Source of the DNA: Janthinobacterium sp. GW456P
GTDB taxonomy: Bacteria > Pseudomonadota > Gammaproteobacteria > Burkholderiales > Burkholderiaceae_D
NCBI RefSeq assembly: GCF_002127655.1
Contig: NZ_NEHB01000005.1
Location: 116,639 to 180,638 of the forward strand
DNA length: 64,000 bases
Direction: 5' to 3'
The position numbers and the translations under genes are program-made. This document shows positions 1-64,000 of this stretch, one piece after another (the first letter of the stretch is position 1; each line of letters begins with the position of its first letter). The notes under the pieces are model-generated. The model made no database searches and was not told the origin of the DNA. It was given only the letters and a program-made list of their open reading frames with translations.

Positions 1-228
1 GCGCTGGGCACGGGCGACTTGCACCGCCTGGAAACGGGCGGCGTGCCCAGTTTCGAGCCGCTCGTCGACAGCCACAGCTATTTCCACTACCACCATACGC
101 CGGCCGACACGCTGGACAAGGTCGACCCGGAAAACCTCAAGCGCAACGTGGCGCTGATGTCGTCGCTGGCGTGGTTCCTGGCCAATATCGATGGCGAGAT
201 TGGACGGGCGCCGGAGCAGGGCGAGTAA
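1..228 (+). CDS. M28-family zinc peptidase, C-terminal end (partial)
   Basis: The frame is open from base 1 and encodes about 75 residues before the TAA stop. The stretch YHHTPADTLDKVDPENL is typical of the C-terminal end of M28 aminopeptidases, where the His before TPADT is a metal ligand. It is followed by a helix with a Leu/Ala-rich end (ALMSSLAWFLANI). The catalytic core and any signal peptide lie upstream of the window, so substrate and location cannot be judged. M28 enzymes of this kind are usually exported. A TTG at base 19 is internal and not the start. Confidence 0.7.
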   Translation, partial: ALGTGDLHRLETGGVPSFEPLVDSHSYFHYHHTPADTLDKVDPENLKRNVALMSSLAWFLANIDGEIGRAPEQGE

Positions 229-273
229 GGTTGGCGCGTCCGCCTGCCGACACCATCCACGCCAAGGAAACTG

Positions 274-507
274 ATGACAGAGCCATCTTCCGACCTCGAG
301 ACGGCGGTCAACGCGATCCGCCGCTATTTGCAGAAGTATCCGCAAGGCGCCGATACGCCGGAAGGCGTGGCGCAATGGTGGCTACAAGGCAGCTTTTCGC
401 TGGAGATCGTCGCGGCCGCGCTCGCGTATCTGCTGGCCTCGGGCGAGCTGGAACGAATGCACGTCGGCCAGCGGCAGCTATGGCGCCGGCGCCGCCAGGA
501 AGCCTAG
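274..507 (+). CDS. small hypothetical protein (77 aa)
   Basis: A 77-residue soluble protein with no signal peptide or membrane segment. The N-terminal half looks helical (AVNAIRRYLQKYPQGADTPEGVAQWWL) and the end is very basic (RQLWRRRRQEA). It starts 45 bases after the peptidase stop on the same strand, so it may be cotranscribed with it. The ATG is preceded by a weak AAGGAAA. The fold, roughly two helices followed by a hydrophobic segment (LEIVAAALAYLLASGEL), resembles a small winged-helix module, but I do not recognise a family. Confidence 0.55.
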   Translation: MTEPSSDLETAVNAIRRYLQKYPQGADTPEGVAQWWLQGSFSLEIVAAALAYLLASGELERMHVGQRQLWRRRRQEA

Positions 508-520
508 CGGCTGCCAGCCA

Positions 521-1378
521 TCAAATCGCGTTCAGCGGAATTTTCAGGTAGCGCACGCCGTTGTCTTCCGGCTCGGGCAGCTTGCCCGCATTGATGTTGA
601 CCTGGATGGCGGGCAGGATCAGGGTCGGCATGTCGAGAGTGGCGTCGCGGCGGGTGCGCATGGCCACGAATTGCTCTTCCGTGATGCCGTCGCGCAAGTG
701 GATATTGCTGGCGCGCTGTTCGGCCACCGTCACTTCCCAGCGCGGCGCGCGGCCGTTGGGCGGATAGTCGTGGCACATGAACAGCCGGGTTTGGGGCGGC
801 AGCGACAATAATCGCTGTGCGGAGCGGTACAACAGGGACGCCGAGCCGCCGGGGAAATCGCAGCGGGCCGAGCCCACGTCCGGCATGAACAGGGTGTCAC
901 CCACGAAGACGGCGTCGCCGATCTGGTAGGCAAGGTCGGCCGGCGTGTGGCCGGGCACGTGCAGCGCGCGCACTTCCAGTTTGCCAATATAAAAGACCTG
1001 ATCGCGCGCGAACAGCTGGTCGAACTGGGAGCCATCGGCCCTGGCGCCGTCCTGGTGATAGACGGCGGCGAACGCCTGCTGCACCGTCTGGATGGCGGCG
1101 CCGATGGCCACGTCGCCGCCCAGCTGCTGCTGCAGGTAGGGCGCGGCGGAAAGGTGATCGGCGTGCGCGTGGGTTTCCAGCAGCCAGCGGCATTGCAAGC
1201 CGTGCTCGCGCACGAAGGCGATGACCTTGTCGGCCGACGCGGTCGAGGTGCGGCCCGCCTTGGGATCGTAGTCGAGCACGGAATCGATGATGGCGCAGTC
1301 GCGGCCATCGGCCTCGTAGACAACGTAGGTGACGGTGGCGGTGGCGGGGTCGAAGAAAGCTTGGATTTGTGGAGTCAT
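521..1378 (-). CDS. MBL-fold metallo-hydrolase (persulfide dioxygenase / Blh-like)
   Basis: A metallo-beta-lactamase-fold protein of 285 residues. The metal motif THAHADH is at residues 69-75. Later metal-site elements are VPGHTPAD, FVGDTLF followed by the Asp of MPDVGSARCDF, and the C-terminal MCHDYPP. This pattern matches the glyoxalase II / ETHE1-like branch, whose known members include sulfur dioxygenases and the Blh (beta-lactamase hydrolase-like) proteins. No rhodanese domain is fused to it. I placed the start at the ATG giving MTPQIQAFFD. The open frame extends upstream, but a TATAAT box on the minus strand (1410-1415) lies within that extension, and family members begin at this point. 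Sulfur oxidation versus thioester hydrolysis cannot be decided here. Confidence 0.85.
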   Translation of the reverse strand: MTPQIQAFFDPATATVTYVVYEADGRDCAIIDSVLDYDPKAGRTSTASADKVIAFVREHGLQCRWLLETHAHADHLSAAPYLQQQLGGDVAIGAAIQTVQQAFAAVYHQDGARADGSQFDQLFARDQVFYIGKLEVRALHVPGHTPADLAYQIGDAVFVGDTLFMPDVGSARCDFPGGSASLLYRSAQRLLSLPPQTRLFMCHDYPPNGRAPRWEVTVAEQRASNIHLRDGITEEQFVAMRTRRDATLDMPTLILPAIQVNINAGKLPEPEDNGVRYLKIPLNAI

Positions 1379-1409
1379 CGCGGCGGCAAGGGACGGGCAA
1401 GGGAATGGC

Positions 1410-1415
1410 ATTATA
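1410..1415 (-). promoter_or_regulatory. -10 box for the MBL-fold hydrolase gene
   Basis: On the minus strand the sequence reads TATAAT, 32 bases upstream of the chosen ATG. No good -35 is present at 16-18 bases; a T-run lies there instead. The box also argues against longer N-terminal starts. Confidence 0.45.
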
Positions 1416-1556
1416 TCGCCAGAGTTCGCTAAAAAAATGCTGCAAATTGACATTTGACATGCGAAAAACAGATATGCGGGCATGCATGCGCCCGTCACAG
1501 TCGTGCGCACCCTGACGCTTGCAGCATGGTAACCTCATTCTTCCAAGGAGGAATGT

Positions 1557-1793
1557 ATGAACGATATCACTGCACGCAGCGAACAGTACCGCGGTTTTAC
1601 GATTTCCGTGACCCCGCAAAAGGACAACGACGATTTATGGGACTTTAGCTACCGCCTGCAGCGCGAGGGTGAGCCGGAAGCGCAGGCTATCACGCGCGGC
1701 CGCACCCTGGGTGGCTACGCGGCGCCCGAGACCGCCTGCACGGCGGGCCTGGAAGTGGCCAGGACGGAAGTGGATAATCTGCTGCGTCCTTGA
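1557..1793 (+). CDS. small hypothetical protein, paralogue of the next gene (78 aa)
   Basis: A 78-residue soluble protein. The ATG follows a near-perfect ribosome-binding site (CCAAGGAGGAATGT). It has a YRGFTISV segment followed by DLWDFSYRLQREGEPEAQ and a helical C-terminus. The next gene has the same plan: YKGWEIVP, then KWSASCDIERA, then a C-terminal helix. This suggests both share a small beta-sheet/helix fold and arose by duplication. No function is assigned. TTGACA elements upstream (1447-1459) could form a promoter, but no convincing -10 accompanies them. Confidence 0.7.
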   Translation: MNDITARSEQYRGFTISVTPQKDNDDLWDFSYRLQREGEPEAQAITRGRTLGGYAAPETACTAGLEVARTEVDNLLRP

Positions 1794-1915
1794 GCCAGCG
1801 TAAATCGTTTAGCCAGAAAGTCGGCCTGACCGCGCGCCGGCGCGTGAAACACGTCGCTAGCGGTCCCGCTTCATGCTACGATTTCCCCTATTGAGTCAGT
1901 CAAAGGAGGCACCCC

Positions 1916-2164
1916 ATGAATAGCAGTTCTAAAATTCACTATAAAGGCTGGGAAATCGTTCCCCTGGCCGTGCCCACCACCGATGGTAAATGGTCGGCCA
2001 GCTGCGACATCGAACGCGCCACGGCGGAAGGCCTGGAGGTGTTTGAAGGCTCGACCATGCAATTCGTGCGCGACGACGAGGAGGGCGCCATTGCCGCCGC
2101 CTGCGAGGAAGCCGTGCGCCAGATCGACAACATCATCGCCAATCCGCTGGTACGACTGGCCTAG
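1916..2164 (+). CDS. small hypothetical protein, paralogue of the preceding gene (82 aa)
   Basis: An 82-residue soluble acidic protein with a strong ribosome-binding site (AAAGGAGG, 8 bases before ATG). The arrangement YKGWEIVPLAVP, WSASCDIERA, then an Ala/Glu-rich helix ending in an Asp-Asn-Ile segment parallels the upstream gene at 1557. The family is not recognised. The gene is followed by a short tandem repeat and an intrinsic terminator, which separates it from the prp operon. Confidence 0.7.
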   Translation: MNSSSKIHYKGWEIVPLAVPTTDGKWSASCDIERATAEGLEVFEGSTMQFVRDDEEGAIAAACEEAVRQIDNIIANPLVRLA

Positions 2165-2180
2165 TTTTCCCTTGTAGTCG

Positions 2181-2206
2181 CAGTTGTCTCAGTTGTCTCA
2201 GTTGTA
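2181..2206. repeat. short tandem repeat, CAGTTGTCT unit
   Basis: Two full copies and one partial copy of the 9-base unit CAGTTGTCT lie between the stop of the small gene and its terminator. No role is evident; a repeat this short is prone to slippage. Confidence 0.7.
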
Positions 2207-2211
2207 TAACG

Positions 2212-2237
2212 CAGCCGGCGCCCGCCGGCTGTTTTTA
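2212..2237 (+). terminator. intrinsic terminator after the small-gene pair
   Basis: A GC-rich hairpin (AGCCGGCG / CGCCGGCT with a 2-3 base loop) is followed by GTTTTTATT. It ends transcription of the 1916 gene before the prp control region. Confidence 0.75.
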
Positions 2238-2278
2238 TTGCGCGCCTTTTTCATCGTGCTGTCCTCCTGTCTGTTGCA

Positions 2279-2327
2279 TGTTTCATTCAATGTTTCAAAA
2301 TGCGTTTCATAAAACAATAATGAAACG
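2279..2327 (+). promoter_or_regulatory. putative activator-binding cluster upstream of prpB
   Basis: Three direct TGTTTCA-like blocks occur at 2279-2286, 2291-2297 and 2303-2310. The last forms a perfect 8-base inverted repeat with ATGAAACG at 2320-2327, with a 9-base spacer. The cluster ends about 120 bases upstream of the sigma-54 promoter, the usual distance for an enhancer. Binding by a PrpR-type activator is inferred from position and pathway. Confidence 0.5.
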
Positions 2328-2449
2328 TTTTTGACGCCAAACGTGACATCGCTGTTGCGCGGCGTGACAGCTGCGATGCGACGCCGGATGGCCATCTTCC
2401 CTGCGTTTTCGCTCTGCGCCAGCGGCTTTTCTGCCTGGCGGGATAGCCC

Positions 2450-2465
2450 TGGCACGGCATTTGCA
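2450..2465 (+). promoter_or_regulatory. sigma-54 promoter of the prp operon
   Basis: TGGCACGGCATTTGCA matches the -24/-12 consensus (TGGCAC, N5, TTGCA) with the required GG-N10-GC spacing: GG at 2451-2452 and GC at 2463-2464. Transcription would start near 2476, about 55 bases before the prpB ATG. Sigma-54 control by the propionate activator PrpR is known for enterobacterial prp operons. Confidence 0.85.
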
Positions 2466-2529
2466 ATACCAATGCGCATAGCCACTCCGTGAAACATTCG
2501 GGACCATCCGAAACCCATAAGGTGAACAC

Positions 2530-3417
2530 ATGACTCAATACTCCGCAGGTGCCGCATTCCGCAAGGCCGTCCAGGAAGAATCCCCGTTGCAAGTGGTCGG
2601 CGCCATCAATGCCAACCACGCCTTGCTGGCCAAGCGCGCCGGCTACAAGGCCATCTACCTGTCCGGCGGCGGCGTCGCGGCCGGCTCGCTGGGCTTGCCC
2701 GACCTGGGCATTTCCAGCCTGGACGACGTGCTGACCGATATCCGCCGCATCACCGACGTGTGCGATTTGCCGCTGCTGGTCGATGCCGACACGGGTTTCG
2801 GTTCGTCCGCCTTCAATGTGGCGCGCACGGTGAAATCGATGATCAAGTTCGGCGCGGCCGGCCTGCACATCGAAGACCAGGTGGGCGCCAAGCGCTGCGG
2901 CCACCGTCCGGGCAAGGAAATCGTCAGCAAGGAAGAGATGGTCGACCGCATCAAGGCGGCCGTCGACGCGCGCACGGACCCGAATTTCGTCATCATGGCG
3001 CGCACCGATGCGCTGGCCGTCGATGGCCTGGAAGCGGCACTCGAGCGCGCCGTCGCCTGCGTCGAGGCGGGCGCCGACATGATCTTCCCGGAAGCCATCA
3101 CGGACCTGGACATGTACGCCACGTTCGCCAAGGCCGTCAACGTGCCGATTCTGGCCAACATCACGGAATTCGGCGCCACGCCGCTGTTCACGCTGGACGA
3201 ACTGCGCAGCGCCCACGTGGGCCTGGCCCTGTACCCGCTGTCCGCCTTCCGCGCCATGAACAAGGCGGCGGAAAACGTGTATCAGGCGCTGCGCCGCGAC
3301 GGCACGCAAAAGAATGTCGTCGACACCATGCAGACGCGCATGGAGCTGTATGAATCGATCAATTACCATGATTTCGAGCAAAAGCTCGACGCGCTGTTCG
3401 CCGCGCAAAAGAAATAA
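2530..3417 (+). CDS. prpB: 2-methylisocitrate lyase PrpB
   Basis: Cleaves 2-methylisocitrate to pyruvate and succinate, the last step of the 2-methylcitrate cycle. It belongs to the isocitrate lyase / PEP mutase family and is full length at 295 residues. The catalytic-loop signature [14 protein letters not shown] carries the active-site Cys. [10 protein letters not shown] supplies metal-binding Asp residues and HIEDQ is conserved. The start is the ATG after AAGGTGAACAC. It is the first gene of the operon behind the sigma-54 promoter at 2450, with prpC 89 bases downstream. Confidence 0.97.
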
Positions 3418-3467
3418 GCAGAAATAAGCAGAAATAAGTAAAGAAGCAGGGACCGCCATGCGGTCCC
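3411..3467 (+). repeat. prpB-prpC spacer: 10-base tandem repeat and hairpin
   Basis: Three copies of GAAATAAGCA (the last ends GTA) begin inside the last codons of prpB, whose TAA lies in the first copy. At 3449-3467 an 8-bp perfect hairpin follows (GGGACCGC, loop CAT, GCGGTCCC). It has no T-run, so it is unlikely to be a full terminator. It could stabilise or process the polycistronic mRNA between prpB and prpC. Confidence 0.65.
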
Positions 3468-3506
3468 GCAGTGACGCACCCGAGACTATTCAATCTGGAG
3501 AACACA

Positions 3507-4661
3507 ATGACCGCACCGCAAGCCGCCACTTTCAAGCCTAAAAAATCCGTCGCCCTGTCCGGCGTCACCGCCGGCAATACGGCGCTGTGCTCGGTCGGCA
3601 AGACCGGCAACGATTTGCACTACCGCGGCTACGACATCCTGGACGTGGCCGACAGCTGCGAATTCGAGGAAATCGCCTACCTGCTGGTGCACGGCAAGCT
3701 GCCGACTTCCGCCGAACTGAAAGGCTACAAGGCCAAGCTGAAGTCCTTGCGCGGCTTGCCGTCGGCCGTGAAACTGGCGCTGGAAGCGCTGCCGGCCGCT
3801 GCCCACCCGATGGACGTGATGCGCACGGGCGTCTCCGTGCTGGGCTGCGCGCTGCCGGAAAAGGACGACCATAATGCGCCGGGCGCGCGCGACATCGCCG
3901 ACCGCCTGATGGCCTCGTTCGGCTCCATGCTGCTGTACTGGTACCACTACAGCCATAACGGCAAGCGCATCGAAGTGGAAACGGACGACGACTCGATCGG
4001 CGGCCACTTCCTGCACCTGCTGCATGGCGAAAAACCGTCGGCGTCGTGGGAAAAAGCCATGCACACGTCCTTGATCCTGTACGCGGAACACGAATTCAAC
4101 GCCTCGACCTTCACCAGCCGCGTCATCGCCGGCACGGGTTCGGACATCCACTCGGCCATCACCGGCGCCATCGGCGCGCTGCGCGGCCCGAAACACGGCG
4201 GCGCGAACGAAGTGGCGCTGGACATCCAGAAACGCTATGACAACCCTGACGAAGCGGAAGCGGACATCCGCGAGCGCGTGGCCAACAAGGAAGTGGTGAT
4301 CGGCTTCGGCCATCCCGTCTACACGATTTCCGACCCGCGCAACGTGGTCATCAAGGAAGTGGCGCGTTCGCTGTCGCTGGAAGCCGGTTCCACGAAAATG
4401 TTCGATATCGCCGAGCGTCTGGAATCGGTCATGTGGGAAATCAAGAACATGTTCCCGAACCTGGACTGGTTCTCGGCCGTGTCCTACCACATGATGGGCG
4501 TGCCGACGGCCATGTTCACGCCGCTGTTCGTCATTTCGCGCACCTCGGGCTGGGCCGCCCACATCATCGAACAGCGCATCGACAACAAGATCATCCGCCC
4601 GAGCGCCAACTACGTGGGTCCTGAAGACCTGGAATTCGTGCCGATCAAGGACCGCAAATAA
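3507..4661 (+). CDS. prpC: 2-methylcitrate synthase PrpC
   Basis: Condenses propionyl-CoA with oxaloacetate to 2-methylcitrate. It is 384 residues, the usual size for the family. Citrate-synthase active-site elements are present: [11 protein letters not shown] carries one catalytic His, GPKHGGANE the second, and GFGHPVY followed by DPR the substrate-binding site. I chose the ATG giving [13 protein letters not shown] because GGAGAA lies 9 bases upstream; an in-frame GTG 36 bases earlier has no ribosome-binding site. The stop codon overlaps the acnD start (TAATG), which implies translational coupling. Confidence 0.97.
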
Positions 4662-7267
4662 TGAGCATCGCTATGAATACCTTGCACCGCAAACCCTTGC
4701 CGGGAACAGGGCTGGACTACTTCGACACGCGCGCCGCCGTCGATGCTATCCAGCCAGGCGCCTACGCCACCTTGCCCTACACCTCGCGCGTACTGGCCGA
4801 AAACCTCGTGCGCCGCTGCGACCCGGCCACCCTGAACGCCTCGCTGGGCCAGTTCATCGAACGCCGCCGCGACCTCGATTTCCCATGGTTTCCCGCGCGT
4901 GTCGTCTGCCATGACATCCTGGGCCAGACGGCCCTGGTCGACCTGGCCGGCCTGCGCGACGCCATCGCGGCCCAGGGCGGCGATCCGGCCCTGGTCAATC
5001 CGGTGGTGCCCACGCAGCTGGTGGTCGACCATTCGCTGGCCGTCGAATGCGGCGGTTTCGACCCCGACGCCTTCGCCAAGAACCGCGCCATCGAAGACCG
5101 CCGCAACGAAGACCGTTTCGACTTCATCGACTGGACCAAGAAGGCCTTTAAAAACGTCGATGTGATCCCGCCCGGTAACGGCATTCTGCACCAGATTAAC
5201 CTCGAGCGCATGTCGCCCGTGATCCAGGTGCAGGACGGCGTGGCCTATCCCGATACCCTGGTGGGCACGGATTCGCATACGCCGATGGTCGACGCGCTGG
5301 GCGTGATCGCCATCGGCGTGGGCGGCCTGGAAGCGGAAAGCGTGATGCTGGGCCGCGCCTCGTGGATGCGTTTGCCCGACATCATCGGCGTCAAGCTGAC
5401 GGGTAAACCGCAGCCTGGCATCACGGCGACCGACACGGTGCTGGCGTTGACGGAATTTTTGCGCAAGCAAAAGGTCGTCTCGTCCTACCTGGAATTTTTT
5501 GGCGAGGGCGCTTCGCACCTGACCCTGGGCGACCGCGCCACAATTTCCAATATGGCGCCGGAATTCGGCGCCACGGCGGCCATGTTCTACATCGATGCGC
5601 AAACCATCAAGTATCTGAAACTGACGGGCCGCGACGACGAACTGGTGAAACTGGTGGAGCTGTACGCAAAAGAGACGGGCTTGTGGGCCGACAGCCTGGT
5701 CGACGCGCAGTACGAGCGCGTGCTGACGTTTGACCTGTCGTCCGTGGTGCGCAATATCGCCGGGCCATCGAACCCGCACAACCGCGTGCCGACGTCGGAA
5801 CTGGCCGCGCGCGGCATTTCCGGCGTGGTGGAAAACGAGCCGGGCAAGATGCCGGACGGCGCTGTCATCATCGCGGCCATCACCAGCTGCACCAATACGA
5901 ACAACCCGCGCAACATGATCGCCGCCGGCCTGATCGCGCGCAATGCAAACCGCCTGGGATTGACCCGTAAACCCTGGGTGAAATCGTCGCTGGCGCCCGG
6001 CTCGAAAACCGTGGAACTGTACCTGCAGGAAGCGGGCCTGATGCCGGAACTGGAACAACTGGGCTTCGGCGTGGTGGCTTTCGCCTGTACCTCGTGCAAC
6101 GGCATGTCGGGTGCGCTCGACCCGGTGATCCAGGATGAAGTGGTGTCGCGCGACCTGTATGCGACGGCCGTCTTGTCGGGCAACCGCAACTTCGACGGCC
6201 GCATCCATCCGTACGCGAAACAGGCTTTCCTCGCCTCGCCGCCGCTGGTGGTGGCCTACGCGATCGCCGGCACCATCCGCTTCGACATCGAGAAGGATGT
6301 GCTGGGCCATGACGCCGATGGCAAGCCGGTTCTGCTGAAAGATATCTGGCCGTCCGACGAGGAAATCGACGCCATCGTCGCCGCCAGCGTCAAGCCGGAA
6401 CAGTACCGCAAGGTGTACATCCCCATGTTCGCCGCGCAGGCGGACGATGGCATCAAGGTCAGCCCGCTGTACGACTGGCGTCCGCAGACGACGTATATCC
6501 GCCGTCCGCCGTACTGGGAAGGCGCGCTGGCCGGCGCGCGGCCCTTGAAAGGCATGCGTCCGCTGGCCGTCCTCGGCGACAACATCACCACCGACCACTT
6601 GTCGCCGTCGAACGCCATCATGCTCGACAGCGCGGCCGGCGAATACCTGGCGAAGATGGGTTTACCCGAGGAAGACTTCAATTCCTACGCCACGCACCGG
6701 GGCGACCATTTGACGGCGCAGCGCGCCACGTTCGCCAACCCGACCCTGAAAAACGAGATGGTCATCGAGGACGGCAAAGTGAAGGCGGGTTCGCTCACGC
6801 GTATCGAGCCGGAAGGCAAGATCTCGCGCATGTGGGAAGCCATCGAGGTGTACATGGAGCGCAAGCAGCCATTGATCATCATCGCCGGCGCCGACTATGG
6901 CCAGGGCTCGTCGCGCGACTGGGCCGCCAAGGGCGTGCGCCTGGCCGGCGTGGAAGCCATCGTGGCTGAAGGCTTCGAGCGCATCCACCGCACCAACCTG
7001 GTGGGCATGGGCGTGCTGCCGCTGGAGTTCCTGCCTGGCGTGAACCGCAAGACCCTGGGCCTCGATGGCAGCGAAACCTACGACGTCGTGGGCGAGCGCA
7101 CGCCGCGCTCCACCTTGACCCTCGTCATCCACCGCAAGAACGGCGAGACGGTCGAAGTGCCCGTCACCTGCCGCCTCGATACGGCCGAAGAGGTGTCGAT
7201 CTATGAGGCGGGTGGCGTTCTTCAGCGATTCGCGCAGGATTTCCTCGAATCTTCGAAAGCGGCATAA
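4661..7267 (+). CDS. acnD: Fe-S 2-methylcitrate dehydratase AcnD
   Basis: An aconitase-family [4Fe-4S] enzyme of 868 residues that dehydrates 2-methylcitrate to 2-methyl-trans-aconitate. Together with PrpF it replaces PrpD. Cluster-ligand Cys residues sit in ITSCTNTNNP and ACTSCNGMSGAL. DSHTPMVDALGV and the C-terminal swivel-domain motif GADYGQGSSRDWAAKG are intact. The AcnD assignment rests on its place between prpC and prpF; the sequence alone could also be read as aconitase A. It starts at the TAATG overlap with prpC. Confidence 0.95.
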   Translation: MSIAMNTLHRKPLPGTGLDYFDTRAAVDAIQPGAYATLPYTSRVLAENLVRRCDPATLNASLGQFIERRRDLDFPWFPARVVCHDILGQTALVDLAGLRDAIAAQGGDPALVNPVVPTQLVVDHSLAVECGGFDPDAFAKNRAIEDRRNEDRFDFIDWTKKAFKNVDVIPPGNGILHQINLERMSPVIQVQDGVAYPDTLVGTDSHTPMVDALGVIAIGVGGLEAESVMLGRASWMRLPDIIGVKLTGKPQPGITATDTVLALTEFLRKQKVVSSYLEFFGEGASHLTLGDRATISNMAPEFGATAAMFYIDAQTIKYLKLTGRDDELVKLVELYAKETGLWADSLVDAQYERVLTFDLSSVVRNIAGPSNPHNRVPTSELAARGISGVVENEPGKMPDGAVIIAAITSCTNTNNPRNMIAAGLIARNANRLGLTRKPWVKSSLAPGSKTVELYLQEAGLMPELEQLGFGVVAFACTSCNGMSGALDPVIQDEVVSRDLYATAVLSGNRNFDGRIHPYAKQAFLASPPLVVAYAIAGTIRFDIEKDVLGHDADGKPVLLKDIWPSDEEIDAIVAASVKPEQYRKVYIPMFAAQADDGIKVSPLYDWRPQTTYIRRPPYWEGALAGARPLKGMRPLAVLGDNITTDHLSPSNAIMLDSAAGEYLAKMGLPEEDFNSYATHRGDHLTAQRATFANPTLKNEMVIEDGKVKAGSLTRIEPEGKISRMWEAIEVYMERKQPLIIIAGADYGQGSSRDWAAKGVRLAGVEAIVAEGFERIHRTNLVGMGVLPLEFLPGVNRKTLGLDGSETYDVVGERTPRSTLTLVIHRKNGETVEVPVTCRLDTAEEVSIYEAGGVLQRFAQDFLESSKAA

Positions 7268-7272
7268 ATCGG

Positions 7273-7371
7273 GTAGGTCGGATTAGCGTAGCGTAATCCG
7301 ACAATATTTGTGAGAAACCCGCCAACAATGTGTCGGATTACGCGTGGCGATGCCACGCTAATCCGACCTAC
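7273..7371. repeat. REP-like paired palindromes between acnD and prpF
   Basis: Two palindromic units face each other across 26 bases. Unit 1 (7273-7303) contains GTCGGATTAGCG / CGTAATCCGAC. Unit 2 (7330-7371) contains TGTCGGATTACGCGTGG / CCACGCTAATCCGAC. The outer ends GTAGGTCGGATTAGCG and CGCTAATCCGACCTAC are also complementary, so the whole block can fold into one long structure. A further copy of the unit lies at 48076-48103. The arrangement resembles BIME-type repeats and may limit or stabilise read-through into prpF. Confidence 0.8.
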
Positions 7372-7384
7372 TTTCGGACAAACA

Positions 7385-8584
7385 ATGACCCATATCCCTC
7401 AAATCAACATCCCCGCCACCTACATGCGTGGCGGCACCAGCAAGGGCGTGTTCTTCCGTCTGCAGGATTTGCCCGCCAGCGCGCAAGTGCCGGGCGCGGC
7501 GCGCGACGCCTTGCTGCTGCGCGTGATCGGCAGTCCAGACCCCTACGGCAAGCAGATCGACGGCATGGGCGGCGCCACGTCGAGCACCAGCAAGACGGTG
7601 ATTCTGGCGAAAAGTACGAAGCCGGAGCACGACGTCGACTACCTGTTCGGCCAGGTCTCGATCGACAAGCCTTTCGTCGACTGGAGCGGCAATTGCGGCA
7701 ACCTGTCGGCCGCCGTCGGCTCGTTCGCCATTGCCAGCGGCCTGGTGGACGCGGCCCGCGTGCCTGCCGACGGCATTGCCACGGTGCGCATCTGGCAAGC
7801 CAATATCGGCAAGACCATCATCGCCCACGTGCCCATGACGCAGGGCGAAGTGCAGGAAACGGGCGACTTCGAGCTCGATGGCGTGACCTTCCCGGCCGCT
7901 GAAGTGAAGCTGGAATTCCTCGACCCGGCCGCGGAGGAAGAGGGGGGCGATGGTGGCAGTTCGGCCATGTTCCCGACCGGTAACCTGGTCGACGACCTCG
8001 ACGTGCCCGGCATCGGCATGTTAAAAGTCACCATGATCAACGCCGGCATCCCGACGATTTTCGTCGACGCGGCCGCCATCGGCTATACGGGCACGGAACT
8101 GCAGGACGCCATCAATGGCGATCCGGCCGCGCTGGCCCGCTTCGAGACCATCCGCGCGCATGGCGCGCTGCGCATGGGCCTCATCGCCCATCTGGATGAG
8201 GCGGCCAAGCGCCAGCACACGCCGAAGGTGGCCTTTGTCGCCAAACCGGCCGGCTATGTGTCGTCCAGCGGGAAAAAGGTGGAGGCGGGCGACATCGACC
8301 TGCTCGTGCGCGCTCTGTCCATGGGCAAGCTGCACCACGCCATGATGGGCACCGCGGCAGTTGCCATCGGCACGGCGGCGGCCATTCCCGGCACCCTGGT
8401 CAACCTGGCGGCCGGCGGCGGACCCCGCGACTCGGTACGCTTCGGCCACCCGTCGGGCACCCTGACGGTGGGCGCGCAAGCGCAGCAGGTCGATGGCCAA
8501 TGGAGCGTCACCAAGGCCATCATGAGCCGCAGCGCGCGCGTGCTGATGGAAGGGCGTGTGCGCATCCCCGGCGACGCGTTTTAA
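7385..8584 (+). CDS. prpF: 2-methylaconitate isomerase PrpF
   Basis: Isomerises 2-methyl-trans-aconitate to the cis form so that aconitase can rehydrate it. It is required with AcnD. The protein has 399 residues and the diaminopimelate-epimerase-like fold typical of PrpF. MRGGTSKGVFF at the N-terminus and DGMGGATSSTSKT are family signatures, as is NCGNLSAAVG. The start is the ATG giving MTHIPQINIPATYMRGG. The in-frame extension upstream runs through the REP-like palindromes and is rejected. Confidence 0.96.
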   Translation: MTHIPQINIPATYMRGGTSKGVFFRLQDLPASAQVPGAARDALLLRVIGSPDPYGKQIDGMGGATSSTSKTVILAKSTKPEHDVDYLFGQVSIDKPFVDWSGNCGNLSAAVGSFAIASGLVDAARVPADGIATVRIWQANIGKTIIAHVPMTQGEVQETGDFELDGVTFPAAEVKLEFLDPAAEEEGGDGGSSAMFPTGNLVDDLDVPGIGMLKVTMINAGIPTIFVDAAAIGYTGTELQDAINGDPAALARFETIRAHGALRMGLIAHLDEAAKRQHTPKVAFVAKPAGYVSSSGKKVEAGDIDLLVRALSMGKLHHAMMGTAAVAIGTAAAIPGTLVNLAAGGGPRDSVRFGHPSGTLTVGAQAQQVDGQWSVTKAIMSRSARVLMEGRVRIPGDAF

Positions 8585-8728
8585 GGCCAGGCAGGCCGAT
8601 GCGCAGGCAGATCAGTTGATATTTCTGCTAGCAAAGAAACTGAGCGACAAGGAAAATGGACGAGCGTCAGCCGCGATGCGTGCAGCGCAGACGCTGGCGA
8701 TCTCCCATACTTCCCGACGGGTGAACTG

Positions 8729-10264
8729 ATGTTATTTAACTCTTACGTCTTCCTGTTCGCGTATCTGCCCATCACGGTGGCCGGTTTTTTCATCCTGGGA
8801 CGGCGCAGCGAATTATGGGCTGCCGCCTGGCTGGCGGCGGCGTCGCTGTTCTTCTACGCGTACTGGGATTACCGCTACCTGCCGCTGTTGCTGGGCTCCG
8901 TCGTCTTCAACTACGGCTGCGCGGCCTGGCTGGGCGCCAGCCCGCCGGCGCGCCGCAGGTGGATACTGACGGCCGCCATCGCCGCCAATCTCGGCCTGCT
9001 CGCCTACTATAAATATGCGGGATTCTTCTTTTCCAGCCTGGCGCAATTGCTGGAGCGGCCCATGCCCGCTTTGCACGTGATTCTGCCGGTCGGCATCTCA
9101 TTTTTCACGTTTACGCAGATTGCCTTCCTGGTCGACAGCTGCAAGGGCAAGGCGCAGGAAAGCCGCTTCGTCCACTATCTGCTCTTCGTCACCTACTTCC
9201 CGCACCTGATCGCCGGCCCCGTCCTGCACCACAAGGAAATGATGCCGCAGTTCGCCGACCGGCGCACCTTCCGCCTCTCGGCCGGCAATATCGCCATCGG
9301 CAGCACGATTTTCTTCATCGGCCTGGCCAAGAAGGTGCTGATCGCCGATAACATCGGCCCGTATGCGGCGCCGCTGTTCGACGGCGCGGCCGCGCCCTCG
9401 CTATTCATCGCCTGGGGCGGGGTGCTCGCCTACGCCTTCCAGCTGTACTTTGATTTTTCCGGCTATTCCGACATGGCCATCGGCTTGTCGCGATTATTCG
9501 GCGTGCGCCTGCCCCTGAATTTCGCTTCTCCGTACAAGGCCCGCACTATCGCGCAATTCTGGCGCCGCTGGCACATGACCCTGTCGCGCTTCCTGCGCGA
9601 TTACCTGTACATCCCGCTGGGCGGCAATCGTTGCGGCCCGCTGCGGCGCTATCTCAATCTGATGATCACCATGGTACTCGGTGGCCTGTGGCATGGCGCC
9701 GGCTGGAATTTCATCGTCTGGGGCGCGCTGCATGGCGCTTACCTGGCTATCCACAAGGCCTGGAGCACGGTGACGCGCAAGCTTCATTTGCCGTCCGATA
9801 CGCGCGTTGGCAATATCCTGGCGACGGTCCTCACTTTCATTGCCGTCTGCATTGCCTGGGTCTTCTTTCGCGCACCCGACATGGCAACCGCCCTGACAAT
9901 CATCGAAGGCATGACGGGCGGCTTCGGCCTGGACTTGCCCGATGCGCTGGCACCCCATTTGCTGCCGTTTCAGCCTGTGCTGGCCGCCATGGGCATGGGC
10001 TATTACCTGGGCGGCGGCACGGTGTTCATTGAAAGCTGGACGTGGATAGCGGTGGCAGCGCTGATCACCTTTGCCTTGCCGAATACGCAGCAGATCATGC
10101 GCCACTTTGATCCGGCGCTGGATTTTTCTGCCGGTGGGCGACACCCGCGCGCCTGGCCCACCTGGCGCGCCTCGCCTGCGTGGGCGGCCGGCATCGCCGT
10201 GCTCGCGCTGGCGAGCATGCTGGCCCTGAACCGGCCCGCTGAATTCCTGTATTTTCAATTCTAG
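8729..10264 (+). CDS. MBOAT-family membrane O-acyltransferase (AlgI/DltB-like)
   Basis: A 511-residue multi-pass membrane protein of the MBOAT family. Hydrophobic segments run through the whole length. The family block HMTLSRFLRDYLYIPLGGNR is followed by MITMVLGGLWHGAGWNFIVWG, with the essential His at residue 322. The DFSGYSDMAIG motif precedes it. Such proteins pass acyl groups across the inner membrane to a periplasmic acceptor, and they normally work with an SGNH-type partner; one is encoded 13 bases downstream. No polysaccharide synthesis genes are nearby, so the acceptor is unknown. The pair lies between prpF and prpE on the same strand. Confidence 0.9.
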   Translation: MLFNSYVFLFAYLPITVAGFFILGRRSELWAAAWLAAASLFFYAYWDYRYLPLLLGSVVFNYGCAAWLGASPPARRRWILTAAIAANLGLLAYYKYAGFFFSSLAQLLERPMPALHVILPVGISFFTFTQIAFLVDSCKGKAQESRFVHYLLFVTYFPHLIAGPVLHHKEMMPQFADRRTFRLSAGNIAIGSTIFFIGLAKKVLIADNIGPYAAPLFDGAAAPSLFIAWGGVLAYAFQLYFDFSGYSDMAIGLSRLFGVRLPLNFASPYKARTIAQFWRRWHMTLSRFLRDYLYIPLGGNRCGPLRRYLNLMITMVLGGLWHGAGWNFIVWGALHGAYLAIHKAWSTVTRKLHLPSDTRVGNILATVLTFIAVCIAWVFFRAPDMATALTIIEGMTGGFGLDLPDALAPHLLPFQPVLAAMGMGYYLGGGTVFIESWTWIAVAALITFALPNTQQIMRHFDPALDFSAGGRHPRAWPTWRASPAWAAGIAVLALASMLALNRPAEFLYFQF

Positions 10265-10277
10265 GGGAGCGCGGACC

Positions 10278-11504
10278 ATGACGGCACCTCCTTTCAAATC
10301 CTATCTGGCCGTACTGGCGCTGGTGCTGGCGGGGGGCGCCGTGCTGGTGGGCGCCTTCGTCGTGGTCGTCGACCCTTACGGCCTGTATGGCGTCGTCCAG
10401 CGCGATAATTTCAATGCCGTCAAGCCTGGCCTGAGCCGCTACCAGAACCAGATCAAGCAGGAACATGCGCTGCGCAGGCAGCCGCGCTTCATCATCCTTG
10501 GCAATTCGCGCGCGGAGATCGGTTTCGATCCGCGCGCCAGCGCCTTGTCGGCGCTGGGCGCCGGCTACAATCTGGCGATTCCGGGCACGGGCCTGGCGAC
10601 ATCCGCCAGCCAGTTTGCGCGACTGCGCCAGGCCGGCGTCCGGCCCCGCACGGTCATCGTGGGCATGGAATTCATCGATTTTCTCAATCCCGCCGTCGCA
10701 CCGTCCGCACGTCCGGCGCCAGCGGCGACCGCGCCGGCGCATGGCCGCGCCTTCTGGCGCTTCGATGCGCTCTTTTCGCTGGCCTCCGTCAGGGATGCGG
10801 TGCACACGCTGCGCATTCAGCACGACGATGAGGCGGCCACCTTGTCGGCCGATGGCTTCAATCCCTTGCTGGAGTACGGCGCCCATGCGCGCCGGGATGG
10901 CTACCACAAGATGTTCACGCAGCGGGCGCAGGAAAGCGCCGCCAACTTGCGCCGCAAATCGACGCGGGGGCTTGCCACCGAAGACTTTCAATTGCTGCGC
11001 ACCTTGTTGCTGGCGATGGCGGCCGCCGAGGCCGATATCAAGCTGGTGATTTATCCGTATCACGCGCAAATGCTGGCCATGTTCGAGGCTGCGGGGCTGT
11101 GGCCCCTGTTCGAAGTATGGAAAGCACAGCTGGTGCGGGAAATTGGCGCGGTCAAGGCGCGCTACCCGGACGCGCATATTTCCCTCACTGATTTCAGCGG
11201 CTATGGCGCATACAACTGCGAGCCGATACCCGCCGCCAATGAGCGCGGCACTGCCACTCGCTGGTACTGGGAGGCCGGACATTTCAAGAAGGCGCTGGGC
11301 GATATCGTGCTGCAGCGCGTGATGTCGCCGCAGGATATTGCGTCTGCCGATGGGCAATTTGGCATGCCGCTCGATGATGCCAGCCTCGAGGAAAACCGCG
11401 CGCGGATTGCGCGGGAACGCAGCAGTTGCGCGGCGGCGCAGCCGGCATTGTTTTCAAGGCAGCTGCTCGCCACACAGCATAGCCACACTGGAGGAAGCAG
11501 ATGA
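10278..11504 (+). CDS. SGNH/AlgJ-like membrane-anchored acyltransferase partner
   Basis: A 408-residue protein with an N-terminal membrane anchor (residues about 8-30) and a periplasmic domain. The block IILGNSRAEIGFDP resembles SGNH block I with the nucleophilic Ser. A late YWEAGHFKKALGD segment could carry the catalytic His. The combination with an upstream MBOAT gene matches AlgI-AlgJ/X-like acetylation pairs: the MBOAT exports the acyl group and this protein transfers it. A GGGAGCG lies 10 bases before the ATG. The substrate is unknown. prpE starts 60 bases downstream. Confidence 0.75.
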   Translation: MTAPPFKSYLAVLALVLAGGAVLVGAFVVVVDPYGLYGVVQRDNFNAVKPGLSRYQNQIKQEHALRRQPRFIILGNSRAEIGFDPRASALSALGAGYNLAIPGTGLATSASQFARLRQAGVRPRTVIVGMEFIDFLNPAVAPSARPAPAATAPAHGRAFWRFDALFSLASVRDAVHTLRIQHDDEAATLSADGFNPLLEYGAHARRDGYHKMFTQRAQESAANLRRKSTRGLATEDFQLLRTLLLAMAAAEADIKLVIYPYHAQMLAMFEAAGLWPLFEVWKAQLVREIGAVKARYPDAHISLTDFSGYGAYNCEPIPAANERGTATRWYWEAGHFKKALGDIVLQRVMSPQDIASADGQFGMPLDDASLEENRARIARERSSCAAAQPALFSRQLLATQHSHTGGSR

Positions 11505-11564
11505 ACAGATAAGCAGAACATGCACGAACAAAAAAACACAGATTGCACGCCTACTGGAGGAGAC

Positions 11565-13451
<1,887 letters not shown>

Positions 13452-13461
13452 GCGCCATGAC

Positions 13462-13497
13462 GAGAACGAAATTTATCAAACGATAAATTTCGTTCTC
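13462..13497. terminator. perfect 36-bp palindrome between prpE and the S24 repressor gene
   Basis: A perfect inverted repeat with 16-bp arms and a 4-base loop sits between two convergent genes and overlaps the repressor stop codon. As RNA it would form a very stable hairpin for either direction, but it lacks a T-run. Its central 20 bases (13470-13489) match the site at 14242-14261 upstream of the repressor with one difference, so it may also be a repressor operator. Confidence 0.7.
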
Positions 13498-14218
13498 AGA
13501 TCCGGTCGCTTTCCTTGCGCACGACCCGGCCCACGATCAGGCATTCATTGCCGCGGCACAGCTTGCGGTGGTATTTGCGCTGGTCGGGGTTGTCCGAGGT
13601 CAGCCACCACTCGCCGATATCGCGCGCCATGCGCTTGACCACCGGTTCGCCTTCATAGTTGATGGCAAACACGATGCCGTCGGCCGGCCGGTTGTCGGCC
13701 GTATTGATGATCACCACGTCGTCTTCGTACAGGGCCGGCTCCATGCTTTCGCCCTTGACCTTGATCGCCACCAGTTTTTCAGGGTGGTAGCCATTGCGGT
13801 CCACCCAGCTGCGCGGCACGCTGATGGTGCTGCCGTCGTGCGTTTCCGGTTCGATGGCAAAGCCCGTGATGCCGGCCGACAGGCGCAGCTTCACCTTGCG
13901 GATCGGGTAGAAGCGTTCATCCTCGCCATCATCCACCACCACCGGCCGTGCGCCGCCAAGCGCGGCCAGCGCATGCGCCGCCATGGCCGCCTGGTCGGGC
14001 GCCGCGCCCTGGTCGAAGTACATGCTGTCCAGCTGCAGGTCCGCTTCCAATTTGCGCGCGATCTTTTCGCTGAAGGCGCGCCCTTCGCGGTACGTGGGCG
14101 AGAGGATTTGCGAGATGCGCGCCTCGCTCCAGCCGCTGACGTCGGAGATTTTCTTGCGGGTGTTGTCGTAGTGCTCGCGGATCAGGGCCAGTAGGCGGTC
14201 GCGTCTGTATTGATACAT
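13496..14218 (-). CDS. S24-family self-cleaving phage-type repressor
   Basis: A 240-residue CI/LexA-like repressor. Residues 1-65 form a helix-turn-helix domain (KKISDVSGWSEARISQIL). Residues 105-236 are the S24 peptidase domain. The cleavage site is Ala115-Gly116 in LRLSAGITGF, the nucleophile Ser158 in KGESMEP and the base Lys195 in PVVKRMA. The 37-residue Ser-Lys spacing equals that of LexA. It should be destroyed through RecA during DNA damage and so de-repress the tail cluster. I chose the second of two close ATGs because GGAG lies 6 bases before it and directly abuts the first. Confidence 0.9.
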   Translation of the reverse strand: MYQYRRDRLLALIREHYDNTRKKISDVSGWSEARISQILSPTYREGRAFSEKIARKLEADLQLDSMYFDQGAAPDQAAMAAHALAALGGARPVVVDDGEDERFYPIRKVKLRLSAGITGFAIEPETHDGSTISVPRSWVDRNGYHPEKLVAIKVKGESMEPALYEDDVVIINTADNRPADGIVFAINYEGEPVVKRMARDIGEWWLTSDNPDQRKYHRKLCRGNECLIVGRVVRKESDRI

Positions 14219-14241
14219 ATTCATCTCCACATTAAACCTGA

Positions 14242-14299
14242 AATTTACCGTTTGATAAATTACCAAATGCTTGACTTTAACATTAGCGATTGATAAAGT
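14242..14299 (+). promoter_or_regulatory. operator/promoter region of the tailocin regulatory genes
   Basis: The imperfect palindrome at 14242-14261 (AATTTACCGTTTGATAAATT) lies just upstream of the repressor gene. A related half-site, CGATTGATAAAG, is at 14287-14298. It overlaps the -10 (TAAAGT, 14294-14299) of a rightward promoter whose -35 is TTGACT (14271-14276, 17-base spacing). Repressor bound there would block the rightward promoter. Operator identity is inferred from the repeat and position. Confidence 0.65.
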
Positions 14300-14367
14300 C
14301 TACTTGTTGCTTGTCGCAAACGCACTACAGCGTCTGCTGGCGGGCAGCACCACGGGAGGTCAGGCAG

Positions 14368-14781
14368 ATGTTGAACAGCAGTCAGTCGGTTGAAAGCAGG
14401 GCGGTGCCGCGGCAGGGGCGCCAGTTACAGGGACGCAGCAAGAAGTCGCAGCTGCATATCGCCCGCATCGCGCAGTACATCCGCGAGCAGGGCCAGGCCA
14501 GCGCGGCGCAGTTGTCCGCCTTGCTGGGACTCGACGCGGGTACCATGAGCCGCTATTTGCGCCACATGTGCGGCATGGGGCAGATCCACCTGGCGCAGCG
14601 CCATTGCACGGAGCCGGGCCGCCAGCGCCCCGCCCTGTACGCGCTGGGCGAGCAGGACGACGAGGTCGACGGCTGGGCCGAACTGCCGCCGCAGGTGCGC
14701 CGCACGGCCAGCTGGCCACGCGGTGCGGCGCGCCGCGATCCGCTGGTGGCGGCCCTGTTCGGGCCGGCGCGGGAAAACTAA
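14368..14781 (+). CDS. HTH (winged-helix-like) regulatory protein of the tailocin
   Basis: A 137-residue basic protein. Residues about 30-70 (LHIARIAQYIREQGQASAAQLSALLGLDAGTMSRYLRHMCGMGQIHL) read as a winged helix with a recognition helix at TMSRYLRHM. The C-terminal part is Arg-rich and less ordered. It is the first rightward gene after the repressor and lies behind the promoter at 14271-14299, so it may be an activator or early regulator of the tail genes. The ATG has GGGAGG 8 bases upstream; longer in-frame starts have none. Confidence 0.7.
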   Translation: MLNSSQSVESRAVPRQGRQLQGRSKKSQLHIARIAQYIREQGQASAAQLSALLGLDAGTMSRYLRHMCGMGQIHLAQRHCTEPGRQRPALYALGEQDDEVDGWAELPPQVRRTASWPRGAARRDPLVAALFGPAREN

Positions 14782-14806
14782 GACAAGTATCAACGAGGAG
14801 AAAATC

Positions 14807-15349
14807 ATGGGGTTTGCAGAAAAATTCATCGCATCGCTGTCGTCGCAGAACCTGCGCGACGATGCCGTCCACCACGACCTGGACGTGATCGCGGCGGCCG
14901 CGCTGGCCGGCGACATGGGCGCCTTGCTGTGCCGCGTCAAATACGCGGACGGCACCGTCAGCCGCCTGTTCGAAGGCAATGCCGGCAACCTGGCGCAGCT
15001 GCTGCGCGCCTGGACGGCCGCCGTGACGCAGAAGGGCCGCGCGCGGCGCTGGGTCAAGGCGCACACGGCCTGGGATGCGCAGGCGGCCAATACCTTGTAC
15101 CGCCGCGTGGCCGAGGCATCGCTCGCGCATTGGCTCGACAGCAAATGCAAGGTTTGCCACGGCACGGGCGTCGTCGCCGCCATGCAGGCCGGCGCGCCTG
15201 TCGTCTGCAAGGCTTGCCAGGGCAGCGGCGAAGCGGCGATCAGCTGCTCCGGCGGCTTCGAGCTCGAACGCATCAAGGACATGGTCAGCGAGCTGGAAGG
15301 CATCTTCCAGTCGCACGGCGCCCGCGCCATGCGCCGCCTGGGCCATTAA
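14807..15349 (+). CDS. zinc-finger protein, candidate Q-type antiterminator
   Basis: A 180-residue protein with two DnaJ-like knuckles, CKVCHGTG (Cys114/117) and CKACQGSG (Cys134/137), which together should bind one zinc. Phage Q-family antiterminators carry similar Cys pairs, and the position fits: it is the last regulatory gene, followed by a promoter and then two intrinsic terminators before the first tail gene. The N-terminal 110 residues are helical and give no further match. GAGGAG lies 7 bases before the ATG. The antiterminator role is inference; other zinc-binding phage regulators are possible. Confidence 0.6.
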   Translation: MGFAEKFIASLSSQNLRDDAVHHDLDVIAAAALAGDMGALLCRVKYADGTVSRLFEGNAGNLAQLLRAWTAAVTQKGRARRWVKAHTAWDAQAANTLYRRVAEASLAHWLDSKCKVCHGTGVVAAMQAGAPVVCKACQGSGEAAISCSGGFELERIKDMVSELEGIFQSHGARAMRRLGH

Positions 15350-15367
15350 ATAAGTTTTGCAATATGC

Positions 15368-15396
15368 CTGGCACTGAAAAAAAACGCCCCTACAAT
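15368..15396 (+). promoter_or_regulatory. candidate late promoter of the tail genes
   Basis: CTGGCA (15368-15373) and TACAAT (15391-15396) are 17 bases apart, directly after the Q-like gene. The transcript would have a leader of nearly 290 bases containing two terminator hairpins, the layout expected of a Q-controlled late promoter. Confidence 0.55.
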
Positions 15397-15580
15397 AGAG
15401 TCTCGTTCAGGCAGTAACAGCAGCGACAGCAACACCGCAGTACAGCAGGACCACATGCTTCTCCACTCGTAATAGACGCGCTCAAGGCGCGACACCGATA
15501 GGGGAAATCAGCGCAGCGAACGGCCTTCATGGCCACCATCGCCCATTCCATCCGGCACGGCCTCGCGCCGTCCGGACGCC

Positions 15581-15614
15581 AGCCCGCCGCCTCACCGCGC
15601 GGGCTTTTTATTTT
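15581..15614 (+). terminator. leader terminator 1 of the tail operon
   Basis: A hairpin with arms AGCCCG and CGGGCT, and extra GC pairing inside, is followed by TTTTATTTT. It lies in the untranslated leader ahead of the tail tube gene. Confidence 0.7.
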
Positions 15615-15639
15615 CCCGATACATGGCAGTTCCCCCCTC

Positions 15640-15666
15640 AAGACCGCACCTGTGGTCTTTTTTTTC
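15640..15666 (+). terminator. leader terminator 2 of the tail operon
   Basis: The arms AAGACC and GGTCTT enclose GCACCTGT, and the hairpin is followed directly by a run of Ts. It lies 22 bases before the tail tube ATG. With terminator 1 it would block expression unless RNA polymerase is modified. Confidence 0.7.
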
Positions 15667-15687
15667 ATCCCACGAAAGGTATTACTT

Positions 15688-16893
15688 ATGGCATCGACAG
15701 CAAACGGCATCGACAGCTTGATCGTTATCAGCAAACAAAGCGCCGAAGGCAGCAAGGCCGCTGCCGGCGGCGGCCAGATTTATCCCCGCGTCACGGCCAC
15801 CTTCGACACGGAAGCGGACAAATACGCGAGCGCCGAAATCGACGCCAGCCAGCAGCAGGGCGATACCCGCCTGGGCAATTTCCGCACCACGGGCGCCATC
15901 AAGGCCGAAGCGGCGTGCGGCACCTATGCGCCGCTGATGGCGGCGCTGCTGCGCCGCGACTTCACGGCCGGCGGCGTGGCTGCCGCGCAAACCACCATCG
16001 CGGCGGCCGCCTCCGGCCTGACGCGCAGCGCCGGTTCCTGGCTGGCGGAAGGCTTCCGCGCCGGCAGCGTGGTGCGCATCACGGGCATGACGGCACCGGC
16101 CGCCGCCAACAACGCGAAGAATTTCTTCGTCACGTCGGTGACGGCGACCAACCTGAATGGCCAGTTCATGGACGGTTCGGCCATGATCGTCAAGGCGGCC
16201 GGCGATTCGGTCGGCGTGGCGGCCGTGGGCAAGCGCAGCTTCACTCCCTTGAGCGGCCACACCACCGACTGGTTCACGGCCGAAGTGCAGGACCCGAAGA
16301 TCGGCGTGCACCGCAGCTTCGTCGACCAGCTGGTCAGCAAGATGGATATCGCCGTCCAGCCGAACGGCATCACCAGCCTGGACTTCACGCTGATGGGCAA
16401 GGCGGAAGGCCCGACCACGGCCGTGCCGTACTTCCCCACACCGCTGGCCGCGCCTGGCACCGGCAAATTCTCGGGCGCCACGGCGATGCTGTCCGTGAAC
16501 GGCATCCCGTCGCAGATCTGCACCGGCATGTCCGTCTCGCTCGACGGCCAGGTCAAGGTCGACCCCGTGATCGGTTCCAAATACGCCACGGCAGCCTCGC
16601 GCGGCAAGGTGATGGGCTCGGGCCAGTTCACGGTGCTGCTGCAGGACGCCACCTACCTCGACTACTTCAAGTCCGAGACGGAAATCCCGCTGGCCTACGC
16701 CATGGCATCGGGCACGGCGCCGGCAGCCGACGTGCTGGCATTGGCCATGGGCCGCATCAAGATCACCTCGGCCAAGATCGACGACGGCGAGAAAAACAAG
16801 ATCGTCACCTGCGCCTTCGACGTCCTGCGCTACAAGGGCGCCGATGCGCAGCATGAAGCGACCACCCTGACCATCCAGGACAGCGCGCTGTAA
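15688..16893 (+). CDS. phage tail tube protein
   Basis: A 401-residue major tail protein. It has the Phage_tube_2-like plan: an N-terminal strand region (ASTANGIDSLIVISKQ), the SVVRITGMTAPAAANNAKNFFVTSVTATNL domain, and a FTLMGK / SVSLDGQVKVDPVIGSK core repeated as two related beta domains, which suits a siphophage tube hexamer. The start is the ATG giving MASTANG, after GAAAGGT; the frame upstream runs through both leader terminators and is rejected. It is the first structural gene of the tailocin. Confidence 0.85.
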   Translation: MASTANGIDSLIVISKQSAEGSKAAAGGGQIYPRVTATFDTEADKYASAEIDASQQQGDTRLGNFRTTGAIKAEAACGTYAPLMAALLRRDFTAGGVAAAQTTIAAAASGLTRSAGSWLAEGFRAGSVVRITGMTAPAAANNAKNFFVTSVTATNLNGQFMDGSAMIVKAAGDSVGVAAVGKRSFTPLSGHTTDWFTAEVQDPKIGVHRSFVDQLVSKMDIAVQPNGITSLDFTLMGKAEGPTTAVPYFPTPLAAPGTGKFSGATAMLSVNGIPSQICTGMSVSLDGQVKVDPVIGSKYATAASRGKVMGSGQFTVLLQDATYLDYFKSETEIPLAYAMASGTAPAADVLALAMGRIKITSAKIDDGEKNKIVTCAFDVLRYKGADAQHEATTLTIQDSAL

Positions 16894-16912
16894 GCAGCTA
16901 GCGCCGGCACCG

Positions 16913-16937
16913 GGGCCGCCGTGATGGCGGCCCTTTT
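16913..16937 (+). terminator. terminator-like hairpin after the tail tube gene
   Basis: GGGCCGCC and GGCGGCCC pair across GTGAT, followed by TTTTACTTTTT. It lies between two genes of one operon, so it either trims expression after the abundant tube mRNA or requires antitermination. Confidence 0.75.
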
Positions 16938-16967
16938 ACTTTTTACTACATACAGAAAGCAGCACAC

Positions 16968-17411
16968 ATGAACAACGCACAAAAAATCCAGGCAGGCTTC
17001 GACATCGGCAATATCCACGCGCCTGCCACGCCCGTCACCTTCGACGTGCCCGTCATCTTCGACGCGGACGGCGAAGCGGTGGCCGGCCTGACCATCGTCG
17101 GCAAGAACAGCGAGCAGTACCGCCTGGCCAACAACGCCGTGCGTGCCGAAGGCTACAAGAAATCGGCGCGCCGCAAGACGGCCATCGACGCCTCCACCGA
17201 CGAAGGCGCGGAACTGCTGGTGCAAGCCATCGACGGCAACCAGAAACGCCTGGCGCTGGCCGTGGTCACGGGCTGGTACGGCTTCACCAGCAACGGCGCG
17301 CCCGTGCCGCTCGATGCTGCCTTGCTGGAAGCGGCCTTTGACAAATACCCGACCTGGCAGGAAAAAGTCACCACGGCGCTGGAAAACGAGTCGAATTTTT
17401 TGAAACTCTGA
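16968..17411 (+). CDS. tail assembly chaperone (G-like)
   Basis: A 147-residue acidic protein directly between tail tube and tape measure, the position of lambda G. It contains a beta segment (VTFDVPVIFDADGEAVAGLTIVGKNSEQYR) and a helical C-terminus. Near its end the codons run AAT TTT TTG, giving the slippery heptamer T TTT TTG (17396-17402). A -1 slip continues without a stop into the frame ending at 17755. This recreates the G/GT arrangement of siphophages. The unshifted product stops at TGA 17409-17411. Confidence 0.85.
   Translation: MNNAQKIQAGFDIGNIHAPATPVTFDVPVIFDADGEAVAGLTIVGKNSEQYRLANNAVRAEGYKKSARRKTAIDASTDEGAELLVQAIDGNQKRLALAVVTGWYGFTSNGAPVPLDAALLEAAFDKYPTWQEKVTTALENESNFLKL
17396..17402 (+). 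promoter_or_regulatory. programmed -1 frameshift site (T TTT TTG)
   Basis: The heptamer fits X XXY YYZ in the phase of the upstream chaperone gene, 7 bases before its stop. After slippage the next codon is GAA at 17402, and the new frame is open to 17755. The predicted fusion is about 262 residues, with 145 from the first frame. Confidence 0.8.
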
Positions 17412-17755
17412 CGGCCAGCCTGCTGCGCTACGCCGGGCACCAGTTCGAGCGCGGGGCGCGGGCGGCCGATGGTCACGCCAAGGGCGAGCATATCGATGCC
17501 GCCCGGCGCCATCCTTTGTTCCGCGCGCCGCCCGAAGAGGCAACGCCACCCATGCCGTTCGAGCTGGCCCACGTGTGGGAATGGTTCGCGCAATTGAACC
17601 GCAAGCGGCAGAACGGCATGGCCGTCAACCCCATCGCCAGCACGGAAATCCTCGCCTGGCAAGCGCGCCACGGCATCGCCATCGAGCCGTTCGAGCACCA
17701 GCTGCTGGACCAGCTCGACGCGCTGTTCCTGTCGCACCAGCATGCGGCGGGCTGA
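17402..17755 (+). CDS. tail assembly chaperone, frameshift extension (T part of GT)
   Basis: This frame is read only after a -1 slip at 17396-17402. It adds 117 residues: an N-terminal ETLTASLLRYAGHQFERGARAADGHAKG segment and a helical part (LAHVWEWFAQLNRKRQNGMAV...). There is no ribosome-binding site or good start codon near its beginning; the TTG at 17516 would discard the first third. In lambda the GT fusion binds the tape measure protein while G coats it. The same role is inferred here from position directly ahead of the tape measure gene. Confidence 0.8.
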   Translation, partial: ETLTASLLRYAGHQFERGARAADGHAKGEHIDAARRHPLFRAPPEEATPPMPFELAHVWEWFAQLNRKRQNGMAVNPIASTEILAWQARHGIAIEPFEHQLLDQLDALFLSHQHAAG

Positions 17756-17772
17756 CCCGCATTTTTCAACCC

Positions 17773-17794
17773 GGCCGCCATGCGCGGCCTTTTT
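17773..17794 (+). terminator. terminator-like hairpin before the tape measure gene
   Basis: GGCCGC and GCGGCC pair across CATGC and are followed by TTTTT. It sits 13 bases before the tape measure ATG and occupies the place where a ribosome-binding site would be expected. Confidence 0.65.
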
Positions 17795-17806
17795 AATGGG
17801 CCAGAC

Positions 17807-20800
17807 ATGCCAGAGATAACAGAATTAAAACTTGTCATTGACTTGACGAAAGCGACCGACACCGCGCAGGTACTGAAAGCAATCAGCGAGGCCAGCCTGG
17901 CTGCGGCCGAGGGCATGAAGGCGGCCAATACGGAGGCGGAGTCGTCGGCGCTATTGCTGCGTGCCCTGGCGGAGCAGGCACGCGACGCCACCGCCGCCTC
18001 GAAGGCCATGGGAGCATTGAATAGCGGTGAGGCGAAGTCGCTGGCCGAAGCATTCAAGGTGGTCAATGGCCTGGGCAATGCCTATTCGAGGCTGGCGGCT
18101 TTCCGCGCCGCAGGTAGCACCGCCACAGCTGGTGCAGGCGCCAAATATGGCGCTTTTGCGTTTGATGAACAGCGCCAGGACAAGCTGGACACGGCAGGCA
18201 AAGAGGCTGCCGATGCCAAGGCAAAGGCGGCACCGGCGGCACCGGCGGCGCCGGCGGCGCCCACGCGCAAATACAGTGAGGCGGAGTGGAAGGAAACAGG
18301 GGAATTTGCCGATAAATTGGCGACAAAACTGGAGAAGGCTTTTGGCAATGTCGGTGGGGTTATCGGGAAAATGACTGCTGCCATGGTCGGCTTCGGCAAG
18401 GCGCAAGAGGATATCGACTTCAACTTCGCCAAGGAAGTGAAAGAAGACCCGTCCGAAAAAGGGCAGGAAAAGGCGCAGGAAAACAAGAAGAAGGCCACGG
18501 TCAAGCAGTATCACGACATGGCGACTGCCGCGAAGGGCTTTTTCAAAGAGAAGTCGGCCGGCTATGAACTCATGGAAAAGGTGGAAAAGGGATTCCGCGC
18601 CTATGAATTTGCCATGAATGCCAAGTCGCTGTTTGAAAAGCTGACGAATATCACCCTTGTGACAACGGCGAAAACTGCGGCGACCACGGCCGAGATTACC
18701 AGTACTGCGGCCTCTGTTGCTCCAGTAGCTGCCGCGGAAGCTGCCAAGTCCAGCGCGTATGGCACGTCGGCTCTCGCCGCGTCGTTGGCTGCGCCATTTC
18801 CCGCCAATATCGGTGCATTTGCGATGGTAGCTGGCATGCTGCTGGCAATTGGGGTCGCTGTTTCCGGTGGTGGCGGTGCCGATACTACGGCCAGGGACCG
18901 GCAGGCGGCCACGGGTACGGGTACGGTGTTGGGGGACTCCAGCGCGAAAAGTAATTCGATTGCAAATTCACTGGAAATCATGGAGAAAAACTCCGGCCTG
19001 GGGCTGGCGTATTCCGCCTCGATGGCCTATTCGCTGCGCCAGGTGGCGACAGGCATTGGTGGCTTGGGCGGGCTGTTGGTGCGTAATTCCGGCGTAACTG
19101 GCGTTATGGCCGCGGATAACAAGGGCAGCGCGGCGGCATTTGGTTCTTCCGCGATTGCCGTTGCAATCACTGGCGGCGTCATTGGACTGACACTCGATAA
19201 GCTGACGGGGGGGCTGGTAGGAAAAATCACGGGCGGCATCCTTGGTTCCATCTTCGGTGGTAAAACGACGACGATCGATACAGGCCTGATGTTGAACAAG
19301 GCTACGCTGGACAGCATTCAGGCGGGCGGGGTATCTGCCAGTCAGTACACGGATACCAAAACGTCGGGCGGCTGGTTTTCCAGTGATAAGAAACGTACGG
19401 CCTTGAGTGGCCTTGATCGCGAAGCGAACGACCAGTTCAGCAAAGTTATTCTCGGCCTGTCCGACACCGTCAAGGCTGCGGCCGGTGTGCTTGGGATGGA
19501 CGGTGATGCATTCAATGCGCGGTTGAAGTCCTTCGTGGTCGATATGGGAAAGATATCGCTGAAAGACCTGAAGGGCGACGAGATTCAGAAAGCGCTGGAA
19601 GCCGCATTCTCCAAGCTGGGCGATGATATGGCCAAGTTTGGCGTTGGTGGCCTGGAGCAGTACCAGAAGGTCGGCGAGGGGTATCTGGAAACCTTGGCGC
19701 GCGTTGCGAATGACTACACGCAGGTGTCGGACGTGCTGGCCGTGTTGGGCAAGTCGTTCAACAGCTCCGGTCTTTCCGCCGTGGCCCTGAGCGAAAGCCT
19801 GATTAATGCGGCTGGCGATCTCGATACCCTGACCAGCGGCACCAGCTTCTTCGTGCAGAACTTCCTGAGCGAAGCCGAGCAGATGGACCCCGTCACCAAG
19901 TCGGTGCGCAGCGCGATGGCGGCGATGGGACAGTCCGGCGTGACGACGAGCGAGCAATTCAAAGCGCTGGTGCTGGCACAGGACTTGAACACGGTCGCCG
20001 GCCAGAACATGTATGTGCAGCTGCTTGCCATCGCCGAGCCGTTCAAGAAGGCGGCCGACTATGCGGCCGACCTTTCCGCCGCCACGGGTGAGCTGGCCGA
20101 AGTGAGCAAGACGGCCAGCGAGATCGCCAGCGAGCGCAGGGATATGCAGCAGCAGTTGAACCAGCTGACGCAAAGCGAAGCGCAGTTGCTGGCGGCTCAA
20201 CGCAGTAGCGTCGCCGAAGTCAATCGGGGGCTGTTCGACCAGATACAGGCCGTCAAGGCGGTGACCAGCGCGAAGGACGCGCTGGCCAAGGCCTACGAGA
20301 CGGAATCGGCGGCGGCCAAGTCGGCGCTGGAAAAGTCGAAATCGTGGGTAACGACCTTAAACGGGCTCAATTCCAGCATGGCGCTGGGCGCCCAGTCGAC
20401 GCTGACGCCTGAGCAGAAATATGCGGAAGCGCGGGCGCAGTTCGAGAAAACCCTGGCGGCCGCGAATGCGGGCGACACGACGGCGCAATCGGGGCTGTCT
20501 GCCGCCGAACAGGCTTTTTTGACGGCATCGCAAGTGGTCAATGCGTCCGACGCCCGCTATGCGGCCGATTATGCCCGCGTGGTGGAAGCGAACAAGGAAG
20601 CGTTGAAATGGGCAGCGGCGCAGGTCGATGTGCAGCAGGCCAGCCTCGATGCGCTCAATGCCCAGGTGTCGGGCTTGATCACCATTAACGACAGCGTGCT
20701 GACGGTGGCGCAGGCCATTGCCGGTCTGCGGGCGGCGATGGGCGGTGCGGCAGACCTCGGGGTGCAGTTCAGCAATCCTCCCGTAGTCGCGGCACTGGCC

Positions 20801-21091
20801 GCGATGACTTCTCCCGTTACGGCGGCCGTCTTCGACCCCGTGCGCTATTCGTCGGCCGCGAACGTTGGTTCCGACGTTCTCGTCGCTGAAATCCGCGGCC
20901 TGCGCGAAGACAACCAGGCCATGCGCGCCGAATTGGAAGGCTTGCGTGCCGACCAGCGGGCGCAAACGGGCGCCACCATCCAGGCCACCTTCGAATCGAA
21001 CGCCAACGCTGCCAGGACGGTGGTCGATGGCGTGGACAAATCGTCCAGGGCATCTGCCTGGGCCAGTGCAGTGAAAGGAGAATACGCATGA
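17807..21091 (+). CDS. tail tape measure protein
   Basis: A 1094-residue protein, by far the longest of the cluster. It sets tail length and lines the tube. It has Ala/Lys-rich coiled-coil segments (residues 1-70, 130-260 and 770-960) and central hydrophobic Gly/Ala-rich stretches near residues 330-370 and 440-480. By the usual scaling of about 1.5 angstrom per residue, the tail would be in the 150 nm range (inference). The start is the ATG giving MPEITELKLVIDLTK; no clear ribosome-binding site precedes it. The next gene overlaps by 4 bases (ATGA). Confidence 0.92.
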   Translation: MPEITELKLVIDLTKATDTAQVLKAISEASLAAAEGMKAANTEAESSALLLRALAEQARDATAASKAMGALNSGEAKSLAEAFKVVNGLGNAYSRLAAFRAAGSTATAGAGAKYGAFAFDEQRQDKLDTAGKEAADAKAKAAPAAPAAPAAPTRKYSEAEWKETGEFADKLATKLEKAFGNVGGVIGKMTAAMVGFGKAQEDIDFNFAKEVKEDPSEKGQEKAQENKKKATVKQYHDMATAAKGFFKEKSAGYELMEKVEKGFRAYEFAMNAKSLFEKLTNITLVTTAKTAATTAEITSTAASVAPVAAAEAAKSSAYGTSALAASLAAPFPANIGAFAMVAGMLLAIGVAVSGGGGADTTARDRQAATGTGTVLGDSSAKSNSIANSLEIMEKNSGLGLAYSASMAYSLRQVATGIGGLGGLLVRNSGVTGVMAADNKGSAAAFGSSAIAVAITGGVIGLTLDKLTGGLVGKITGGILGSIFGGKTTTIDTGLMLNKATLDSIQAGGVSASQYTDTKTSGGWFSSDKKRTALSGLDREANDQFSKVILGLSDTVKAAAGVLGMDGDAFNARLKSFVVDMGKISLKDLKGDEIQKALEAAFSKLGDDMAKFGVGGLEQYQKVGEGYLETLARVANDYTQVSDVLAVLGKSFNSSGLSAVALSESLINAAGDLDTLTSGTSFFVQNFLSEAEQMDPVTKSVRSAMAAMGQSGVTTSEQFKALVLAQDLNTVAGQNMYVQLLAIAEPFKKAADYAADLSAATGELAEVSKTASEIASERRDMQQQLNQLTQSEAQLLAAQRSSVAEVNRGLFDQIQAVKAVTSAKDALAKAYETESAAAKSALEKSKSWVTTLNGLNSSMALGAQSTLTPEQKYAEARAQFEKTLAAANAGDTTAQSGLSAAEQAFLTASQVVNASDARYAADYARVVEANKEALKWAAAQVDVQQASLDALNAQVSGLITINDSVLTVAQAIAGLRAAMGGAADLGVQFSNPPVVAALAAMTSPVTAAVFDPVRYSSAANVGSDVLVAEIRGLREDNQAMRAELEGLRADQRAQTGATIQATFESNANAARTVVDGVDKSSRASAWASAVKGEYA

Positions 21092-22557
21092 CCGATGCGC
21101 AATTTCAGGAATGGCTGCAAAGCTCGTCGGCCATCCGCATGGTGCTGATCGAGGCGCAAGTGAATGTGGCCGGCAGCGAGGTGACGCGGTATATCGCTTC
21201 GCGGCCCTACGTGACCGGCCCGCAGGAGGTGCCTGCGAATACCGCGTACCAGCCGCTGGCCAAGGGCGGCCTGGCCTTCACGGAACAGGTCAGTCTGTCC
21301 GGCGAGGCGGGGCTGTCGGGCGGCGATATCGAACTCGATAACGCCGATGGCGCGCTCGATGGCTGGCTGGGCGACGTCTGGATGAACCGGCCCATCAAGG
21401 CCTGGGCCGGCGATCCCTCCTGGCCGCGGGCCGACTTCCGGCTGGTCTTCGACGGCATCATCGCCGACGTGGCCAGTGCGGGGCGCGAGTCGGTCAACCT
21501 GGTGCTGCGCGACAAACTGCAGCGCCTGAATACGCCGATCTCCGAAGCCAAACTGGGTGGCTCGACGCCGAACAAGGACGCCATCCTGCCGATACCGTTC
21601 GGCGAGTGCCACAACGTGGCGCCCTTGCTGACCAATCCCGCCACCCTGGAATACGGCTTTCTCGGCGCGGTGGAATCGACGTTCGAGGTGCGCACGAACG
21701 GCAAGCCGATCGCCGTGGCCTTGAATGACCAGGCGGGCCGCTTCAAGCTGACGACCGATCCGTTTTCCACCACGATCACGGCCAGCGTGCAGGGCGACAA
21801 GGGCGGCGGCTATGCGCCGCGCATCGCCCCGCTGGTGCAGCGCATCGCCACGGCCTACGGCAAGGTGGCCGACCGTTTTACCGCGGCGGACCTGGACCTG
21901 GCCAATCTGGCTGCCTTCGATGCGGCCCACCCGCAGCCGGTGGGGCTGTATGTTGCGGACCGCACGAACCAGGCGCAGGCCATCCAGCAGCTGGCAGCCA
22001 GCGTGGGCGCCCAGGCGGTCATGTCGCGCACCGGCCAGTTGCGCTTGGTGCAGATCGCCTTGCCTGCCGCCGGCGTGCCGCTGGCGATCGGTCCGGAGCA
22101 GATGCGCGAACGCTCGTTGCGTCCCGCGCAGCGCCTGCCGGTGACGGCGGCCGTGAAGATCGGCTTCGACCGCAACTACACGCTGCAGGCGGGCCTGACG
22201 ACCAGTATTCCGCCCGCGCATGCGGATTTGTATGCCACGGAATGGCTGACCGAAACCGTGGTCGACGAGGCGGTGCGCACGCGTTACCGCCTGTCCGACG
22301 ACCCGGTGCAGAGCGATACCTGCCTCAAGACGCGGGCCGATGCCCGCGCGGAAGCGCAGCGGCGCCTGGCCTTGAGCAAGGTGCCGCGCACCATTTACGA
22401 ATTCGATGGAGAACCCGAGATGATGATGCTGGAACTGGGGCAGCCCGTAACTTTGCGCGCTGAACGTTTTGGCTTGCAGGATGGTGTGCCGGGCGTGGTG
22501 GTGATGCTGTCGCGCCTGTGGCTGACGGGCAGAGTGACGGTTGGGGTGCTGGCATGA
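21088..22557 (+). CDS. tail tip/baseplate protein (489 aa)
   Basis: A 489-residue protein encoded directly after the tape measure gene, where siphophage distal-tail and hub proteins lie. It is rich in beta strands. The first 200 residues contain a possible distal-tail-like beta-sandwich (GEAGLSGGDIELDNADGALDGW), while residues 260-400 look like a hub-type domain. No enzymatic motif is seen. It may stand in for several lambda tip genes (M, L, I) that are missing here. Both ends overlap the neighbouring genes by 4 bases. Confidence 0.7.
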   Translation: MTDAQFQEWLQSSSAIRMVLIEAQVNVAGSEVTRYIASRPYVTGPQEVPANTAYQPLAKGGLAFTEQVSLSGEAGLSGGDIELDNADGALDGWLGDVWMNRPIKAWAGDPSWPRADFRLVFDGIIADVASAGRESVNLVLRDKLQRLNTPISEAKLGGSTPNKDAILPIPFGECHNVAPLLTNPATLEYGFLGAVESTFEVRTNGKPIAVALNDQAGRFKLTTDPFSTTITASVQGDKGGGYAPRIAPLVQRIATAYGKVADRFTAADLDLANLAAFDAAHPQPVGLYVADRTNQAQAIQQLAASVGAQAVMSRTGQLRLVQIALPAAGVPLAIGPEQMRERSLRPAQRLPVTAAVKIGFDRNYTLQAGLTTSIPPAHADLYATEWLTETVVDEAVRTRYRLSDDPVQSDTCLKTRADARAEAQRRLALSKVPRTIYEFDGEPEMMMLELGQPVTLRAERFGLQDGVPGVVVMLSRLWLTGRVTVGVLA

Positions 22558-24035
22558 GCGCGATTGTGGGGGAGCGTGACAAGCTCATCATGAACACCGT
22601 GCCGCGCTTCGCGCCGGCCAACGACCGCGTGCTGCTGTTGGCGGCGACTGCACAGGCGTTCAAGGTGGCCGCCACGACTATCGCCGCCCCTGCCAGCATC
22701 GATTTCACGGCCGGCCTGGTGAACATGCAGGGCCAGGTGGCATTCACCGCCAGCAATGCCAGCGTGCTGACGCGCGTCGGCAACGTGGCCACCCTGGCGT
22801 ATGCCGGCATGGTAGGCGACAGTGTGACGATCACGGCGACCATCGTGGCTGACGGTCTGACCTACACGGCCAGCCAGACGGTGAGCAAGATTTTCGACGG
22901 CCTGACGGGAAACTCGGCACGGATCTGCTATAGCAAGACCAGTTTGCTGTCTCTGGCCGGCGTACCGGCGATGCTCAGCACGGAGGGGGCAACATCCTAT
23001 CCGCCGATTGATACCTGGGGCGCCGGCACGGTATGGCAAGGGTCGCCGCCGCTGTTTGGCGCAGGTGAATCGCTGTACCGGTCCGATGGTATTTTCAATC
23101 CGGCCAGCGGTACGACCAAGTGGGCGGCGCCGTATTTGAATGCGCTGAAGGTGGGGCAGTTGAGTGCGATTTCCGCCGATCTCGGCAAAGTTACTGCCGG
23201 CGATATTTACAGCGCGACGCTGCACGGCGGTAGTGGTTATCCCACCAGTGCCTATGCATGGCCAAACAATGGCGGTAGCGGTTTCCATCTGAGCGAGAGT
23301 GGATTGCTGTTTGGCAATCCGGGACTGGGAAAGTATGTGCAGATCGATGCGGCAGGCAATATCTATGCACCTGGCTTTTCCATCATCAATGGCAGTGCTG
23401 TTTTTAGCGGCAACCTGGACGGCGTCAAGGGCACCTTCTCGGGAGAGTTAAGAGCGGCGAAGGGCAGTTTTGCCGGTGTCTTGGATGCAGCCAAAGGAAA
23501 ATTTTCCGGTGAGCTGGACGCTGTGAAAGGTACATTTTCTGGCGACCTTTCATCTGCGCGCGTGTCTGTTGGCACCGCCTCCGCTGCAACGGCATTTTTC
23601 GAGCCCGGCTATCCATCGATTTCCCTGCAGTCGTCCGCATCCGGGGTATTTGTTAAAGCTTCGTCGCTCAGTTCTGCAGCTGTATTTACGGATTTGGAAG
23701 TACTGTTCAAGCACAACGCTCCAGGGTGGCCTGCCGCGCTCCGTATCCGCTCTGGCAGAGTATTTTTTTCAATCGTTTGCACGGCGGTGGTCGACGATCA
23801 ACTGAGCATCTGGTATCGCATCAATGGCGGGGACTGGCTCTGGTTGAGCGGAGTCCAGGAGCGGCAGGACGGCGATGCTCCTGCCGCAACGGTCTACGGA
23901 CTTACTTTGGACATCAACGTGGGTGACACCGTCCAGTTCGGTGTTTCCGGCACCAATGCATATCTTACCGCTGCGAATATGGGCAAGCTTTATGTTAAAC
24001 AATGTCAGGCGATTGTGATCGCAAGGAATTTTTAA
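22554..24035 (+). CDS. tail tip/host-specificity protein with 11-residue repeats
   Basis: A 493-residue protein. Residues 200-285 (AISADLGKVTAGDIYSATLHGG ... IDAAGNIYAPGFSIINGSAVFSG) resemble the C-terminal region of lambda J-type proteins. Residues 289-335 hold four tandem copies of an 11-residue unit of the form DaaKGtFSGeL, likely a trimeric triangular beta-helix or coiled stalk. The last 150 residues form a separate beta-rich domain that could contact the receptor. It overlaps the previous gene by 4 bases and the next by 1. At under half the length of lambda J it is a minimal version. Confidence 0.7.
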   Translation: MSAIVGERDKLIMNTVPRFAPANDRVLLLAATAQAFKVAATTIAAPASIDFTAGLVNMQGQVAFTASNASVLTRVGNVATLAYAGMVGDSVTITATIVADGLTYTASQTVSKIFDGLTGNSARICYSKTSLLSLAGVPAMLSTEGATSYPPIDTWGAGTVWQGSPPLFGAGESLYRSDGIFNPASGTTKWAAPYLNALKVGQLSAISADLGKVTAGDIYSATLHGGSGYPTSAYAWPNNGGSGFHLSESGLLFGNPGLGKYVQIDAAGNIYAPGFSIINGSAVFSGNLDGVKGTFSGELRAAKGSFAGVLDAAKGKFSGELDAVKGTFSGDLSSARVSVGTASAATAFFEPGYPSISLQSSASGVFVKASSLSSAAVFTDLEVLFKHNAPGWPAALRIRSGRVFFSIVCTAVVDDQLSIWYRINGGDWLWLSGVQERQDGDAPAATVYGLTLDINVGDTVQFGVSGTNAYLTAANMGKLYVKQCQAIVIARNF

Positions 24036-24523
24036 TGGGAACAATAATTATTAACAGTGACGGCACTCAAACAAACGAGCGCACAGGAAAGACGATACCG
24101 CCCCAGCCCAGCGAATATCACGAATATGATGTGGCGGCAGACATGTGGATAGATGCAAGAACGCTGGATGGCGTCAAAGTGCGCACTTGGGATCGCATCA
24201 AGGCGGCACGCTGTGCAGCGGAAGCCGCGGATTTCGCGTGTAATGGCGTCGTGTACCAGGCAGACAAGGATCGCATAGTTGGTGCGACGCAGCTCGCCAT
24301 GATGGCGCAGGCTGCCGTCCAGCCATACAGCATTGACTGGACCTTATCAAATAACACCTACCTGACGCTCGATGCTGCCGGCATGATCGCCGTTGGCGCA
24401 GCTCTGGGGGCGCACGTTGCCGAGGCATTCGCCATTGGCCTTCACTTGCGCCAGCAGATCGCGGCAGCGAATTCCTTTGAAGAACTTGAGGCCATTGTTT
24501 GGCCAGCGCGGAGTGAGGTATGA
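24035..24523 (+). CDS. tail protein, DUF4376-like
   Basis: A 162-residue protein that starts in a TAATG overlap, with AAGGA 9 bases upstream. The N-terminus is a short beta region (GTIIINSDGTQTNERTGKTI). From residue 50 a helical domain follows (VRTWDRIKAARCAAEAADFACNGVVYQADKDR), typical of DUF4376 tail proteins often found beside fibre genes. The function is unknown; a fibre-assembly or tip-decoration role is inferred from position. Confidence 0.65.
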   Translation: MGTIIINSDGTQTNERTGKTIPPQPSEYHEYDVAADMWIDARTLDGVKVRTWDRIKAARCAAEAADFACNGVVYQADKDRIVGATQLAMMAQAAVQPYSIDWTLSNNTYLTLDAAGMIAVGAALGAHVAEAFAIGLHLRQQIAAANSFEELEAIVWPARSEV

Positions 24524-25350
24524 ACAACTTGCGCATCATCCATGACAACGCCGGCGACCGGGCAGTGCTGACCGCGTCCAGCCAGGCTGGCGCGCTGGGG
24601 CCGGCCAACCTGCAGCACGAGGGCAAGTATGACGTGCTGCGATCGCTCGGCCAGGCTTTGACCATTACGGCCACCTGGCCCACGCCCGAGATCATCGGCG
24701 GCGTGGTTCTGCCATTTTGCAACCTGACGCCGACGGCGACGATTCGCGTGCGCGGCTACGTCGAGCCAGGGGATGCCGTACCCGATTTCGATATCGGCAC
24801 CGTGCCGGCATGCGAGTACGCGCGCCTGGGCATGTGGAACTGGGGGGCGCTGCCCCTCGGTGTGAATGCATTCAGCTACGGAGGTGGCACGTATGGCCGC
24901 AGCTGGTTCCAGATGCGCAGCGTCAAAAAACTGGTGATCGACCTGGTCGACCCCGATAACCCTGCCGGCTACATTGAGGTTGCGCGCCTGGTGGCCGGCG
25001 CCTGGTGGAGCCCCGAGCAGAACGCATCTTACGGTGCTGGCGTCACGCCAGGCGATACCAGCAGCCAGTACCGCAATGGCGCCGGCGAGCAGAAAGTCGA
25101 GCGCGGTGCGTTGTACCGAAAACTGTCGATTTCGCTCGACCACATGACGCCACTGGATCGAGCCGAGCTGTGGCGCATCGTGCGCGGGAATGGTCTGTCG
25201 CATCCGCTATTCGTCAGCCTGTTTCCGGACAGCGACGACGTCGAGCTCGAGCAAACTCACCAGGTGTATGGACGCCTGGTCAACTTGGCCGCCATCACCA
25301 CGCCATCTTTCCAGGCATATACCACCACCATTGAAGTCGAGGAGCTGTAA
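24520..25350 (+). CDS. tail-associated protein of unknown function (276 aa)
   Basis: A 276-residue protein, overlapping its neighbours by 4 bases (ATGA) and 1 base (TAATG). The first 170 residues look like a jelly-roll module with aromatic residues (LTITATWPTPEIIGGVVLPFCNL and LVIDLVDPDNPAGYIEVARLVAGAWWSP), as in carbohydrate-binding or collar-type domains. The C-terminal 90 residues contain HMTPLDRAELWRIVRGNG and end in a strand. No enzyme motif is seen. It could be an adaptor between tip and fibre. Confidence 0.6.
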   Translation: MNNLRIIHDNAGDRAVLTASSQAGALGPANLQHEGKYDVLRSLGQALTITATWPTPEIIGGVVLPFCNLTPTATIRVRGYVEPGDAVPDFDIGTVPACEYARLGMWNWGALPLGVNAFSYGGGTYGRSWFQMRSVKKLVIDLVDPDNPAGYIEVARLVAGAWWSPEQNASYGAGVTPGDTSSQYRNGAGEQKVERGALYRKLSISLDHMTPLDRAELWRIVRGNGLSHPLFVSLFPDSDDVELEQTHQVYGRLVNLAAITTPSFQAYTTTIEVEEL

Positions 25351-27335
25351 TGACTGATGCTTTTAAATACGGCCAGCAGGATCTGATCTATCAGCTGAAC
25401 CAGTTGGCCAAGGCGAAGGATATTGTCGATATCCCGCAGAATTCCGCGGCGGCCGCCGCGAGCGCTGCCGCTTCGGCGGCTGCAGCCGCTGCGGCGGCAC
25501 AGTCGGATGGCACTGCTGCCATCGCTGCGTCAAAGGCTGAGGCTGCCCTCAAAGCGCTTGAGGCGCGCTATCTTGGCGCCAAGGCGCTACCGCCAGACGT
25601 CGACAATAATGGCGGTGCGCTGCTGGCCGGCGCGACCTACTGGGACACGGTGCTGAACGGTGGTTGCCTGCGCGTATTCCAGGCTGGCGCCTGGGTGACG
25701 ATACCGGCCAACGTGGCGTCGCAAATCAGCAGCACGCCGGTGGGCGGGATTAGTGCAGCGAATGTGCAGGCGGCGTTGAATGAGCTTGAGCTGAAAAAGG
25801 CGGCAACGACCAGCCTGGCCAAGGTGGCCATTTCCGGCAACAAAGTTGATGTTGGCCTGGGGAATGTAGACAATACCGCCGACGCGTCAAAACCAGTCAG
25901 CGCCGCGGTGGACAGCGCGTTGTCATTGAAAGCCAATGCATATAACGCGGTGTTTGGTGGTGTCATCGGCGGGGATTTCTCCAATGCGATTCATGATGCC
26001 CGTGTGCTGTTGCGTACGACAACAGCGAATGGTCCCACTATTGTTGGCGCGATGCCTAATGGTACCGGTACGGTCGCGCAATTCAATGCCTATGCCGACG
26101 ATAACCCGCAGAATACCTCCTTGGCCTCGCTGGGCGTCGTCAGGGCTGATAGTGTCAGGCTGTCTTCTGCGAAAATTGGTACGGGAAGCTTTCTTCCATT
26201 GAAATTTTATACCGGTGATACGAACACCATGACTCTTGGTATTAACGGTAATGTGAGCGTGGGAGAGCAGCGTCCGGTTGCCGGCTATCGGTATCTGGAT
26301 GTGGTGAACGAGGCCAGCGGAACGGGCAATTGTTCGATCATGAGGCTGATTACAAAGGCGACATCGGGGGCCGGATCCACGTCGGCGGATATGTTGAAGA
26401 ATTCCAACGGTCAGTTTGCGATTATTAACTACGAGCCTAGCAGTGCCGGAACCATTTATTTCAAAACCAGTACGTCAGACGCGATGCTGTTTCCTGGCGG
26501 ATTTCAGGTCAATGCGCCTGGCCAGAATACAGTGGCGGTCAAATCCGCAGGGGGCTACACAGCGCTGGCGCTGGACGCGGCGCAGGGCCAGGCATCGTAT
26601 ATTTTTAGTTATAACAATGCGATCGAGCATGGGCGTGCTTGGTTTGATAATAATGCAATACTGGGTGGTTTCAATATCGCAGTAAAGCGAGCAGGTGTTT
26701 TAACTGCCATACTTTGCGTGCAAGGAGATTACGTCTACCCATTCGAAGACAATGTGATTGGGTTGGGCAGCTTCAACCGGCGCTGGACAAATGTATACGC
26801 TTCTTCTGGTGCGGTTCAGACATCCGACGCCAGGCATAAATCGCCAGTCCTTGCCATGTCTGAGCACGAAATTGCGGCTGCAAGCCAATTGGCCAGAGAA
26901 ATAGGTAAGTATCGCTTCCTGGATGCAGTGAAGGAGAAGGGCGCTGCAGCGCGTCAGCATGTTGGCATGACGGTGCAACGGGCAATCGCTGTCATGGAAA
27001 GTCACCAGCTCGATCCGCTCGCCTACGGCTTTATTTGCTATGACGAGTGGGGCGAAAAAACCACCGAGCACCCCGAGATCCAGCCGCCGGATCAAATGCC
27101 CCCACCTGTTGTGAACCACCATGAAGCCATGGGCGCTGGTGAGGCCTTCGACGAAATGCTCACTGTGGGAAATACCGCCCCTGGCGCGGTTCAAGCTGCT
27201 CGAACGGTAGTCCAACCCGCTGGCAGTATCTACAGTTTCCGTCCTGATGAATTAAATCTGTTTATCGCGCGTGGCCAGGCCGCCCGCCAGGATCAGCTGG
27301 AACTGCGGCTTGCTGCACTTGAGCTTGCTGGCTAG
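25350..27335 (+). CDS. tail fibre with C-terminal S74 intramolecular chaperone
   Basis: A 661-residue trimeric fibre candidate. Residues 30-75 form an Ala-rich coiled region, residues 100-490 are beta-rich with GLGNVDNTADASKPVS, a common fibre repeat, and residues 491-661 form an S74-type chaperone. The autocleavage motif TSDARHK has its Ser at residue 492. After folding, the chaperone should be released between Thr/Ser491-492. This gene most likely fixes the killing spectrum. Base composition in the middle (25.9-26.8 kb) is more AT-rich than in the tube gene, as expected of a diversified receptor-binding region. Confidence 0.87.
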   Translation: MTDAFKYGQQDLIYQLNQLAKAKDIVDIPQNSAAAAASAAASAAAAAAAAQSDGTAAIAASKAEAALKALEARYLGAKALPPDVDNNGGALLAGATYWDTVLNGGCLRVFQAGAWVTIPANVASQISSTPVGGISAANVQAALNELELKKAATTSLAKVAISGNKVDVGLGNVDNTADASKPVSAAVDSALSLKANAYNAVFGGVIGGDFSNAIHDARVLLRTTTANGPTIVGAMPNGTGTVAQFNAYADDNPQNTSLASLGVVRADSVRLSSAKIGTGSFLPLKFYTGDTNTMTLGINGNVSVGEQRPVAGYRYLDVVNEASGTGNCSIMRLITKATSGAGSTSADMLKNSNGQFAIINYEPSSAGTIYFKTSTSDAMLFPGGFQVNAPGQNTVAVKSAGGYTALALDAAQGQASYIFSYNNAIEHGRAWFDNNAILGGFNIAVKRAGVLTAILCVQGDYVYPFEDNVIGLGSFNRRWTNVYASSGAVQTSDARHKSPVLAMSEHEIAAASQLAREIGKYRFLDAVKEKGAAARQHVGMTVQRAIAVMESHQLDPLAYGFICYDEWGEKTTEHPEIQPPDQMPPPVVNHHEAMGAGEAFDEMLTVGNTAPGAVQAARTVVQPAGSIYSFRPDELNLFIARGQAARQDQLELRLAALELAG

Positions 27336-27358
27336 CCATCTACTTGTTACCACTTCAA

Positions 27359-27378
27359 CCCGCCTCGGCGGGTTTTTT
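27359..27378 (+). terminator. terminator between fibre and lysis genes
   Basis: CCCGCC and GGCGGG pair across TC and are followed by six Ts. It ends the structural part and precedes the holin ATG by 25 bases. Confidence 0.8.
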
Positions 27379-27403
27379 CATTTCCACCACCTGAAAGGCA
27401 ATC

Positions 27404-27832
27404 ATGGCCCTCGAAACCACCGCCGCCGGCGGCGCATTGATCAAACTGTTTGGCGTGCCCGTGCTGGCCGGCGCCGCCGCCACGTCGCTGGGCTTTATGT
27501 TCATGTGGCCCCAATCCACGAAGGAGGCATTTATTCGTTTTTGTTCCAGCATCATCATTTCCACCTTTCTCGGCCCGCTGCTCGTGGCGGCCGTGCTGTC
27601 GTGGTGGCCCAGCCTGTTCGACAGTGCGAAAACCGTGGCGGGCCTGTATGGCGGCGACCCGGCCACGGGCTTCTTGTTTATCGCCGCGCCGCTGATGGTG
27701 GCGGCCGGCTTGCCCGCGTGGTGGGTATTGGGCGCCAGCGTGCGCTGGTTCGACAAGCGGCGCGGCAAGGATATCGGCGAACTGGCGGTCGATGCGGCCG
27801 CCGTCGTCAAGGATGTGCGGGGCGTGCTGTGA
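27404..27832 (+). CDS. holin-like membrane protein
   Basis: A 142-residue protein with three hydrophobic segments (about residues 14-33, 45-66 and 87-108) and a charged C-terminus (RWFDKRRGKD). It lies directly before the endolysin gene, the standard holin position. It would form the inner-membrane lesion that releases endolysin and tailocin particles. Its stop overlaps the endolysin GTG (GTGA). Confidence 0.8.
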   Translation: MALETTAAGGALIKLFGVPVLAGAAATSLGFMFMWPQSTKEAFIRFCSSIIISTFLGPLLVAAVLSWWPSLFDSAKTVAGLYGGDPATGFLFIAAPLMVAAGLPAWWVLGASVRWFDKRRGKDIGELAVDAAAVVKDVRGVL

Positions 27833-28344
27833 CGGGCGCGCAATTGATGCAGATCATGCCGCTGGCCGGCCGCCGCGCTACGCTGTTCCTGGCGCCCCTG
27901 AATGCGGCGATGGCCGAGTTCAGCATCGATACGCCGCTGCGCCAGGCGGCGTTCCTGGCGCAGGTGGGCCACGAATCGGGACAGTTGCGCTACGTGCGCG
28001 AGTTGGCCAGCGGCGCTGCCTATGAAGGTCGCGCGGACCTGGGCAATGTGATCGCCGGCGATGGCGTGCGCTTCAAGGGGCGCGGCTTGCTGCAGGTGAC
28101 GGGGCGCGCCAATTATGCGGCGTGCGGCGTGGCGTTGGGCCTGGACCTGCTGGCGGCGCCGCAGTTGCTGGAGCAAACGACTTTTGCGTGTCGCTCGGCC
28201 GGCTGGTTCTGGCAATCGCGCGGGCTGAACCGGTTGGCCGATGCGGGCGACCAGGAACGGGTGACGCGCCATATCAACGGTGGCGTCAACGGCCTGGCCG
28301 AACGCCTGGCCTTGTACCGCGTCGCGCGCAAGGTGCTGGCATGA
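27829..28344 (+). CDS. GH19 endolysin
   Basis: A 171-residue chitinase-like (GH19) muramidase/lysozyme. The catalytic Glu lies in QVGHESGQLRYVRE, and the substrate-cleft motif GVRFKGRGLLQVTGRANY is intact, followed by the C-terminal ITRHINGG-type segment VTRHINGGVNG. It has no signal peptide, so release depends on the holin. The GTG overlapping the holin stop is the likely start; an ATG six codons later is the alternative. Confidence 0.9.
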   Translation: MTGAQLMQIMPLAGRRATLFLAPLNAAMAEFSIDTPLRQAAFLAQVGHESGQLRYVRELASGAAYEGRADLGNVIAGDGVRFKGRGLLQVTGRANYAACGVALGLDLLAAPQLLEQTTFACRSAGWFWQSRGLNRLADAGDQERVTRHINGGVNGLAERLALYRVARKVLA

Positions 28345-28667
28345 AGCCGTCGTTGAGCATTGTGGCCATGCTGCTGTTGCTGGGGGCAGCCGTGTTTTGC
28401 GCGCAACGCTGGGGCCGTGAAACGGGCCGTGCCGCGTGCGCGGCGCAAGTACTCGACGTGCAAGCCGTGTTGCGGCGCCAGAGCCAGGCGCTCGATACGA
28501 TGCGGGAAGAGGGCGCACGCCGGTCGGCGCGGGTACGCCAGGCGTTGGCCACGGCGCAGACCGGGCAGGCGGACGCGCAAGCGGCTGCGGCGCGCATCCT
28601 GGCGCTGCAACCCGCAGGCGGTGCCTGCCTGGCCGCCGAGGCGCTGATCGCCAGCGAAATGCCATGA
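28341..28667 (+). CDS. Rz-like inner-membrane spanin
   Basis: A 108-residue protein with one N-terminal membrane segment (LSIVAMLLLLGAAVFCA) and a long, charged helical periplasmic part (VLRRQSQALDTMREEGARRSARV...). This is the usual architecture of an i-spanin. It overlaps the endolysin by 4 bases and the next gene by 4 bases. Confidence 0.75.
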   Translation: MKPSLSIVAMLLLLGAAVFCAQRWGRETGRAACAAQVLDVQAVLRRQSQALDTMREEGARRSARVRQALATAQTGQADAQAAAARILALQPAGGACLAAEALIASEMP

Positions 28668-28978
28668 GGCCGCTGCGTGAGCGCGTGGGGCGGCAGAGCG
28701 CGTGGTGGCGGGCAAGGAGGCGAGGTGTCAAAAGTGTCGCCAAGGTATTGTTGGCGAGTCTGCTGACCGGCTGCGCGGCATGCGGTCCAGCATCCCAGGT
28801 GGAGGCGTGGCAGGTGAGCGCGCCATGCATAGTCACGCGCCCCGTCGCGCCCGTCTTGCCGGCGGTGCCATCCCACGGCATCTTCGAGCAAGTACAGGCC
28901 TTGCTGGCGCGCGAGCACTTGCGGGCCGCCCACGTGCTTCAGCTGGAAGCGCTGCTCGATGCCTGTAGTGGCATCTAA
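28664..28978 (+). CDS. Rz1-like outer-membrane spanin lipoprotein
   Basis: A 104-residue protein with a signal sequence ending in a lipobox (LLASLLTGC), so the mature protein would be lipidated at the Cys. The following part is Pro-rich (TRPVAPVLPAVPSHG), as in o-spanins. Unlike lambda Rz1 it is not nested inside Rz but follows it with a 4-base overlap, and its predicted mature part is longer than usual. It is the last gene of the tailocin. Confidence 0.75.
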   Translation: MRPLRERVGRQSAWWRARRRGVKSVAKVLLASLLTGCAACGPASQVEAWQVSAPCIVTRPVAPVLPAVPSHGIFEQVQALLAREHLRAAHVLQLEALLDACSGI

Positions 28979-29165
28979 GCACAAGTCAGAGTCACCAGTC
29001 ACCAGTTTCATGCTGCCAGCCGTCGGTGAGGAGTAGTCTGCCAGCACTGCCGCCGTTGCCGCCTTCTGGTGCATGCGCGGGGCGGCATGCGAGAAAACGG
29101 TGCACCCGCCGTCGAATTGCTTGATCTCCGGTGATTTTCGGCAAAAATTCTGTATACAATCCACC

Positions 29166-29181
29166 TGGCACGATGCATGCA
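29166..29181 (+). promoter_or_regulatory. candidate sigma-54 promoter for the NCS2 permease
   Basis: TGGCACGATGCATGCA has the GG-N10-GC spacing and differs from consensus only at the first base of the -12 TTGC. A TGTATACA palindrome (29151-29158) lies just upstream and may be an operator. Nitrogen-linked sigma-54 control would suit a purine transporter (inference). Confidence 0.6.
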
Positions 29182-29215
29182 TTGCTAACTGGTCGTCCCA
29201 TCCAAGGAGCTTCGC

Positions 29216-29320
29216 ATGCACCATCTGCCGCCAGTGTGTTCCTGTTGTCCCGTTTCTCTCTTGTTTTTTCCATTCACCTGCGCCCATCCGGCGCGCGGTA
29301 ACCGAGGAAATGGAGCGTAA
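29216..29320 (+). CDS. Cys-rich leader peptide upstream of the permease (34 aa)
   Basis: A 34-residue ORF with a strong ribosome-binding site (CCAAGGAG, 5-8 bases before ATG). It contains PVCSCCPVSLLFFPF followed by a further Cys. Its TAA is directly followed by the permease ATG in the same frame, with no gap. That placement and the three-Cys cluster suggest a regulatory upstream ORF that couples translation to aminoacyl-tRNA or cysteine supply. It could also be fortuitous; no homologue can be checked here. Confidence 0.5.
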   Translation: MHHLPPVCSCCPVSLLFFPFTCAHPARGNRGNGA

Positions 29321-30820
29321 ATGGCCTCTCCCCGTTTGAAATCCATCCACCGCGGCGTGCCCGGTCGCGCGCCTGCCGCGCCATCGCCCGTCGATGAAAT
29401 CCTGCCGGCCGGGAAACTGTTCACCCTGGGTTTGCAGCACGTGCTCGTCATGTATGCGGGCGCCATCGCCGTGCCGCTGATCGTCGGCCGCGCGCTCAAG
29501 CTGCCGCCCGAGCAGGTGGCGGCGCTGATCAGCGCCGACCTGTTCTGCTGCGGCCTCGTGACCCTGATCCAGTCCCTGGGACTAGGCAAACATTTCGGCA
29601 TCCGCCTGCCCGTCATGATGGGCGTCACCTTTGCCGCCGTCAGCCCCATGCTGGCCATGGCGAACAATCCGGCGCTGGGCATCACCGGCATCTTTGGCGC
29701 CGTGATCGGCGCCGGCGTCGTGTCCATGCTGATCGCGCCCTTCATCAGCCGATTGCTGGCCCTGTTTCCGCCCGTGGTCACCGGCAGCATCATCGCCGTG
29801 ATCGGCGTGTCGCTGATGCGCGTGGGCGTAAACTGGGCCATGGGCGGGCCGCCAGCCATGGCGCAGATTGCCGATCCCGTTTTCCTCAAGATGGCCGCTG
29901 CCGCGACGGCGGCCGGCTTGCCCGCGCCGCCTGGCCCCGTGCCCATGATCGCCAACCCCGGCTACGGCGCGCTGGACAACATGGGCATCGCCTTCTTCGT
30001 GCTGGCCGTCATCTTGTTGGTGGCCAAGTATGGCCGTGGTTTCCTGCCGAATATCGCCGTGTTGATCGGCATCATCGCCGGCACGGCCCTGTCGTTTGCG
30101 CTGGGCAAGGCCGATTTCGCCAAGGTGGCCGGCGCCAAGGCGTTTGCCATCGTCACGCCGTTCCAGTTCGGTATGCCGACTTTCGACCTGGTTGCCATCG
30201 CGACCATGAGCCTGGTGATGATCGTCGTCATGATCGAGTCGCTGGGTATGTTCCTGGCCTTGGGCGAGATGACGGGCAAGCGTATCGAACAGGCCGACAT
30301 CGGCCGCGGCTTGCGCGTCGATGGTCTGGGAACATTGATCGGCGGTATCTTCAATACCTTTCCGTACACCTCGTTTTCGCAAAACGTGGGCCTGGTGGGC
30401 GTGACGGGCGTGCGCAGCCGCTGGGTCTGCGTGGCGGCCGGCATCATCCTGCTCATCATGGGATTGATCCCGAAGATCGCGCAGACGGCCGAAGCCGTGC
30501 CGGCGTTCGTGCTGGGCGGGGCAGGGCTGGTGATGTTCGGCATGGTCGCCGCCACGGGCATCCGCATTCTGGCCGGCGTCGATTACAAGAGCAACCGCAA
30601 CAACCTGTTCATCGTGGCCCTGGCTATCGGTTTCGGCATGCTGCCGCTGGTAGCCGAGCAATATGCGCAGCACATGCCGAAAGTCCTGTCGCCGTTGCTG
30701 CACAGCGGCATCCTCCTGGCCGCCATCGTTGCCGTGCTGCTCAATCTGTTCTTCAACGGGCTGGCGTCAAGCGAAAAAGCGCGGGAGCAGGCGCGCGCGA
30801 GCAGCCATGGCAGCGAATGA
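29321..30820 (+). CDS. NCS2-family nucleobase (xanthine/urate) permease
   Basis: A 499-residue inner-membrane transporter with about 12-14 hydrophobic segments, of the nucleobase:cation symporter-2 family. Typical elements are GLQHVLVMYAGAIAVPLIVG near the N-terminus, the substrate-site segment MIVVMIESLGMFLALGEMTGK with its conserved Glu, and NTFPYTSFSQNVGLVGVTGV. These agree with xanthine or uric acid carriers (XanQ/UacT group) rather than uracil carriers. The ATG has GGAG 6 bases upstream. The gene stands alone behind the leader ORF and faces the kinase gene convergently. Confidence 0.9.
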   Translation: MASPRLKSIHRGVPGRAPAAPSPVDEILPAGKLFTLGLQHVLVMYAGAIAVPLIVGRALKLPPEQVAALISADLFCCGLVTLIQSLGLGKHFGIRLPVMMGVTFAAVSPMLAMANNPALGITGIFGAVIGAGVVSMLIAPFISRLLALFPPVVTGSIIAVIGVSLMRVGVNWAMGGPPAMAQIADPVFLKMAAAATAAGLPAPPGPVPMIANPGYGALDNMGIAFFVLAVILLVAKYGRGFLPNIAVLIGIIAGTALSFALGKADFAKVAGAKAFAIVTPFQFGMPTFDLVAIATMSLVMIVVMIESLGMFLALGEMTGKRIEQADIGRGLRVDGLGTLIGGIFNTFPYTSFSQNVGLVGVTGVRSRWVCVAAGIILLIMGLIPKIAQTAEAVPAFVLGGAGLVMFGMVAATGIRILAGVDYKSNRNNLFIVALAIGFGMLPLVAEQYAQHMPKVLSPLLHSGILLAAIVAVLLNLFFNGLASSEKAREQARASSHGSE

Positions 30821-30854
30821 GGCACGGCCGGCGCCGTGAACGCGGCGCTGCCGC

Positions 30855-33800
30855 TCAGCCAGGCGGCAGCACCCTGAGCACCACGCAATTGCGCCCTTCA
30901 TCCTTGGCGTGGTACAGCGCGGCATCGGCCAGGCGCAGCAGGGCGTCCGGATCGGCGGCTCCCGGTGCCGGCTGGACCGCGATGCCGACGCTGATCGTCA
31001 CCTGCCGCGCCTCCGCGTTCGCGTGGGAGATACCGAGATCTTCGATCGCCCGCCGCAGTGCTTCGCCGATCTGGCGCGCTTCGTCCGCGCCGGTGTTGGG
31101 CAGCACGATCGAAAACTCTTCGCCGCCATAGCGCGCCGTCAGGTCGCCCGCGCGCCGCATGCCGGCCGCCAGCGCATGCGCGACCCGGACCAGGCATGCG
31201 TCGCCGGCCTGGTGGCCGTGACTGTCGTTGAAGCGCTTGAAGTAGTCGACATCGAGCATGATGACGGCAAGCGGCCGGCCGACGCGCGTGGCCCGCGCAC
31301 ATTCGGCACGCAACACGTCGTCGAAATGACGCCGGTTCGCCAGGCCGGTCAGACCGTCTGTGATGGACAAGGTCGCCAATTTGCGGTTGGCGTCTTCCAG
31401 CTGTTCCGTGCGTTCGGCAACGCGCCGTTCGAGGCTGTCATGCAGCCTGGCGCTGGAGATCGAGATCATCGCCTGTGCGCCGAGCATGCGCAGGAACGCC
31501 ACGCGCTCCTCCGTGAACGAGGCTTCGGCAAGCCGGTTTTCGAAGTACAGGATGCCGCCGATCTGGCCGCCGTGCCGTATCGGCAGGCACATGGCGGCGC
31601 GCGGGCGCTGCAATTGCACGTAAGGGTCGGCGGCAAAGCGCGAGGCGCCCGTGATGCTGTCCTCGATCACCTCGGCGCCGGTGCGAATGACGTAGCGCAG
31701 CAGCGACAGCGGGAACTGCGGGTCGCTGGCGGCGTTCAGGTCGAGCGGGCGCGCTTGCAGGACGGCGACGCCATCGCCATCGATATTGGCTTCCAGCTGG
31801 TAGCTGCCATCGGACAGCAGCAGCAGGCGCGCCACCTGCGCGCCGGCGTTTTCGCACACGATGGAAATAAGGCGCGTCAGCACGTTGCGCAGGCCCACTT
31901 CGTTGGACAGGATCTGCGACGCTTTCAGCAGCGACACCAGGTCGAGCGCTGAACTGCCGTGCGTGTGGGAGACGGAATGCCGTTGCGCGCCGCGGCCATC
32001 CATCCTTGACAGCAGTGCGCCATGGCGCGCCTGCAGCTGCGCCACCTTGCCCTGCGCGCCCCACTGGCCGTAATGCGCGATGGCGTCCTGGATGAAGATG
32101 CCGGCCACGCGCGCATGTCCCTGGTCGAACCAGCATTCGCCGCACAGTTCATTGCCCAGCGCTTGCATGTTGACGTAGCCCGCCAGGCCGGCCGCGTCGA
32201 TCGCCTGCTGGTAGCAGCGCGTGGCCAGCTGCAGGTCTTTCCGGTAGCGTGCCATCTCTGCCATCACCAGCAGGTGCTTGGCGTCGCTATTGTCCGAGCC
32301 TTGCCTGGACCAGTCGGCGAGGCTCGTTTGCAGCGTGTCGACCACGGCCAGCATATCGCCCGCATCGGCACGCGCAGGATCGCGCCGCAAGGCGCGGATC
32401 AGGATCAGCGCGGCGTAGAAGCTGCACTCGGCAACCTTGGCCTGGCCGCGCATGATCTGGGTGACTATGCCAAGCTGGCCGGCCAGCGGCTCGGCGTCGG
32501 CGCTGTCGAACAAGTAGGCGTTGCGTATTTTCCCCTGCAAGAAGTAGGCGCGGTACAGCTGCGAGCCGCCATACTGATCGAGGAAGCGCGCCTCGCTGAA
32601 AGCCCCATCATCGTAGCTGTCGTGACGGGGCAGCAGGCCCATCAGGCATTTGATCGGCTGGACCGCGGCGGCGACGCAGCAATCGGCCATCGCCTGCTGG
32701 CCGTTGGCGCGCATCAGTGCCAGGTCGTGCTCGATGTCGTGCATCAGGTGCGGCAGGTAGTCGCCGAGGATGATGCGGTCGGTGGCGCGCACGGCCGCCA
32801 CCACGCCGACTTGCACGAAGTCGGCGATTTCCAGCGCCCAGCCAAACGCTTCTTCGTACAGGGCGTCGGAGCTGCGCAGCGGCTGCGTCCAGTGATTGCA
32901 GAGCGCGCCGAACATCAGGCCCGTGAGCGTGCGCGTCTGCAGGTTGGCACGGCGCCTGGCCAGCGCCATCGCCATCGCCCCGAAGGCGTAGCCGCGTGCA
33001 ATGTCGCCGCTGTACAGCGCAAGCATCATCGCGTAGCCGACATAGGCGACAGCGCTGAAATCGCTGTTTCCCCGCTGTATCGACAGCCGCGTCATCGACA
33101 CCACCATCAGCGCGCTCAGATCCTGCTGGCCGGCGTAATAGCTGGCCATCCACAGGCCCTGCATCATCTGCATGGCGGCTACGGCGTCCGGTTCGCACAT
33201 GTCATCGGCCGCCAGCAGGGTGTCGGGCGCGTGCGCGCCAGGCTGCCGCCCGATATCGGCGAGAATGTCGCTGAAGCGCGCTTTCATCTGCGCCACCTCG
33301 TGCGGAATGTCGATGTGCAGCAGGGCCAGGCCGTCGCGCTGCACGGCGATGGCGTCGAGCAGGCGGCCCTGCAATTGATACTGGTGCGCCTGGATGGCGA
33401 TGCAGCGCACCTGCAGCAAGGGGCTCAAGGCGCGGGCGCGCACCAGCGGGTAAATCGCCTCGGCCGTATCGAACTGGCCGCACAGGTAAGCCGCTTCGGC
33501 CGCGCCCAGCTGCAGGTCGAGCCAGAGGCCGACATGGACCTTCCACGTCTGCGCCGGCAGCAGCTCGAGACCTATGCGCATGTGTTCCAGGGTAGACTGG
33601 AACGCGGCGGAACGTCGTGCCTTGACGCCGGCCTGCAGATTGAGCGTCGCCAGCTGCACGCGCTCGTCCGCATCTTTGATCAGCGCGCGACCGGCGTTGA
33701 GCTGCTCGACGATTTCAAACAGTGTTGCGTCCTGGTGCTGCGGCGCCGTATGCCGCAGGAGCAAGCGGCCGATGAGCAGATGGTTGGCCACGCGCGTAGC

Positions 33801-35897
33801 GTCGTCGGCGATCAGGTAGGCGGCCTGCTGCACCCGGTCGTGCAGGAAGCGGTAAGCGACGCCGCTGTTGGCCGCATCGTTGTCGCCACTGACGTACTTA
33901 TAGCGTTCGTCGAGCGGCTGGATCAAGCCTGCCCTGAGCGCCGGCCACAGGTCTTGCTGCGTTCGGCGGGGCGCGCGATCCACTGCCAGCGCGAGCGTAT
34001 CGAGCGTGAAGCGGTTGCCGCAGGAGGCGGCCAGTTGCAGCAGATGCTGCGTCACCGTGGGCAGGCGGCGGATTTTTTCCAGCAGTACCTCGACCACGTT
34101 GTCGGTATATGTGGCCTGTTCTATCGCGGGCAGGTCCCAGTCCCAGCAATCGTCGGCGGCCCGGTAGCGCAGATGGCCCGTTTCATTGAGCGAAGCGAGG
34201 AACTGGTTGAGAAAAAAGGGATTGCCGGCCGTCTTGCGGTAGCAAATACTGGTCAACGGCGCACAATCGTGGGTTGCCACGCGCACGGTGGCCGAGACCA
34301 TTTGCGCCACCTGCGGCTCGGTCAATGCGCTCAGTAACAGCGTCGACAGGCGTACCTCGCGCGCGCGCAGCTTGTCGCGCAGCGCGATCAGCGGATGCGC
34401 GTCGCTCACTTCGTTGTCGCGGTAGGCGCCGATGAACAGCATGCAGCTCTTGTCGCAGGAGACCATCAGCAGTTCGATCATTCGCAACGTGGCCGCATCG
34501 GCCCATTGCAGGTCGTCAAGGAACAGCACCAGCGGATGTCCGGCGCAGGCGAACACTTCGACGAAGCGGGGAAAGAGGCGGTCCAGGCGCAGCTGGGCCT
34601 GTGCCGGGTCCGACGCGGGCACCGCGTCCGTGGGGCCGACGACCAACGCCAGTTGGGGAATCAGTTCGACCAGCATGCCGATGCCGCTGCCCAGCGCTTC
34701 GTGCAGTTTGGCGGACCACTGCCGCAGCGTTTCCTCGGGCTGGCCGAGCAGCTGGCGCACCAGCCCCTGGAAGGCCTGGATCAGCGAGGCATACGGCACA
34801 TCGCGCTGGAGCTGGTCAAACTTACCGGACAGGAAGCAGCCGCGCCGCGCGATGATGGGCTTTTGCACTTCATTGACGACCGCCGACTTGCCGATGCCAG
34901 AATGGCCGGCCACCAGCAGCATCTCGCACTTGCCCGCGGCGCTGCGTTCAAATGCCGCCAGCAGCACGGCGATGGCATCCTCGCGCCCGTGCAGCGTTTG
35001 CGGCACGAGGAAACGGCCGTTGTGGTCGGACAGCTTGAGAACCTGCGCCGGCTTTTGCGCGCGGCATGCTTCCAGATCGCTGCGCAAACCCTGCAAGCTC
35101 TGGTAGCGCTGATCGGCATTTTTTTCCAGCAGCCGCTGGATGATCGGCAGTAGCTGGCCAGGCAAGCTTGCCAGCGCCGGGTGCGACCAGTCGGGACTGC
35201 GCGCAATGTGGCAATGCACGAGTTCCATCTCGTCGCCCGTCTCGAACGGCGCCTGGCCGGCCAGCAGTTCGTAGAAGGTGGCGCCCAGCGCATAGAAATC
35301 GGCGCGCCAATCGACGCGCCGGTTCATGCGTCCGGTCTGTTCCGGCGCCATGTAGCGCAGCGTTCCTTCCAGGGTCTGGAGATTGGCGATGCCTTGGCTT
35401 TCGTAAGGCAGTTCACAGGCGATGCCGAAGTCGATCAGCTGCAGCAGGCGCCGGCCGCCATTCCACACCAGATTGGCGGGATTGATGTCTTTGTGAATCA
35501 CGCCCTGACGATGAACCTCGTCCAGTGCCGCGCACAGTTGCAGCGCGATGTCGAAAAAGTCGTCCAGCGCCAAGGCGGGTTGCGACGGCATCCTGCGCGC
35601 CGCCACCTGCGCACGCAACACCTGGTCGAGCGCCTGGCCACCGCAATCTTCGACGATCATCGTCCAGCACCCGCCGTGCAGCTGCAGCGCCAGCGGATTC
35701 GCCACGCCAGGATGGCGGCAACGGCGCGCGATCGCATACTCGCGCTTGAATTGCGCCAGTTGCTGAAAGGAGGGGAACTGCTGATTGGGTTTCTTGACGA
35801 TCAGCGCGGTGCCATCGGCGGCCCTGGCACGGTAAACCCGTGAGCGGGCACCGCTGTGCAGCTGTTTGATGATCTCGTGGTCGAAAAGAGAGCGCAT
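30855..35897 (-). CDS. kinase-AAA-GAF-GGDEF signalling fusion (1680 aa)
   Basis: A very large cytoplasmic sensor. Residues 1-270 are a Ser/Thr kinase-like domain (catalytic loop HKDINPAN 135-142, DFG 156-158, APE 184-186). Residues 300-600 form a PknK/MalT-like ATPase (Walker A GHSGIGKS 331-338, Walker B LFLDDLQWAD). A long helical TPR-like section follows to about 1270, then a GAF domain to about 1490, a short coiled coil, and a diguanylate cyclase with GGEEF at 1591-1595 and an inhibitory RxxD site five residues before it. All domains look catalytically complete. The usual output of this family is a histidine kinase; here it is c-di-GMP synthesis. It stands alone. Confidence 0.9.
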   Translation of the reverse strand: MRSLFDHEIIKQLHSGARSRVYRARAADGTALIVKKPNQQFPSFQQLAQFKREYAIARRCRHPGVANPLALQLHGGCWTMIVEDCGGQALDQVLRAQVAARRMPSQPALALDDFFDIALQLCAALDEVHRQGVIHKDINPANLVWNGGRRLLQLIDFGIACELPYESQGIANLQTLEGTLRYMAPEQTGRMNRRVDWRADFYALGATFYELLAGQAPFETGDEMELVHCHIARSPDWSHPALASLPGQLLPIIQRLLEKNADQRYQSLQGLRSDLEACRAQKPAQVLKLSDHNGRFLVPQTLHGREDAIAVLLAAFERSAAGKCEMLLVAGHSGIGKSAVVNEVQKPIIARRGCFLSGKFDQLQRDVPYASLIQAFQGLVRQLLGQPEETLRQWSAKLHEALGSGIGMLVELIPQLALVVGPTDAVPASDPAQAQLRLDRLFPRFVEVFACAGHPLVLFLDDLQWADAATLRMIELLMVSCDKSCMLFIGAYRDNEVSDAHPLIALRDKLRAREVRLSTLLLSALTEPQVAQMVSATVRVATHDCAPLTSICYRKTAGNPFFLNQFLASLNETGHLRYRAADDCWDWDLPAIEQATYTDNVVEVLLEKIRRLPTVTQHLLQLAASCGNRFTLDTLALAVDRAPRRTQQDLWPALRAGLIQPLDERYKYVSGDNDAANSGVAYRFLHDRVQQAAYLIADDATRVANHLLIGRLLLRHTAPQHQDATLFEIVEQLNAGRALIKDADERVQLATLNLQAGVKARRSAAFQSTLEHMRIGLELLPAQTWKVHVGLWLDLQLGAAEAAYLCGQFDTAEAIYPLVRARALSPLLQVRCIAIQAHQYQLQGRLLDAIAVQRDGLALLHIDIPHEVAQMKARFSDILADIGRQPGAHAPDTLLAADDMCEPDAVAAMQMMQGLWMASYYAGQQDLSALMVVSMTRLSIQRGNSDFSAVAYVGYAMMLALYSGDIARGYAFGAMAMALARRRANLQTRTLTGLMFGALCNHWTQPLRSSDALYEEAFGWALEIADFVQVGVVAAVRATDRIILGDYLPHLMHDIEHDLALMRANGQQAMADCCVAAAVQPIKCLMGLLPRHDSYDDGAFSEARFLDQYGGSQLYRAYFLQGKIRNAYLFDSADAEPLAGQLGIVTQIMRGQAKVAECSFYAALILIRALRRDPARADAGDMLAVVDTLQTSLADWSRQGSDNSDAKHLLVMAEMARYRKDLQLATRCYQQAIDAAGLAGYVNMQALGNELCGECWFDQGHARVAGIFIQDAIAHYGQWGAQGKVAQLQARHGALLSRMDGRGAQRHSVSHTHGSSALDLVSLLKASQILSNEVGLRNVLTRLISIVCENAGAQVARLLLLSDGSYQLEANIDGDGVAVLQARPLDLNAASDPQFPLSLLRYVIRTGAEVIEDSITGASRFAADPYVQLQRPRAAMCLPIRHGGQIGGILYFENRLAEASFTEERVAFLRMLGAQAMISISSARLHDSLERRVAERTEQLEDANRKLATLSITDGLTGLANRRHFDDVLRAECARATRVGRPLAVIMLDVDYFKRFNDSHGHQAGDACLVRVAHALAAGMRRAGDLTARYGGEEFSIVLPNTGADEARQIGEALRRAIEDLGISHANAEARQVTISVGIAVQPAPGAADPDALLRLADAALYHAKDEGRNCVVLRVLPPG

Positions 35898-36233
35898 GGG
35901 CTAGCAGTACACAGACGGTTGCGGGAGCCTGGAGGCGCACATTTCGGAATATTACTTGATTGTAAGTATTATATCAGTAGGGGGCTGTGGAGGAGGGAGA
36001 GGGGGCGATGTGTTGTAAAAACATCAGTGGGAGCAGGTTAGTCCGGGTGTGGGCATTGATCGTGATGACAGTCGCGGCAAGTTGAAGAAGTGGAGGTGAT
36101 GGAGGTGTCGGAATTTACAGACAAGGAAGAGTTACGCGTAGATGCCGCCCCTCGGCCAGCACATGCTATTGGGCAAGATACAAGAGGATTTTCTGGAATT
36201 GAGAAAGCCTCCATACCTTTCTTGAACTAGTTA
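35898..36233. other. intergenic stretch with the kinase promoter
   Basis: No gene is visible. On the minus strand an extended -10 element (TGATATAAT, 35968-35976) lies about 70 bases upstream of the kinase-GGDEF start, with no recognisable -35. The remainder shows no repeat or ORF of note. Confidence 0.5.
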
Positions 36234-37061
36234 TCACTTTGGCGCAAGTCCATCGCCTTGCAATACGGGTAGCCACGCATCGTGCGCAATTTTTTCGAAA
36301 CCCGTCGACGTTGGATGAAGCTCGTTAGCCCAGTCGTCGTCATTTAAGGTGCCACGACTATCGACAAGACGAACTCGGCCGGGATAACGAGTGACCAGTC
36401 CATTCAACCGCAAAGTGAACTCGTCGATCAAAAAACGGATGCAGGAATTCTGCAGGTGGGTAGGTACGTTTGCGACTACTAGCGATGCTCGCAGCCATTT
36501 GCTTTCGGCACCAAAGATGCCTATACCTGTTGGCCGAGCATAGTCGTAGTTATGTAAATAGATCTTCGTTGGACCGCTTGCATTCTGCGTCGTATTCCAC
36601 GTTGCGCCAATTATCTTGTCGATAAGAGCGATGAAGCTTCCCGTCACCTTATTTAAAAATCGGTTCAGGCTTTGCTCATCATCACCGGATCGGTAGCAAG
36701 CTTCAGCCGAAGTGCAGGCGGAGCAGTCTTTTAGCAGCAGCGGGCGCATATCGGATAGGCCGGCGAAGTCGTTCCCTCCACCGCTTATGAAAACAGCCGA
36801 CAAAGAATCCCCATGTAGTTGTAATGCGGTCTGGATTCTTCTTTTATAGGTTCCGTAAACATAATCGTAGGCTTCGGCACCGTTATTTCCGTGCGCTAGA
36901 ATGTAATGCTCCTTTTTTTCAACCAAATTTCCTAATTTGCTTAATAATGAGCCGCCAGGAAGAGGATACCAGAACCAGCTGTCGCCAATTGCTAATATTG
37001 ACGGCTGATGAAAATCGTTCTGCATCATGGCCTCATCCCAATAAACATTTTTGTTGTGCAT
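36234..37061 (-). CDS. SGNH/GDSL-like hydrolase (275 aa)
   Basis: A 275-residue protein with the SGNH blocks: ILAIGDSWFWYPLPGG (nucleophile Ser in GDSW), HGNNGAEAYD, SGGGNDFAG, and ANELHPTSTGFEK with the likely catalytic His. It has no signal peptide and also a Cys-rich loop (DCSACTSAEAC). Substrate unknown. The ATG giving MHNKNVYW has CTGGAGA upstream; a start 12 codons earlier has none. Base composition is clearly more AT-rich than the neighbours, and the gene sits in the strip beside tRNA-Leu, so it was probably acquired. Confidence 0.75.
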   Translation of the reverse strand: MHNKNVYWDEAMMQNDFHQPSILAIGDSWFWYPLPGGSLLSKLGNLVEKKEHYILAHGNNGAEAYDYVYGTYKRRIQTALQLHGDSLSAVFISGGGNDFAGLSDMRPLLLKDCSACTSAEACYRSGDDEQSLNRFLNKVTGSFIALIDKIIGATWNTTQNASGPTKIYLHNYDYARPTGIGIFGAESKWLRASLVVANVPTHLQNSCIRFLIDEFTLRLNGLVTRYPGRVRLVDSRGTLNDDDWANELHPTSTGFEKIAHDAWLPVLQGDGLAPK

Positions 37062-38083
37062 GATAATTTCTCCAGTATGAACCATTTTTGAATTCATGCT
37101 TAGGATTCTTGCTGAAAGGCGGACAGATCCCTAAGCATTACGCATAACGAATATTTTTCGCCTCTGGCGATGAGGTCAAGCAGGTGAGAATGTACGCAAA
37201 GCGCTTATGAGATTGTTCAATACTTTGTATTTTTATATTTCATTGTTATGATAAATAGCGACTGATTCTATTGCTGGCTTTGGTGTGTCTTCCTTAATTG
37301 GCTGAGTAATTTCTCAATCTGATAATTTGATGCTAAATTAAATTTCATTCCGGTACTATTTTTTTGAGGCTGTGTCTGTATATAATTTTCTTTTTGATGG
37401 ATTGTTAAGATCGGCTTTCTATTAGTCAGCAGAGAACTAATTAGGTTCATTTTTTGGATTCGAATGGCGCCACCGGCCTTGACGCCGCCGTGAGGCTGCT
37501 TGAACAAGCTGATGGTGCTCGCCAGCTCGTCCTCGCAGGCTTGCATCGCCCCTGCACGGCCATGGTCAGCCGGTTTTCTAGAGAGCGTTTGACGTCACTC
37601 TGCCGGCGGTGATGGCGGCGATCACGCCGTGGGTTAGGTGGTCTCTCGGGGAAAAAAACGATCAACAGTTCGCCCACGGTCCGCACCGACTAGGTGGACG
37701 TGCTGTCAGTGTGCCGCGCGGCCCATTTCAGCAGGGGGGAGCCTCGTACTGCTTTCAGAACTTGTCCCGGTAGGGCGGCATGTGCTTTATCTCGGCCAGA
37801 TGCTGGATGTCCAGGCGACCGGCCGCGCCGGTTGACCGCGATGCGCTCGGTCAGGTCCAGCTGGAGCGAGATATCGACTGTTTCACGGTTGTTGAATTCG
37901 AACTTGAAGGCGATGCCGTGCTTGCGCGTTTTCTCATTGGTCATCCGGTCGAGCTGGTGAACTTTCAGCCAGGCGAGCAGGGCCACCATGATGGCGTTGC
38001 CAGCGCTATCACGGCGTAAATTTGGCGTAATCGCTACTGGTTTTTGTCGGGTTTAATCTGGATTAAGGGGAATGGCGGGACGT
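37062..38083. other. gene-poor strip with degraded coding remnants
   Basis: From 37100 to 37450 the sequence is AT-rich with no convincing gene. From 37440 to 37990 it becomes GC-rich. Minus-strand reading frames (37690-37989, 37447-37686 and 37268-37546) look partly gene-like (IAFKFEFNNRETVDISLQL; ACEDELASTISLFKQPHGG) but change frame and are cut by a TAG near 37688. This is best read as the remains of one or more inactivated genes. No family is recognised. Confidence 0.45.
37447..37989 (-). pseudogene. possible frameshifted gene remnant
   Basis: Two consecutive frames (37690-37989 and 37447-37686) are separated only by an in-frame TAG. A third frame (to 37268) appears to continue the second after a shift near 37540. 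None has a ribosome-binding site. The product is not recognised, so the call rests on the interrupted coding pattern alone. Confidence 0.3.
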
Positions 38084-38131
38084 AAAAAAAGCCACTAACT
38101 CATTGATTTTATTGAGTTTAATGGCTTTTTC
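38084..38131 (-). terminator. terminator of tRNA-Leu
   Basis: A long hairpin (AAGCCATTAAACTCAAT / ATGAGTTAGTGGCTT on the minus strand, with one mismatch) is followed by a run of Ts. It ends the tRNA transcript 23 bases past its CCA. Confidence 0.8.
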
Positions 38132-38153
38132 GATGTTTCTGAATTCTGTGCGC

Positions 38154-38240
38154 TGGTGCCCGGAGCCGGAATCGAACCGGCACGCCCTTACAGGCGGGAG
38201 ATTTTAAGTCTCCAGTGTCTACCAGTTTCACCATCCGGGC
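38154..38240 (-). tRNA. tRNA-Leu (anticodon UAA)
   Basis: An 87-base class II tRNA including an encoded CCA. The acceptor stem is GCCCGGA/TCCGGGC. The anticodon loop reads CTTAAAA with anticodon TAA. The variable arm is long (CGCCTGTAAGGGCG) and the T-arm is CCGGTTCGATTCCGG. All stems pair. Its 3' end points to the AT-rich strip at 36.2-38.1 kb. Confidence 0.97.
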
Positions 38241-38294
38241 AGCGCGGCGAGATTCTAGCACAGGTGATGCGCATCACGCCATCTTGTGTCTGAG

Positions 38295-38329
38295 CCGCTC
38301 TGTCCGGTTTGCGCCGGACAGAGCGGTTT
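38295..38329 (+). terminator. 13-bp hairpin between tRNA-Leu and the TonB receptor gene
   Basis: CCGCTCTGTCCGG and CCGGACAGAGCGG pair across five bases and are followed by TTTT on the + strand. It lies 14 bases past the receptor stop codon. On the minus strand no U-run follows, so it may act mainly as an mRNA-stabilising 3' end for the receptor gene. Confidence 0.6.
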
Positions 38330-38342
38330 TAGCTACCCGCCA

Positions 38343-40631
38343 TCAGAACGTCGCCTTGAACTGCACCCCATACGTGCGCGGTTCGTTGACGATGCCTGTC
38401 AGGTTGTCGAAATCGATCGCGCCCAGCGACTGGATCTGGTTGGTGATGTTGCGGCCGTACGCGGAGAGTTCGTATTTGTCCCATTTGTAGCCGACACGCA
38501 AACCGCCTTCGAGCAGTTCCTTGGCCTTGTATTCCTTCGCTTCATACAGGAAGAAGTTGTAGCTGGTGCGGTAGGCCCAATCCGTGTAGGCGTAGAACTC
38601 GCCGTTGGCGAGGGGAATGCTGTACTTTAATGTGAAGTTGGTTTGCCATTCCGGCGCGCGCGGCAGCGGGTTGCCGTCGATGTAGGCCGTGCCCTTGAAC
38701 GGGCCCAGCGGGTCGGTCACGGTGCAGCCGCTGGCCGGGTTGTTTTGCGCGTTGCCGCAGCTTTGCACAAACAGTTTCTTGTCCTGGATTTCCGTGTGGT
38801 TGTAGCTGCCGCCCAGGGTCATGCTGAGCGAATCGCTGAGATTCGCCTGGAAATCGAGTTCCACGCCGCGGCCCGTGGCCTTGTCTGCGTTGATCAGCTG
38901 GTTCATGTTGACGGCGCCGCTGCCAGCCGTCAGTTGCTTGTCCTTCACGCGGTACTGGAATATGGCCAGGCTCAGGCGCGCGCGCTTGTCGAACAGGTCT
39001 TGCTTGATGCCCGCCTCGACGGACAGCGCTTTCTCGGCGCCCGCGAACGAGGGGCGGTCGGCCAGGCCGTTCAGGCGGCCCTGCATCGACGGCGCGCGGT
39101 AGCCGGTGGCGATGCGCGCGTAGGCATTGGTTGCCGGCGTCAGCACATACGTGCCGCTCACGTCCCAGCTGATGTTGTGCGAGGTGTCGTTCAGGTTGAA
39201 AGGGCCGGCCGTGGTCGCTTCCACCCGCTTGGCCGAGAAATCCTTCTTGTCGTTCGTGTAGCGCAGGCCGGCGCGCAGCTTCAGGGCATCGGAGACCGTG
39301 TAGTTGAGCGAGCCGAAGGCCGCGTACGACTTCGAGCTCTGGTTTTGCGTTGCGTAGTTCGGGCTTTGCGGGTTGCCGGGCGCCAGGCTGTTGAAGCCGA
39401 TGCTGTCGATCTGGATATCTTCCTTGAAGTAGAACAGGCCGCCTATCCATTGCAGCGGACCGCGGGCAGACGATTCGGCGCGGAATTCCTGCGAAATCTG
39501 CTTGTGGTTGGGGATCACGTCGGCCGTTTCCACGAAGAACGGGATGAAGCCCGGACCCATCGGCGGCGCGGACACGGCGCCATAGCCGCCGTCGACGTCG
39601 GCGCGGCTGAAGAAATCGAGCTTTTCGTAGCCGGTGATCGAATGCAGGGTGACACCGGGCAAGTCCCATTTCAGGCGCATGCTGGCGCCCTTGGTTTTCA
39701 GGTGCTGGCGGTTGATGCCGTCGGTCGGGTAGTTGTCGTAATCAAAGCCGTCGACCAGGTCGTTCGTTCCCTGTTTCAGGATGTTGGCGCGGAACAGGGT
39801 GGCCGTGCCGTCGAGGTTGCGCGCATGCACGTTGAACAGGGCCGTGAAGTCGCGCGTGGGCTTGACCAGCACCTGCAGGCGGGCGGCGCTGTCTTCATAG
39901 CCTTCGAAGTCGCGCGTGCCGGTGGGGCGCGGGTTGTGCACGCGGTCGTCGCGGCGCTGCGTCTGGCCGGAAAAGCGCAGGGCGACCGTGTCGCTGACGG
40001 GCACGTTGAACGCGCCTTCCAGGTTCTTCATGCCATCCTTGCCGAAGCCGCCGCTCAGGTAACCTTCCGTCTTGAAGACGGGCTTGGCGGAATCGAACTT
40101 GATCACGCCGGCGGGCGAGTTACGGCCGAACAAGGTGCCTTGCGGGCCGCGCAGCACTTCGACCTGATCCACGTCGAACACGGGAAAGCCCTTGAGCATG
40201 GCGTTTTCCTGCACCACGTCGTCCATCACCAGGCCCACCGGCTGCGAGGCGTTCAGGTCGAAGTCGGTATTGCCCAGGCCGCGAATGTAGAAGCGGGGGA
40301 AGGTGCGGCCGTAGTCCGATTCGACGGACACGCTGGGCGAGCGGCTGTTGAGGAAGCGGATGTCGGCGCCGCCTGCCGTCAGCGTGTCGAGCTTGTCGCC
40401 CTTCAAGGTGGCGATGGACATCGGCACGTCCTTGATGTTTTCCGCGCGCCGCTGTGCCGTCACGATCACCGTTTCCAGCTGGCCAGGACCGGCCTGTGCC
40501 GCCGGAGCGGCAGGCGCGTCGGCGGCTGGCGCCGGGGCGCTATCCTGTGCCATCGCCTGCAGCGGAAAGGCGGCGCTGATTGCCAGGGCAATCAGGGTGT
40601 GGCGTACTGTGCTGGCATGCGGTGTCATCAT
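38343..40631 (-). CDS. TonB-dependent outer-membrane receptor
   Basis: A 762-residue receptor. It has a signal peptide ending in QAMAQD, an Ala/Pro-rich linker, and a TonB-box-like ETVIVTAQRR. The plug domain (residues about 55-170) contains YIRGLGNTDFD and VEVLRGPQGTLFGRNSPAGV, and a 22-strand beta barrel ends in the aromatic F (VQFKATF). Barrel features (SFNAHARN..., GLRYTNDKKDF) are those of the broad CirA/FecA-like class that includes siderophore and glycan receptors. No sigma/anti-sigma pair or periplasmic partner is adjacent, so the ligand is open. The start is the first of two ATGs, 8 bases after AGGAG. Confidence 0.9.
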   Translation of the reverse strand: MMTPHASTVRHTLIALAISAAFPLQAMAQDSAPAPAADAPAAPAAQAGPGQLETVIVTAQRRAENIKDVPMSIATLKGDKLDTLTAGGADIRFLNSRSPSVSVESDYGRTFPRFYIRGLGNTDFDLNASQPVGLVMDDVVQENAMLKGFPVFDVDQVEVLRGPQGTLFGRNSPAGVIKFDSAKPVFKTEGYLSGGFGKDGMKNLEGAFNVPVSDTVALRFSGQTQRRDDRVHNPRPTGTRDFEGYEDSAARLQVLVKPTRDFTALFNVHARNLDGTATLFRANILKQGTNDLVDGFDYDNYPTDGINRQHLKTKGASMRLKWDLPGVTLHSITGYEKLDFFSRADVDGGYGAVSAPPMGPGFIPFFVETADVIPNHKQISQEFRAESSARGPLQWIGGLFYFKEDIQIDSIGFNSLAPGNPQSPNYATQNQSSKSYAAFGSLNYTVSDALKLRAGLRYTNDKKDFSAKRVEATTAGPFNLNDTSHNISWDVSGTYVLTPATNAYARIATGYRAPSMQGRLNGLADRPSFAGAEKALSVEAGIKQDLFDKRARLSLAIFQYRVKDKQLTAGSGAVNMNQLINADKATGRGVELDFQANLSDSLSMTLGGSYNHTEIQDKKLFVQSCGNAQNNPASGCTVTDPLGPFKGTAYIDGNPLPRAPEWQTNFTLKYSIPLANGEFYAYTDWAYRTSYNFFLYEAKEYKAKELLEGGLRVGYKWDKYELSAYGRNITNQIQSLGAIDFDNLTGIVNEPRTYGVQFKATF

Positions 40632-41065
40632 GAAACGGCTCCTGTCGGTCAAGGTTGTTGGGGCATGCAAGCTGGCGCTGGCCAGCTGAACGAAAAATCA
40701 TGCTAGCACGGGAAATTTTGGTATTCATGCCATTTTCCAACGATGGCTATTCATATCCTTTTCGACTCAATACGCGAGTAAAATCGTATTTGTCGTCAAT
40801 ATCTGGCGGGTGCATAGTGGAGTGCCGGCAGGCTTGTGCGGCAACAAAAGAGGCTGGACAGAACGACGAGGTTTCCTGCGGAGGCGCAAAAAAGCATGCG
40901 CCGTTTCGGCGTAGTAGCGGGATCCGGGGCGGCACAAATACAACAGTTGCCGCGGATTTTTATGGGAGGGGCGTGTTGTTGCAACGCGACAGGGGAGGCC
41001 GGCTGCGGCTCTCCCCTGTGCGTGTGACGCGGGGCATGCGCGGCCGCATGCCTCTCTCTCTCTGC
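40632..41065. other. intergenic region with two hairpins behind the chemoreceptor gene
   Basis: No credible gene. Two strong inverted repeats lie downstream of the chemoreceptor stop: 41033-41052 (GGCATGCG / CGCATGCC, 4-base loop) and 40989-41019 (ACAGGGGAG / CTCCCCTGT). Neither has a U-run on the minus strand. The remainder is the upstream region of the TonB receptor gene, with no obvious Fur-type or other operator that I can name. Confidence 0.5.
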
Positions 41066-42790
41066 TTAAAACTCTTCCCAGTCGCCGGCCGTCACGGCTT
41101 CCGCTTGCGGCGCACGGGCTTTTGCCGGCGCCGCTTGGCGCTTGGCGGGGCTGGTGGCGGGCGCCGGTACCAGGCGCAGCGGCTTGGCGCTGGCGCGTGC
41201 CGGGGCTGGCGCGTGCGCCGCCACCTGGCTGTCATGCGTCTTGAAGATGCTCACGGTTTGCACCAGGTGGCCGGCCTGCTCGCGCAGCGATTCGGCCGCC
41301 GCCGCCGCTTCTTCCACCAGCGAGGCGTTTTGCTGCGTGACGCTATCCATCTGGGTCACCGCCTGATTGATCTGCTCGATGCCGGTGGACTGTTCCTGGC
41401 TGGCCACCGTGATTTCAGCGATGATGTTGCTGACGCGGGCGACGCTGGCAACCACCTCGGACATCGTCGTGCCCGCCTGCGCCGCCAGCCTGGAGCCCGC
41501 GTCGACGCGGCTGACGGAATCGTCGATGAGCGCCTTGATTTCCTTGGCCGCGCTGGCGCTGCGCTGGGCCAGGCCGCGCACTTCGGTCGCCACGACGGCA
41601 AAGCCGCGGCCCTGTTCGCCGGCACGCGCCGCTTCCACGGCGGCATTCAGGGCCAGAATATTGGTCTGAAAGGCGATGCCGTCGATGACACTGATGATGT
41701 CGACAATCTTGCGCGACGATTCGCTGATCAGGTCCATGGTGCCCATCACTTGCCCCACCACGGCGCCGCCCTTGCTGGCGACGTCCGATGCCGTCGTGGC
41801 CAGCACATTGGCTTCACGGGCATTTTCCGCATTCTTGCGCACGGTGCTGGTGAGCTCTTCCATCGACGAAGCGGTTTCTTCCAGCGAACTGGCTTGCTGT
41901 TCCGTGCGCAGCGACAGATCGCTGTTGCCGCTGGAAATTTCCGCGGCGGCAAGGGAAACGGTGTCGGAATCCTGGCGCACGGACGACACTACCGTGGTCA
42001 GCGACTCCTGCATGCGCTGCAGCGCCGACAGCACGCTGGCGGTATCGTGCGGTGCAACGTTGAGTTTGCCTGTCAGGTCGCCGCCGGCCAGCAGGCTGAC
42101 GGCGTCGCACAGCTGCTTCGGTTCGGCGCCCAGCGCCTTGAGCAGGCTGCGTGTGATGAGCCAGCCCGCGAGGCCTGCCAGCACGATGGACAGCAGGCTG
42201 GCGCCGATGAGGATATTCCGGTTGAGAATGTAGCGCTCGTTGTCTTCCTGCAAGATGGCGGTAGAGCGCTGGTCCGTCAGGGCGAAATATTCATCGCTGG
42301 CGGCGACGAGGGCGGCCAGCAGCGGGCGGCATTCCTCATTCATCTTGACGATGGCTTGCTCGGTTTTCTTTTGCAGCGCCAGGTCGACGATAGCCAGCGC
42401 CACGGGAGAATAGCGTTTTTCGATGCCGTCGATCTTGTTGACTATGGCGCGCACTTCATCCGATACCTCGGGCTGCTGTGTCAGCTGCAGCAGATGCTGC
42501 ATGTTCTTGACGACCTCGGCCTGCGCATGCAAGACCTGTTTGCGTTCGCTCTCCAGGTCTTCCGGCTTGGTGACGAGCACCAGATTCCTGGCCGCCACGG
42601 CACGCATGTCAATCGCGTCACGCACGCGGTGCGCCGTATTGGCGCGGGCGGTGATGCCGTTGACATACTGGTCAAAACTGGTGTTGAAGTTGGAAAAGCT
42701 CCGCACGGACAGGATCGATATGCCAATGAGGAAAAAGACCAGCAGGCCGAAAGCCAGAGTGAGCTGGGTGCGTACGGTGAATTTATCCAT
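41066..42790 (-). CDS. methyl-accepting chemotaxis protein with 4HB sensor
   Basis: A 574-residue chemoreceptor. There is one membrane segment at residues 10-30, then a four-helix-bundle periplasmic domain to about 190, a second membrane segment ([21 protein letters not shown]), and HAMP to about 270. The signalling domain has the invariant hairpin tip [41 protein letters not shown] flexible Ala/Pro-rich tail ends in GDWEEF, a CheR/CheB-docking pentapeptide of the xWxxF type. The ligand is unknown. It is not in a che operon here. Confidence 0.93.
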
Positions 42791-43098
42791 GATGTCTCTC
42801 CAAAATACGTGGTGATGATTAGAAAGGGGGCTTGCGCGGGACGGGTGGCAGGCGCTTGCCTGGCGACGGGGCGTGCCCTGCGCAGTGCTTTTCTATCCAG
42901 AACACGGATTCGTGGTGTGAGGATGGAATCAACTAAAAAACCGATTTCAATAATTTATTTGTTTTATTTATTAAATTCATTGTTGCACAAAAAATTCATT
43001 AAATCAATGATATTTTGCGTGTCAAAAAACAACTTGTCGGCATGGATGCTGGTTCCTGCGCCGTTTGAGCGGGCATGGGACAGTATCCGGGGGGGGAA
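42791..43098. other. AT-rich intergenic region upstream of the chemoreceptor
   Basis: No ORF with a ribosome-binding site. The block from 42920 to 43030 is strongly AT-rich and probably holds the chemoreceptor promoter, but I cannot assign a sigma-28 or sigma-70 element with confidence. Confidence 0.4.
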
Positions 43099-43494
43099 TC
43101 AGTCGGGAATCGGCGTGCCCTGATGAAAAAACATTTGCCAGCGGCCATCGCGCTGCTTCCACAGCGAACTGCGCAAGCTGGCGCTGGCGGGCTGGGTGCC
43201 GTTGGGGTGGCGTTGCGAGCGGTAGGTAACCAAGGCAATATCGTCGGCCAGCAAGCGGGCCTGGAAATCGCTGATGCTGCGCTGACAAAAGTCTTCCGCC
43301 GGCAAGTCCGCCAGGGTGGCCGCGCGCGTCCAGAGATTGCCCGAGCTGCCGAACTCGACGAAGTCGTCGTCCAGCAGGGCCGCCAGTCTGGCCCTGTCGG
43401 CGCGCACCGCCTGGCTTTGCAGCGCCGCTTCCAGCGCCTGCAGGTGTGCCGCCAGGCTGTCCGGCTTACTGTCCTGCGCGTCGTCCATTGCCAT
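43099..43494 (-). CDS. NTF2-like / DUF4440 protein
   Basis: A 131-residue soluble protein with the SnoaL/DUF4440 pattern: helix (LEAALQSQAVRADRARLAALLDDDFVEFGSSG), then strands QARLLADDIALVTYRSQR and SSLWKQRDGRWQMFFHQGTPIPD. Such cone-shaped folds bind small ligands or act as minor enzymes; no role is assigned. It starts 7 bases after the upstream gene, so translation is probably coupled. An in-frame ATG two codons later and a longer start at 43533 are alternatives. Confidence 0.75.
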   Translation of the reverse strand: MAMDDAQDSKPDSLAAHLQALEAALQSQAVRADRARLAALLDDDFVEFGSSGNLWTRAATLADLPAEDFCQRSISDFQARLLADDIALVTYRSQRHPNGTQPASASLRSSLWKQRDGRWQMFFHQGTPIPD

Positions 43495-43501
43495 ATTCAG
43501 A

Positions 43502-43714
43502 TCAGATGGGAAATGCGCCCGCGCCCGATACATTCAGGCAGGCGACCTTGTCGCTGGAAAAGTACTTGATTTGTCCCAGGCCGATGGCGTAGCAGCCGTC
43601 GCTAAGCGGGGAAATGGGGCCGGTGAGTTTTTCACCGCCGACCAGGGTCACCACCCAGGGCGTGGTGGCCGGTTTGCCCGCGTGGGTCAGGGCGTGTTGT
43701 ACCAGGTCTGACAT
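43502..43714 (-). CDS. small hypothetical protein (70 aa)
   Basis: A 70-residue protein made almost entirely of beta strands (WVVTLVGGEKLTGPISPL and YAIGLGQIKYFSSDKVACLNV). It may be a small SH3- or Sm-like barrel. GGAGG lies 5-9 bases before the ATG. It is the first gene of a two-gene unit with the DUF4440 protein. Family not recognised. Confidence 0.65.
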   Translation of the reverse strand: MSDLVQHALTHAGKPATTPWVVTLVGGEKLTGPISPLSDGCYAIGLGQIKYFSSDKVACLNVSGAGAFPI

Positions 43715-43800
43715 GCTGCCTCCGTTGGAAATCAAAACCCGATGATAGCAGTGTCCGGTGCCGGATCGCCGCTGGATTGACGACACGAAGGGCGGGCGCT

Positions 43801-44313
43801 TTACGCGTCGGCCAGCAAGTTCTTTGGCAGGGCCACCGATACCAGCTTCCAGTGCCACAGGCCGTCGCGCGTCAGGGTCAGTTCGCCGATATGGCTTTTG
43901 CTGTGGGCGCGCTGCACCACCACGCTGTTCCACGAGGTGTAGCGCAGCCTGTAGTCGGGCTTGGTGTTGCGCTTGCGGCCGCTGATGTCGCTGACCTTGG
44001 CGATCGGGTTTTCGTAGCGGTCATTGAGCTTCATCAATGCGACGATGCCTTCGGGCATCAGCATGGTGTCGAGCAAGGGATCGATGACCTCGGGATTGAT
44101 ATCGTCGGCCACTTCCGGCGCCGAGAACAGGGTGTGCAGTTGCTGCCCCAGGCTGCCGCGCAACTGGGCCAGGTCGATCTGCGCGGCCAGCGCCTGCGTA
44201 TCTTCGTCCATGGTGGCCGCGCGGATCTTGTTCATGGTGAAGTACGGGCTGCCATAGAAGACGCCGGCCAGCGCGACCAGTACCGCTACAGCGAGAAGCA
44301 TCATTCTGTTCAT
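43801..44313 (-). CDS. DUF2939 membrane-anchored protein (copy 1)
   Basis: A 170-residue protein with an N-terminal anchor (MMLLAVAVLVALAGVFYGSPYF) and a periplasmic domain of the DUF2939 type: SPYFTMNKIRAATMDEDTQALAAQIDLAQLRGSLGQQL, a helical middle and a C-terminal beta part (LTLTRDGLWHWKLVSVALP). The second copy lies 116 bases upstream in the same direction. Function unknown. Confidence 0.8.
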   Translation of the reverse strand: MNRMMLLAVAVLVALAGVFYGSPYFTMNKIRAATMDEDTQALAAQIDLAQLRGSLGQQLHTLFSAPEVADDINPEVIDPLLDTMLMPEGIVALMKLNDRYENPIAKVSDISGRKRNTKPDYRLRYTSWNSVVVQRAHSKSHIGELTLTRDGLWHWKLVSVALPKNLLADA

Positions 44314-44429
44314 CGTGCAATCTCTCGGATGCCTGGCGACCCGGTGCGCCTGAGGTGTTGGCATTCTACATAATATTTCCCAAAATCAACATGGCGGTTT
44401 AAGTAAGTGTTGTTTTAGATCAAGTTTCC

Positions 44430-44876
44430 TTAAAGTAATTCCGGCGGCAGGGTAATGTCCATCAGTTTCCAGTCCCAGATGCCATGGCGGCGCAGCAGAA
44501 ACTGGCTGGCGGCGGGGCCGGCGTCGCTGCGCCGCAGCACCACTTCATTCCACGAGCGGTACGCCATGCCGAAATCGTGGCGCTTGCCATCGGCCCCCTG
44601 CTTGCCGTGCAAGATCAATACCGTGATGCCGGGCGGCGAGACGATGGCGTCGAGCATTTCCTTGAAATCATCGTCATTCGCCGTTTCGCCGGCCGCGCGC
44701 AGCTGGCGCGCCACGCTGGCGCGCACGGCGGGCAGGTCGGCGTGCTGCGCCAGGGTTTCCAGGCGCACGGATTTCGCCGCGATGCTGATGCGGTACATGG
44801 CGATGTAGGGGCTGACCCAGGTGAAGCCGATGGCGGCGACGGCAAAAATGATCGCGGTGGCGTACTTTCTTTTCAT
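44430..44876 (-). CDS. DUF2939 membrane-anchored protein (copy 2)
   Basis: A 148-residue relative of the previous gene. It has the same anchor plan (ATAIIFAVAAIGFTWVSPYIAMYRI), the AKSVRLETLAQHADLPAVRASVARQL segment and the C-terminal pattern LLRRHGIWDWKLMDITLP. The two copies share the SPY-x-x-MYxI / MNKI start and the WNxVVLxR / WNSVVVQR block, so they are a tandem duplication that has diverged. Function unknown. Confidence 0.8.
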   Translation of the reverse strand: MKRKYATAIIFAVAAIGFTWVSPYIAMYRISIAAKSVRLETLAQHADLPAVRASVARQLRAAGETANDDDFKEMLDAIVSPPGITVLILHGKQGADGKRHDFGMAYRSWNEVVLRRSDAGPAASQFLLRRHGIWDWKLMDITLPPELL

Positions 44877-44988
44877 GGTCCGTGTTTTTGTATGAGCTGT
44901 GCCGCCGTGATTTTACCCGGCCAGGCACGGCGGATGGTGTAGCATTCGTGCCGGCGCGGACCATCGCGCCGCAATATTGAGGACAACC

Positions 44989-45828
44989 ATGAATATCACT
45001 ATCAATCAGGTGCTGCAGTCGTATATCGACCCGCTCACCGCCAGCGAGTACGCGGCGCTCGAGCGCAGCCTGCTGGCCGAGGGCTGCCGCGATGCGCTGG
45101 TGTTGTGGAACGACGTGCTGATCGACGGGCATAACCGCTACGCCATCTGCCGCCAGCACGGCATCGAATTCAAGACCATCCAGAACACCAGTTTTAGTTC
45201 GCTCGACGACGTCATGCTGTGGATGATCGACAATCACCTGGCCCGGCGTAGCGTGTCGGACTTCCAGCGCGGCGTGTTGGCCCTGCGCAAGAAGGAAATC
45301 GTCGCCGCGCGCAGCCCGGCGCCCGTCAGCGCGGCGGACGCGCCCGATGGCGAAAACGCGCCCAAGCCCCCCATGAGCACGCGCGAAGAGGTGGCCAAGG
45401 CGGCGAGGTTGAGCAGCAACCAGATCAGCCAGATCGAGAAGATCCAGAAAGCCGCTTCGCCGGAACTGGTGGCAGCCGTCCGGTCTGGCACGATCTCGAT
45501 TAATGCCGCCGCCACCGTGGCATCTCTGCCGCCGGAAGAGCAGGTGGCGGCGGTCGCCGGCGGCAAGAAATTATTACGCCAGGCGGCCAAGGAAATCCGC
45601 GAACAGCGCGCCGCCACGCGCACGCCGCGCGAGCCGAAAGCGCCTCACGTTTCGCAGGATACGCCGGAGACGGGCAACGAACCATGGGCGGACAACGCGG
45701 CGCAGGCGCCGTCCGAAACGGAGCGCCTGCGCGGCGAGATCGCCACCTTGAAACAGCGGGTGGCGCAGCTGCAGGCGGAAAATGTGGAACTCAACCAGCG
45801 GATTGCCACGCTGATCGACGCATCCTGA
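44989..45828 (+). CDS. ParB N-terminal-domain protein with C-terminal coiled coil
   Basis: A 279-residue protein. Residues 20-80 match ParB/Srx-like N-terminal domains (LRDALVLWNDVLIDGHNRYAICRQHGIEF). An HTH-like KorB-type section follows (STREEVAKAARLSSNQISQIEKIQKAASPELVAAVRSGTISINAAATVASLP). Residues 235-279 form a coiled coil. Unlike true ParB it has no ParA partner beside it. It resembles stand-alone plasmid- or island-type regulators. GAGGACAACC precedes the ATG. The role is not known; a DNA-binding regulator is the likeliest. Confidence 0.75.
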   Translation: MNITINQVLQSYIDPLTASEYAALERSLLAEGCRDALVLWNDVLIDGHNRYAICRQHGIEFKTIQNTSFSSLDDVMLWMIDNHLARRSVSDFQRGVLALRKKEIVAARSPAPVSAADAPDGENAPKPPMSTREEVAKAARLSSNQISQIEKIQKAASPELVAAVRSGTISINAAATVASLPPEEQVAAVAGGKKLLRQAAKEIREQRAATRTPREPKAPHVSQDTPETGNEPWADNAAQAPSETERLRGEIATLKQRVAQLQAENVELNQRIATLIDAS

Positions 45829-45843
45829 GTATTGGAGTAGTTC

Positions 45844-48051
45844 ATGCCAGTTCGCCGTGCCCTGTTCGCCGCCATCGCCTGCGGCATTGTGGCCAGTGCT
45901 CCCGCGCTGGCCGCGCCCGCCGTTTCCGCCACGGACCTGGCCCGCTGGCAGGCGCAGGCTGCCAACGTCAGCATCGCGCGCGACACGTGGGGCGTGCCCC
46001 ATGTGACGGGCAAGACGGATGCCGACGCCGTCTTCGGCTTGATGTATGCGCAGGCCGAGGATGATTTCCCCCGCGTGGAACTCAATTACATCAATGCGAT
46101 GGGGCGGCTGGCGGAAGTGGAGGGCGAGCGGGAGCTGTACCGCGACCTGCGCATGAAGCTCTTCATCGATCCGCAGGAGCTGCAGGCACAATACCGCGCC
46201 AGCCCGCCGTGGCTGCAGAAACTCATGGATGCGTTTGCCGACGGCCTGAATTTTTACCTGGCCACGCATCCGCACGTGAAACCCAAGCTGATCGCGCATT
46301 TCGAACCGTGGATGGCCCTCAGTTTCAGCGAGGGCAGCATCGGCGGCGATATCGAATCGGTCAACCTGGCGCAGCTCGAAGCGTTTTATGGCCAGCAAGC
46401 GCAGCCCGCCGGCGTGGCGCTGGCCAGCCTGGAAACGGGGCTGGAGCCGGAACCCAGCGGCTCGAACGGCTTCGCCATCGCGCCCGCGATCACAAAGAAC
46501 GGCCACGCGCTGTTGATGATCAATCCGCACACCTCGTTCTACTTCCGTCCCGAAGTGCACGTCATCAGCGGCGAAGGCCTGAACGCGTATGGCGCCGTCA
46601 CCTGGGGCCAGTTCTTCGTCTACCAGGGGTTCAATGAACGCCTGGGCTGGATGCATACCTCGGGTGGCGGCGACGTCATCGACGAATACCTGGAAAGCAT
46701 CGTGGAGCGGGACGGCGCCTGGTTCTACCGCTATGACGGCGCGCTGCGGTCCCTGAAAGCCGTGCCCATCACCTTGCCCTATAAACTGGCCGACGGCGCC
46801 ATGGCATCGAAAACCATCACCGTCTACTACAGCCATCACGGCCCCATCGTGCGCGCGCACGACGGGCGCTGGGTGGCCGTGCGCCTGATGAACGAGCCCT
46901 TGAAGGCTTTGATGCAGTCGTACACGCGCACCAAGGCGCGCGATTACGCGGCGTTCTACCGGACCATGGAACTGCGCACGAATTCATCGAACAATACCGT
47001 GTACGCGGATGCGGACGGCAATATCGCCTATTTCCACGGCAATTTCATCCCCGTGCGCGACCCGCGCTTCAACTGGAAGCAGCCCGTCGACGGCAGCGAT
47101 CCGGCCACGGAATGGCAAGGGCTGCACACGGTGGCGCAAACCATCACCCTGTTCAATCCGAAGAGTGGCTGGATCCAGAACACGAACAACTGGCCGTATT
47201 CGGCGGCGGGCGGCGACAGCCCGCGCCAGGGCGATTATCCCGCCTACATGTCCGTGTATGGCGAAAATGCGCGCGGCCTGCATGCCGTCAAGGTCTTCCA
47301 GAATAAAACGGGGTTCACCCTGGACAGCCTGATCGCCGCCTCCTACGACAGCGAACTGACGGCGTTCGAGGCGCTGCTGCCGCCGCTGTTCGCCGCGTAC
47401 GATGCGCTGCCGGCCGGCGGCGCGCAACAGCTGGCGCTGGCCGACAAGATCGCGTTGCTGCGGGCCTGGGACTGGCGCTACTCGCTGACATCCACGGCCA
47501 CGTCCCTGGCCGTGTTCTGGGGTCAGGAACTGGCCGAGCTGAGTGGCAAGCAGGCGCGCGAACAAGGCGTGCCCGTGGTCGATTTTCTGGCCACGCAGAA
47601 GGTCAGCGCGGAACAACGGCTGGCGGCCCTGGCGACGGCGGCCGACAAGCTGCAGCGCGATTTCGGCCACTGGCAAACGCCGTGGGGCGAGATCAACCGC
47701 TTCCAGCGCCTGACGGACGATATCGTGCAGCCGTTCGACGATGCTCAACCCAGCTTGCCCGTGCCTTACGCGTCGGGCAACTGGGGCGCGCTGGCCGCGT
47801 ATGGACAGAGCAGCAAGAGCAGCACGAAACGCATCTACGGCGAACGCGGTAACAGCTTTGTCGCGGCCGTGGAATTCGGCCCCCGCATCAAGGCGAAAAG
47901 CCTCCTCGCGGGCGGCCAGAGCGGCGACCCGCGCTCGCCGCATTTCAGGGACCAGGCGGCCATGTATGCGCGCGGCGAGTTCAAGGATGTGCTGTTTTAT
48001 CCCGAGGACGTGGCCAGGCATCTGGAACGGCGGTACCGGCCGGGGGAATGA
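45844..48051 (+). CDS. penicillin-acylase-family N-terminal nucleophile hydrolase
   Basis: A 735-residue secreted precursor with a signal peptide ending at ALAAPA. The alpha part (residues about 35-200) starts VSIARDTWGVPHVTGKTDADAVFGLMYAQAEDD, typical of the family. Ser207 in PSGSNGFAIAP is the self-processing nucleophile that begins the beta chain. HTSFYFRPEVH and the WGQFFVYQGFNERLGW segment are conserved. Substrates may be acyl-homoserine lactones or lipopeptides such as aculeacin; penicillin itself is unlikely. It follows the ParB-like gene by 15 bases. Confidence 0.88.
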   Translation: MPVRRALFAAIACGIVASAPALAAPAVSATDLARWQAQAANVSIARDTWGVPHVTGKTDADAVFGLMYAQAEDDFPRVELNYINAMGRLAEVEGERELYRDLRMKLFIDPQELQAQYRASPPWLQKLMDAFADGLNFYLATHPHVKPKLIAHFEPWMALSFSEGSIGGDIESVNLAQLEAFYGQQAQPAGVALASLETGLEPEPSGSNGFAIAPAITKNGHALLMINPHTSFYFRPEVHVISGEGLNAYGAVTWGQFFVYQGFNERLGWMHTSGGGDVIDEYLESIVERDGAWFYRYDGALRSLKAVPITLPYKLADGAMASKTITVYYSHHGPIVRAHDGRWVAVRLMNEPLKALMQSYTRTKARDYAAFYRTMELRTNSSNNTVYADADGNIAYFHGNFIPVRDPRFNWKQPVDGSDPATEWQGLHTVAQTITLFNPKSGWIQNTNNWPYSAAGGDSPRQGDYPAYMSVYGENARGLHAVKVFQNKTGFTLDSLIAASYDSELTAFEALLPPLFAAYDALPAGGAQQLALADKIALLRAWDWRYSLTSTATSLAVFWGQELAELSGKQAREQGVPVVDFLATQKVSAEQRLAALATAADKLQRDFGHWQTPWGEINRFQRLTDDIVQPFDDAQPSLPVPYASGNWGALAAYGQSSKSSTKRIYGERGNSFVAAVEFGPRIKAKSLLAGGQSGDPRSPHFRDQAAMYARGEFKDVLFYPEDVARHLERRYRPGE

Positions 48052-48075
48052 GCGGTGTTCGTCAGGCCAATAATG

Positions 48076-48103
48076 TGTCGGATTAGCGGAGCGTAATCCG
48101 ACA
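48076..48103. repeat. REP-like palindrome after the acylase gene
   Basis: TGTCGGATTAGCG / CGTAATCCGACA forms a near-perfect palindrome with a GAG loop. It matches the units between acnD and prpF at 7273-7371. It lies between two convergent genes and may act as a bidirectional 3' hairpin. Confidence 0.8.
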
Positions 48104-48113
48104 AATCACCACA

Positions 48114-49295
48114 TCAAATCGCATCGAGCGCCGTGCGCAGGTCGTGGCGCAAGTCCTCGATATCCTCGATGCCCACCGACAGCCGGATCAAGCCGTCGCC
48201 GATGCCCAGTTTTGCCCGCTGTTCGGCCGGGATGCTGGCATGCGTCATCAGGGCAGGATGTTCGATCAGGCTTTCCACGCCGCCCAGGCTTTCGGCCAGG
48301 GCGAACACCTCGCAGCGCTCGAGGAAGCGGCGCGCGCCGGCCAGGTCCGTATCGAGGTCGATCGAGATGATGCCGCCGAAACCGTCCATCTGGCGCTGCG
48401 CCAGCGCGTGCTGCGGGTGCGAGGCCAGGCCCGGATAAAACACCTTGCGCACTTCCTTTTGCTGCTCCAGCCACTGCGCCAGCGCCAGGGCGCTTTCGCA
48501 GTGGCGCTGCATGCGGATGGCCAGCGTCTTCACGCCGCGCAAGGCCAGAAAGCTGTCGAACGGTCCGGCAATCGCGCCCACCGAGTTTTGCAGGAAGCCC
48601 AGCTGCTCGCGCCATTCGGCCTGGCGCTCTTCCGCGCCGACGATGGCGATGCCGCCGATGATGTCCGAGTGGCCGTTCAAGTACTTGGTGGTTGAATGGA
48701 CGACGATGTCGAAGCCGTGCTCCAGGGGGCGCTGCACCAGCGGGCTGGCAAACGTGTTGTCGGCCACGGCGATGATGCCGCGTTCGCGGCAGATGTCGGC
48801 AATCGCCCGCAAGTCGGCCAGCTTCAGCATGGGGTTGGTCGGTGTTTCGACCCACACCATTTTCGTTTCCGGGCGCAGCGCGGCCAGCAGATTCTCGGGA
48901 TTGGTCAAATCGACATACGTGAATGCATGGCCGGCCGAGCGGCGGCGCACTCGTTCAAACAGTCGATACGTGCCGCCGTACATGTCGTCGCCGGCGACGA
49001 TGTGGCTGCCCGCGTCCAGCAATTCCAGCACGGACGAGATGGCGGCCAGGCCCGAGGCGAAGGCGAACGCGGCGCTGCCGCCTTCGAGGTCGGCCACGCA
49101 GCGCTCGAGCGCCCAGCGCGTGGGATTGTGCGAGCGGCCGTAATCGAGTCCCTTGTGCACGCCGGGGCTGTCCTGCACGAAGGTCGAGGTGGCGTAAATG
49201 GGCGGCATGATGGCGCCCGTCGACGGGTCGGGCGACTGGCCGGCGTGGATGACGCGGGTGGCCAGATGGCTCTTGCGGGGGATGTCTTGGCTCAA
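48114..49295 (-). CDS. cystathionine gamma-lyase / gamma-synthase-type PLP enzyme
   Basis: A 393-residue PLP enzyme of the Cys/Met-metabolism family. The PLP Lys lies in VVHSTTKYLNGHSDIIGG; YGRSHNPTRWALERCVADLEGG and VETPTNPMLKLADL are typical. It overlaps the CBS gene by 4 bases, so together they convert homocysteine and serine to cystathionine and then to cysteine, the reverse transsulfuration route. That context favours gamma-lyase over gamma-synthase. Confidence 0.9.
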   Translation of the reverse strand: MSQDIPRKSHLATRVIHAGQSPDPSTGAIMPPIYATSTFVQDSPGVHKGLDYGRSHNPTRWALERCVADLEGGSAAFAFASGLAAISSVLELLDAGSHIVAGDDMYGGTYRLFERVRRRSAGHAFTYVDLTNPENLLAALRPETKMVWVETPTNPMLKLADLRAIADICRERGIIAVADNTFASPLVQRPLEHGFDIVVHSTTKYLNGHSDIIGGIAIVGAEERQAEWREQLGFLQNSVGAIAGPFDSFLALRGVKTLAIRMQRHCESALALAQWLEQQKEVRKVFYPGLASHPQHALAQRQMDGFGGIISIDLDTDLAGARRFLERCEVFALAESLGGVESLIEHPALMTHASIPAEQRAKLGIGDGLIRLSVGIEDIEDLRHDLRTALDAI

Positions 49296-50683
49296 GATAA
49301 AGTCCTGCGTAAGTGGTTGAGAAGGTCGAAACGAGTGATCAGCCCGTAAAACGTACTTTCGTCGGCGACGACGGCCGTCAAGCCCCGGTCCAGGGTGGCG
49401 CGCAGGGCGGGCAAGCCGCTCGATGGCGCCAGGGTTTCGATCTGCGTCGTCATGGTGGCGCCCACCAGGCCCGCGAAATGGGCGGCGTCGCCCGATACGT
49501 GCAGCAGCAAGTCCGATTCGTCGATAATACCGACCAATTGACCGCCGTCGATGACGGGCAGTTGCGCCAGGTCGCTGGCGCGCATGCGGTTGAAAGCGGT
49601 CAGCAGGGTGTCGCCCGGCGCCACGCTGACGACGTCGCCCTCGTCGTAGCGGCGCCCGATCAGGTCGCGCAAGTCGCCCGAGAGGGCACGCTGTAATAAA
49701 CCCTGGTCGCGCATCCAGCCGTCGTTGTAGACCTTCGACAGGTAGCGCGTGCCCGTGTCGCAGACAAACGTGACGACGCGCTTCGGGCTGGTCTGCTCGC
49801 GGCAGTATTTAAGGGCGGCGGCCAGCAGGGTGCCGGTGGACGAGCCCCCTAAAATGCCTTCGGCGCGCAGCAGGGCGCGCGCGGAATCGAAGCTTTCCTG
49901 GTCCGTGATGGTATAGGCCTTGGTGACGCTGTCCATGTCGGCGATCGACGGGATAAAATCTTCGCCGATGCCTTCGACGGCCCACGAACCGCTCGTGTCG
50001 CTGATTTTGCCCGTGTCGATGTATTCGGTGAGGATGGAGCCTTGCGGGTCGGCCAGCACGAATTCGAGCTTCGGCTGGGCCTTGCGGAAGTAGCGCGTCA
50101 GGCCCGTCAGGGTGCCGGACGAACCGACGCCGACGACGATGGCGTCCACGTCATGGCCGCTTTGCTCCCAGATTTCGGGCGCCGTCGTCGTTTCATGGGC
50201 CAGCGGATTGGCGGGATTGTTGAACTGGTCGGCGAAGAAGGCGCCCGGCAGTTCGCGCGCCAGGCGCGCCGCGTAATCCTGGTAATACTCGGGATGGCCC
50301 TTGCCCACGTCCGAGCGCGTGGTGTGCACTTCGGCGCCCAGCGCTTTCAAGTGCAGCACTTTTTCCGTCGACATCTTGTCGGGCACGACGAGAATCACGC
50401 GGTAGCCCTTGATGCGGCCCACCAGGGCCAGGCCGATGCCGGTGTTGCCGGCCGTCGCCTCGACGATGGTGCCGCCCGGCTGCAGGCGGCCGTCCGCTTC
50501 GGCCGCCTCGATGATGGACAGGCCGATGCGGTCCTTGATGGAACCGCCGGGATTTTGCGATTCCAGTTTCAGAAACAGCTGGCACAGGCCCGTGTCGAGC
50601 CTGGTGACTTCGACCAGCGGGGTGTTGCCGATCAGCTTGTATAGCGCTGGCGGCTGGGAGGGGGATGGCATTCGATCATTCAT
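49292..50683 (-). CDS. cystathionine beta-synthase
   Basis: A 463-residue enzyme. The N-terminal PLP domain has the Lys in NPGGSIKDRIG, the phosphate-binding loop GVGSSGTLTGL and EATAGNTGIGLAL. Residues about 340-463 hold two CBS domains (YDEGDVVSVAPGDTLLTAFNRM ... LPVIDGGQLVGIIDESDLL). The domain order matches bacterial cystathionine beta-synthases rather than cysteine synthase. No N-terminal heme domain is present. The CBS pair probably senses a ligand; in eukaryotic homologues this is S-adenosylmethionine. It starts at 50683 or four codons later. Confidence 0.92.
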   Translation of the reverse strand: MNDRMPSPSQPPALYKLIGNTPLVEVTRLDTGLCQLFLKLESQNPGGSIKDRIGLSIIEAAEADGRLQPGGTIVEATAGNTGIGLALVGRIKGYRVILVVPDKMSTEKVLHLKALGAEVHTTRSDVGKGHPEYYQDYAARLARELPGAFFADQFNNPANPLAHETTTAPEIWEQSGHDVDAIVVGVGSSGTLTGLTRYFRKAQPKLEFVLADPQGSILTEYIDTGKISDTSGSWAVEGIGEDFIPSIADMDSVTKAYTITDQESFDSARALLRAEGILGGSSTGTLLAAALKYCREQTSPKRVVTFVCDTGTRYLSKVYNDGWMRDQGLLQRALSGDLRDLIGRRYDEGDVVSVAPGDTLLTAFNRMRASDLAQLPVIDGGQLVGIIDESDLLLHVSGDAAHFAGLVGATMTTQIETLAPSSGLPALRATLDRGLTAVVADESTFYGLITRFDLLNHLRRTLS

Positions 50684-50978
50684 GGTGGCTCCTGTCAGAG
50701 AAACAGCGGCTCCGGATCGTGTCCCGAGCCGCCTTCCGTGCCGCGCAGTGTAGGCGGGTGGACGAGTGCGGCGAACGAATGTTTATATGCTTGCATATGC
50801 GCGCTTCGCATATCGGCGCCAAGGTGCGCGATGCGAGTATGCGCCGTTTTTCGCCCGCTTGCCGCACCACAGGCAGGACTATTAAGCTGCCGCAAGCCCG
50901 CCATTGCGATTTATAATCACGCCTCGAAAAGGTACTAAACAGTATTTTTGAAAAACCAGACAGACAGGGCAGGCGGCA

Positions 50979-51527
50979 GTGGCAAAACTTTATTTCCGGT
51001 ATTCCGCGATGAACGCGGGCAAGTCGACGGCCTTGTTGCAAGTCGCGCACAACTATGAAGAGCAGGGCCAGCAGGTGCGCCTGTACACGGCCGCCATCGA
51101 CAGCCGCTACGGCGTGGGCCGCGTCACGTCGCGCCTGGGCCCGCAGCGCCAGGTCGATATCTTCCATGCCGACACGAATTTCCTCGACGATATTCCCCAG
51201 GTCGCCTGTTTGCTGGTGGACGAGGCGCAATTTCTCAGCACGGCCCAGGTGCAGCAGCTGCACCAGCTGGCGCAAGTGAAGGGCGTGCCCGTCATCTGCT
51301 ACGGCTTGCGCACGGATTTCAAGGGCGAGCCGTTCCCCGGCTCGGCCTATCTGCTGGCGCTGGCTGACGATATCGAGGAATTGAAGAATATTTGTACGTG
51401 CGGCAAGAAGGCCACGATGAACATCCGCGTGGATGAGCAGGGCCGCCGCATCAAGGAAGGCGAGCAGATCAGCATTGGCGGGAATGAGGCATACCGCCAG
51501 GCGTGCGGGCGCTGTTTTTACTCCTGA
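50979..51527 (+). CDS. tdk: thymidine kinase
   Basis: Phosphorylates thymidine to dTMP (salvage). It is 182 residues, type II family. The Walker A motif SAMNAGKST is at residues 9-17, LLVDEAQFLS carries the catalytic Glu, and the lasso motif and zinc site (CTCGKKA ... CGRC) are intact. The start is a GTG; GGCAGG precedes it and no ATG is available before the P-loop. A TATAAT at 50912-50917 could be the -10 of its promoter. Confidence 0.95.
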   Translation: MAKLYFRYSAMNAGKSTALLQVAHNYEEQGQQVRLYTAAIDSRYGVGRVTSRLGPQRQVDIFHADTNFLDDIPQVACLLVDEAQFLSTAQVQQLHQLAQVKGVPVICYGLRTDFKGEPFPGSAYLLALADDIEELKNICTCGKKATMNIRVDEQGRRIKEGEQISIGGNEAYRQACGRCFYS

Positions 51528-51528
51528 G

Positions 51529-51801
51529 TTACTCCACCACCGGCACGCCCACATCGGCATCATCCGCCAGCGCCAGATCGCCCCGCTCGAACGCGGCGAG
51601 GATTTCATTGGCGCGCGCCACGTCGTGTTCGCGCACCATGACGCGGGCGCCGCCGATGGCTGCCGCCAGCAGCATGTCGGCCTGCATGTGCTGGTCGTCC
51701 GTCAGCAGCACGTCGATGCCGGCGGCGGCCAGGCAGCCGCGGATGACGTGCGCATCCGTGGGGATCATCAGGCGGGCAATCAAAACATAGTCGTCGTGCA
51801 T
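51529..51801 (-). CDS. DUF2007-type putative signal-transducing protein
   Basis: A 90-residue protein with the ferredoxin-like DUF2007 plan: VLIARLMIPTDAHVIRGCLAAAGIDVLLTDDQ, then GGARVMVREHDVARANEILAAFERGD. Such domains are small, ACT/PII-like, and of unknown ligand. AGGAG lies 8 bases before the ATG. It converges with thymidine kinase at a 1-base distance, so the two stop codons nearly touch. Confidence 0.8.
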   Translation of the reverse strand: MHDDYVLIARLMIPTDAHVIRGCLAAAGIDVLLTDDQHMQADMLLAAAIGGARVMVREHDVARANEILAAFERGDLALADDADVGVPVVE

Positions 51802-51852
51802 CGTGTCTCCTGGCAAGGTGGATTCGTCCCCATCTTAGCACCAGGCATGACC

Positions 51853-53823
51853 TTACAGCTTGAACACGCCCACCACCTGGTTCAGCTCATGCGCCTGCTC
51901 CTGCAGGGCGTCGGCGGCCGCGGCCGCTTCTTCCACCAGGGCCGCATTCTGCTGGGTCACCTGGTCCATCTGGGCGATGGCCTGGTTGACTTGCTCGATG
52001 CCGCTGCGCTGCTCTTCGCTTGCCTGCGCTATTTCCGCCATTATGGTGCTCACTTGCTGCACGCTGGCGACCACGGTATCCATGGTGGCGCTGGCCTGGC
52101 TCACTTGCGCGTGGCCCAGGTCCACCGTGCCGGTGGATGCCTGGATCAGATCCTTGATGTCTTTCGCGGCGGCCGTCGAGCGCTGCGCCAGGGTGCGCAC
52201 CTCGGTGGCGACGACGGCGAAGCCGCGTCCCTGCTCGCCGGCCCTGGCCGCTTCCACGGCCGCGTTCAAGGCCAGGATATTCGTCTGGAAGGCGATGCCG
52301 TCGATGACGCCGATGATGTCGGCGATCTTGCCCGAGGAACTGCGGATGGCGTCCATGGTGCTGGCCACCTGCGCCACGGCCGCGCCGCCTTCGGCCGCCA
52401 GACTCGACGAGTCGTGCGCCAGCCGGCTCGCCTGCTGCGCATGGTCGACGTTCTGGCGCACGGTGGAGCTCAATTCCTCCATCGAGGCGGCTGTTTCTTC
52501 CAGTGAACTGGCTTGCTGTTCCGTGCGGCTCGACAAATCCAGGTTGCCGCTGGCGATTTCTCCGGAGGCCGTGGCGATCTGGCCGGCGCTGCCGCGCACG
52601 TTGCCGACCACTTGCGACAGGTTGTCGCTGATGCGGTTCATGGCGCGCAGCAGGCGGCCGATCTCGTCCAGGCTGCTGGTATCGAGGTGCACCGTCAGGT
52701 CGCCGGCGGCGATCTGCGTGGCGGCCGTTTCGGCGGCGGCCAGCGGGCGCGACACGAGGGTGCGCACGAGCCAGTACAGCAGCAGGGCGAAGACGAGCAG
52801 GGCGATGAAGCCGGAAATGGCCAGCTGGTTGCGCAGCTGGCGCGCTTCCGCCGTGATCTCGTCCGTAAACGTGCCGCCCGCGATGATCCATTGCCACTCC
52901 TTGAATTGACGGTAATACAGCTGCTTTTCGCGCGCGAGGGCCGCCGTTTCGCCGGGCGCCGCCCACGTGTAGCGCATGGCGCCGTCTTTCTGCGCCAGCA
53001 TGTCCTGGATGAACAGGCGGCCGTCGCTGGCCTTGAAGTCGAGCGCGCTCTTGCCTTCGCTGTTCGGGTGCAGCACCAGGTGGCCGTAGTTGGCGCCGGG
53101 CGCCGTGTCGACGATATAGATGTAGCCCGTCTGGCCGATCTTCACCTGGCGAATCTTCTCTTTCAGCATGGCCAGATTCTTGCTGATATCGAGGCCGATG
53201 AACAGCACGCCCACCACCTTGCCCGCCGCGTCGCGCACGGGATCATATTGCGTAATGTATTGCTTTCCAAACAAAGTTGCCATGCCGACGAAGCGTTGGC
53301 CCGCGCGCAGCGGCGCGTAGCTCGGGTGGTTGTGGTCGAGCTGGGTACCGATGGCGCGTTCGCCATCCTGCTTTTTCAGCGACGTGCTGATGCGCACGAA
53401 TTCATCGCCGTTGGCGGCAAAGATGGTGGCGATCACGCCCGTCTGGGCCGTATAGCGGTCGACCACGGCCGTGTCGAGGTTGAGCACCTTGCCGCCGTTG
53501 GCCAGCGCGGGCGTGGCCTTGCCGGCCACGGCCACCATGGCGCCCGCGTCGACCGTGAACGGGCCGGGAAATTCGGCCGCGAACAGGCGCGCGAAGCTGG
53601 CCGCTTCGTTGACCATGGCCGTATGGAAGACTTGCGTGGTCGTCATGACGCTATTGAGTTCGCTGGTGACGGCCGCTTCGGCACGCTGTTCCAGGGCATT
53701 CGAGGTACGGATGCTGATCAGGGTCGTCAGGCTGGCGAGGATCAGGCTGACCAGGGCGAAAGTGAAAACGGTGATCTTGCCGCCGACACTCCATTGGCGG
53801 GGGGAGAACGAAATTGTAGGCAT
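51853..53823 (-). CDS. methyl-accepting chemotaxis protein with Cache sensor
   Basis: A 656-residue chemoreceptor. Membrane segment 1 is at residues 17-40. The periplasmic part (to about 330) is a Cache3/Cache2-type double domain ([47 protein letters not shown], then [13 protein letters not shown]). Membrane segment 2, HAMP and the signalling domain with [37 protein letters not shown] follow. Unlike the receptor at 41 kb it ends in VVGVFKL with no docking pentapeptide. The ligand class is probably a small organic acid (inference). The ATG giving MPTISFSP is preferred over one 12 codons upstream; neither has a clear ribosome-binding site. Confidence 0.92.
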
Positions 53824-54345
53824 AGTGTGAGTCTGGCAAAGGGTAATCAGCTCGGCCATTCCTGGTCATGACATGACACGCGGGGAGGGGATCTGGTGGG
53901 GAGACTGTTGAAACGAAAGCGCTCCGGCTTTGGGAGTCACGCGCAGGCAAGCCGGATTTCAGGGTGCGATGATAGCATGTTGCTTGCCATTTGTTACTAA
54001 GTGTTTCCCGCAGGAATTAATTTTTCCTGTAAAAGCATTATCTGTGTCAAGGATTGTGCAAGCGGCCTATTGACTTTTTTGATTTGAATTGGGCGTGTTG
54101 ATATCGATTGTTGGCGAGAGATGTGATTTTTGTCACGAATGTTTCACTTTGTAATGAATGAGACGCCGTCTTTAATCCGCGTTTAAGCTTCCAGGAAGAA
54201 ACTGATCTTCCTTGGGAGACTGCCAGGCCGTATCCTGTAGAATAATATGCAGACCAGTCGTGTATCCCCTTACTGTCTTGCCGGCAGGCGCATGAAGATA
54301 GAACTGCGCCGCCTGAAGTGATTTAACTAATTTTCGGAGAAGCCG
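53824..54345. other. intergenic region between the chemoreceptor and prc
   Basis: About 520 bases without a credible gene. The middle (53990-54160) is AT-rich. A TAGAAT at 54238-54243 might be a -10 for prc, with no matching -35. Nothing else stands out. Confidence 0.4.
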
Positions 54346-56613
54346 ATGAAGAAGCAAATGATGCTGGTCACCCTGGTGCTTGCCCTGTCAGCCCACGCTG
54401 GCGCAGCCCAGACGGACAAGAGCGCCGCTCCTCCGCTACCCATGAAGCCGCTGGCCCAGCAAACGCAGGCCGCCTTGTGGGCATCGCGCGTATTGACGCG
54501 CGTCCATTACAAGGCCATGCCGCTCGACGACGCCATGTCGGAGAAAATCTTCGACCGCTATTTCAAGTCCCTGGACGCGGAAAAACTGTTCTTCGTGCAA
54601 GCCGACATCGACCGCTTCGCCCCGCTGCGCACCAAGCTCGACGACGCCATCATCAATGAAGACCTGACGGCGCCGTTCGCCATCTACAACCTCTACCAGC
54701 AGCGTTTCGACGAGCGCATGGCGTATGCGCGTGAATTGCTGAAAACCAAGTTCGACTTTACCACCGACGAGAGCTACCAGATCGACCGCGAAAAGGCCGC
54801 CTGGCCGAAGAACGACGAGGAAGTGCGCGACCTGTGGCGCAAGCGCGTCAAGAACGACTGGCTGCGCCTGAAACTGGCGGGCAAGGAAGACAAGGCTATC
54901 CGCGAGACGCTGGACAAGCGCTATGAAAGCTACACGACCCGTTCACGCAAACTCAACAGCGAAGACGTGTTCCAGATCTTCATGAACGCGTACGCCATGT
55001 CGATCGAACCGCACACCAATTACCTGGGCCCGCGCGCCTCGGATAACTTCGACATCGCCATGCGCCTGTCGCTCGAAGGCATCGGCGCCGTGCTGCAGAC
55101 GCGCGACGAATACACGGTGGTGCGCGAAGTGGTGCCGGGCAGCCCGGCCGGCCTGTCGGGCAAGCTGAAAGTGGGCGACCGCATCGTCGGCGTGGGGCAG
55201 GGCGAAAGCGGCCCCATCACCGAAGTGCTGGGCATGCGCATCGACGACGTGGTGCAATTGATCCGCGGCGCCAAGGATTCCGTGGTGCGCCTCGACATCC
55301 TGCCGGCCGATGCCGGCCCCGATGCCAAGCACGTGGTCTTGCCGCTGGTGCGCAAGAAAATCAGCATGGAAGAGCAGGCGGCGAAGAAATCGATCATCGA
55401 AGTGCGCGAGAACGGCGTCAAGCGCCGCATCGGCGTCATTGCCTTGCCGACCTTCTACCAGGACTTCGAAGCGCGCCGCCGTGGCGACAAGGACTTTAAA
55501 AGCGCCACGCGCGACGTCAGCCGTCTGCTGACCGAGCTGAAGAAGGACAAGGTCGACAACGTCCTGATCGACTTGCGCAACAACGGCGGCGGTTCGCTGA
55601 ACGAAGCCGTCGAACTGACGGGCCTGTTCATCGACAAGGGCCCGGTCGTGATGCAGCGCAATGCCGAAGGCAAGGTCGACGTGGAAAGCGACACCAATGC
55701 GGGCCTGGCTTGGGATGGCCCGATGGGCGTGCTGATCAACCGCGGCTCGGCATCGGCTTCCGAGATTTTCGCCGCCGCCGTGCAGGATTACGGCCGTGGC
55801 GTCATCATCGGCGAAGGCAGCTTCGGCAAGGGCACCGTGCAGACGCTGTTCAACCTCGACCGTTTCGGCGGCAGCGAGAAAGCCCGTTTCGGCGAGCTGA
55901 AAATGACCATCGCCCAGTTCTTCCGCATCAATGGCGGCACCACGCAGTTGCGTGGCGTCACCCCCGACATCAAGCTGCCAGCCATGTCGGACACGGAAAA
56001 CTTCGGCGAATCGAGCTATGACAATGCCCTGCCATGGGTGGCCATCAAGCCGGCGCCGTACATGCCGACGGGCGACCTGAAGGATATCGTGCCGCTGCTG
56101 GACAAGAAGCATGAAGCGCGCGTGGCCAAGGACAAGGACTTCCAGTATTTGCTCGATGACATCGCTCTCGTCGTCAAGCAGCGCAAGGAAAACCAGATTT
56201 CGCTCAATGAAACCGTGCGCCGCAAGGAGCGCGATGCCCAGGAAGCGCGCGCCAAGGCCCGTGAAAAACGCCTGATCGCGCAGATTTCGAATCCGGCCGA
56301 CGATCTGGTGGTGATTCCCGATCCGAAAGACGTGCTGAAGGGCGCGAAAGCGGCCAGCAAGACGGCCAAGCAGATCGCCGCCGTGAAGGGCGCCTTGCGC
56401 ACCGATGACGGCTTGCAGGGCGACGAGCGGGCGCTGAGCGCCGAACTCGATGCCGAAACGGCCGCCAAGAGCGCCAAGGACGTGCTGCTGAACGAAGCGG
56501 CGCGCATCCTGGCCGACGAGGTGGCGCTGATCAAGGCCGACACGCGCATGGCGGCGAAGGTCTTGCCGTATGGCGCCGATGCCAAGGCGACGCCGGTGAC
56601 GGCAGCGAAGTAA
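54346..56613 (+). CDS. prc: tail-specific (carboxy-terminal processing) protease Prc
   Basis: A 755-residue periplasmic S41A protease. It has a signal peptide ending at AGAAQ. A helical N-terminal domain leads into a PDZ domain near residues 240-330 (VVREVVPGSPAGLSGKLKVGDRIVGVGQ). The catalytic dyad is Ser470 in GSASASE and Lys495 in FGKGTVQ, 25 residues apart as in E. coli Prc. The C-terminal DUF3340-type region includes the basic, coiled RRKERDAQEARAKAREKRL. Prc trims lipoproteins and peptidoglycan enzymes. The gene is monocistronic and followed by a terminator. Confidence 0.95.
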   Translation: MKKQMMLVTLVLALSAHAGAAQTDKSAAPPLPMKPLAQQTQAALWASRVLTRVHYKAMPLDDAMSEKIFDRYFKSLDAEKLFFVQADIDRFAPLRTKLDDAIINEDLTAPFAIYNLYQQRFDERMAYARELLKTKFDFTTDESYQIDREKAAWPKNDEEVRDLWRKRVKNDWLRLKLAGKEDKAIRETLDKRYESYTTRSRKLNSEDVFQIFMNAYAMSIEPHTNYLGPRASDNFDIAMRLSLEGIGAVLQTRDEYTVVREVVPGSPAGLSGKLKVGDRIVGVGQGESGPITEVLGMRIDDVVQLIRGAKDSVVRLDILPADAGPDAKHVVLPLVRKKISMEEQAAKKSIIEVRENGVKRRIGVIALPTFYQDFEARRRGDKDFKSATRDVSRLLTELKKDKVDNVLIDLRNNGGGSLNEAVELTGLFIDKGPVVMQRNAEGKVDVESDTNAGLAWDGPMGVLINRGSASASEIFAAAVQDYGRGVIIGEGSFGKGTVQTLFNLDRFGGSEKARFGELKMTIAQFFRINGGTTQLRGVTPDIKLPAMSDTENFGESSYDNALPWVAIKPAPYMPTGDLKDIVPLLDKKHEARVAKDKDFQYLLDDIALVVKQRKENQISLNETVRRKERDAQEARAKAREKRLIAQISNPADDLVVIPDPKDVLKGAKAASKTAKQIAAVKGALRTDDGLQGDERALSAELDAETAAKSAKDVLLNEAARILADEVALIKADTRMAAKVLPYGADAKATPVTAAK

Positions 56614-56626
56614 AGTTTTCATGTAC

Positions 56627-56661
56627 AAAAAAACCGGTTCCTTGCAGAGCCGGTTTTTTTT
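56627..56661. terminator. bidirectional terminator after prc
   Basis: AAAAAACCGG and CCGGTTTTTT arms with extra pairing (TTC/GAG) around CTTGCA give a classic hairpin with T-runs in both directions. Confidence 0.85.
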
Positions 56662-56670
56662 CGCCCTGAT

Positions 56671-56811
56671 CAGTTATCTGTTTGGCGTATTTCTATCATT
56701 CCAACAATCAATTGGATCGATATGCGGCGATGCAGCATAATGCACTTGTCTCCTCTATTCTCCTCCAAGAAAATAGATTCAGCCCGCTCTCGCAGCGGGC
56801 TTTTTTTTGCC
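56671..56811 (+). ncRNA. multicopy small-RNA-like element, copy 1
   Basis: The first of three intergenic copies. The conserved core (56741-56811) reads TGCACTTGTCTCCTCTATTC, then TCCTCCAAGAAAATAGATTC, then the terminator stem AGCCCGC / GCGGGCT and eight Ts (to 56808). A first stem can form between CTATT and AATAG, exposing CUCC-rich sequence complementary to Shine-Dalgarno sites. The upstream part (56671-56740) is less conserved. No promoter is confidently assigned. The end abuts the stop of the convergent LysR gene. Confidence 0.6.
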
Positions 56812-57738
56812 TCAGATGTTGTGCGCGGGCAGCTGCACGTCGGGCTGGGCCGCCAGCAGCGCCGTGATCCAGCCGGCAAACGCCTGCAGCTTGGGCGTGG
56901 CCAACCGGCCTTGCGGCGTCAGCAGCGACATTGGCATCGGCGTCGGCGGATGATCGGCCAGCACGGCCACCAGCGCGCCGCTGTCGAGATGCTCGCGTAC
57001 CTGATACACGGCCGCCTGCGCCAGTCCCAGTCCTTGCAGCGCGCAATCGACGCTGGCGTCCGCGTCGTTGACGGCGATGGGGCCGGCCATCTGCACGCGC
57101 AGCACTTCCTTGCCTTGTTGGAAATCCCAGTCGAAGGCGCGTCCCGTGCGGCCCGAGTAATGCATGATGCCCCGGTGCGCGGCCAGGTCGGCCAGGGCCT
57201 GCGGCACGCCGTGGCGCGCCAGATAGGTGGGCGAGGCGCAGGTGACGAAGCGCATCAGGCCGATCTGCTTGCCGATGAAGGCGGAATCCTGCAAGGTGCC
57301 CACGCGCAAGGCGCAATCGATGCCTTCCTGCGTCAGGTCGACCAGGCGGTCCGTCAGGCTCAGCTGCAATTGCACGTCCGGCCAGGCGGCGTGGAAGTGC
57401 GCGATATGCGGCACGACCAACCTGCGGCCCACCGTATTGGGCAGGTTGATGCGCAGCAAGCCGCGCGGTTTTTTCGCGTCGGGACCGCGAAACGCCAGTT
57501 CCGCCGTGTCGACGGCTTTCAAAATATCAATGCAATGGCGAAAGTACTCGGCCCCTTCCGGCGTCAGCGACAAGCGGCGCGTGGTTCGCTGCAGCAATTG
57601 CGTGCCCAGGTAGGCTTCCAGCTTTTGCAGGGTGGCCGTCAGCGCCGCGCGCGGCAAATTCAAGGTCTCGGCCGCCTTGGAAAAACTGTTGGCTTCGACG
57701 ATGCGCACGAAGGTCTGCATGGCCTTGATTTTGTCCAT
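56812..57738 (-). CDS. LysR-family transcriptional regulator
   Basis: A 308-residue LysR regulator. The winged HTH is at residues 1-65 (MQTFVRIVEANSFSKAAETLNLPRAALTATLQKLEAYLGTQLLQRTTRRLSLTPEG), followed by the periplasmic-binding-like effector domain. It is of the CrgA-like group that starts MDKIKAM. It is divergent from the MFS transporter gene with 120 bases between, so it probably controls that gene and itself. The start giving MDKIKAM is chosen over an in-frame ATG 28 codons upstream because it matches the family. Confidence 0.93.
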   Translation of the reverse strand: MDKIKAMQTFVRIVEANSFSKAAETLNLPRAALTATLQKLEAYLGTQLLQRTTRRLSLTPEGAEYFRHCIDILKAVDTAELAFRGPDAKKPRGLLRINLPNTVGRRLVVPHIAHFHAAWPDVQLQLSLTDRLVDLTQEGIDCALRVGTLQDSAFIGKQIGLMRFVTCASPTYLARHGVPQALADLAAHRGIMHYSGRTGRAFDWDFQQGKEVLRVQMAGPIAVNDADASVDCALQGLGLAQAAVYQVREHLDSGALVAVLADHPPTPMPMSLLTPQGRLATPKLQAFAGWITALLAAQPDVQLPAHNI

Positions 57739-57858
57739 AGGATAGCTTCCATTATCATTGTTCATTTTATGTGAAAAGTATAAGTGGATTATGCCCTGAT
57801 TATCTTTGCCGCAGTTTTGCATAGAATGGCGACATCCCTACCGAACCGAGGAAACAAC

Positions 57859-59085
57859 ATGAACAAGGCCTCTTCCCGCGCGGCTGTCGCCGCGTCCCAC
57901 GACATCGCACCGGCCATGGTGCTGCTGCTGGCCATCGCTTCCGGCCTCATCGTCGCCAATCTGTATTACGCGCAAACCCTGGTCGGGCCCATCAGCGCCT
58001 CGACGGGCCTGTCGGCCAAGGCGGCCGGGCTGATCGTTACCCTGACACAGGTCGGCTATACCCTGGGTCTGCTGTTTGTCGTGCCGCTGGGCGACTTGCT
58101 GGAAAACCGCCGCCTGATCGTCACGGCCTTGCTGGTGACGGCCACAGCCCTGGTGGCGGCGGCCCTCTCCACGGGCCCCATCGTCTTCCTGGCCGCCGCG
58201 CTGGCCATCGGCCTCGGCTCCGTGGCGGCGCAGGTGATCGTGCCGTTTGCCGCCCACCTGTCGCAGGAAGCGACGCGGGGACAAACCGTGGGCAAGGTGG
58301 TCAGCGGCTTGTTGCTGGGTATCATGCTGGCCCGTCCCGTGGCGTCGCTGGTGGCCGCGCACGCCAGCTGGCACGTGGTGTTTGGCGGCGCCGCCGTGCT
58401 GATGGTATTGCTGGCGCTGGTGCTGCGCCGCGCCTTGCCCGTGCGTCAGCCCGTGTCGAGCATGCGCTATCCGGCCTTGATGGCCTCGCTGTGGCATTTG
58501 CTGCTGGGTACGCCCGTGCTGCGCCGCCGCGCCGCCTATCACGCGGGTTTGTTTGGCGCTTTCAGCCTGTTCTGGACCGTCACGCCGCTGGTGCTGGCCA
58601 GCCCCGCGTTCGGTCTGTCGCAAACGGGCATCGCCATCTTCGCCCTGGTGGGCATGGCGGGCGCCGTCGCCTCGCCCATCGCGGGCCGCCTGGCGGACGC
58701 GGGCCACACCTTGCCGGCCACGGCTGCCGCGCTGGCGCTGGGCATCGCCGCGTTTGCCTTGCCCATGTTCGCCCCGGAATCGACACATGTGGCGCTGGGC
58801 TTGCTGGTGGTGGCGTCCATCGTGCTCGACATGGGCGTGGCGGCCAACCTGGTACTGGGCCAGCGCGCCATCTTCAGCCTGGGCGCGGAAGTGCGGGGCC
58901 GCCTGAACGGCCTGTATTTCGCGCTGTTCTTCGCCGGCGGCGCGGCCGGTTCGGCCATCGGCGCCTGGGTGTATGCCAGCTATGGCTGGCCAGCAACCTT
59001 GCTGACCGGCATGGCGTTTCCGGGCTTGGCCCTGCTGGTGTGGCTGGCAGAATTTTTGCCGCTGGCCGCGCGCCGCACGGCTTGA
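57859..59085 (+). CDS. MFS transporter (putative efflux)
   Basis: A 408-residue inner-membrane transporter with 12 predicted segments. The MFS motif A region follows segment 2 (GYTLGLLFVVPLGDLLENRRLI), and VVSGLLLGIMLARPVASLVA is typical of the drug/sugar exporter branch. The ATG has GAGGAAACAAC upstream. The divergent LysR gene suggests ligand-induced export. Substrate unknown. Copy 2 of the small-RNA-like element follows the gene. Confidence 0.9.
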   Translation: MNKASSRAAVAASHDIAPAMVLLLAIASGLIVANLYYAQTLVGPISASTGLSAKAAGLIVTLTQVGYTLGLLFVVPLGDLLENRRLIVTALLVTATALVAAALSTGPIVFLAAALAIGLGSVAAQVIVPFAAHLSQEATRGQTVGKVVSGLLLGIMLARPVASLVAAHASWHVVFGGAAVLMVLLALVLRRALPVRQPVSSMRYPALMASLWHLLLGTPVLRRRAAYHAGLFGAFSLFWTVTPLVLASPAFGLSQTGIAIFALVGMAGAVASPIAGRLADAGHTLPATAAALALGIAAFALPMFAPESTHVALGLLVVASIVLDMGVAANLVLGQRAIFSLGAEVRGRLNGLYFALFFAGGAAGSAIGAWVYASYGWPATLLTGMAFPGLALLVWLAEFLPLAARRTA

Positions 59086-59106
59086 AACCCTGATGGCGTC
59101 TCATTA

Positions 59107-59240
59107 TCACTGATGGATATTTCTATCATCATGAATATAAAGTGGCGTGATATACCGCAATGCCGCAAGATGCACTTGTCTCCTCTATCTCCTCCAAGGA
59201 AATAGATTCAGCCCGCTCCCGCAGCGGGCTTTTTTTTGCC
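59107..59240 (+). ncRNA. multicopy small-RNA-like element, copy 2
   Basis: The core (59171-59240) is nearly identical to copies 1 and 3: TGTCTCCTCTATCTCCTCCA, then AGGAAATAG, then AGCCCGC / GCGGGCT and eight Ts. Unlike copy 1, its upstream 40 bases (TATTTCTATCATCATGAATA onward) also match copy 3. A stem CTATCTCC / GGAAATAG with loop TCCAA can form ahead of the terminator. It lies 22 bases past the MFS stop and ends next to the convergent membrane-protein gene. Confidence 0.65.
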
Positions 59241-59243
59241 TCT

Positions 59244-60290
59244 TTATTTGCGCAGTTTGCCATCGGCATCACAATAGCCATAACGTTGGGGACTGCCGCA
59301 CCAGCCAGCTTCCTTCTGTGCTTCGGCTAGCTGGTTGCAATGCACGGTGCGGAAATGTGTCGGCAGATAGCTTTTTAATGTGGCATCAGAGATATTTCGA
59401 GGGGAAATTTTTTCGCCTTGCGGGGGCGGCGGGAAAGTCGCTGCAATCGCGCGATCCGCTACATTGTCAATGAAGAGGACAGTTTCACCCTCCTGCACCT
59501 GGCACATATGATTGGTAGTGAAGTCATAACGTTCAGCGGCCTTGATCATGAACAGTGGCCCCTTGTTTGAAATGCCCTGGATCATGGCCTGGGCCGCCGA
59601 ATAACTTCCGATAAAGCCAGCAAGGGAGATTGCAAAGAGGAAGTAAGTGGTTTTTTTATTGGTCTTGAAATCGAAAATAAACAAGAACAACAGAAAAATG
59701 ACCTCGAAAATGATTGCCAGCACAGCATAGGCAAAGGCGCTGAACGAGAAGGCAAATATCAGGGTGGCGAGGCCAAACGAAAAGGGCAGGTAGGACGGCG
59801 GAAAAGGAAAATTGGCCGCAAAAAAATCGACAGCGCTCAGGCGCGAAAAAATCACGCAGGCAGACACCGCCAGGGAAACCCCCACTTTTGCCAACAGGCT
59901 TGCAAAAACGGAATTCAGCGAAAATAGTACCCATGCAATGCCTGACACCCCAACGACGAGAATGCCTGTCAGCGCCACCTGTTCGAGGATGTAATTTACA
60001 TAATCATCTGTTTCCTGGATATGCAGGTGCGAGATCAGGAGGATCAGGCCGCCTATCGTGGCAATGGAAAAAATAACAAGTGAAATAATGGTCTTGGGAT
60101 CGTTATATCTTTCGATCAGCGCAGGAATGATTTTTTCGGTGTCGGGAGATATCTTGACGATGAATCTTCTGATGCTCTCCTTGTTTTCACGCAGCGCCAT
60201 ATAACTGAAGATTACTCCCGCTGGCGGAATGGTGATGGATGTCAGGATGCACAGCAGTATGAATAAGATTATTTTTACTATCTTCATCAT
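59244..60290 (-). CDS. integral membrane protein of unknown function (348 aa)
   Basis: A 348-residue protein with about seven hydrophobic segments over residues 5-235. A soluble C-terminal part of about 110 residues follows, with FDFTTNHMCQVQEGETVLFIDN and a Cys-rich end (VHCNQLAE...GWCGSPQRYGYCDADG). Codon use and base composition are more AT-rich than in the neighbours, which suggests acquisition. No clear ribosome-binding site precedes the ATG-ATG pair at the start. I recognise no family. Confidence 0.7.
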   Translation of the reverse strand: MMKIVKIILFILLCILTSITIPPAGVIFSYMALRENKESIRRFIVKISPDTEKIIPALIERYNDPKTIISLVIFSIATIGGLILLISHLHIQETDDYVNYILEQVALTGILVVGVSGIAWVLFSLNSVFASLLAKVGVSLAVSACVIFSRLSAVDFFAANFPFPPSYLPFSFGLATLIFAFSFSAFAYAVLAIIFEVIFLLFLFIFDFKTNKKTTYFLFAISLAGFIGSYSAAQAMIQGISNKGPLFMIKAAERYDFTTNHMCQVQEGETVLFIDNVADRAIAATFPPPPQGEKISPRNISDATLKSYLPTHFRTVHCNQLAEAQKEAGWCGSPQRYGYCDADGKLRK

Positions 60291-60534
60291 TGTTATTGGG
60301 CAGTATCGTCGGCGGATGTTTAAATGGAAACCTGCGTGCGGAATATAGCACGCATTATTTGGCATGGACTGCGGTGAATCGCATGGCGTGAGAAATTGTG
60401 TGGGCCTGAAAAACCACTGGCGAGCGACGCAGAGTGGGCGATGGACATGGAAAATGCCACCAGCCCTGAACCCTTGGTTGCGGCAACCCGCATTTACCGC
60501 AAGCTTGCTGTCAAGAACGGCTGTGGGGCAAGGC

Positions 60535-61218
60535 TTACATCACCACCAGATCGAGCGCGCGCATGAAGTTGGCCGCCTGCGCATGCGTGATGACAGCGCC
60601 TTTCAGCAGCGCAGCTTCGCTCAGTTTGAACCCGTCGATATCGACGCCGCGCAAGTCCGCGCCCTGGAACTTCGCCAGTTTGATGGTGGCATTGCGCAAG
60701 CTGCCGCCTTCGAAAACGGCGTCGCGGAAGTCGCAGCCGGCCAGGTAGGCGTCGGAAAAATCCAGCTGCTTTAATATCGCCTTGCGGAACGAAAAGCCGC
60801 GCAGGTCGGCGCCCACCAGCAGGCTGTCGTCGAAGGTCAAGCCCAGGTGGGCCGCTTCCTCGAACGAGGCGCCCGTCAGCTTGCAGCCGCGGTAGGTGAC
60901 CGAGGCCAGCTTGGCGCGCCGCCACTTCGTGTTGTTCAGGTCGCAGCCTTCGAAATTCGCGTCGACGGCATCGACCGATTCGAAGTCGGCGCTGCCGGCG
61001 CGGCAGCGGCGCCAGGTGCTGCGTGCCAGCTTGCTGGCAAATAAATTTGTTTCGGCAAAGGTGCAGCGTTCAAAGGTGCAGCCCTGCAAATCGAGGCGCG
61101 ACAAGTCTTCGCCATCGAAGGCGCAATCGATGAAGTGGCGCACAGGTAGGGCCAGTTGCTGCTCGATACCGGCGCGGTCCAGGGTCATGCCAGTTACTGC
61201 GGTGTCGTGTGTTGCCAT
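60535..61218 (-). CDS. pentapeptide-repeat protein (Qnr/McbG-like)
   Basis: A 227-residue protein built of pentapeptide repeats with the A(D/N)LXX pattern: [64 protein letters not shown]. The folded right-handed beta helix would mimic DNA, as in Qnr and McbG, which protect gyrase. Here that role is only a possibility. GAGGA lies upstream of the chosen ATG, and a longer frame to 61344 has no ribosome-binding site. Confidence 0.88.
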
Positions 61219-61526
61219 CCGTTTTTTATTCCTCATCAAAACAGGGGAGGGATGGCGCGGCGGGAAAATGCACGAACCAGAACACCTCCCCGGCTGGTGG
61301 TACAGCCAAGGGGCAGCGCCGTGGGTCCGCGTGGGCGGGAGCATGCCGGACTGTGCCGGGCACTTACCGGGTTACCAACCGGTGCGCTCATTTTCGATCA
61401 GCCTGCATTGTAACGACTCTGCAGCACCCTTGCCAGTGCCCGATAAACCGGGTTAGACTCGTTGCAGGCGCACTCATTGCGCCAACGTCGCTCGGACGGA
61501 TCCGGGCGCTTACGTATAGAGATACC
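61219..61526. other. intergenic region with the alaC promoter
   Basis: No gene. TTGCCA (61430-61435) and TAGACT (61454-61459) with an 18-base spacer form a plausible sigma-70 promoter 68 bases before the aminotransferase ATG. Confidence 0.5.
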
Positions 61527-62744
61527 ATGACCGACAGCCAAGCTCCGCGCAGCTTTTCGCGCATCAATCGTCTTCCCCCCTACGTTTTCAATATTACCGC
61601 CGAACTCAAGATGGCCGCGCGCCGCCGTGGCGAGGACATCATCGACATGTCGATGGGCAATCCCGATGGCGCCACGCCGGCCCACATCGTGGACAAGCTG
61701 GTCGAAACGGTCAAACGTCCCGACACGCACGGCTATTCCGCCTCCAAGGGCATTCCGCGACTGCGCCGCGCGATTGCACACTGGTACAAGAAGCGCTACG
61801 AGGTCGACATCGACCCGGACAGCGAAGCCATCGTCACCATCGGCTCGAAAGAGGGCCTGGCCCATTTGATGCTGGCGACCCTGGACCGGGGCGACACGGT
61901 GCTGGTGCCGAACCCCAGCTACCCGATCCACATCTGGGGCGCCGTCATCGCGGGCGCCGATATCCGTTCCGTGCGCATGGGGCCGGGCGTGGACTTCTTT
62001 GCCGAACTGGAACGGGCGATCCGCGAAAGCTACCCGAAGCCGAAGATGATGGTGCTGGGTTTCCCGTCCAACCCCACGGCGCAATGCGTGGAACTGGAGT
62101 TTTTCGAGCGCGTCGTCGCGCTGGCGAAGCAGCACAATATTTTGGTGGTGCACGACCTGGCGTATGCCGACATCACCTTCGATGGCTGGAAGGCGCCGTC
62201 CATCATGCAGGTGCCGGGCGCGCGCGACGTGGCCGTCGAGTTTTTCACCATGTCGAAAAGCTACAACATGGCGGGCTGGCGCATCGGCTTCATGGTGGGC
62301 AATGCCGAACTGGTGGCGGCCCTGGCGCGCATCAAGAGCTACCACGATTATGGCAGTTTCACGCCCGTGCAAGTGGCGGCCATTGCCGCGCTGGAAGGCG
62401 ACCAAAGCTGCGTGACGGACATCTGCGCGCAGTACCAGCGCCGCCGCGACGTGCTGGTGAAAGGCTTGCATGAAGCAGGCTGGATGGTGGAGAAACCGAA
62501 GGCGTCGATGTATATCTGGGCGCATATCCCGGAGGCTTACCGCCACCTGGGCTCGCTGGAATTTGCCAAGCTGCTGCTGCAAAAAGCCAAGGTGAGCGTG
62601 TCGCCTGGCATCGGTTTCGGCGAATACGGCGATGAATACGTGCGCTTCGCCCTGATCGAAAACGAGGCCCGTGTGCGGCAGGCGTTGCGGGGCATCAAGA
62701 ATATGTTGCGTTCCGGCGACGGAAAGCCGGAAGCGGCAGCATAA
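61527..62744 (+). CDS. alaC: alanine/glutamate-type aminotransferase AlaC
   Basis: A 405-residue class I PLP aminotransferase. The PLP Lys is in [28 protein letters not shown] and [15 protein letters not shown] are characteristic of the AlaC/YfdZ group, which makes alanine from pyruvate and glutamate. In many betaproteobacteria this gene precedes homoserine dehydrogenase; here it is followed by copy 3 of the small-RNA-like element and metE. The start is the ATG giving [10 protein letters not shown]. Confidence 0.9.
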
Positions 62745-62778
62745 AAATTGCCGCATGGAATGCTTTGTTGCCCCTAAT

Positions 62779-62914
62779 ATCACTATTGCGTATTTCTGAC
62801 ATCACGAATATAAAGTGGTTTTATATGCTGCAACGCGGCATCATTCATCTGTCTCCTCTATCTTCCTCCAAGGAAATAGATTCAGCCCGCTCCCGCAGCG
62901 GGCTTTTTTTTGCC
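62779..62914 (+). ncRNA. multicopy small-RNA-like element, copy 3
   Basis: The core (62843-62914) is TGTCTCCTCTATCTTCCTCC, then AAGGAAATAG, then AGCCCGC / GCGGGCT and eight Ts. The stem CTAT-TTCC / GGAAATAG with loop TCCAA is the best paired of the three. The upstream part (from TATTTCTGACATCACGAATA) matches copy 2. An additional 5' stem (TGCTGC / GCGGCA, 62826-62840) is seen only here. It lies about 200 bases before metE. Confidence 0.65.
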
Positions 62915-63011
62915 TGTCGTTTTGCTCCTGGGCACCGGCCGGCACGCACGGCGAACCAGGTGCTCGACTACTCGCGGCACGGCCTCCTGAAGACGTTCAA
63001 GCCTACACATG

Positions 63012-63059
63012 CATGAAAATTAATAATGGATTTATGAAGTTTTACCATTATTTTTCATG
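63012..63059 (+). promoter_or_regulatory. long inverted repeat upstream of metE
   Basis: CATGAAAATTAATAATGG and CCATTATTTTTCATG form interrupted 15-base arms across 15 bases in the leader 49 bases before the ATG. The arms contain TGAA/TTCA blocks of the kind LysR-type MetR regulators bind. It could be that operator or an mRNA hairpin. No metR gene is in the window. Confidence 0.5.
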
Positions 63060-63107
63060 GATGAAAGCCTCTATGATGACCCCACACTTCACTGGGAGGC
63101 AATCACC

Positions 63108-64000
63108 ATGACCGTCACGACACACAATTTGGGCTACCCGCGCATCGGCGCCAAACGCGAACTGAAATTCGCCCTGGAAGATTACTGGAAGGGACACAGC
63201 AGCCTGGACGCGCTGGAGGGCCAGGGTGCGGAACTGCGCCAGCGCCACTGGCAAGACCAGCACGCGCTGGACTTCGCGCCCGTGGGCGACTTTTCCTTCT
63301 ACGACCAGGTGCTGGATCTGAGCTTTACACTCGGCAACCTGCCGCAGCGCGTGCGCGGCCTGGAAGGCGCCGCGCTCGACAACTATTTCCGCGTGGCCCG
63401 AGGCCGCTCGGCCAGCGACAGCGATTGCAGCTGCGTCCACGCCGGTGAAATGACGAAATGGTTCGACACCAACTATCACTACATCGTGCCGGAATTTTCG
63501 GCCGGGACGCAATTCAAGCTCGACAGCAGCCGCCTGCTGCGGCAACTGGCGCAAGCGCGCCAGCTCGGCGTGAACGCCAAACCCGTGCTGATCGGCCCTG
63601 TCACCTATTTGTGGCTGGGCAAGGCCAAGGATGATTCCGACAAGCTGGCGCTGCTGCAAGGCTTGCTGCCCGTCTACGTGCAATTGCTGCAGGAACTGGC
63701 GGGCCAGGGCGTGGAATGGGTGCAGATCGACGAACCGATACTCGTCACGGAACTCGATGGCGCATGGCGGCAGGCGCTCGTCACGGCCTACGACGCCTTG
63801 AGCAAGGTCAATCACGTCAAACTGCTGCTGGCCACGTATTTCGGCAAGCTGCAAGACAATTTGCCGCTGGCGTGCAAGCTGCCCGTGCAAGGCTTGCACC
63901 TCGATGCCGTCAACGCCGGCGAGGAAGTGGCGCAGGTGATTGCCCAATTGCCCGCCAGCAGCGTGCTGTCGCTGGGCGTGGTGAATGGCCGCAATATCTG
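63108..64000 (+). CDS. metE: cobalamin-independent methionine synthase MetE (partial)
   Basis: Transfers a methyl group from methyltetrahydrofolate-polyglutamate to homocysteine. The first 297 residues are present. The N-terminus [29 protein letters not shown] and the [17 protein letters not shown] block are diagnostic, as is [20 protein letters not shown] lies 8 bases before the ATG. The C-terminal catalytic barrel with the zinc ligands is beyond the window. Confidence 0.97.

Follow-up and report, generated by a model that had tools for sequence, protein, structure and literature searches.

Gene content of the locus

The window analysed here is a 64,000-nucleotide stretch of the Janthinobacterium sp. 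GW456P genome. Within positions 13496-28978, an S24-type repressor and two regulators accompany a non-contractile tail operon and a lysis cassette; the repressor gene (from 13496) and the Rz1-like gene (to 28978) set the limits. These features, the flanking genes and their family matches with E-values are as follows.

11520..13451, plus strand: flanking prpE-like acyl-CoA synthetase (PF00501 6.1e-76)
13496..14224, minus strand: CI/LexA-type repressor with C-terminal S24 self-cleavage domain (PF00717 5e-19; phrog_4 7.6e-33)
14225..14367, no strand: divergent operator/promoter region (promoter scan; conservation across alleles)
14368..14781, plus strand: winged-HTH regulator, 137 aa (PF09012 4.3e-5, above cut-off; phrog_142 and phrog_1687 on longer ORF)
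14807..15349, plus strand: zinc-finger-like protein, 180 aa (phrog_127 0.001 on longer ORF; PF00684 3.4e-4, below cut-off)
15350..15687, plus strand: tail-operon leader (promoter-like site 15368-15396, conserved blocks, two terminator-like hairpins)
15688..16893, plus strand: major tail tube protein, 401 aa (PF18906 6.7e-28; phrog_290 2.7e-34)
16968..17755, plus strand: tail assembly chaperones G and GT, -1 frameshift (PF23812 2e-16, 3' part)
17807..21091, plus strand: tape measure protein, 1,094 aa, or 1,103 if counted from the start of the longest ORF (phrog_7740 1.6e-51)
21088..22557, plus strand: 489-aa predicted tail-tip protein (phrog_8917, 'function unknown', 4.5e-61)
22554..24035, plus strand: 493-aa J-like tip/fibre protein (phrog_32308 1.7e-12; phrog_9413, 'tail protein and host specificity', 5.3e-5 on longer ORF)
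24035..24523, plus strand: DUF4376 tail-fibre-associated protein, 162 aa (PF14301 3.4e-18; phrog_2837 6.1e-18)
24520..25350, plus strand: 276-aa tip protein (phrog_8610 6e-33)
25350..27335, plus strand: tail fibre with C-terminal S74 chaperone domain (PF13884 9e-5; phrog_7121 3e-51)
27404..27832, plus strand: putative holin, 142 aa (phrog_1024, 'function unknown', 2.3e-21; three hydrophobic segments; precedes the endolysin)
27829..28344, plus strand: GH19 endolysin, 171 aa (PF00182 6e-9; phrog_181 2.8e-65 on longer ORF)
28341..28667, plus strand: Rz-like spanin, 108 aa (N-terminal hydrophobic segment, position)
28664..28978, plus strand: Rz1-like lipoprotein, 104 aa (LLTGC lipobox read in the sequence)
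29321..30820, plus strand: flanking NCS2 permease (PF00860 1.7e-103)

The PF00501 and PF00860 matches on either side confirm the position between prpE and an NCS2 permease gene that an earlier note on this DNA had proposed. That note had also described tail, regulation and lysis genes without a head, packaging or integration gene, a description borne out beyond chance by PF18906, PF23812, PF00717, PF00182 and phrog_7740: no head, packaging, integration or replication gene was recognised in 13496-28978, and a sheath family was absent among the matches of the scanned locus ORFs. Weak PHROG matches of the category 'head and packaging / virion structural' occur for the fibre (3.7e-4) and the DUF4376 protein (4e-3), far below each protein's main match, and a 'transposase' match (7e-3) is the weakest of those on the HTH ORF. 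An Rfam search of 13000-29500 gave no match.

Regulatory region

The repressor carries an Ala-Gly pair, the Ser of GESMEP and the Lys of VVKR, which we take to play their roles in S24 self-cleavage, and it has no internal stop in 31 alleles. A promoter scan placed a promoter-like TTGACT-17-TAAAGT at 14271-14299, amid GATAAA/TTTATC-type repeats, and the operator region around it is strongly conserved across 31 alleles from both classes. The winged-HTH gene is presumed to be the first of the inducible operon, and the zinc-finger-like protein, on its weak match, is a candidate Q-type antiterminator. The leader that follows holds terminator-like hairpins at about 15582-15604 and 15640-15659; in 24/24 leaders a T run is preceded by a hairpin below -14 kcal/mol, against 10/240 Markov-random sequences, and two or more such hairpins occur in 22/24, against 10/240.

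Tail, tip and fibre genes

The genes for tube, frameshifted chaperones, tape measure, tip and fibre make up a siphophage-like tail set without a sheath. Chaperone G spans 16968-17411, with GT predicted to arise by a -1 frameshift at TTTTTTG (17396-17402). This heptamer lies in the right frame in 24/24 copies of the locus, and the slippery site is present in 13/13 prophage-class copies with a G match (19 examined, six without a G match; the class is defined below). Counted from the first possible start codon, the tape measures of the locus fall into two size classes, of ~1,100 and ~1,530 aa, and are generally shorter than those of the prophage class (1,571-2,157 aa in the 19 examined). Only distant matches to the tape measure and tube were found in an annotated phage collection.

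The earlier note had counted two genes between tape measure and fibre; we found four ORFs there, encoding the 489-aa, 493-aa, 162-aa DUF4376 and 276-aa proteins. Nor did its view of fewer tip genes than in F-pyocins or lambda survive, and the compact tip is shared with the prophage class, which has the same tip order. The tail-tip role of the 489-aa protein is suggested by its position. Its profile gave no match against PDB sequences, and its AlphaFold2 model, built from 18 sequences, had a pLDDT of 43.9 and was dropped from the fold search. The model of the 276-aa protein (pLDDT 62.8) gave Foldseek E-values from 3e-5, with a TM-score to the query near 0.3, and points with moderate confidence only to a CBM32/discoidin-like beta sandwich, a candidate sugar-binding module. 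Neither the 489-aa nor the 276-aa protein matched the annotated phage collection. No Pfam or NCBIfam match to lambda-type tip families was found for the 489-aa or J-like proteins, the latter giving a sub-threshold unrelated match only.

Lysis cassette

The locus has its own lysis cassette, in which the endolysin is assigned by profile and the holin and spanins are predicted from topology and gene order. The GTG start of the endolysin overlaps the holin stop. The Rz-like and Rz1-like proteins had no Pfam match; one Rz alignment contains an internal stop, and the dN/dS of Rz1 reaches 0.32 in 7 copies.

Distribution across the genus

The locus was found at the prpE-NCS2 place in 23 of 40 Janthinobacterium genomes, with one further copy elsewhere. 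Tube identity is 92-100% among the copies at the site and 88% in the displaced copy. Relatives of the 489-aa protein occur in 30/40 genomes. Two large-terminase genes elsewhere in the window's own genome count somewhat against the tailocin reading, though the locus holds that genome's sole 489-aa homologue. A search with this protein gave 50 rows, from which 46 stretches were fetched (one stretch serves two rows, and neither the window's own row nor two short fragments are included), and 23 of these 46 form the prophage class, whose copies sit at other sites. The order tape measure, 489-aa protein, J-like region and 276-aa protein is kept in 17/23 of them, and the other six stretches break off no more than about 2.3 kb from the 489-aa gene. 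The prophage tube, where matched (13/23), is 76-78% identical, with one at 25%; the tubes of the tailocin copies are 88-100% identical among themselves.

Queries for terminase, portal, head-morphogenesis and scaffold proteins matched in 0/24 locus copies across the 40 genomes. Terminase and portal were found in all 12 of the 23 prophage-class copies for which upstream DNA was taken; several of the other 11 lie on short contigs. Because the repressor-to-tube distance stays at 1.44-1.48 kb in 23/24 locus copies and is 1.68 kb in the displaced one, there is no room for head genes. The head-less state is thus shared across copies and is not one deletion, and in none is a head/packaging module contiguous with the tail, as it would be in a complete temperate phage. 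Among sibling prophages (e.g. L049 with L113, and L057 with L116) the 489-aa protein is 55-87% identical.

These data bear on whether the locus is a degraded prophage, in which a recent deletion took the head, packaging and integration genes and left the remainder drifting. The genus does have prophages with the same tail order, and the tape measure of one copy in 24 (L045) is split into two frames, yet the same head-less layout recurs in 24 copies over the genus. The prophages that carry this tail module have terminases of differing families (phrog_2, phrog_9, phrog_15); the tailocin is therefore not simply a piece of one such prophage. The earlier note had named two findings that would speak against a tailocin. 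The first, head genes contiguous in relatives, was not encountered, the head-bearing relatives being separate prophages elsewhere; as to the second, which paired an absence of particles after induction with decay of the frameshift and lysis genes in relatives, the frameshift is kept, as are most of the lysis genes, the exceptions being the split tape measure and the Rz stop.

Selection and module exchange

The genes of the locus are under purifying selection, with median dN/dS of 0.079 for the tube, 0.097 for the repressor, 0.109 for the holin, 0.132 for the endolysin and 0.159 for the 489-aa protein (flanks: prpE 0.077, NCS2 0.087). Together with the conserved frameshift and leader, these low values also count against a drifting remnant, and we regard that explanation as largely refuted and very improbable.

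Median dS is 0.28 for the repressor and 0.23 for the tube, against 0.28 for prpE and 0.38 for NCS2. The repressor and tube diverge at prpE's pace, and the chassis of regulatory genes and tube passes down together with the chromosome. Downstream, median dS is higher (endolysin 0.47, 489-aa protein 0.52, 276-aa protein 0.92, tape measure 1.02); these modules have therefore been exchanged, not purely inherited, and swapping between copies affects the G/GT/tape-measure and tip modules. The swapping, and the two large-terminase genes elsewhere in the window's genome, could also suit a mobilisable element or phage satellite, one that either produces tails or borrows the heads of another prophage in order to spread. 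Against such an element stand the lack of any recognised integrase, replication or packaging gene in the locus, the common place of 23/24 copies, the prpE-like divergence of repressor and tube, and an attachment-site scan that gave no convincing flanking direct repeat (low-identity families only, among the 20 listed of 35); we judge it the least probable of the alternatives.

The receptor-binding genes are hypervariable between strains, the J-like genes falling into 13 clusters and the fibre genes into 14 across 23 copies, and the locus thus combines diversified receptor-binding proteins with a conserved chassis. The locus could instead encode a tail-like device with a use other than killing relatives, for example one acting on other hosts or a mere by-product of SOS lysis. 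The concentration of diversity in receptor-binding genes is, however, what is expected for recognising variable bacterial surfaces, and we give such other uses a very small share of the probability.

A stripped allele at the same site

Genomes without the tailocin do not simply have pristine empty sites, an idea rejected when nine of the 40 were found to hold, between prpE and NCS2, a stripped allele consisting of the repressor, the HTH regulator and a predicted holin. It has no tail, antiterminator, endolysin or spanins, its putative holin is intact, and no genome of the 40 carries both alleles. The stripped holin is deeply diverged and forms a separate deep clade; the idea that the stripped allele arose from the tailocin allele by one recent deletion was therefore also rejected. 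The flank and repressor trees, in which weak forks are left open (repressor 13 of 28, prpE 8 of 13, NCS2 6 of 17) and whose allele-change counts hold for the best tree only, mix the two alleles, which fall apart in the holin tree; this pattern suggests that the site has long had two alleles and that recombination has shuffled them. Two stripped alleles (L163 and L165) are in the holin tree and were left out of the others. We tentatively consider, at somewhat under even odds, that the site is an ancient weapon locus, with a producer and a mutually exclusive stripped allele persisting across species and swapped by homologous recombination via the shared flanks. If true, the site would hold a trans-species polymorphism between producers and non-producers, the latter keeping an SOS-controlled putative holin with its own function.

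Proposed working and known systems

The best explanation, to which we assign a probability of about 0.87, is that the locus encodes a domesticated F-type (non-contractile, siphophage-like) tailocin, kept at a single position on the chromosome across much of the genus and exchanging its tape-measure and tip modules. DNA damage would trigger self-cleavage of the repressor, as its S24 domain suggests, and the promoter at 14271-14299 would then open, yielding the HTH and zinc-finger regulators. The Q-like zinc-finger protein may allow polymerase started at about 15396 to read past the terminators of the leader and on into the tail genes, in keeping with the promoter-like site and hairpins. By homology, the tube, frameshifted chaperones and tape measure would build the tail, the tape measure setting its length, and by position and variability the 489-aa, J-like, 276-aa and S74 proteins would form a strain-specific tip. 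As in known tailocins, the holin, GH19 endolysin and Rz/Rz1 would burst the producer and release particles that may attach to sensitive relatives at their surface, depolarising them; the tails probably kill rival strains.

Carotovoricin is contractile, and monocin comes from a Gram-positive producer and another phage lineage. F-type pyocins, which are related to lambda, consist of non-contractile tail genes without head genes, under repressor control and with lysis genes; their regulators and site differ from those of the present locus. The non-contractile tail without head genes, the repressor and the lysis genes are common to both, whereas family searches with Pfam and NCBIfam found no lambda-type tip family in the present locus. 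F-type pyocins are described as a class in Pseudomonas aeruginosa (excerpts of PMC12090994 and PMC10811719). Rhizoviticin of Allorhizobium vitis is likewise F-type, with a LexA-like repressor, tail and lysis genes and no head genes (PMC10811719). Its SOS dependence and antagonism were shown experimentally (PMC10811719). Rhizoviticin is described as chimeric, derived from two prophages, with replication-type genes in its regulatory part (PMC10811719), of which none were recognised here. Monocin of Listeria monocytogenes is F-type like the present locus (PMC10811719), and R-type carotovoricin of Pectobacterium exchanges tail fibres across its genus, as here (PMC13195805), although no sheath family was found in the present locus. 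The sibling prophages in Janthinobacterium share the order from tape measure to 276-aa protein and differ by their terminase, portal and head genes and their sites.

F-type members are rare among described tailocins, with F-pyocin and monocin named as the other exceptions in excerpts of PMC10811719, to which newer papers may add. The locus is a candidate for one more, independent lineage of the F type, this one in Betaproteobacteria. With parent-type prophages in the same genus, its domestication is traceable stepwise through head loss, tape-measure shortening and a fixed place, and the existence of short and long tape measures makes tail length versus function addressable with natural alleles. 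At about 1.5 Angstrom per residue, the ~1,100-aa and ~1,530-aa classes would give tails of roughly 165 and 230 nm. The stripped allele raises the question of why a tail-less version with an intact putative holin persists. Because Janthinobacterium inhabits soil, fresh water and the skin of fish and amphibians (PMC12618000), killing of kin may affect who colonises these habitats.

Gene content of the locus

The genome carrying the window comprises 6.27 Mb in 78 contigs. The locus and its flanks are laid out as follows:

11520–13451, prpE-like gene (flank)
Minus strand, S24 repressor (PF00717, 5e-19)
Plus strand, winged-HTH protein
Plus strand, zinc-finger protein weakly similar to Q antiterminators
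Plus strand, tail tube (PF18906, 6.7e-28)
Plus strand, tail assembly chaperone G with frameshift extension (PF23812, 2e-16)
Plus strand, tape measure (phrog_7740, 1.6e-51)
Plus strand, 489-aa tip protein (phrog_8917)
Plus strand, 493-aa J-like protein
Plus strand, DUF4376 protein
Plus strand, 276-aa tip protein (phrog_8610)
Plus strand, S74 fibre
Plus strand, lysis cassette: putative holin (three segments), GH19 endolysin, Rz/Rz1-like genes
29321–30820, NCS2 permease (flank)

Profile matches agree with the earlier note, which had described tail, regulation and lysis genes unaccompanied by head, packaging or integration genes. Within the locus, nothing was recognised as a head, packaging, integration or sheath gene. 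Labels to the contrary are limited to three products with weak secondary PHROG matches, namely the fibre, the DUF4376 protein and that of the HTH reading frame. The count of tip genes between tape measure and fibre, previously given as two, is corrected to four. At the level of sequence, the assignment of the locus as a tailocin is well supported. For the predicted model of the 276-aa protein (pLDDT 62.8), 33 structural matches reached E ≤0.001, the best at 3.2e-5 and with a TM-score to the query of ∼0.3; they show a likeness to CBM32 and discoidin-type modules, a hint that this protein may bind sugar.

Beyond the permease, the window encodes a 1,680-aa protein (30855–35897, minus strand) combining Ser/Thr kinase, AAA, GAF and GGDEF domains, and a tRNA-Leu (taa) at 38154–38240, which lies ∼9 kb past the end of the locus and may offer nearby elements a site of integration. 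Elsewhere in the same genome are two large-terminase genes (C56:54009–55718 and C8:85460–87151; phrog_2, 4.3e-81 and 1.7e-80), both of which probably belong to other prophages.

Head genes and chromosomal place across the genus

The 489-aa protein was found in 30 of 40 Janthinobacterium genomes, as was the tube, in a partly different set. For comparison, 46 stretches containing the 489-aa gene were retrieved. Half of these (23, or 24 copies including the window) carry the repressor, HTH, zinc-finger, tube and further genes of the locus and form the tailocin class; the other 23, the prophage class, gave no match to the repressor, prpE or NCS2. For 12 of these 23 we took the 20 kb upstream, and terminase and portal genes were present in all 12 (8 by tblastn, 4 by PHROGs). 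Terminase, portal, head-morphogenesis and scaffold queries matched none of the 24 tailocin copies, which speaks against the possibility, raised in the earlier note, of capsid and terminase genes contiguous in relatives and lost here by deletion. Tubes are 88–100% identical among the 24 tailocin copies; a tube was matched in 13 of the 23 prophage-class copies, at 76–78% identity in twelve and 25% in one.

The window and 22 of the 23 fetched tailocin copies share one chromosomal place, the remaining copy (genome G003) lying elsewhere. At this place, G026 and G027 have lost prpE and the next neighbour known from the window adjoins; in G027, where the far side is visible, the NCS2 stretch is missing as well. 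In G033 and G030, prpE lies ∼3.9 kb from the tailocin by coordinates.

A second allele at the same site

Seven genomes hold only ∼2 kb between prpE and NCS2, encoding an intact repressor, the HTH protein and a 142-aa putative holin; tblastn found no other locus gene there. The same three genes adjoin prpE in G020 and G023, in which NCS2 is damaged or was not found, giving nine genomes with this stripped allele (stretches L125–L131, L163 and L165). Across the 40 genomes, 23 have the tailocin at the site, one has it elsewhere, nine have the stripped allele, none has both, and seven have neither (G002, G011, G021, G022, G028, G031 and G037; the contig ends 0.6 kb after prpE in G028 and 3.3 kb after it in G031, and at the cut-off applied prpE was not matched in G002 or G037).

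The stripped holins form their own clade (support 100/100), and dS between tailocin and stripped alleles reaches 0.71 for the holin, compared with 0.29 (repressor) and 0.28 (prpE); the stripped holin may also have been imported from a phage lineage outside the sample. Six prophage holins form a further clade, placed among tailocin rows with weak support. Holin dN/dS within the stripped class is 0.143, and within the tailocin class it is 0.059. On the best trees, in which many forks are weak, allele class changes six times for the repressor, five times each for prpE and NCS2, and once for the holin, and the repressor tree contains two well-supported mixed-class pairs (L031 with L127, L032 with L126). 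The simplest reading of these trees is that the prpE–NCS2 site would carry two long-standing alleles, swapped through recombination within the flanks they share. Of all the findings on the locus, this site with its two alleles was the least expected.

Selection and module exchange

Median dN/dS values were 0.097, 0.161 and 0.110 for the repressor, HTH and zinc-finger genes; 0.079, 0.084, 0.253, 0.159 and 0.165 for the tube, G, tape measure, 489-aa and 276-aa genes; and 0.109, 0.132, 0.203 and 0.320 for the holin, endolysin, Rz and Rz1 (the last from 7 copies), compared with 0.077 for prpE and 0.087 for NCS2 in the flanks. Frameshift decay in relatives, which the earlier note had named as part of a case against its reading, is not seen: the TTTTTTG slippery site keeps its frame in all 24 tailocin copies, and likewise in all 13 prophage copies for which G was matched (19 examined). 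Most lysis genes are also conserved, with low dN/dS of holin and endolysin, the exception being an internal stop in one Rz alignment. In one strain (L045) the tape measure is broken into overlapping frames of 677 and 473 aa, through either sequencing error or decay.

At a median dS of 0.28 and 0.23, the repressor and tube have diverged about as much as prpE (0.28), and values are higher downstream (489-aa 0.52, endolysin 0.47, 276-aa 0.92, tape measure 1.02): the chassis passes down with the chromosome, and the modules behind it are exchanged. In the 23 copies with both regions visible, the largest open reading frame falls into 13 clusters between the 489-aa and 276-aa genes and 14 clusters behind the 276-aa gene. 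Of 23 copies, 16 have a G that is 94–99% identical to that of the window, one is at 86% and six are at 45–46%, the tubes of these six being 97–100% identical. Tailocin tape measures span 1,059–1,114 aa (11 of 24) or 1,513–1,574 aa (12 of 24), with one split, and are thus shorter than those of the prophage class (1,571–2,157 aa, 19 copies examined), the ranges touching only through the displaced G003 copy (1,574 aa).

Control region

The repressor–HTH spacer is strongly conserved and contains a promoter-like site (14271–14299). A second (15368–15396) lies in the ∼340 bp leader before the tube, its −10-like block recurring by pattern in 18 of 24 leaders. At least one terminator hairpin below −14 kcal/mol was present in 24 of 24 leaders, and at least two in 22 of 24, vs 10 of 240 Markov-random leaders in each case. 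The terminator scan of the window reported only the second leader hairpin, the loop of the first being too long for that scan, and its count was not above shuffles (2 found, 2.3 expected). As a Q-like protein is encoded just upstream of the leader, the most economical model is that this zinc-finger protein would act by antitermination at the tail-operon leader. An AT-rich palindrome of the type TTTATC-N4-GATAAA lies at 13470–13500, where prpE and the repressor gene converge; present in several alleles and similar to the operator repeats, it is a candidate terminator or extra operator.

Range and viral-catalogue copies

Tube relatives occur in 32 of 294 family genomes, 22 of them Janthinobacterium; outside this genus the best is 75% identical in one genome, and the other nine are at 30–37%. 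Close relatives of the HTH gene are confined to Janthinobacterium, and a survey of 399 genomes from across the order recovered the zinc-finger gene from 5, including that of the window. Two Duganella genomes (L102, L104–L106) carry 489-aa relatives at 63–79%. The locus is not described in the titles and abstract openings of the papers listed on tailocins and prophages of Janthinobacterium and Oxalobacteraceae and on F-type tailocins, among them PMC12618000 (salmon Janthinobacterium genomics) and PMC12029163 (Burkholderia multivorans tailocin), or in passages of PMC10811719 and PMC12090994. In kind, the locus represents a new and apparently independent F-type tailocin lineage.

The tube query returned 21 viral-catalogue loci. 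Six of ten have head-gene matches, these ten having tubes at 69–74%. One 66.7 kb entry, IMGVR_UViG_2932410948_000001 (L179, L226, L244), carries the tailocin together with another 489-aa homologue (85%) no more than ∼45 kb away, marking a related element nearby. The other 11 loci have tubes 92–100% identical to that of the window; nine of these contigs begin at the HTH gene or no more than 0.1 kb from it and two at the repressor, indicating the same tailocin, listed as a provirus and cut at its edge. Viral catalogues therefore count this tailocin as a virus (contigs L175–L184 and L187).
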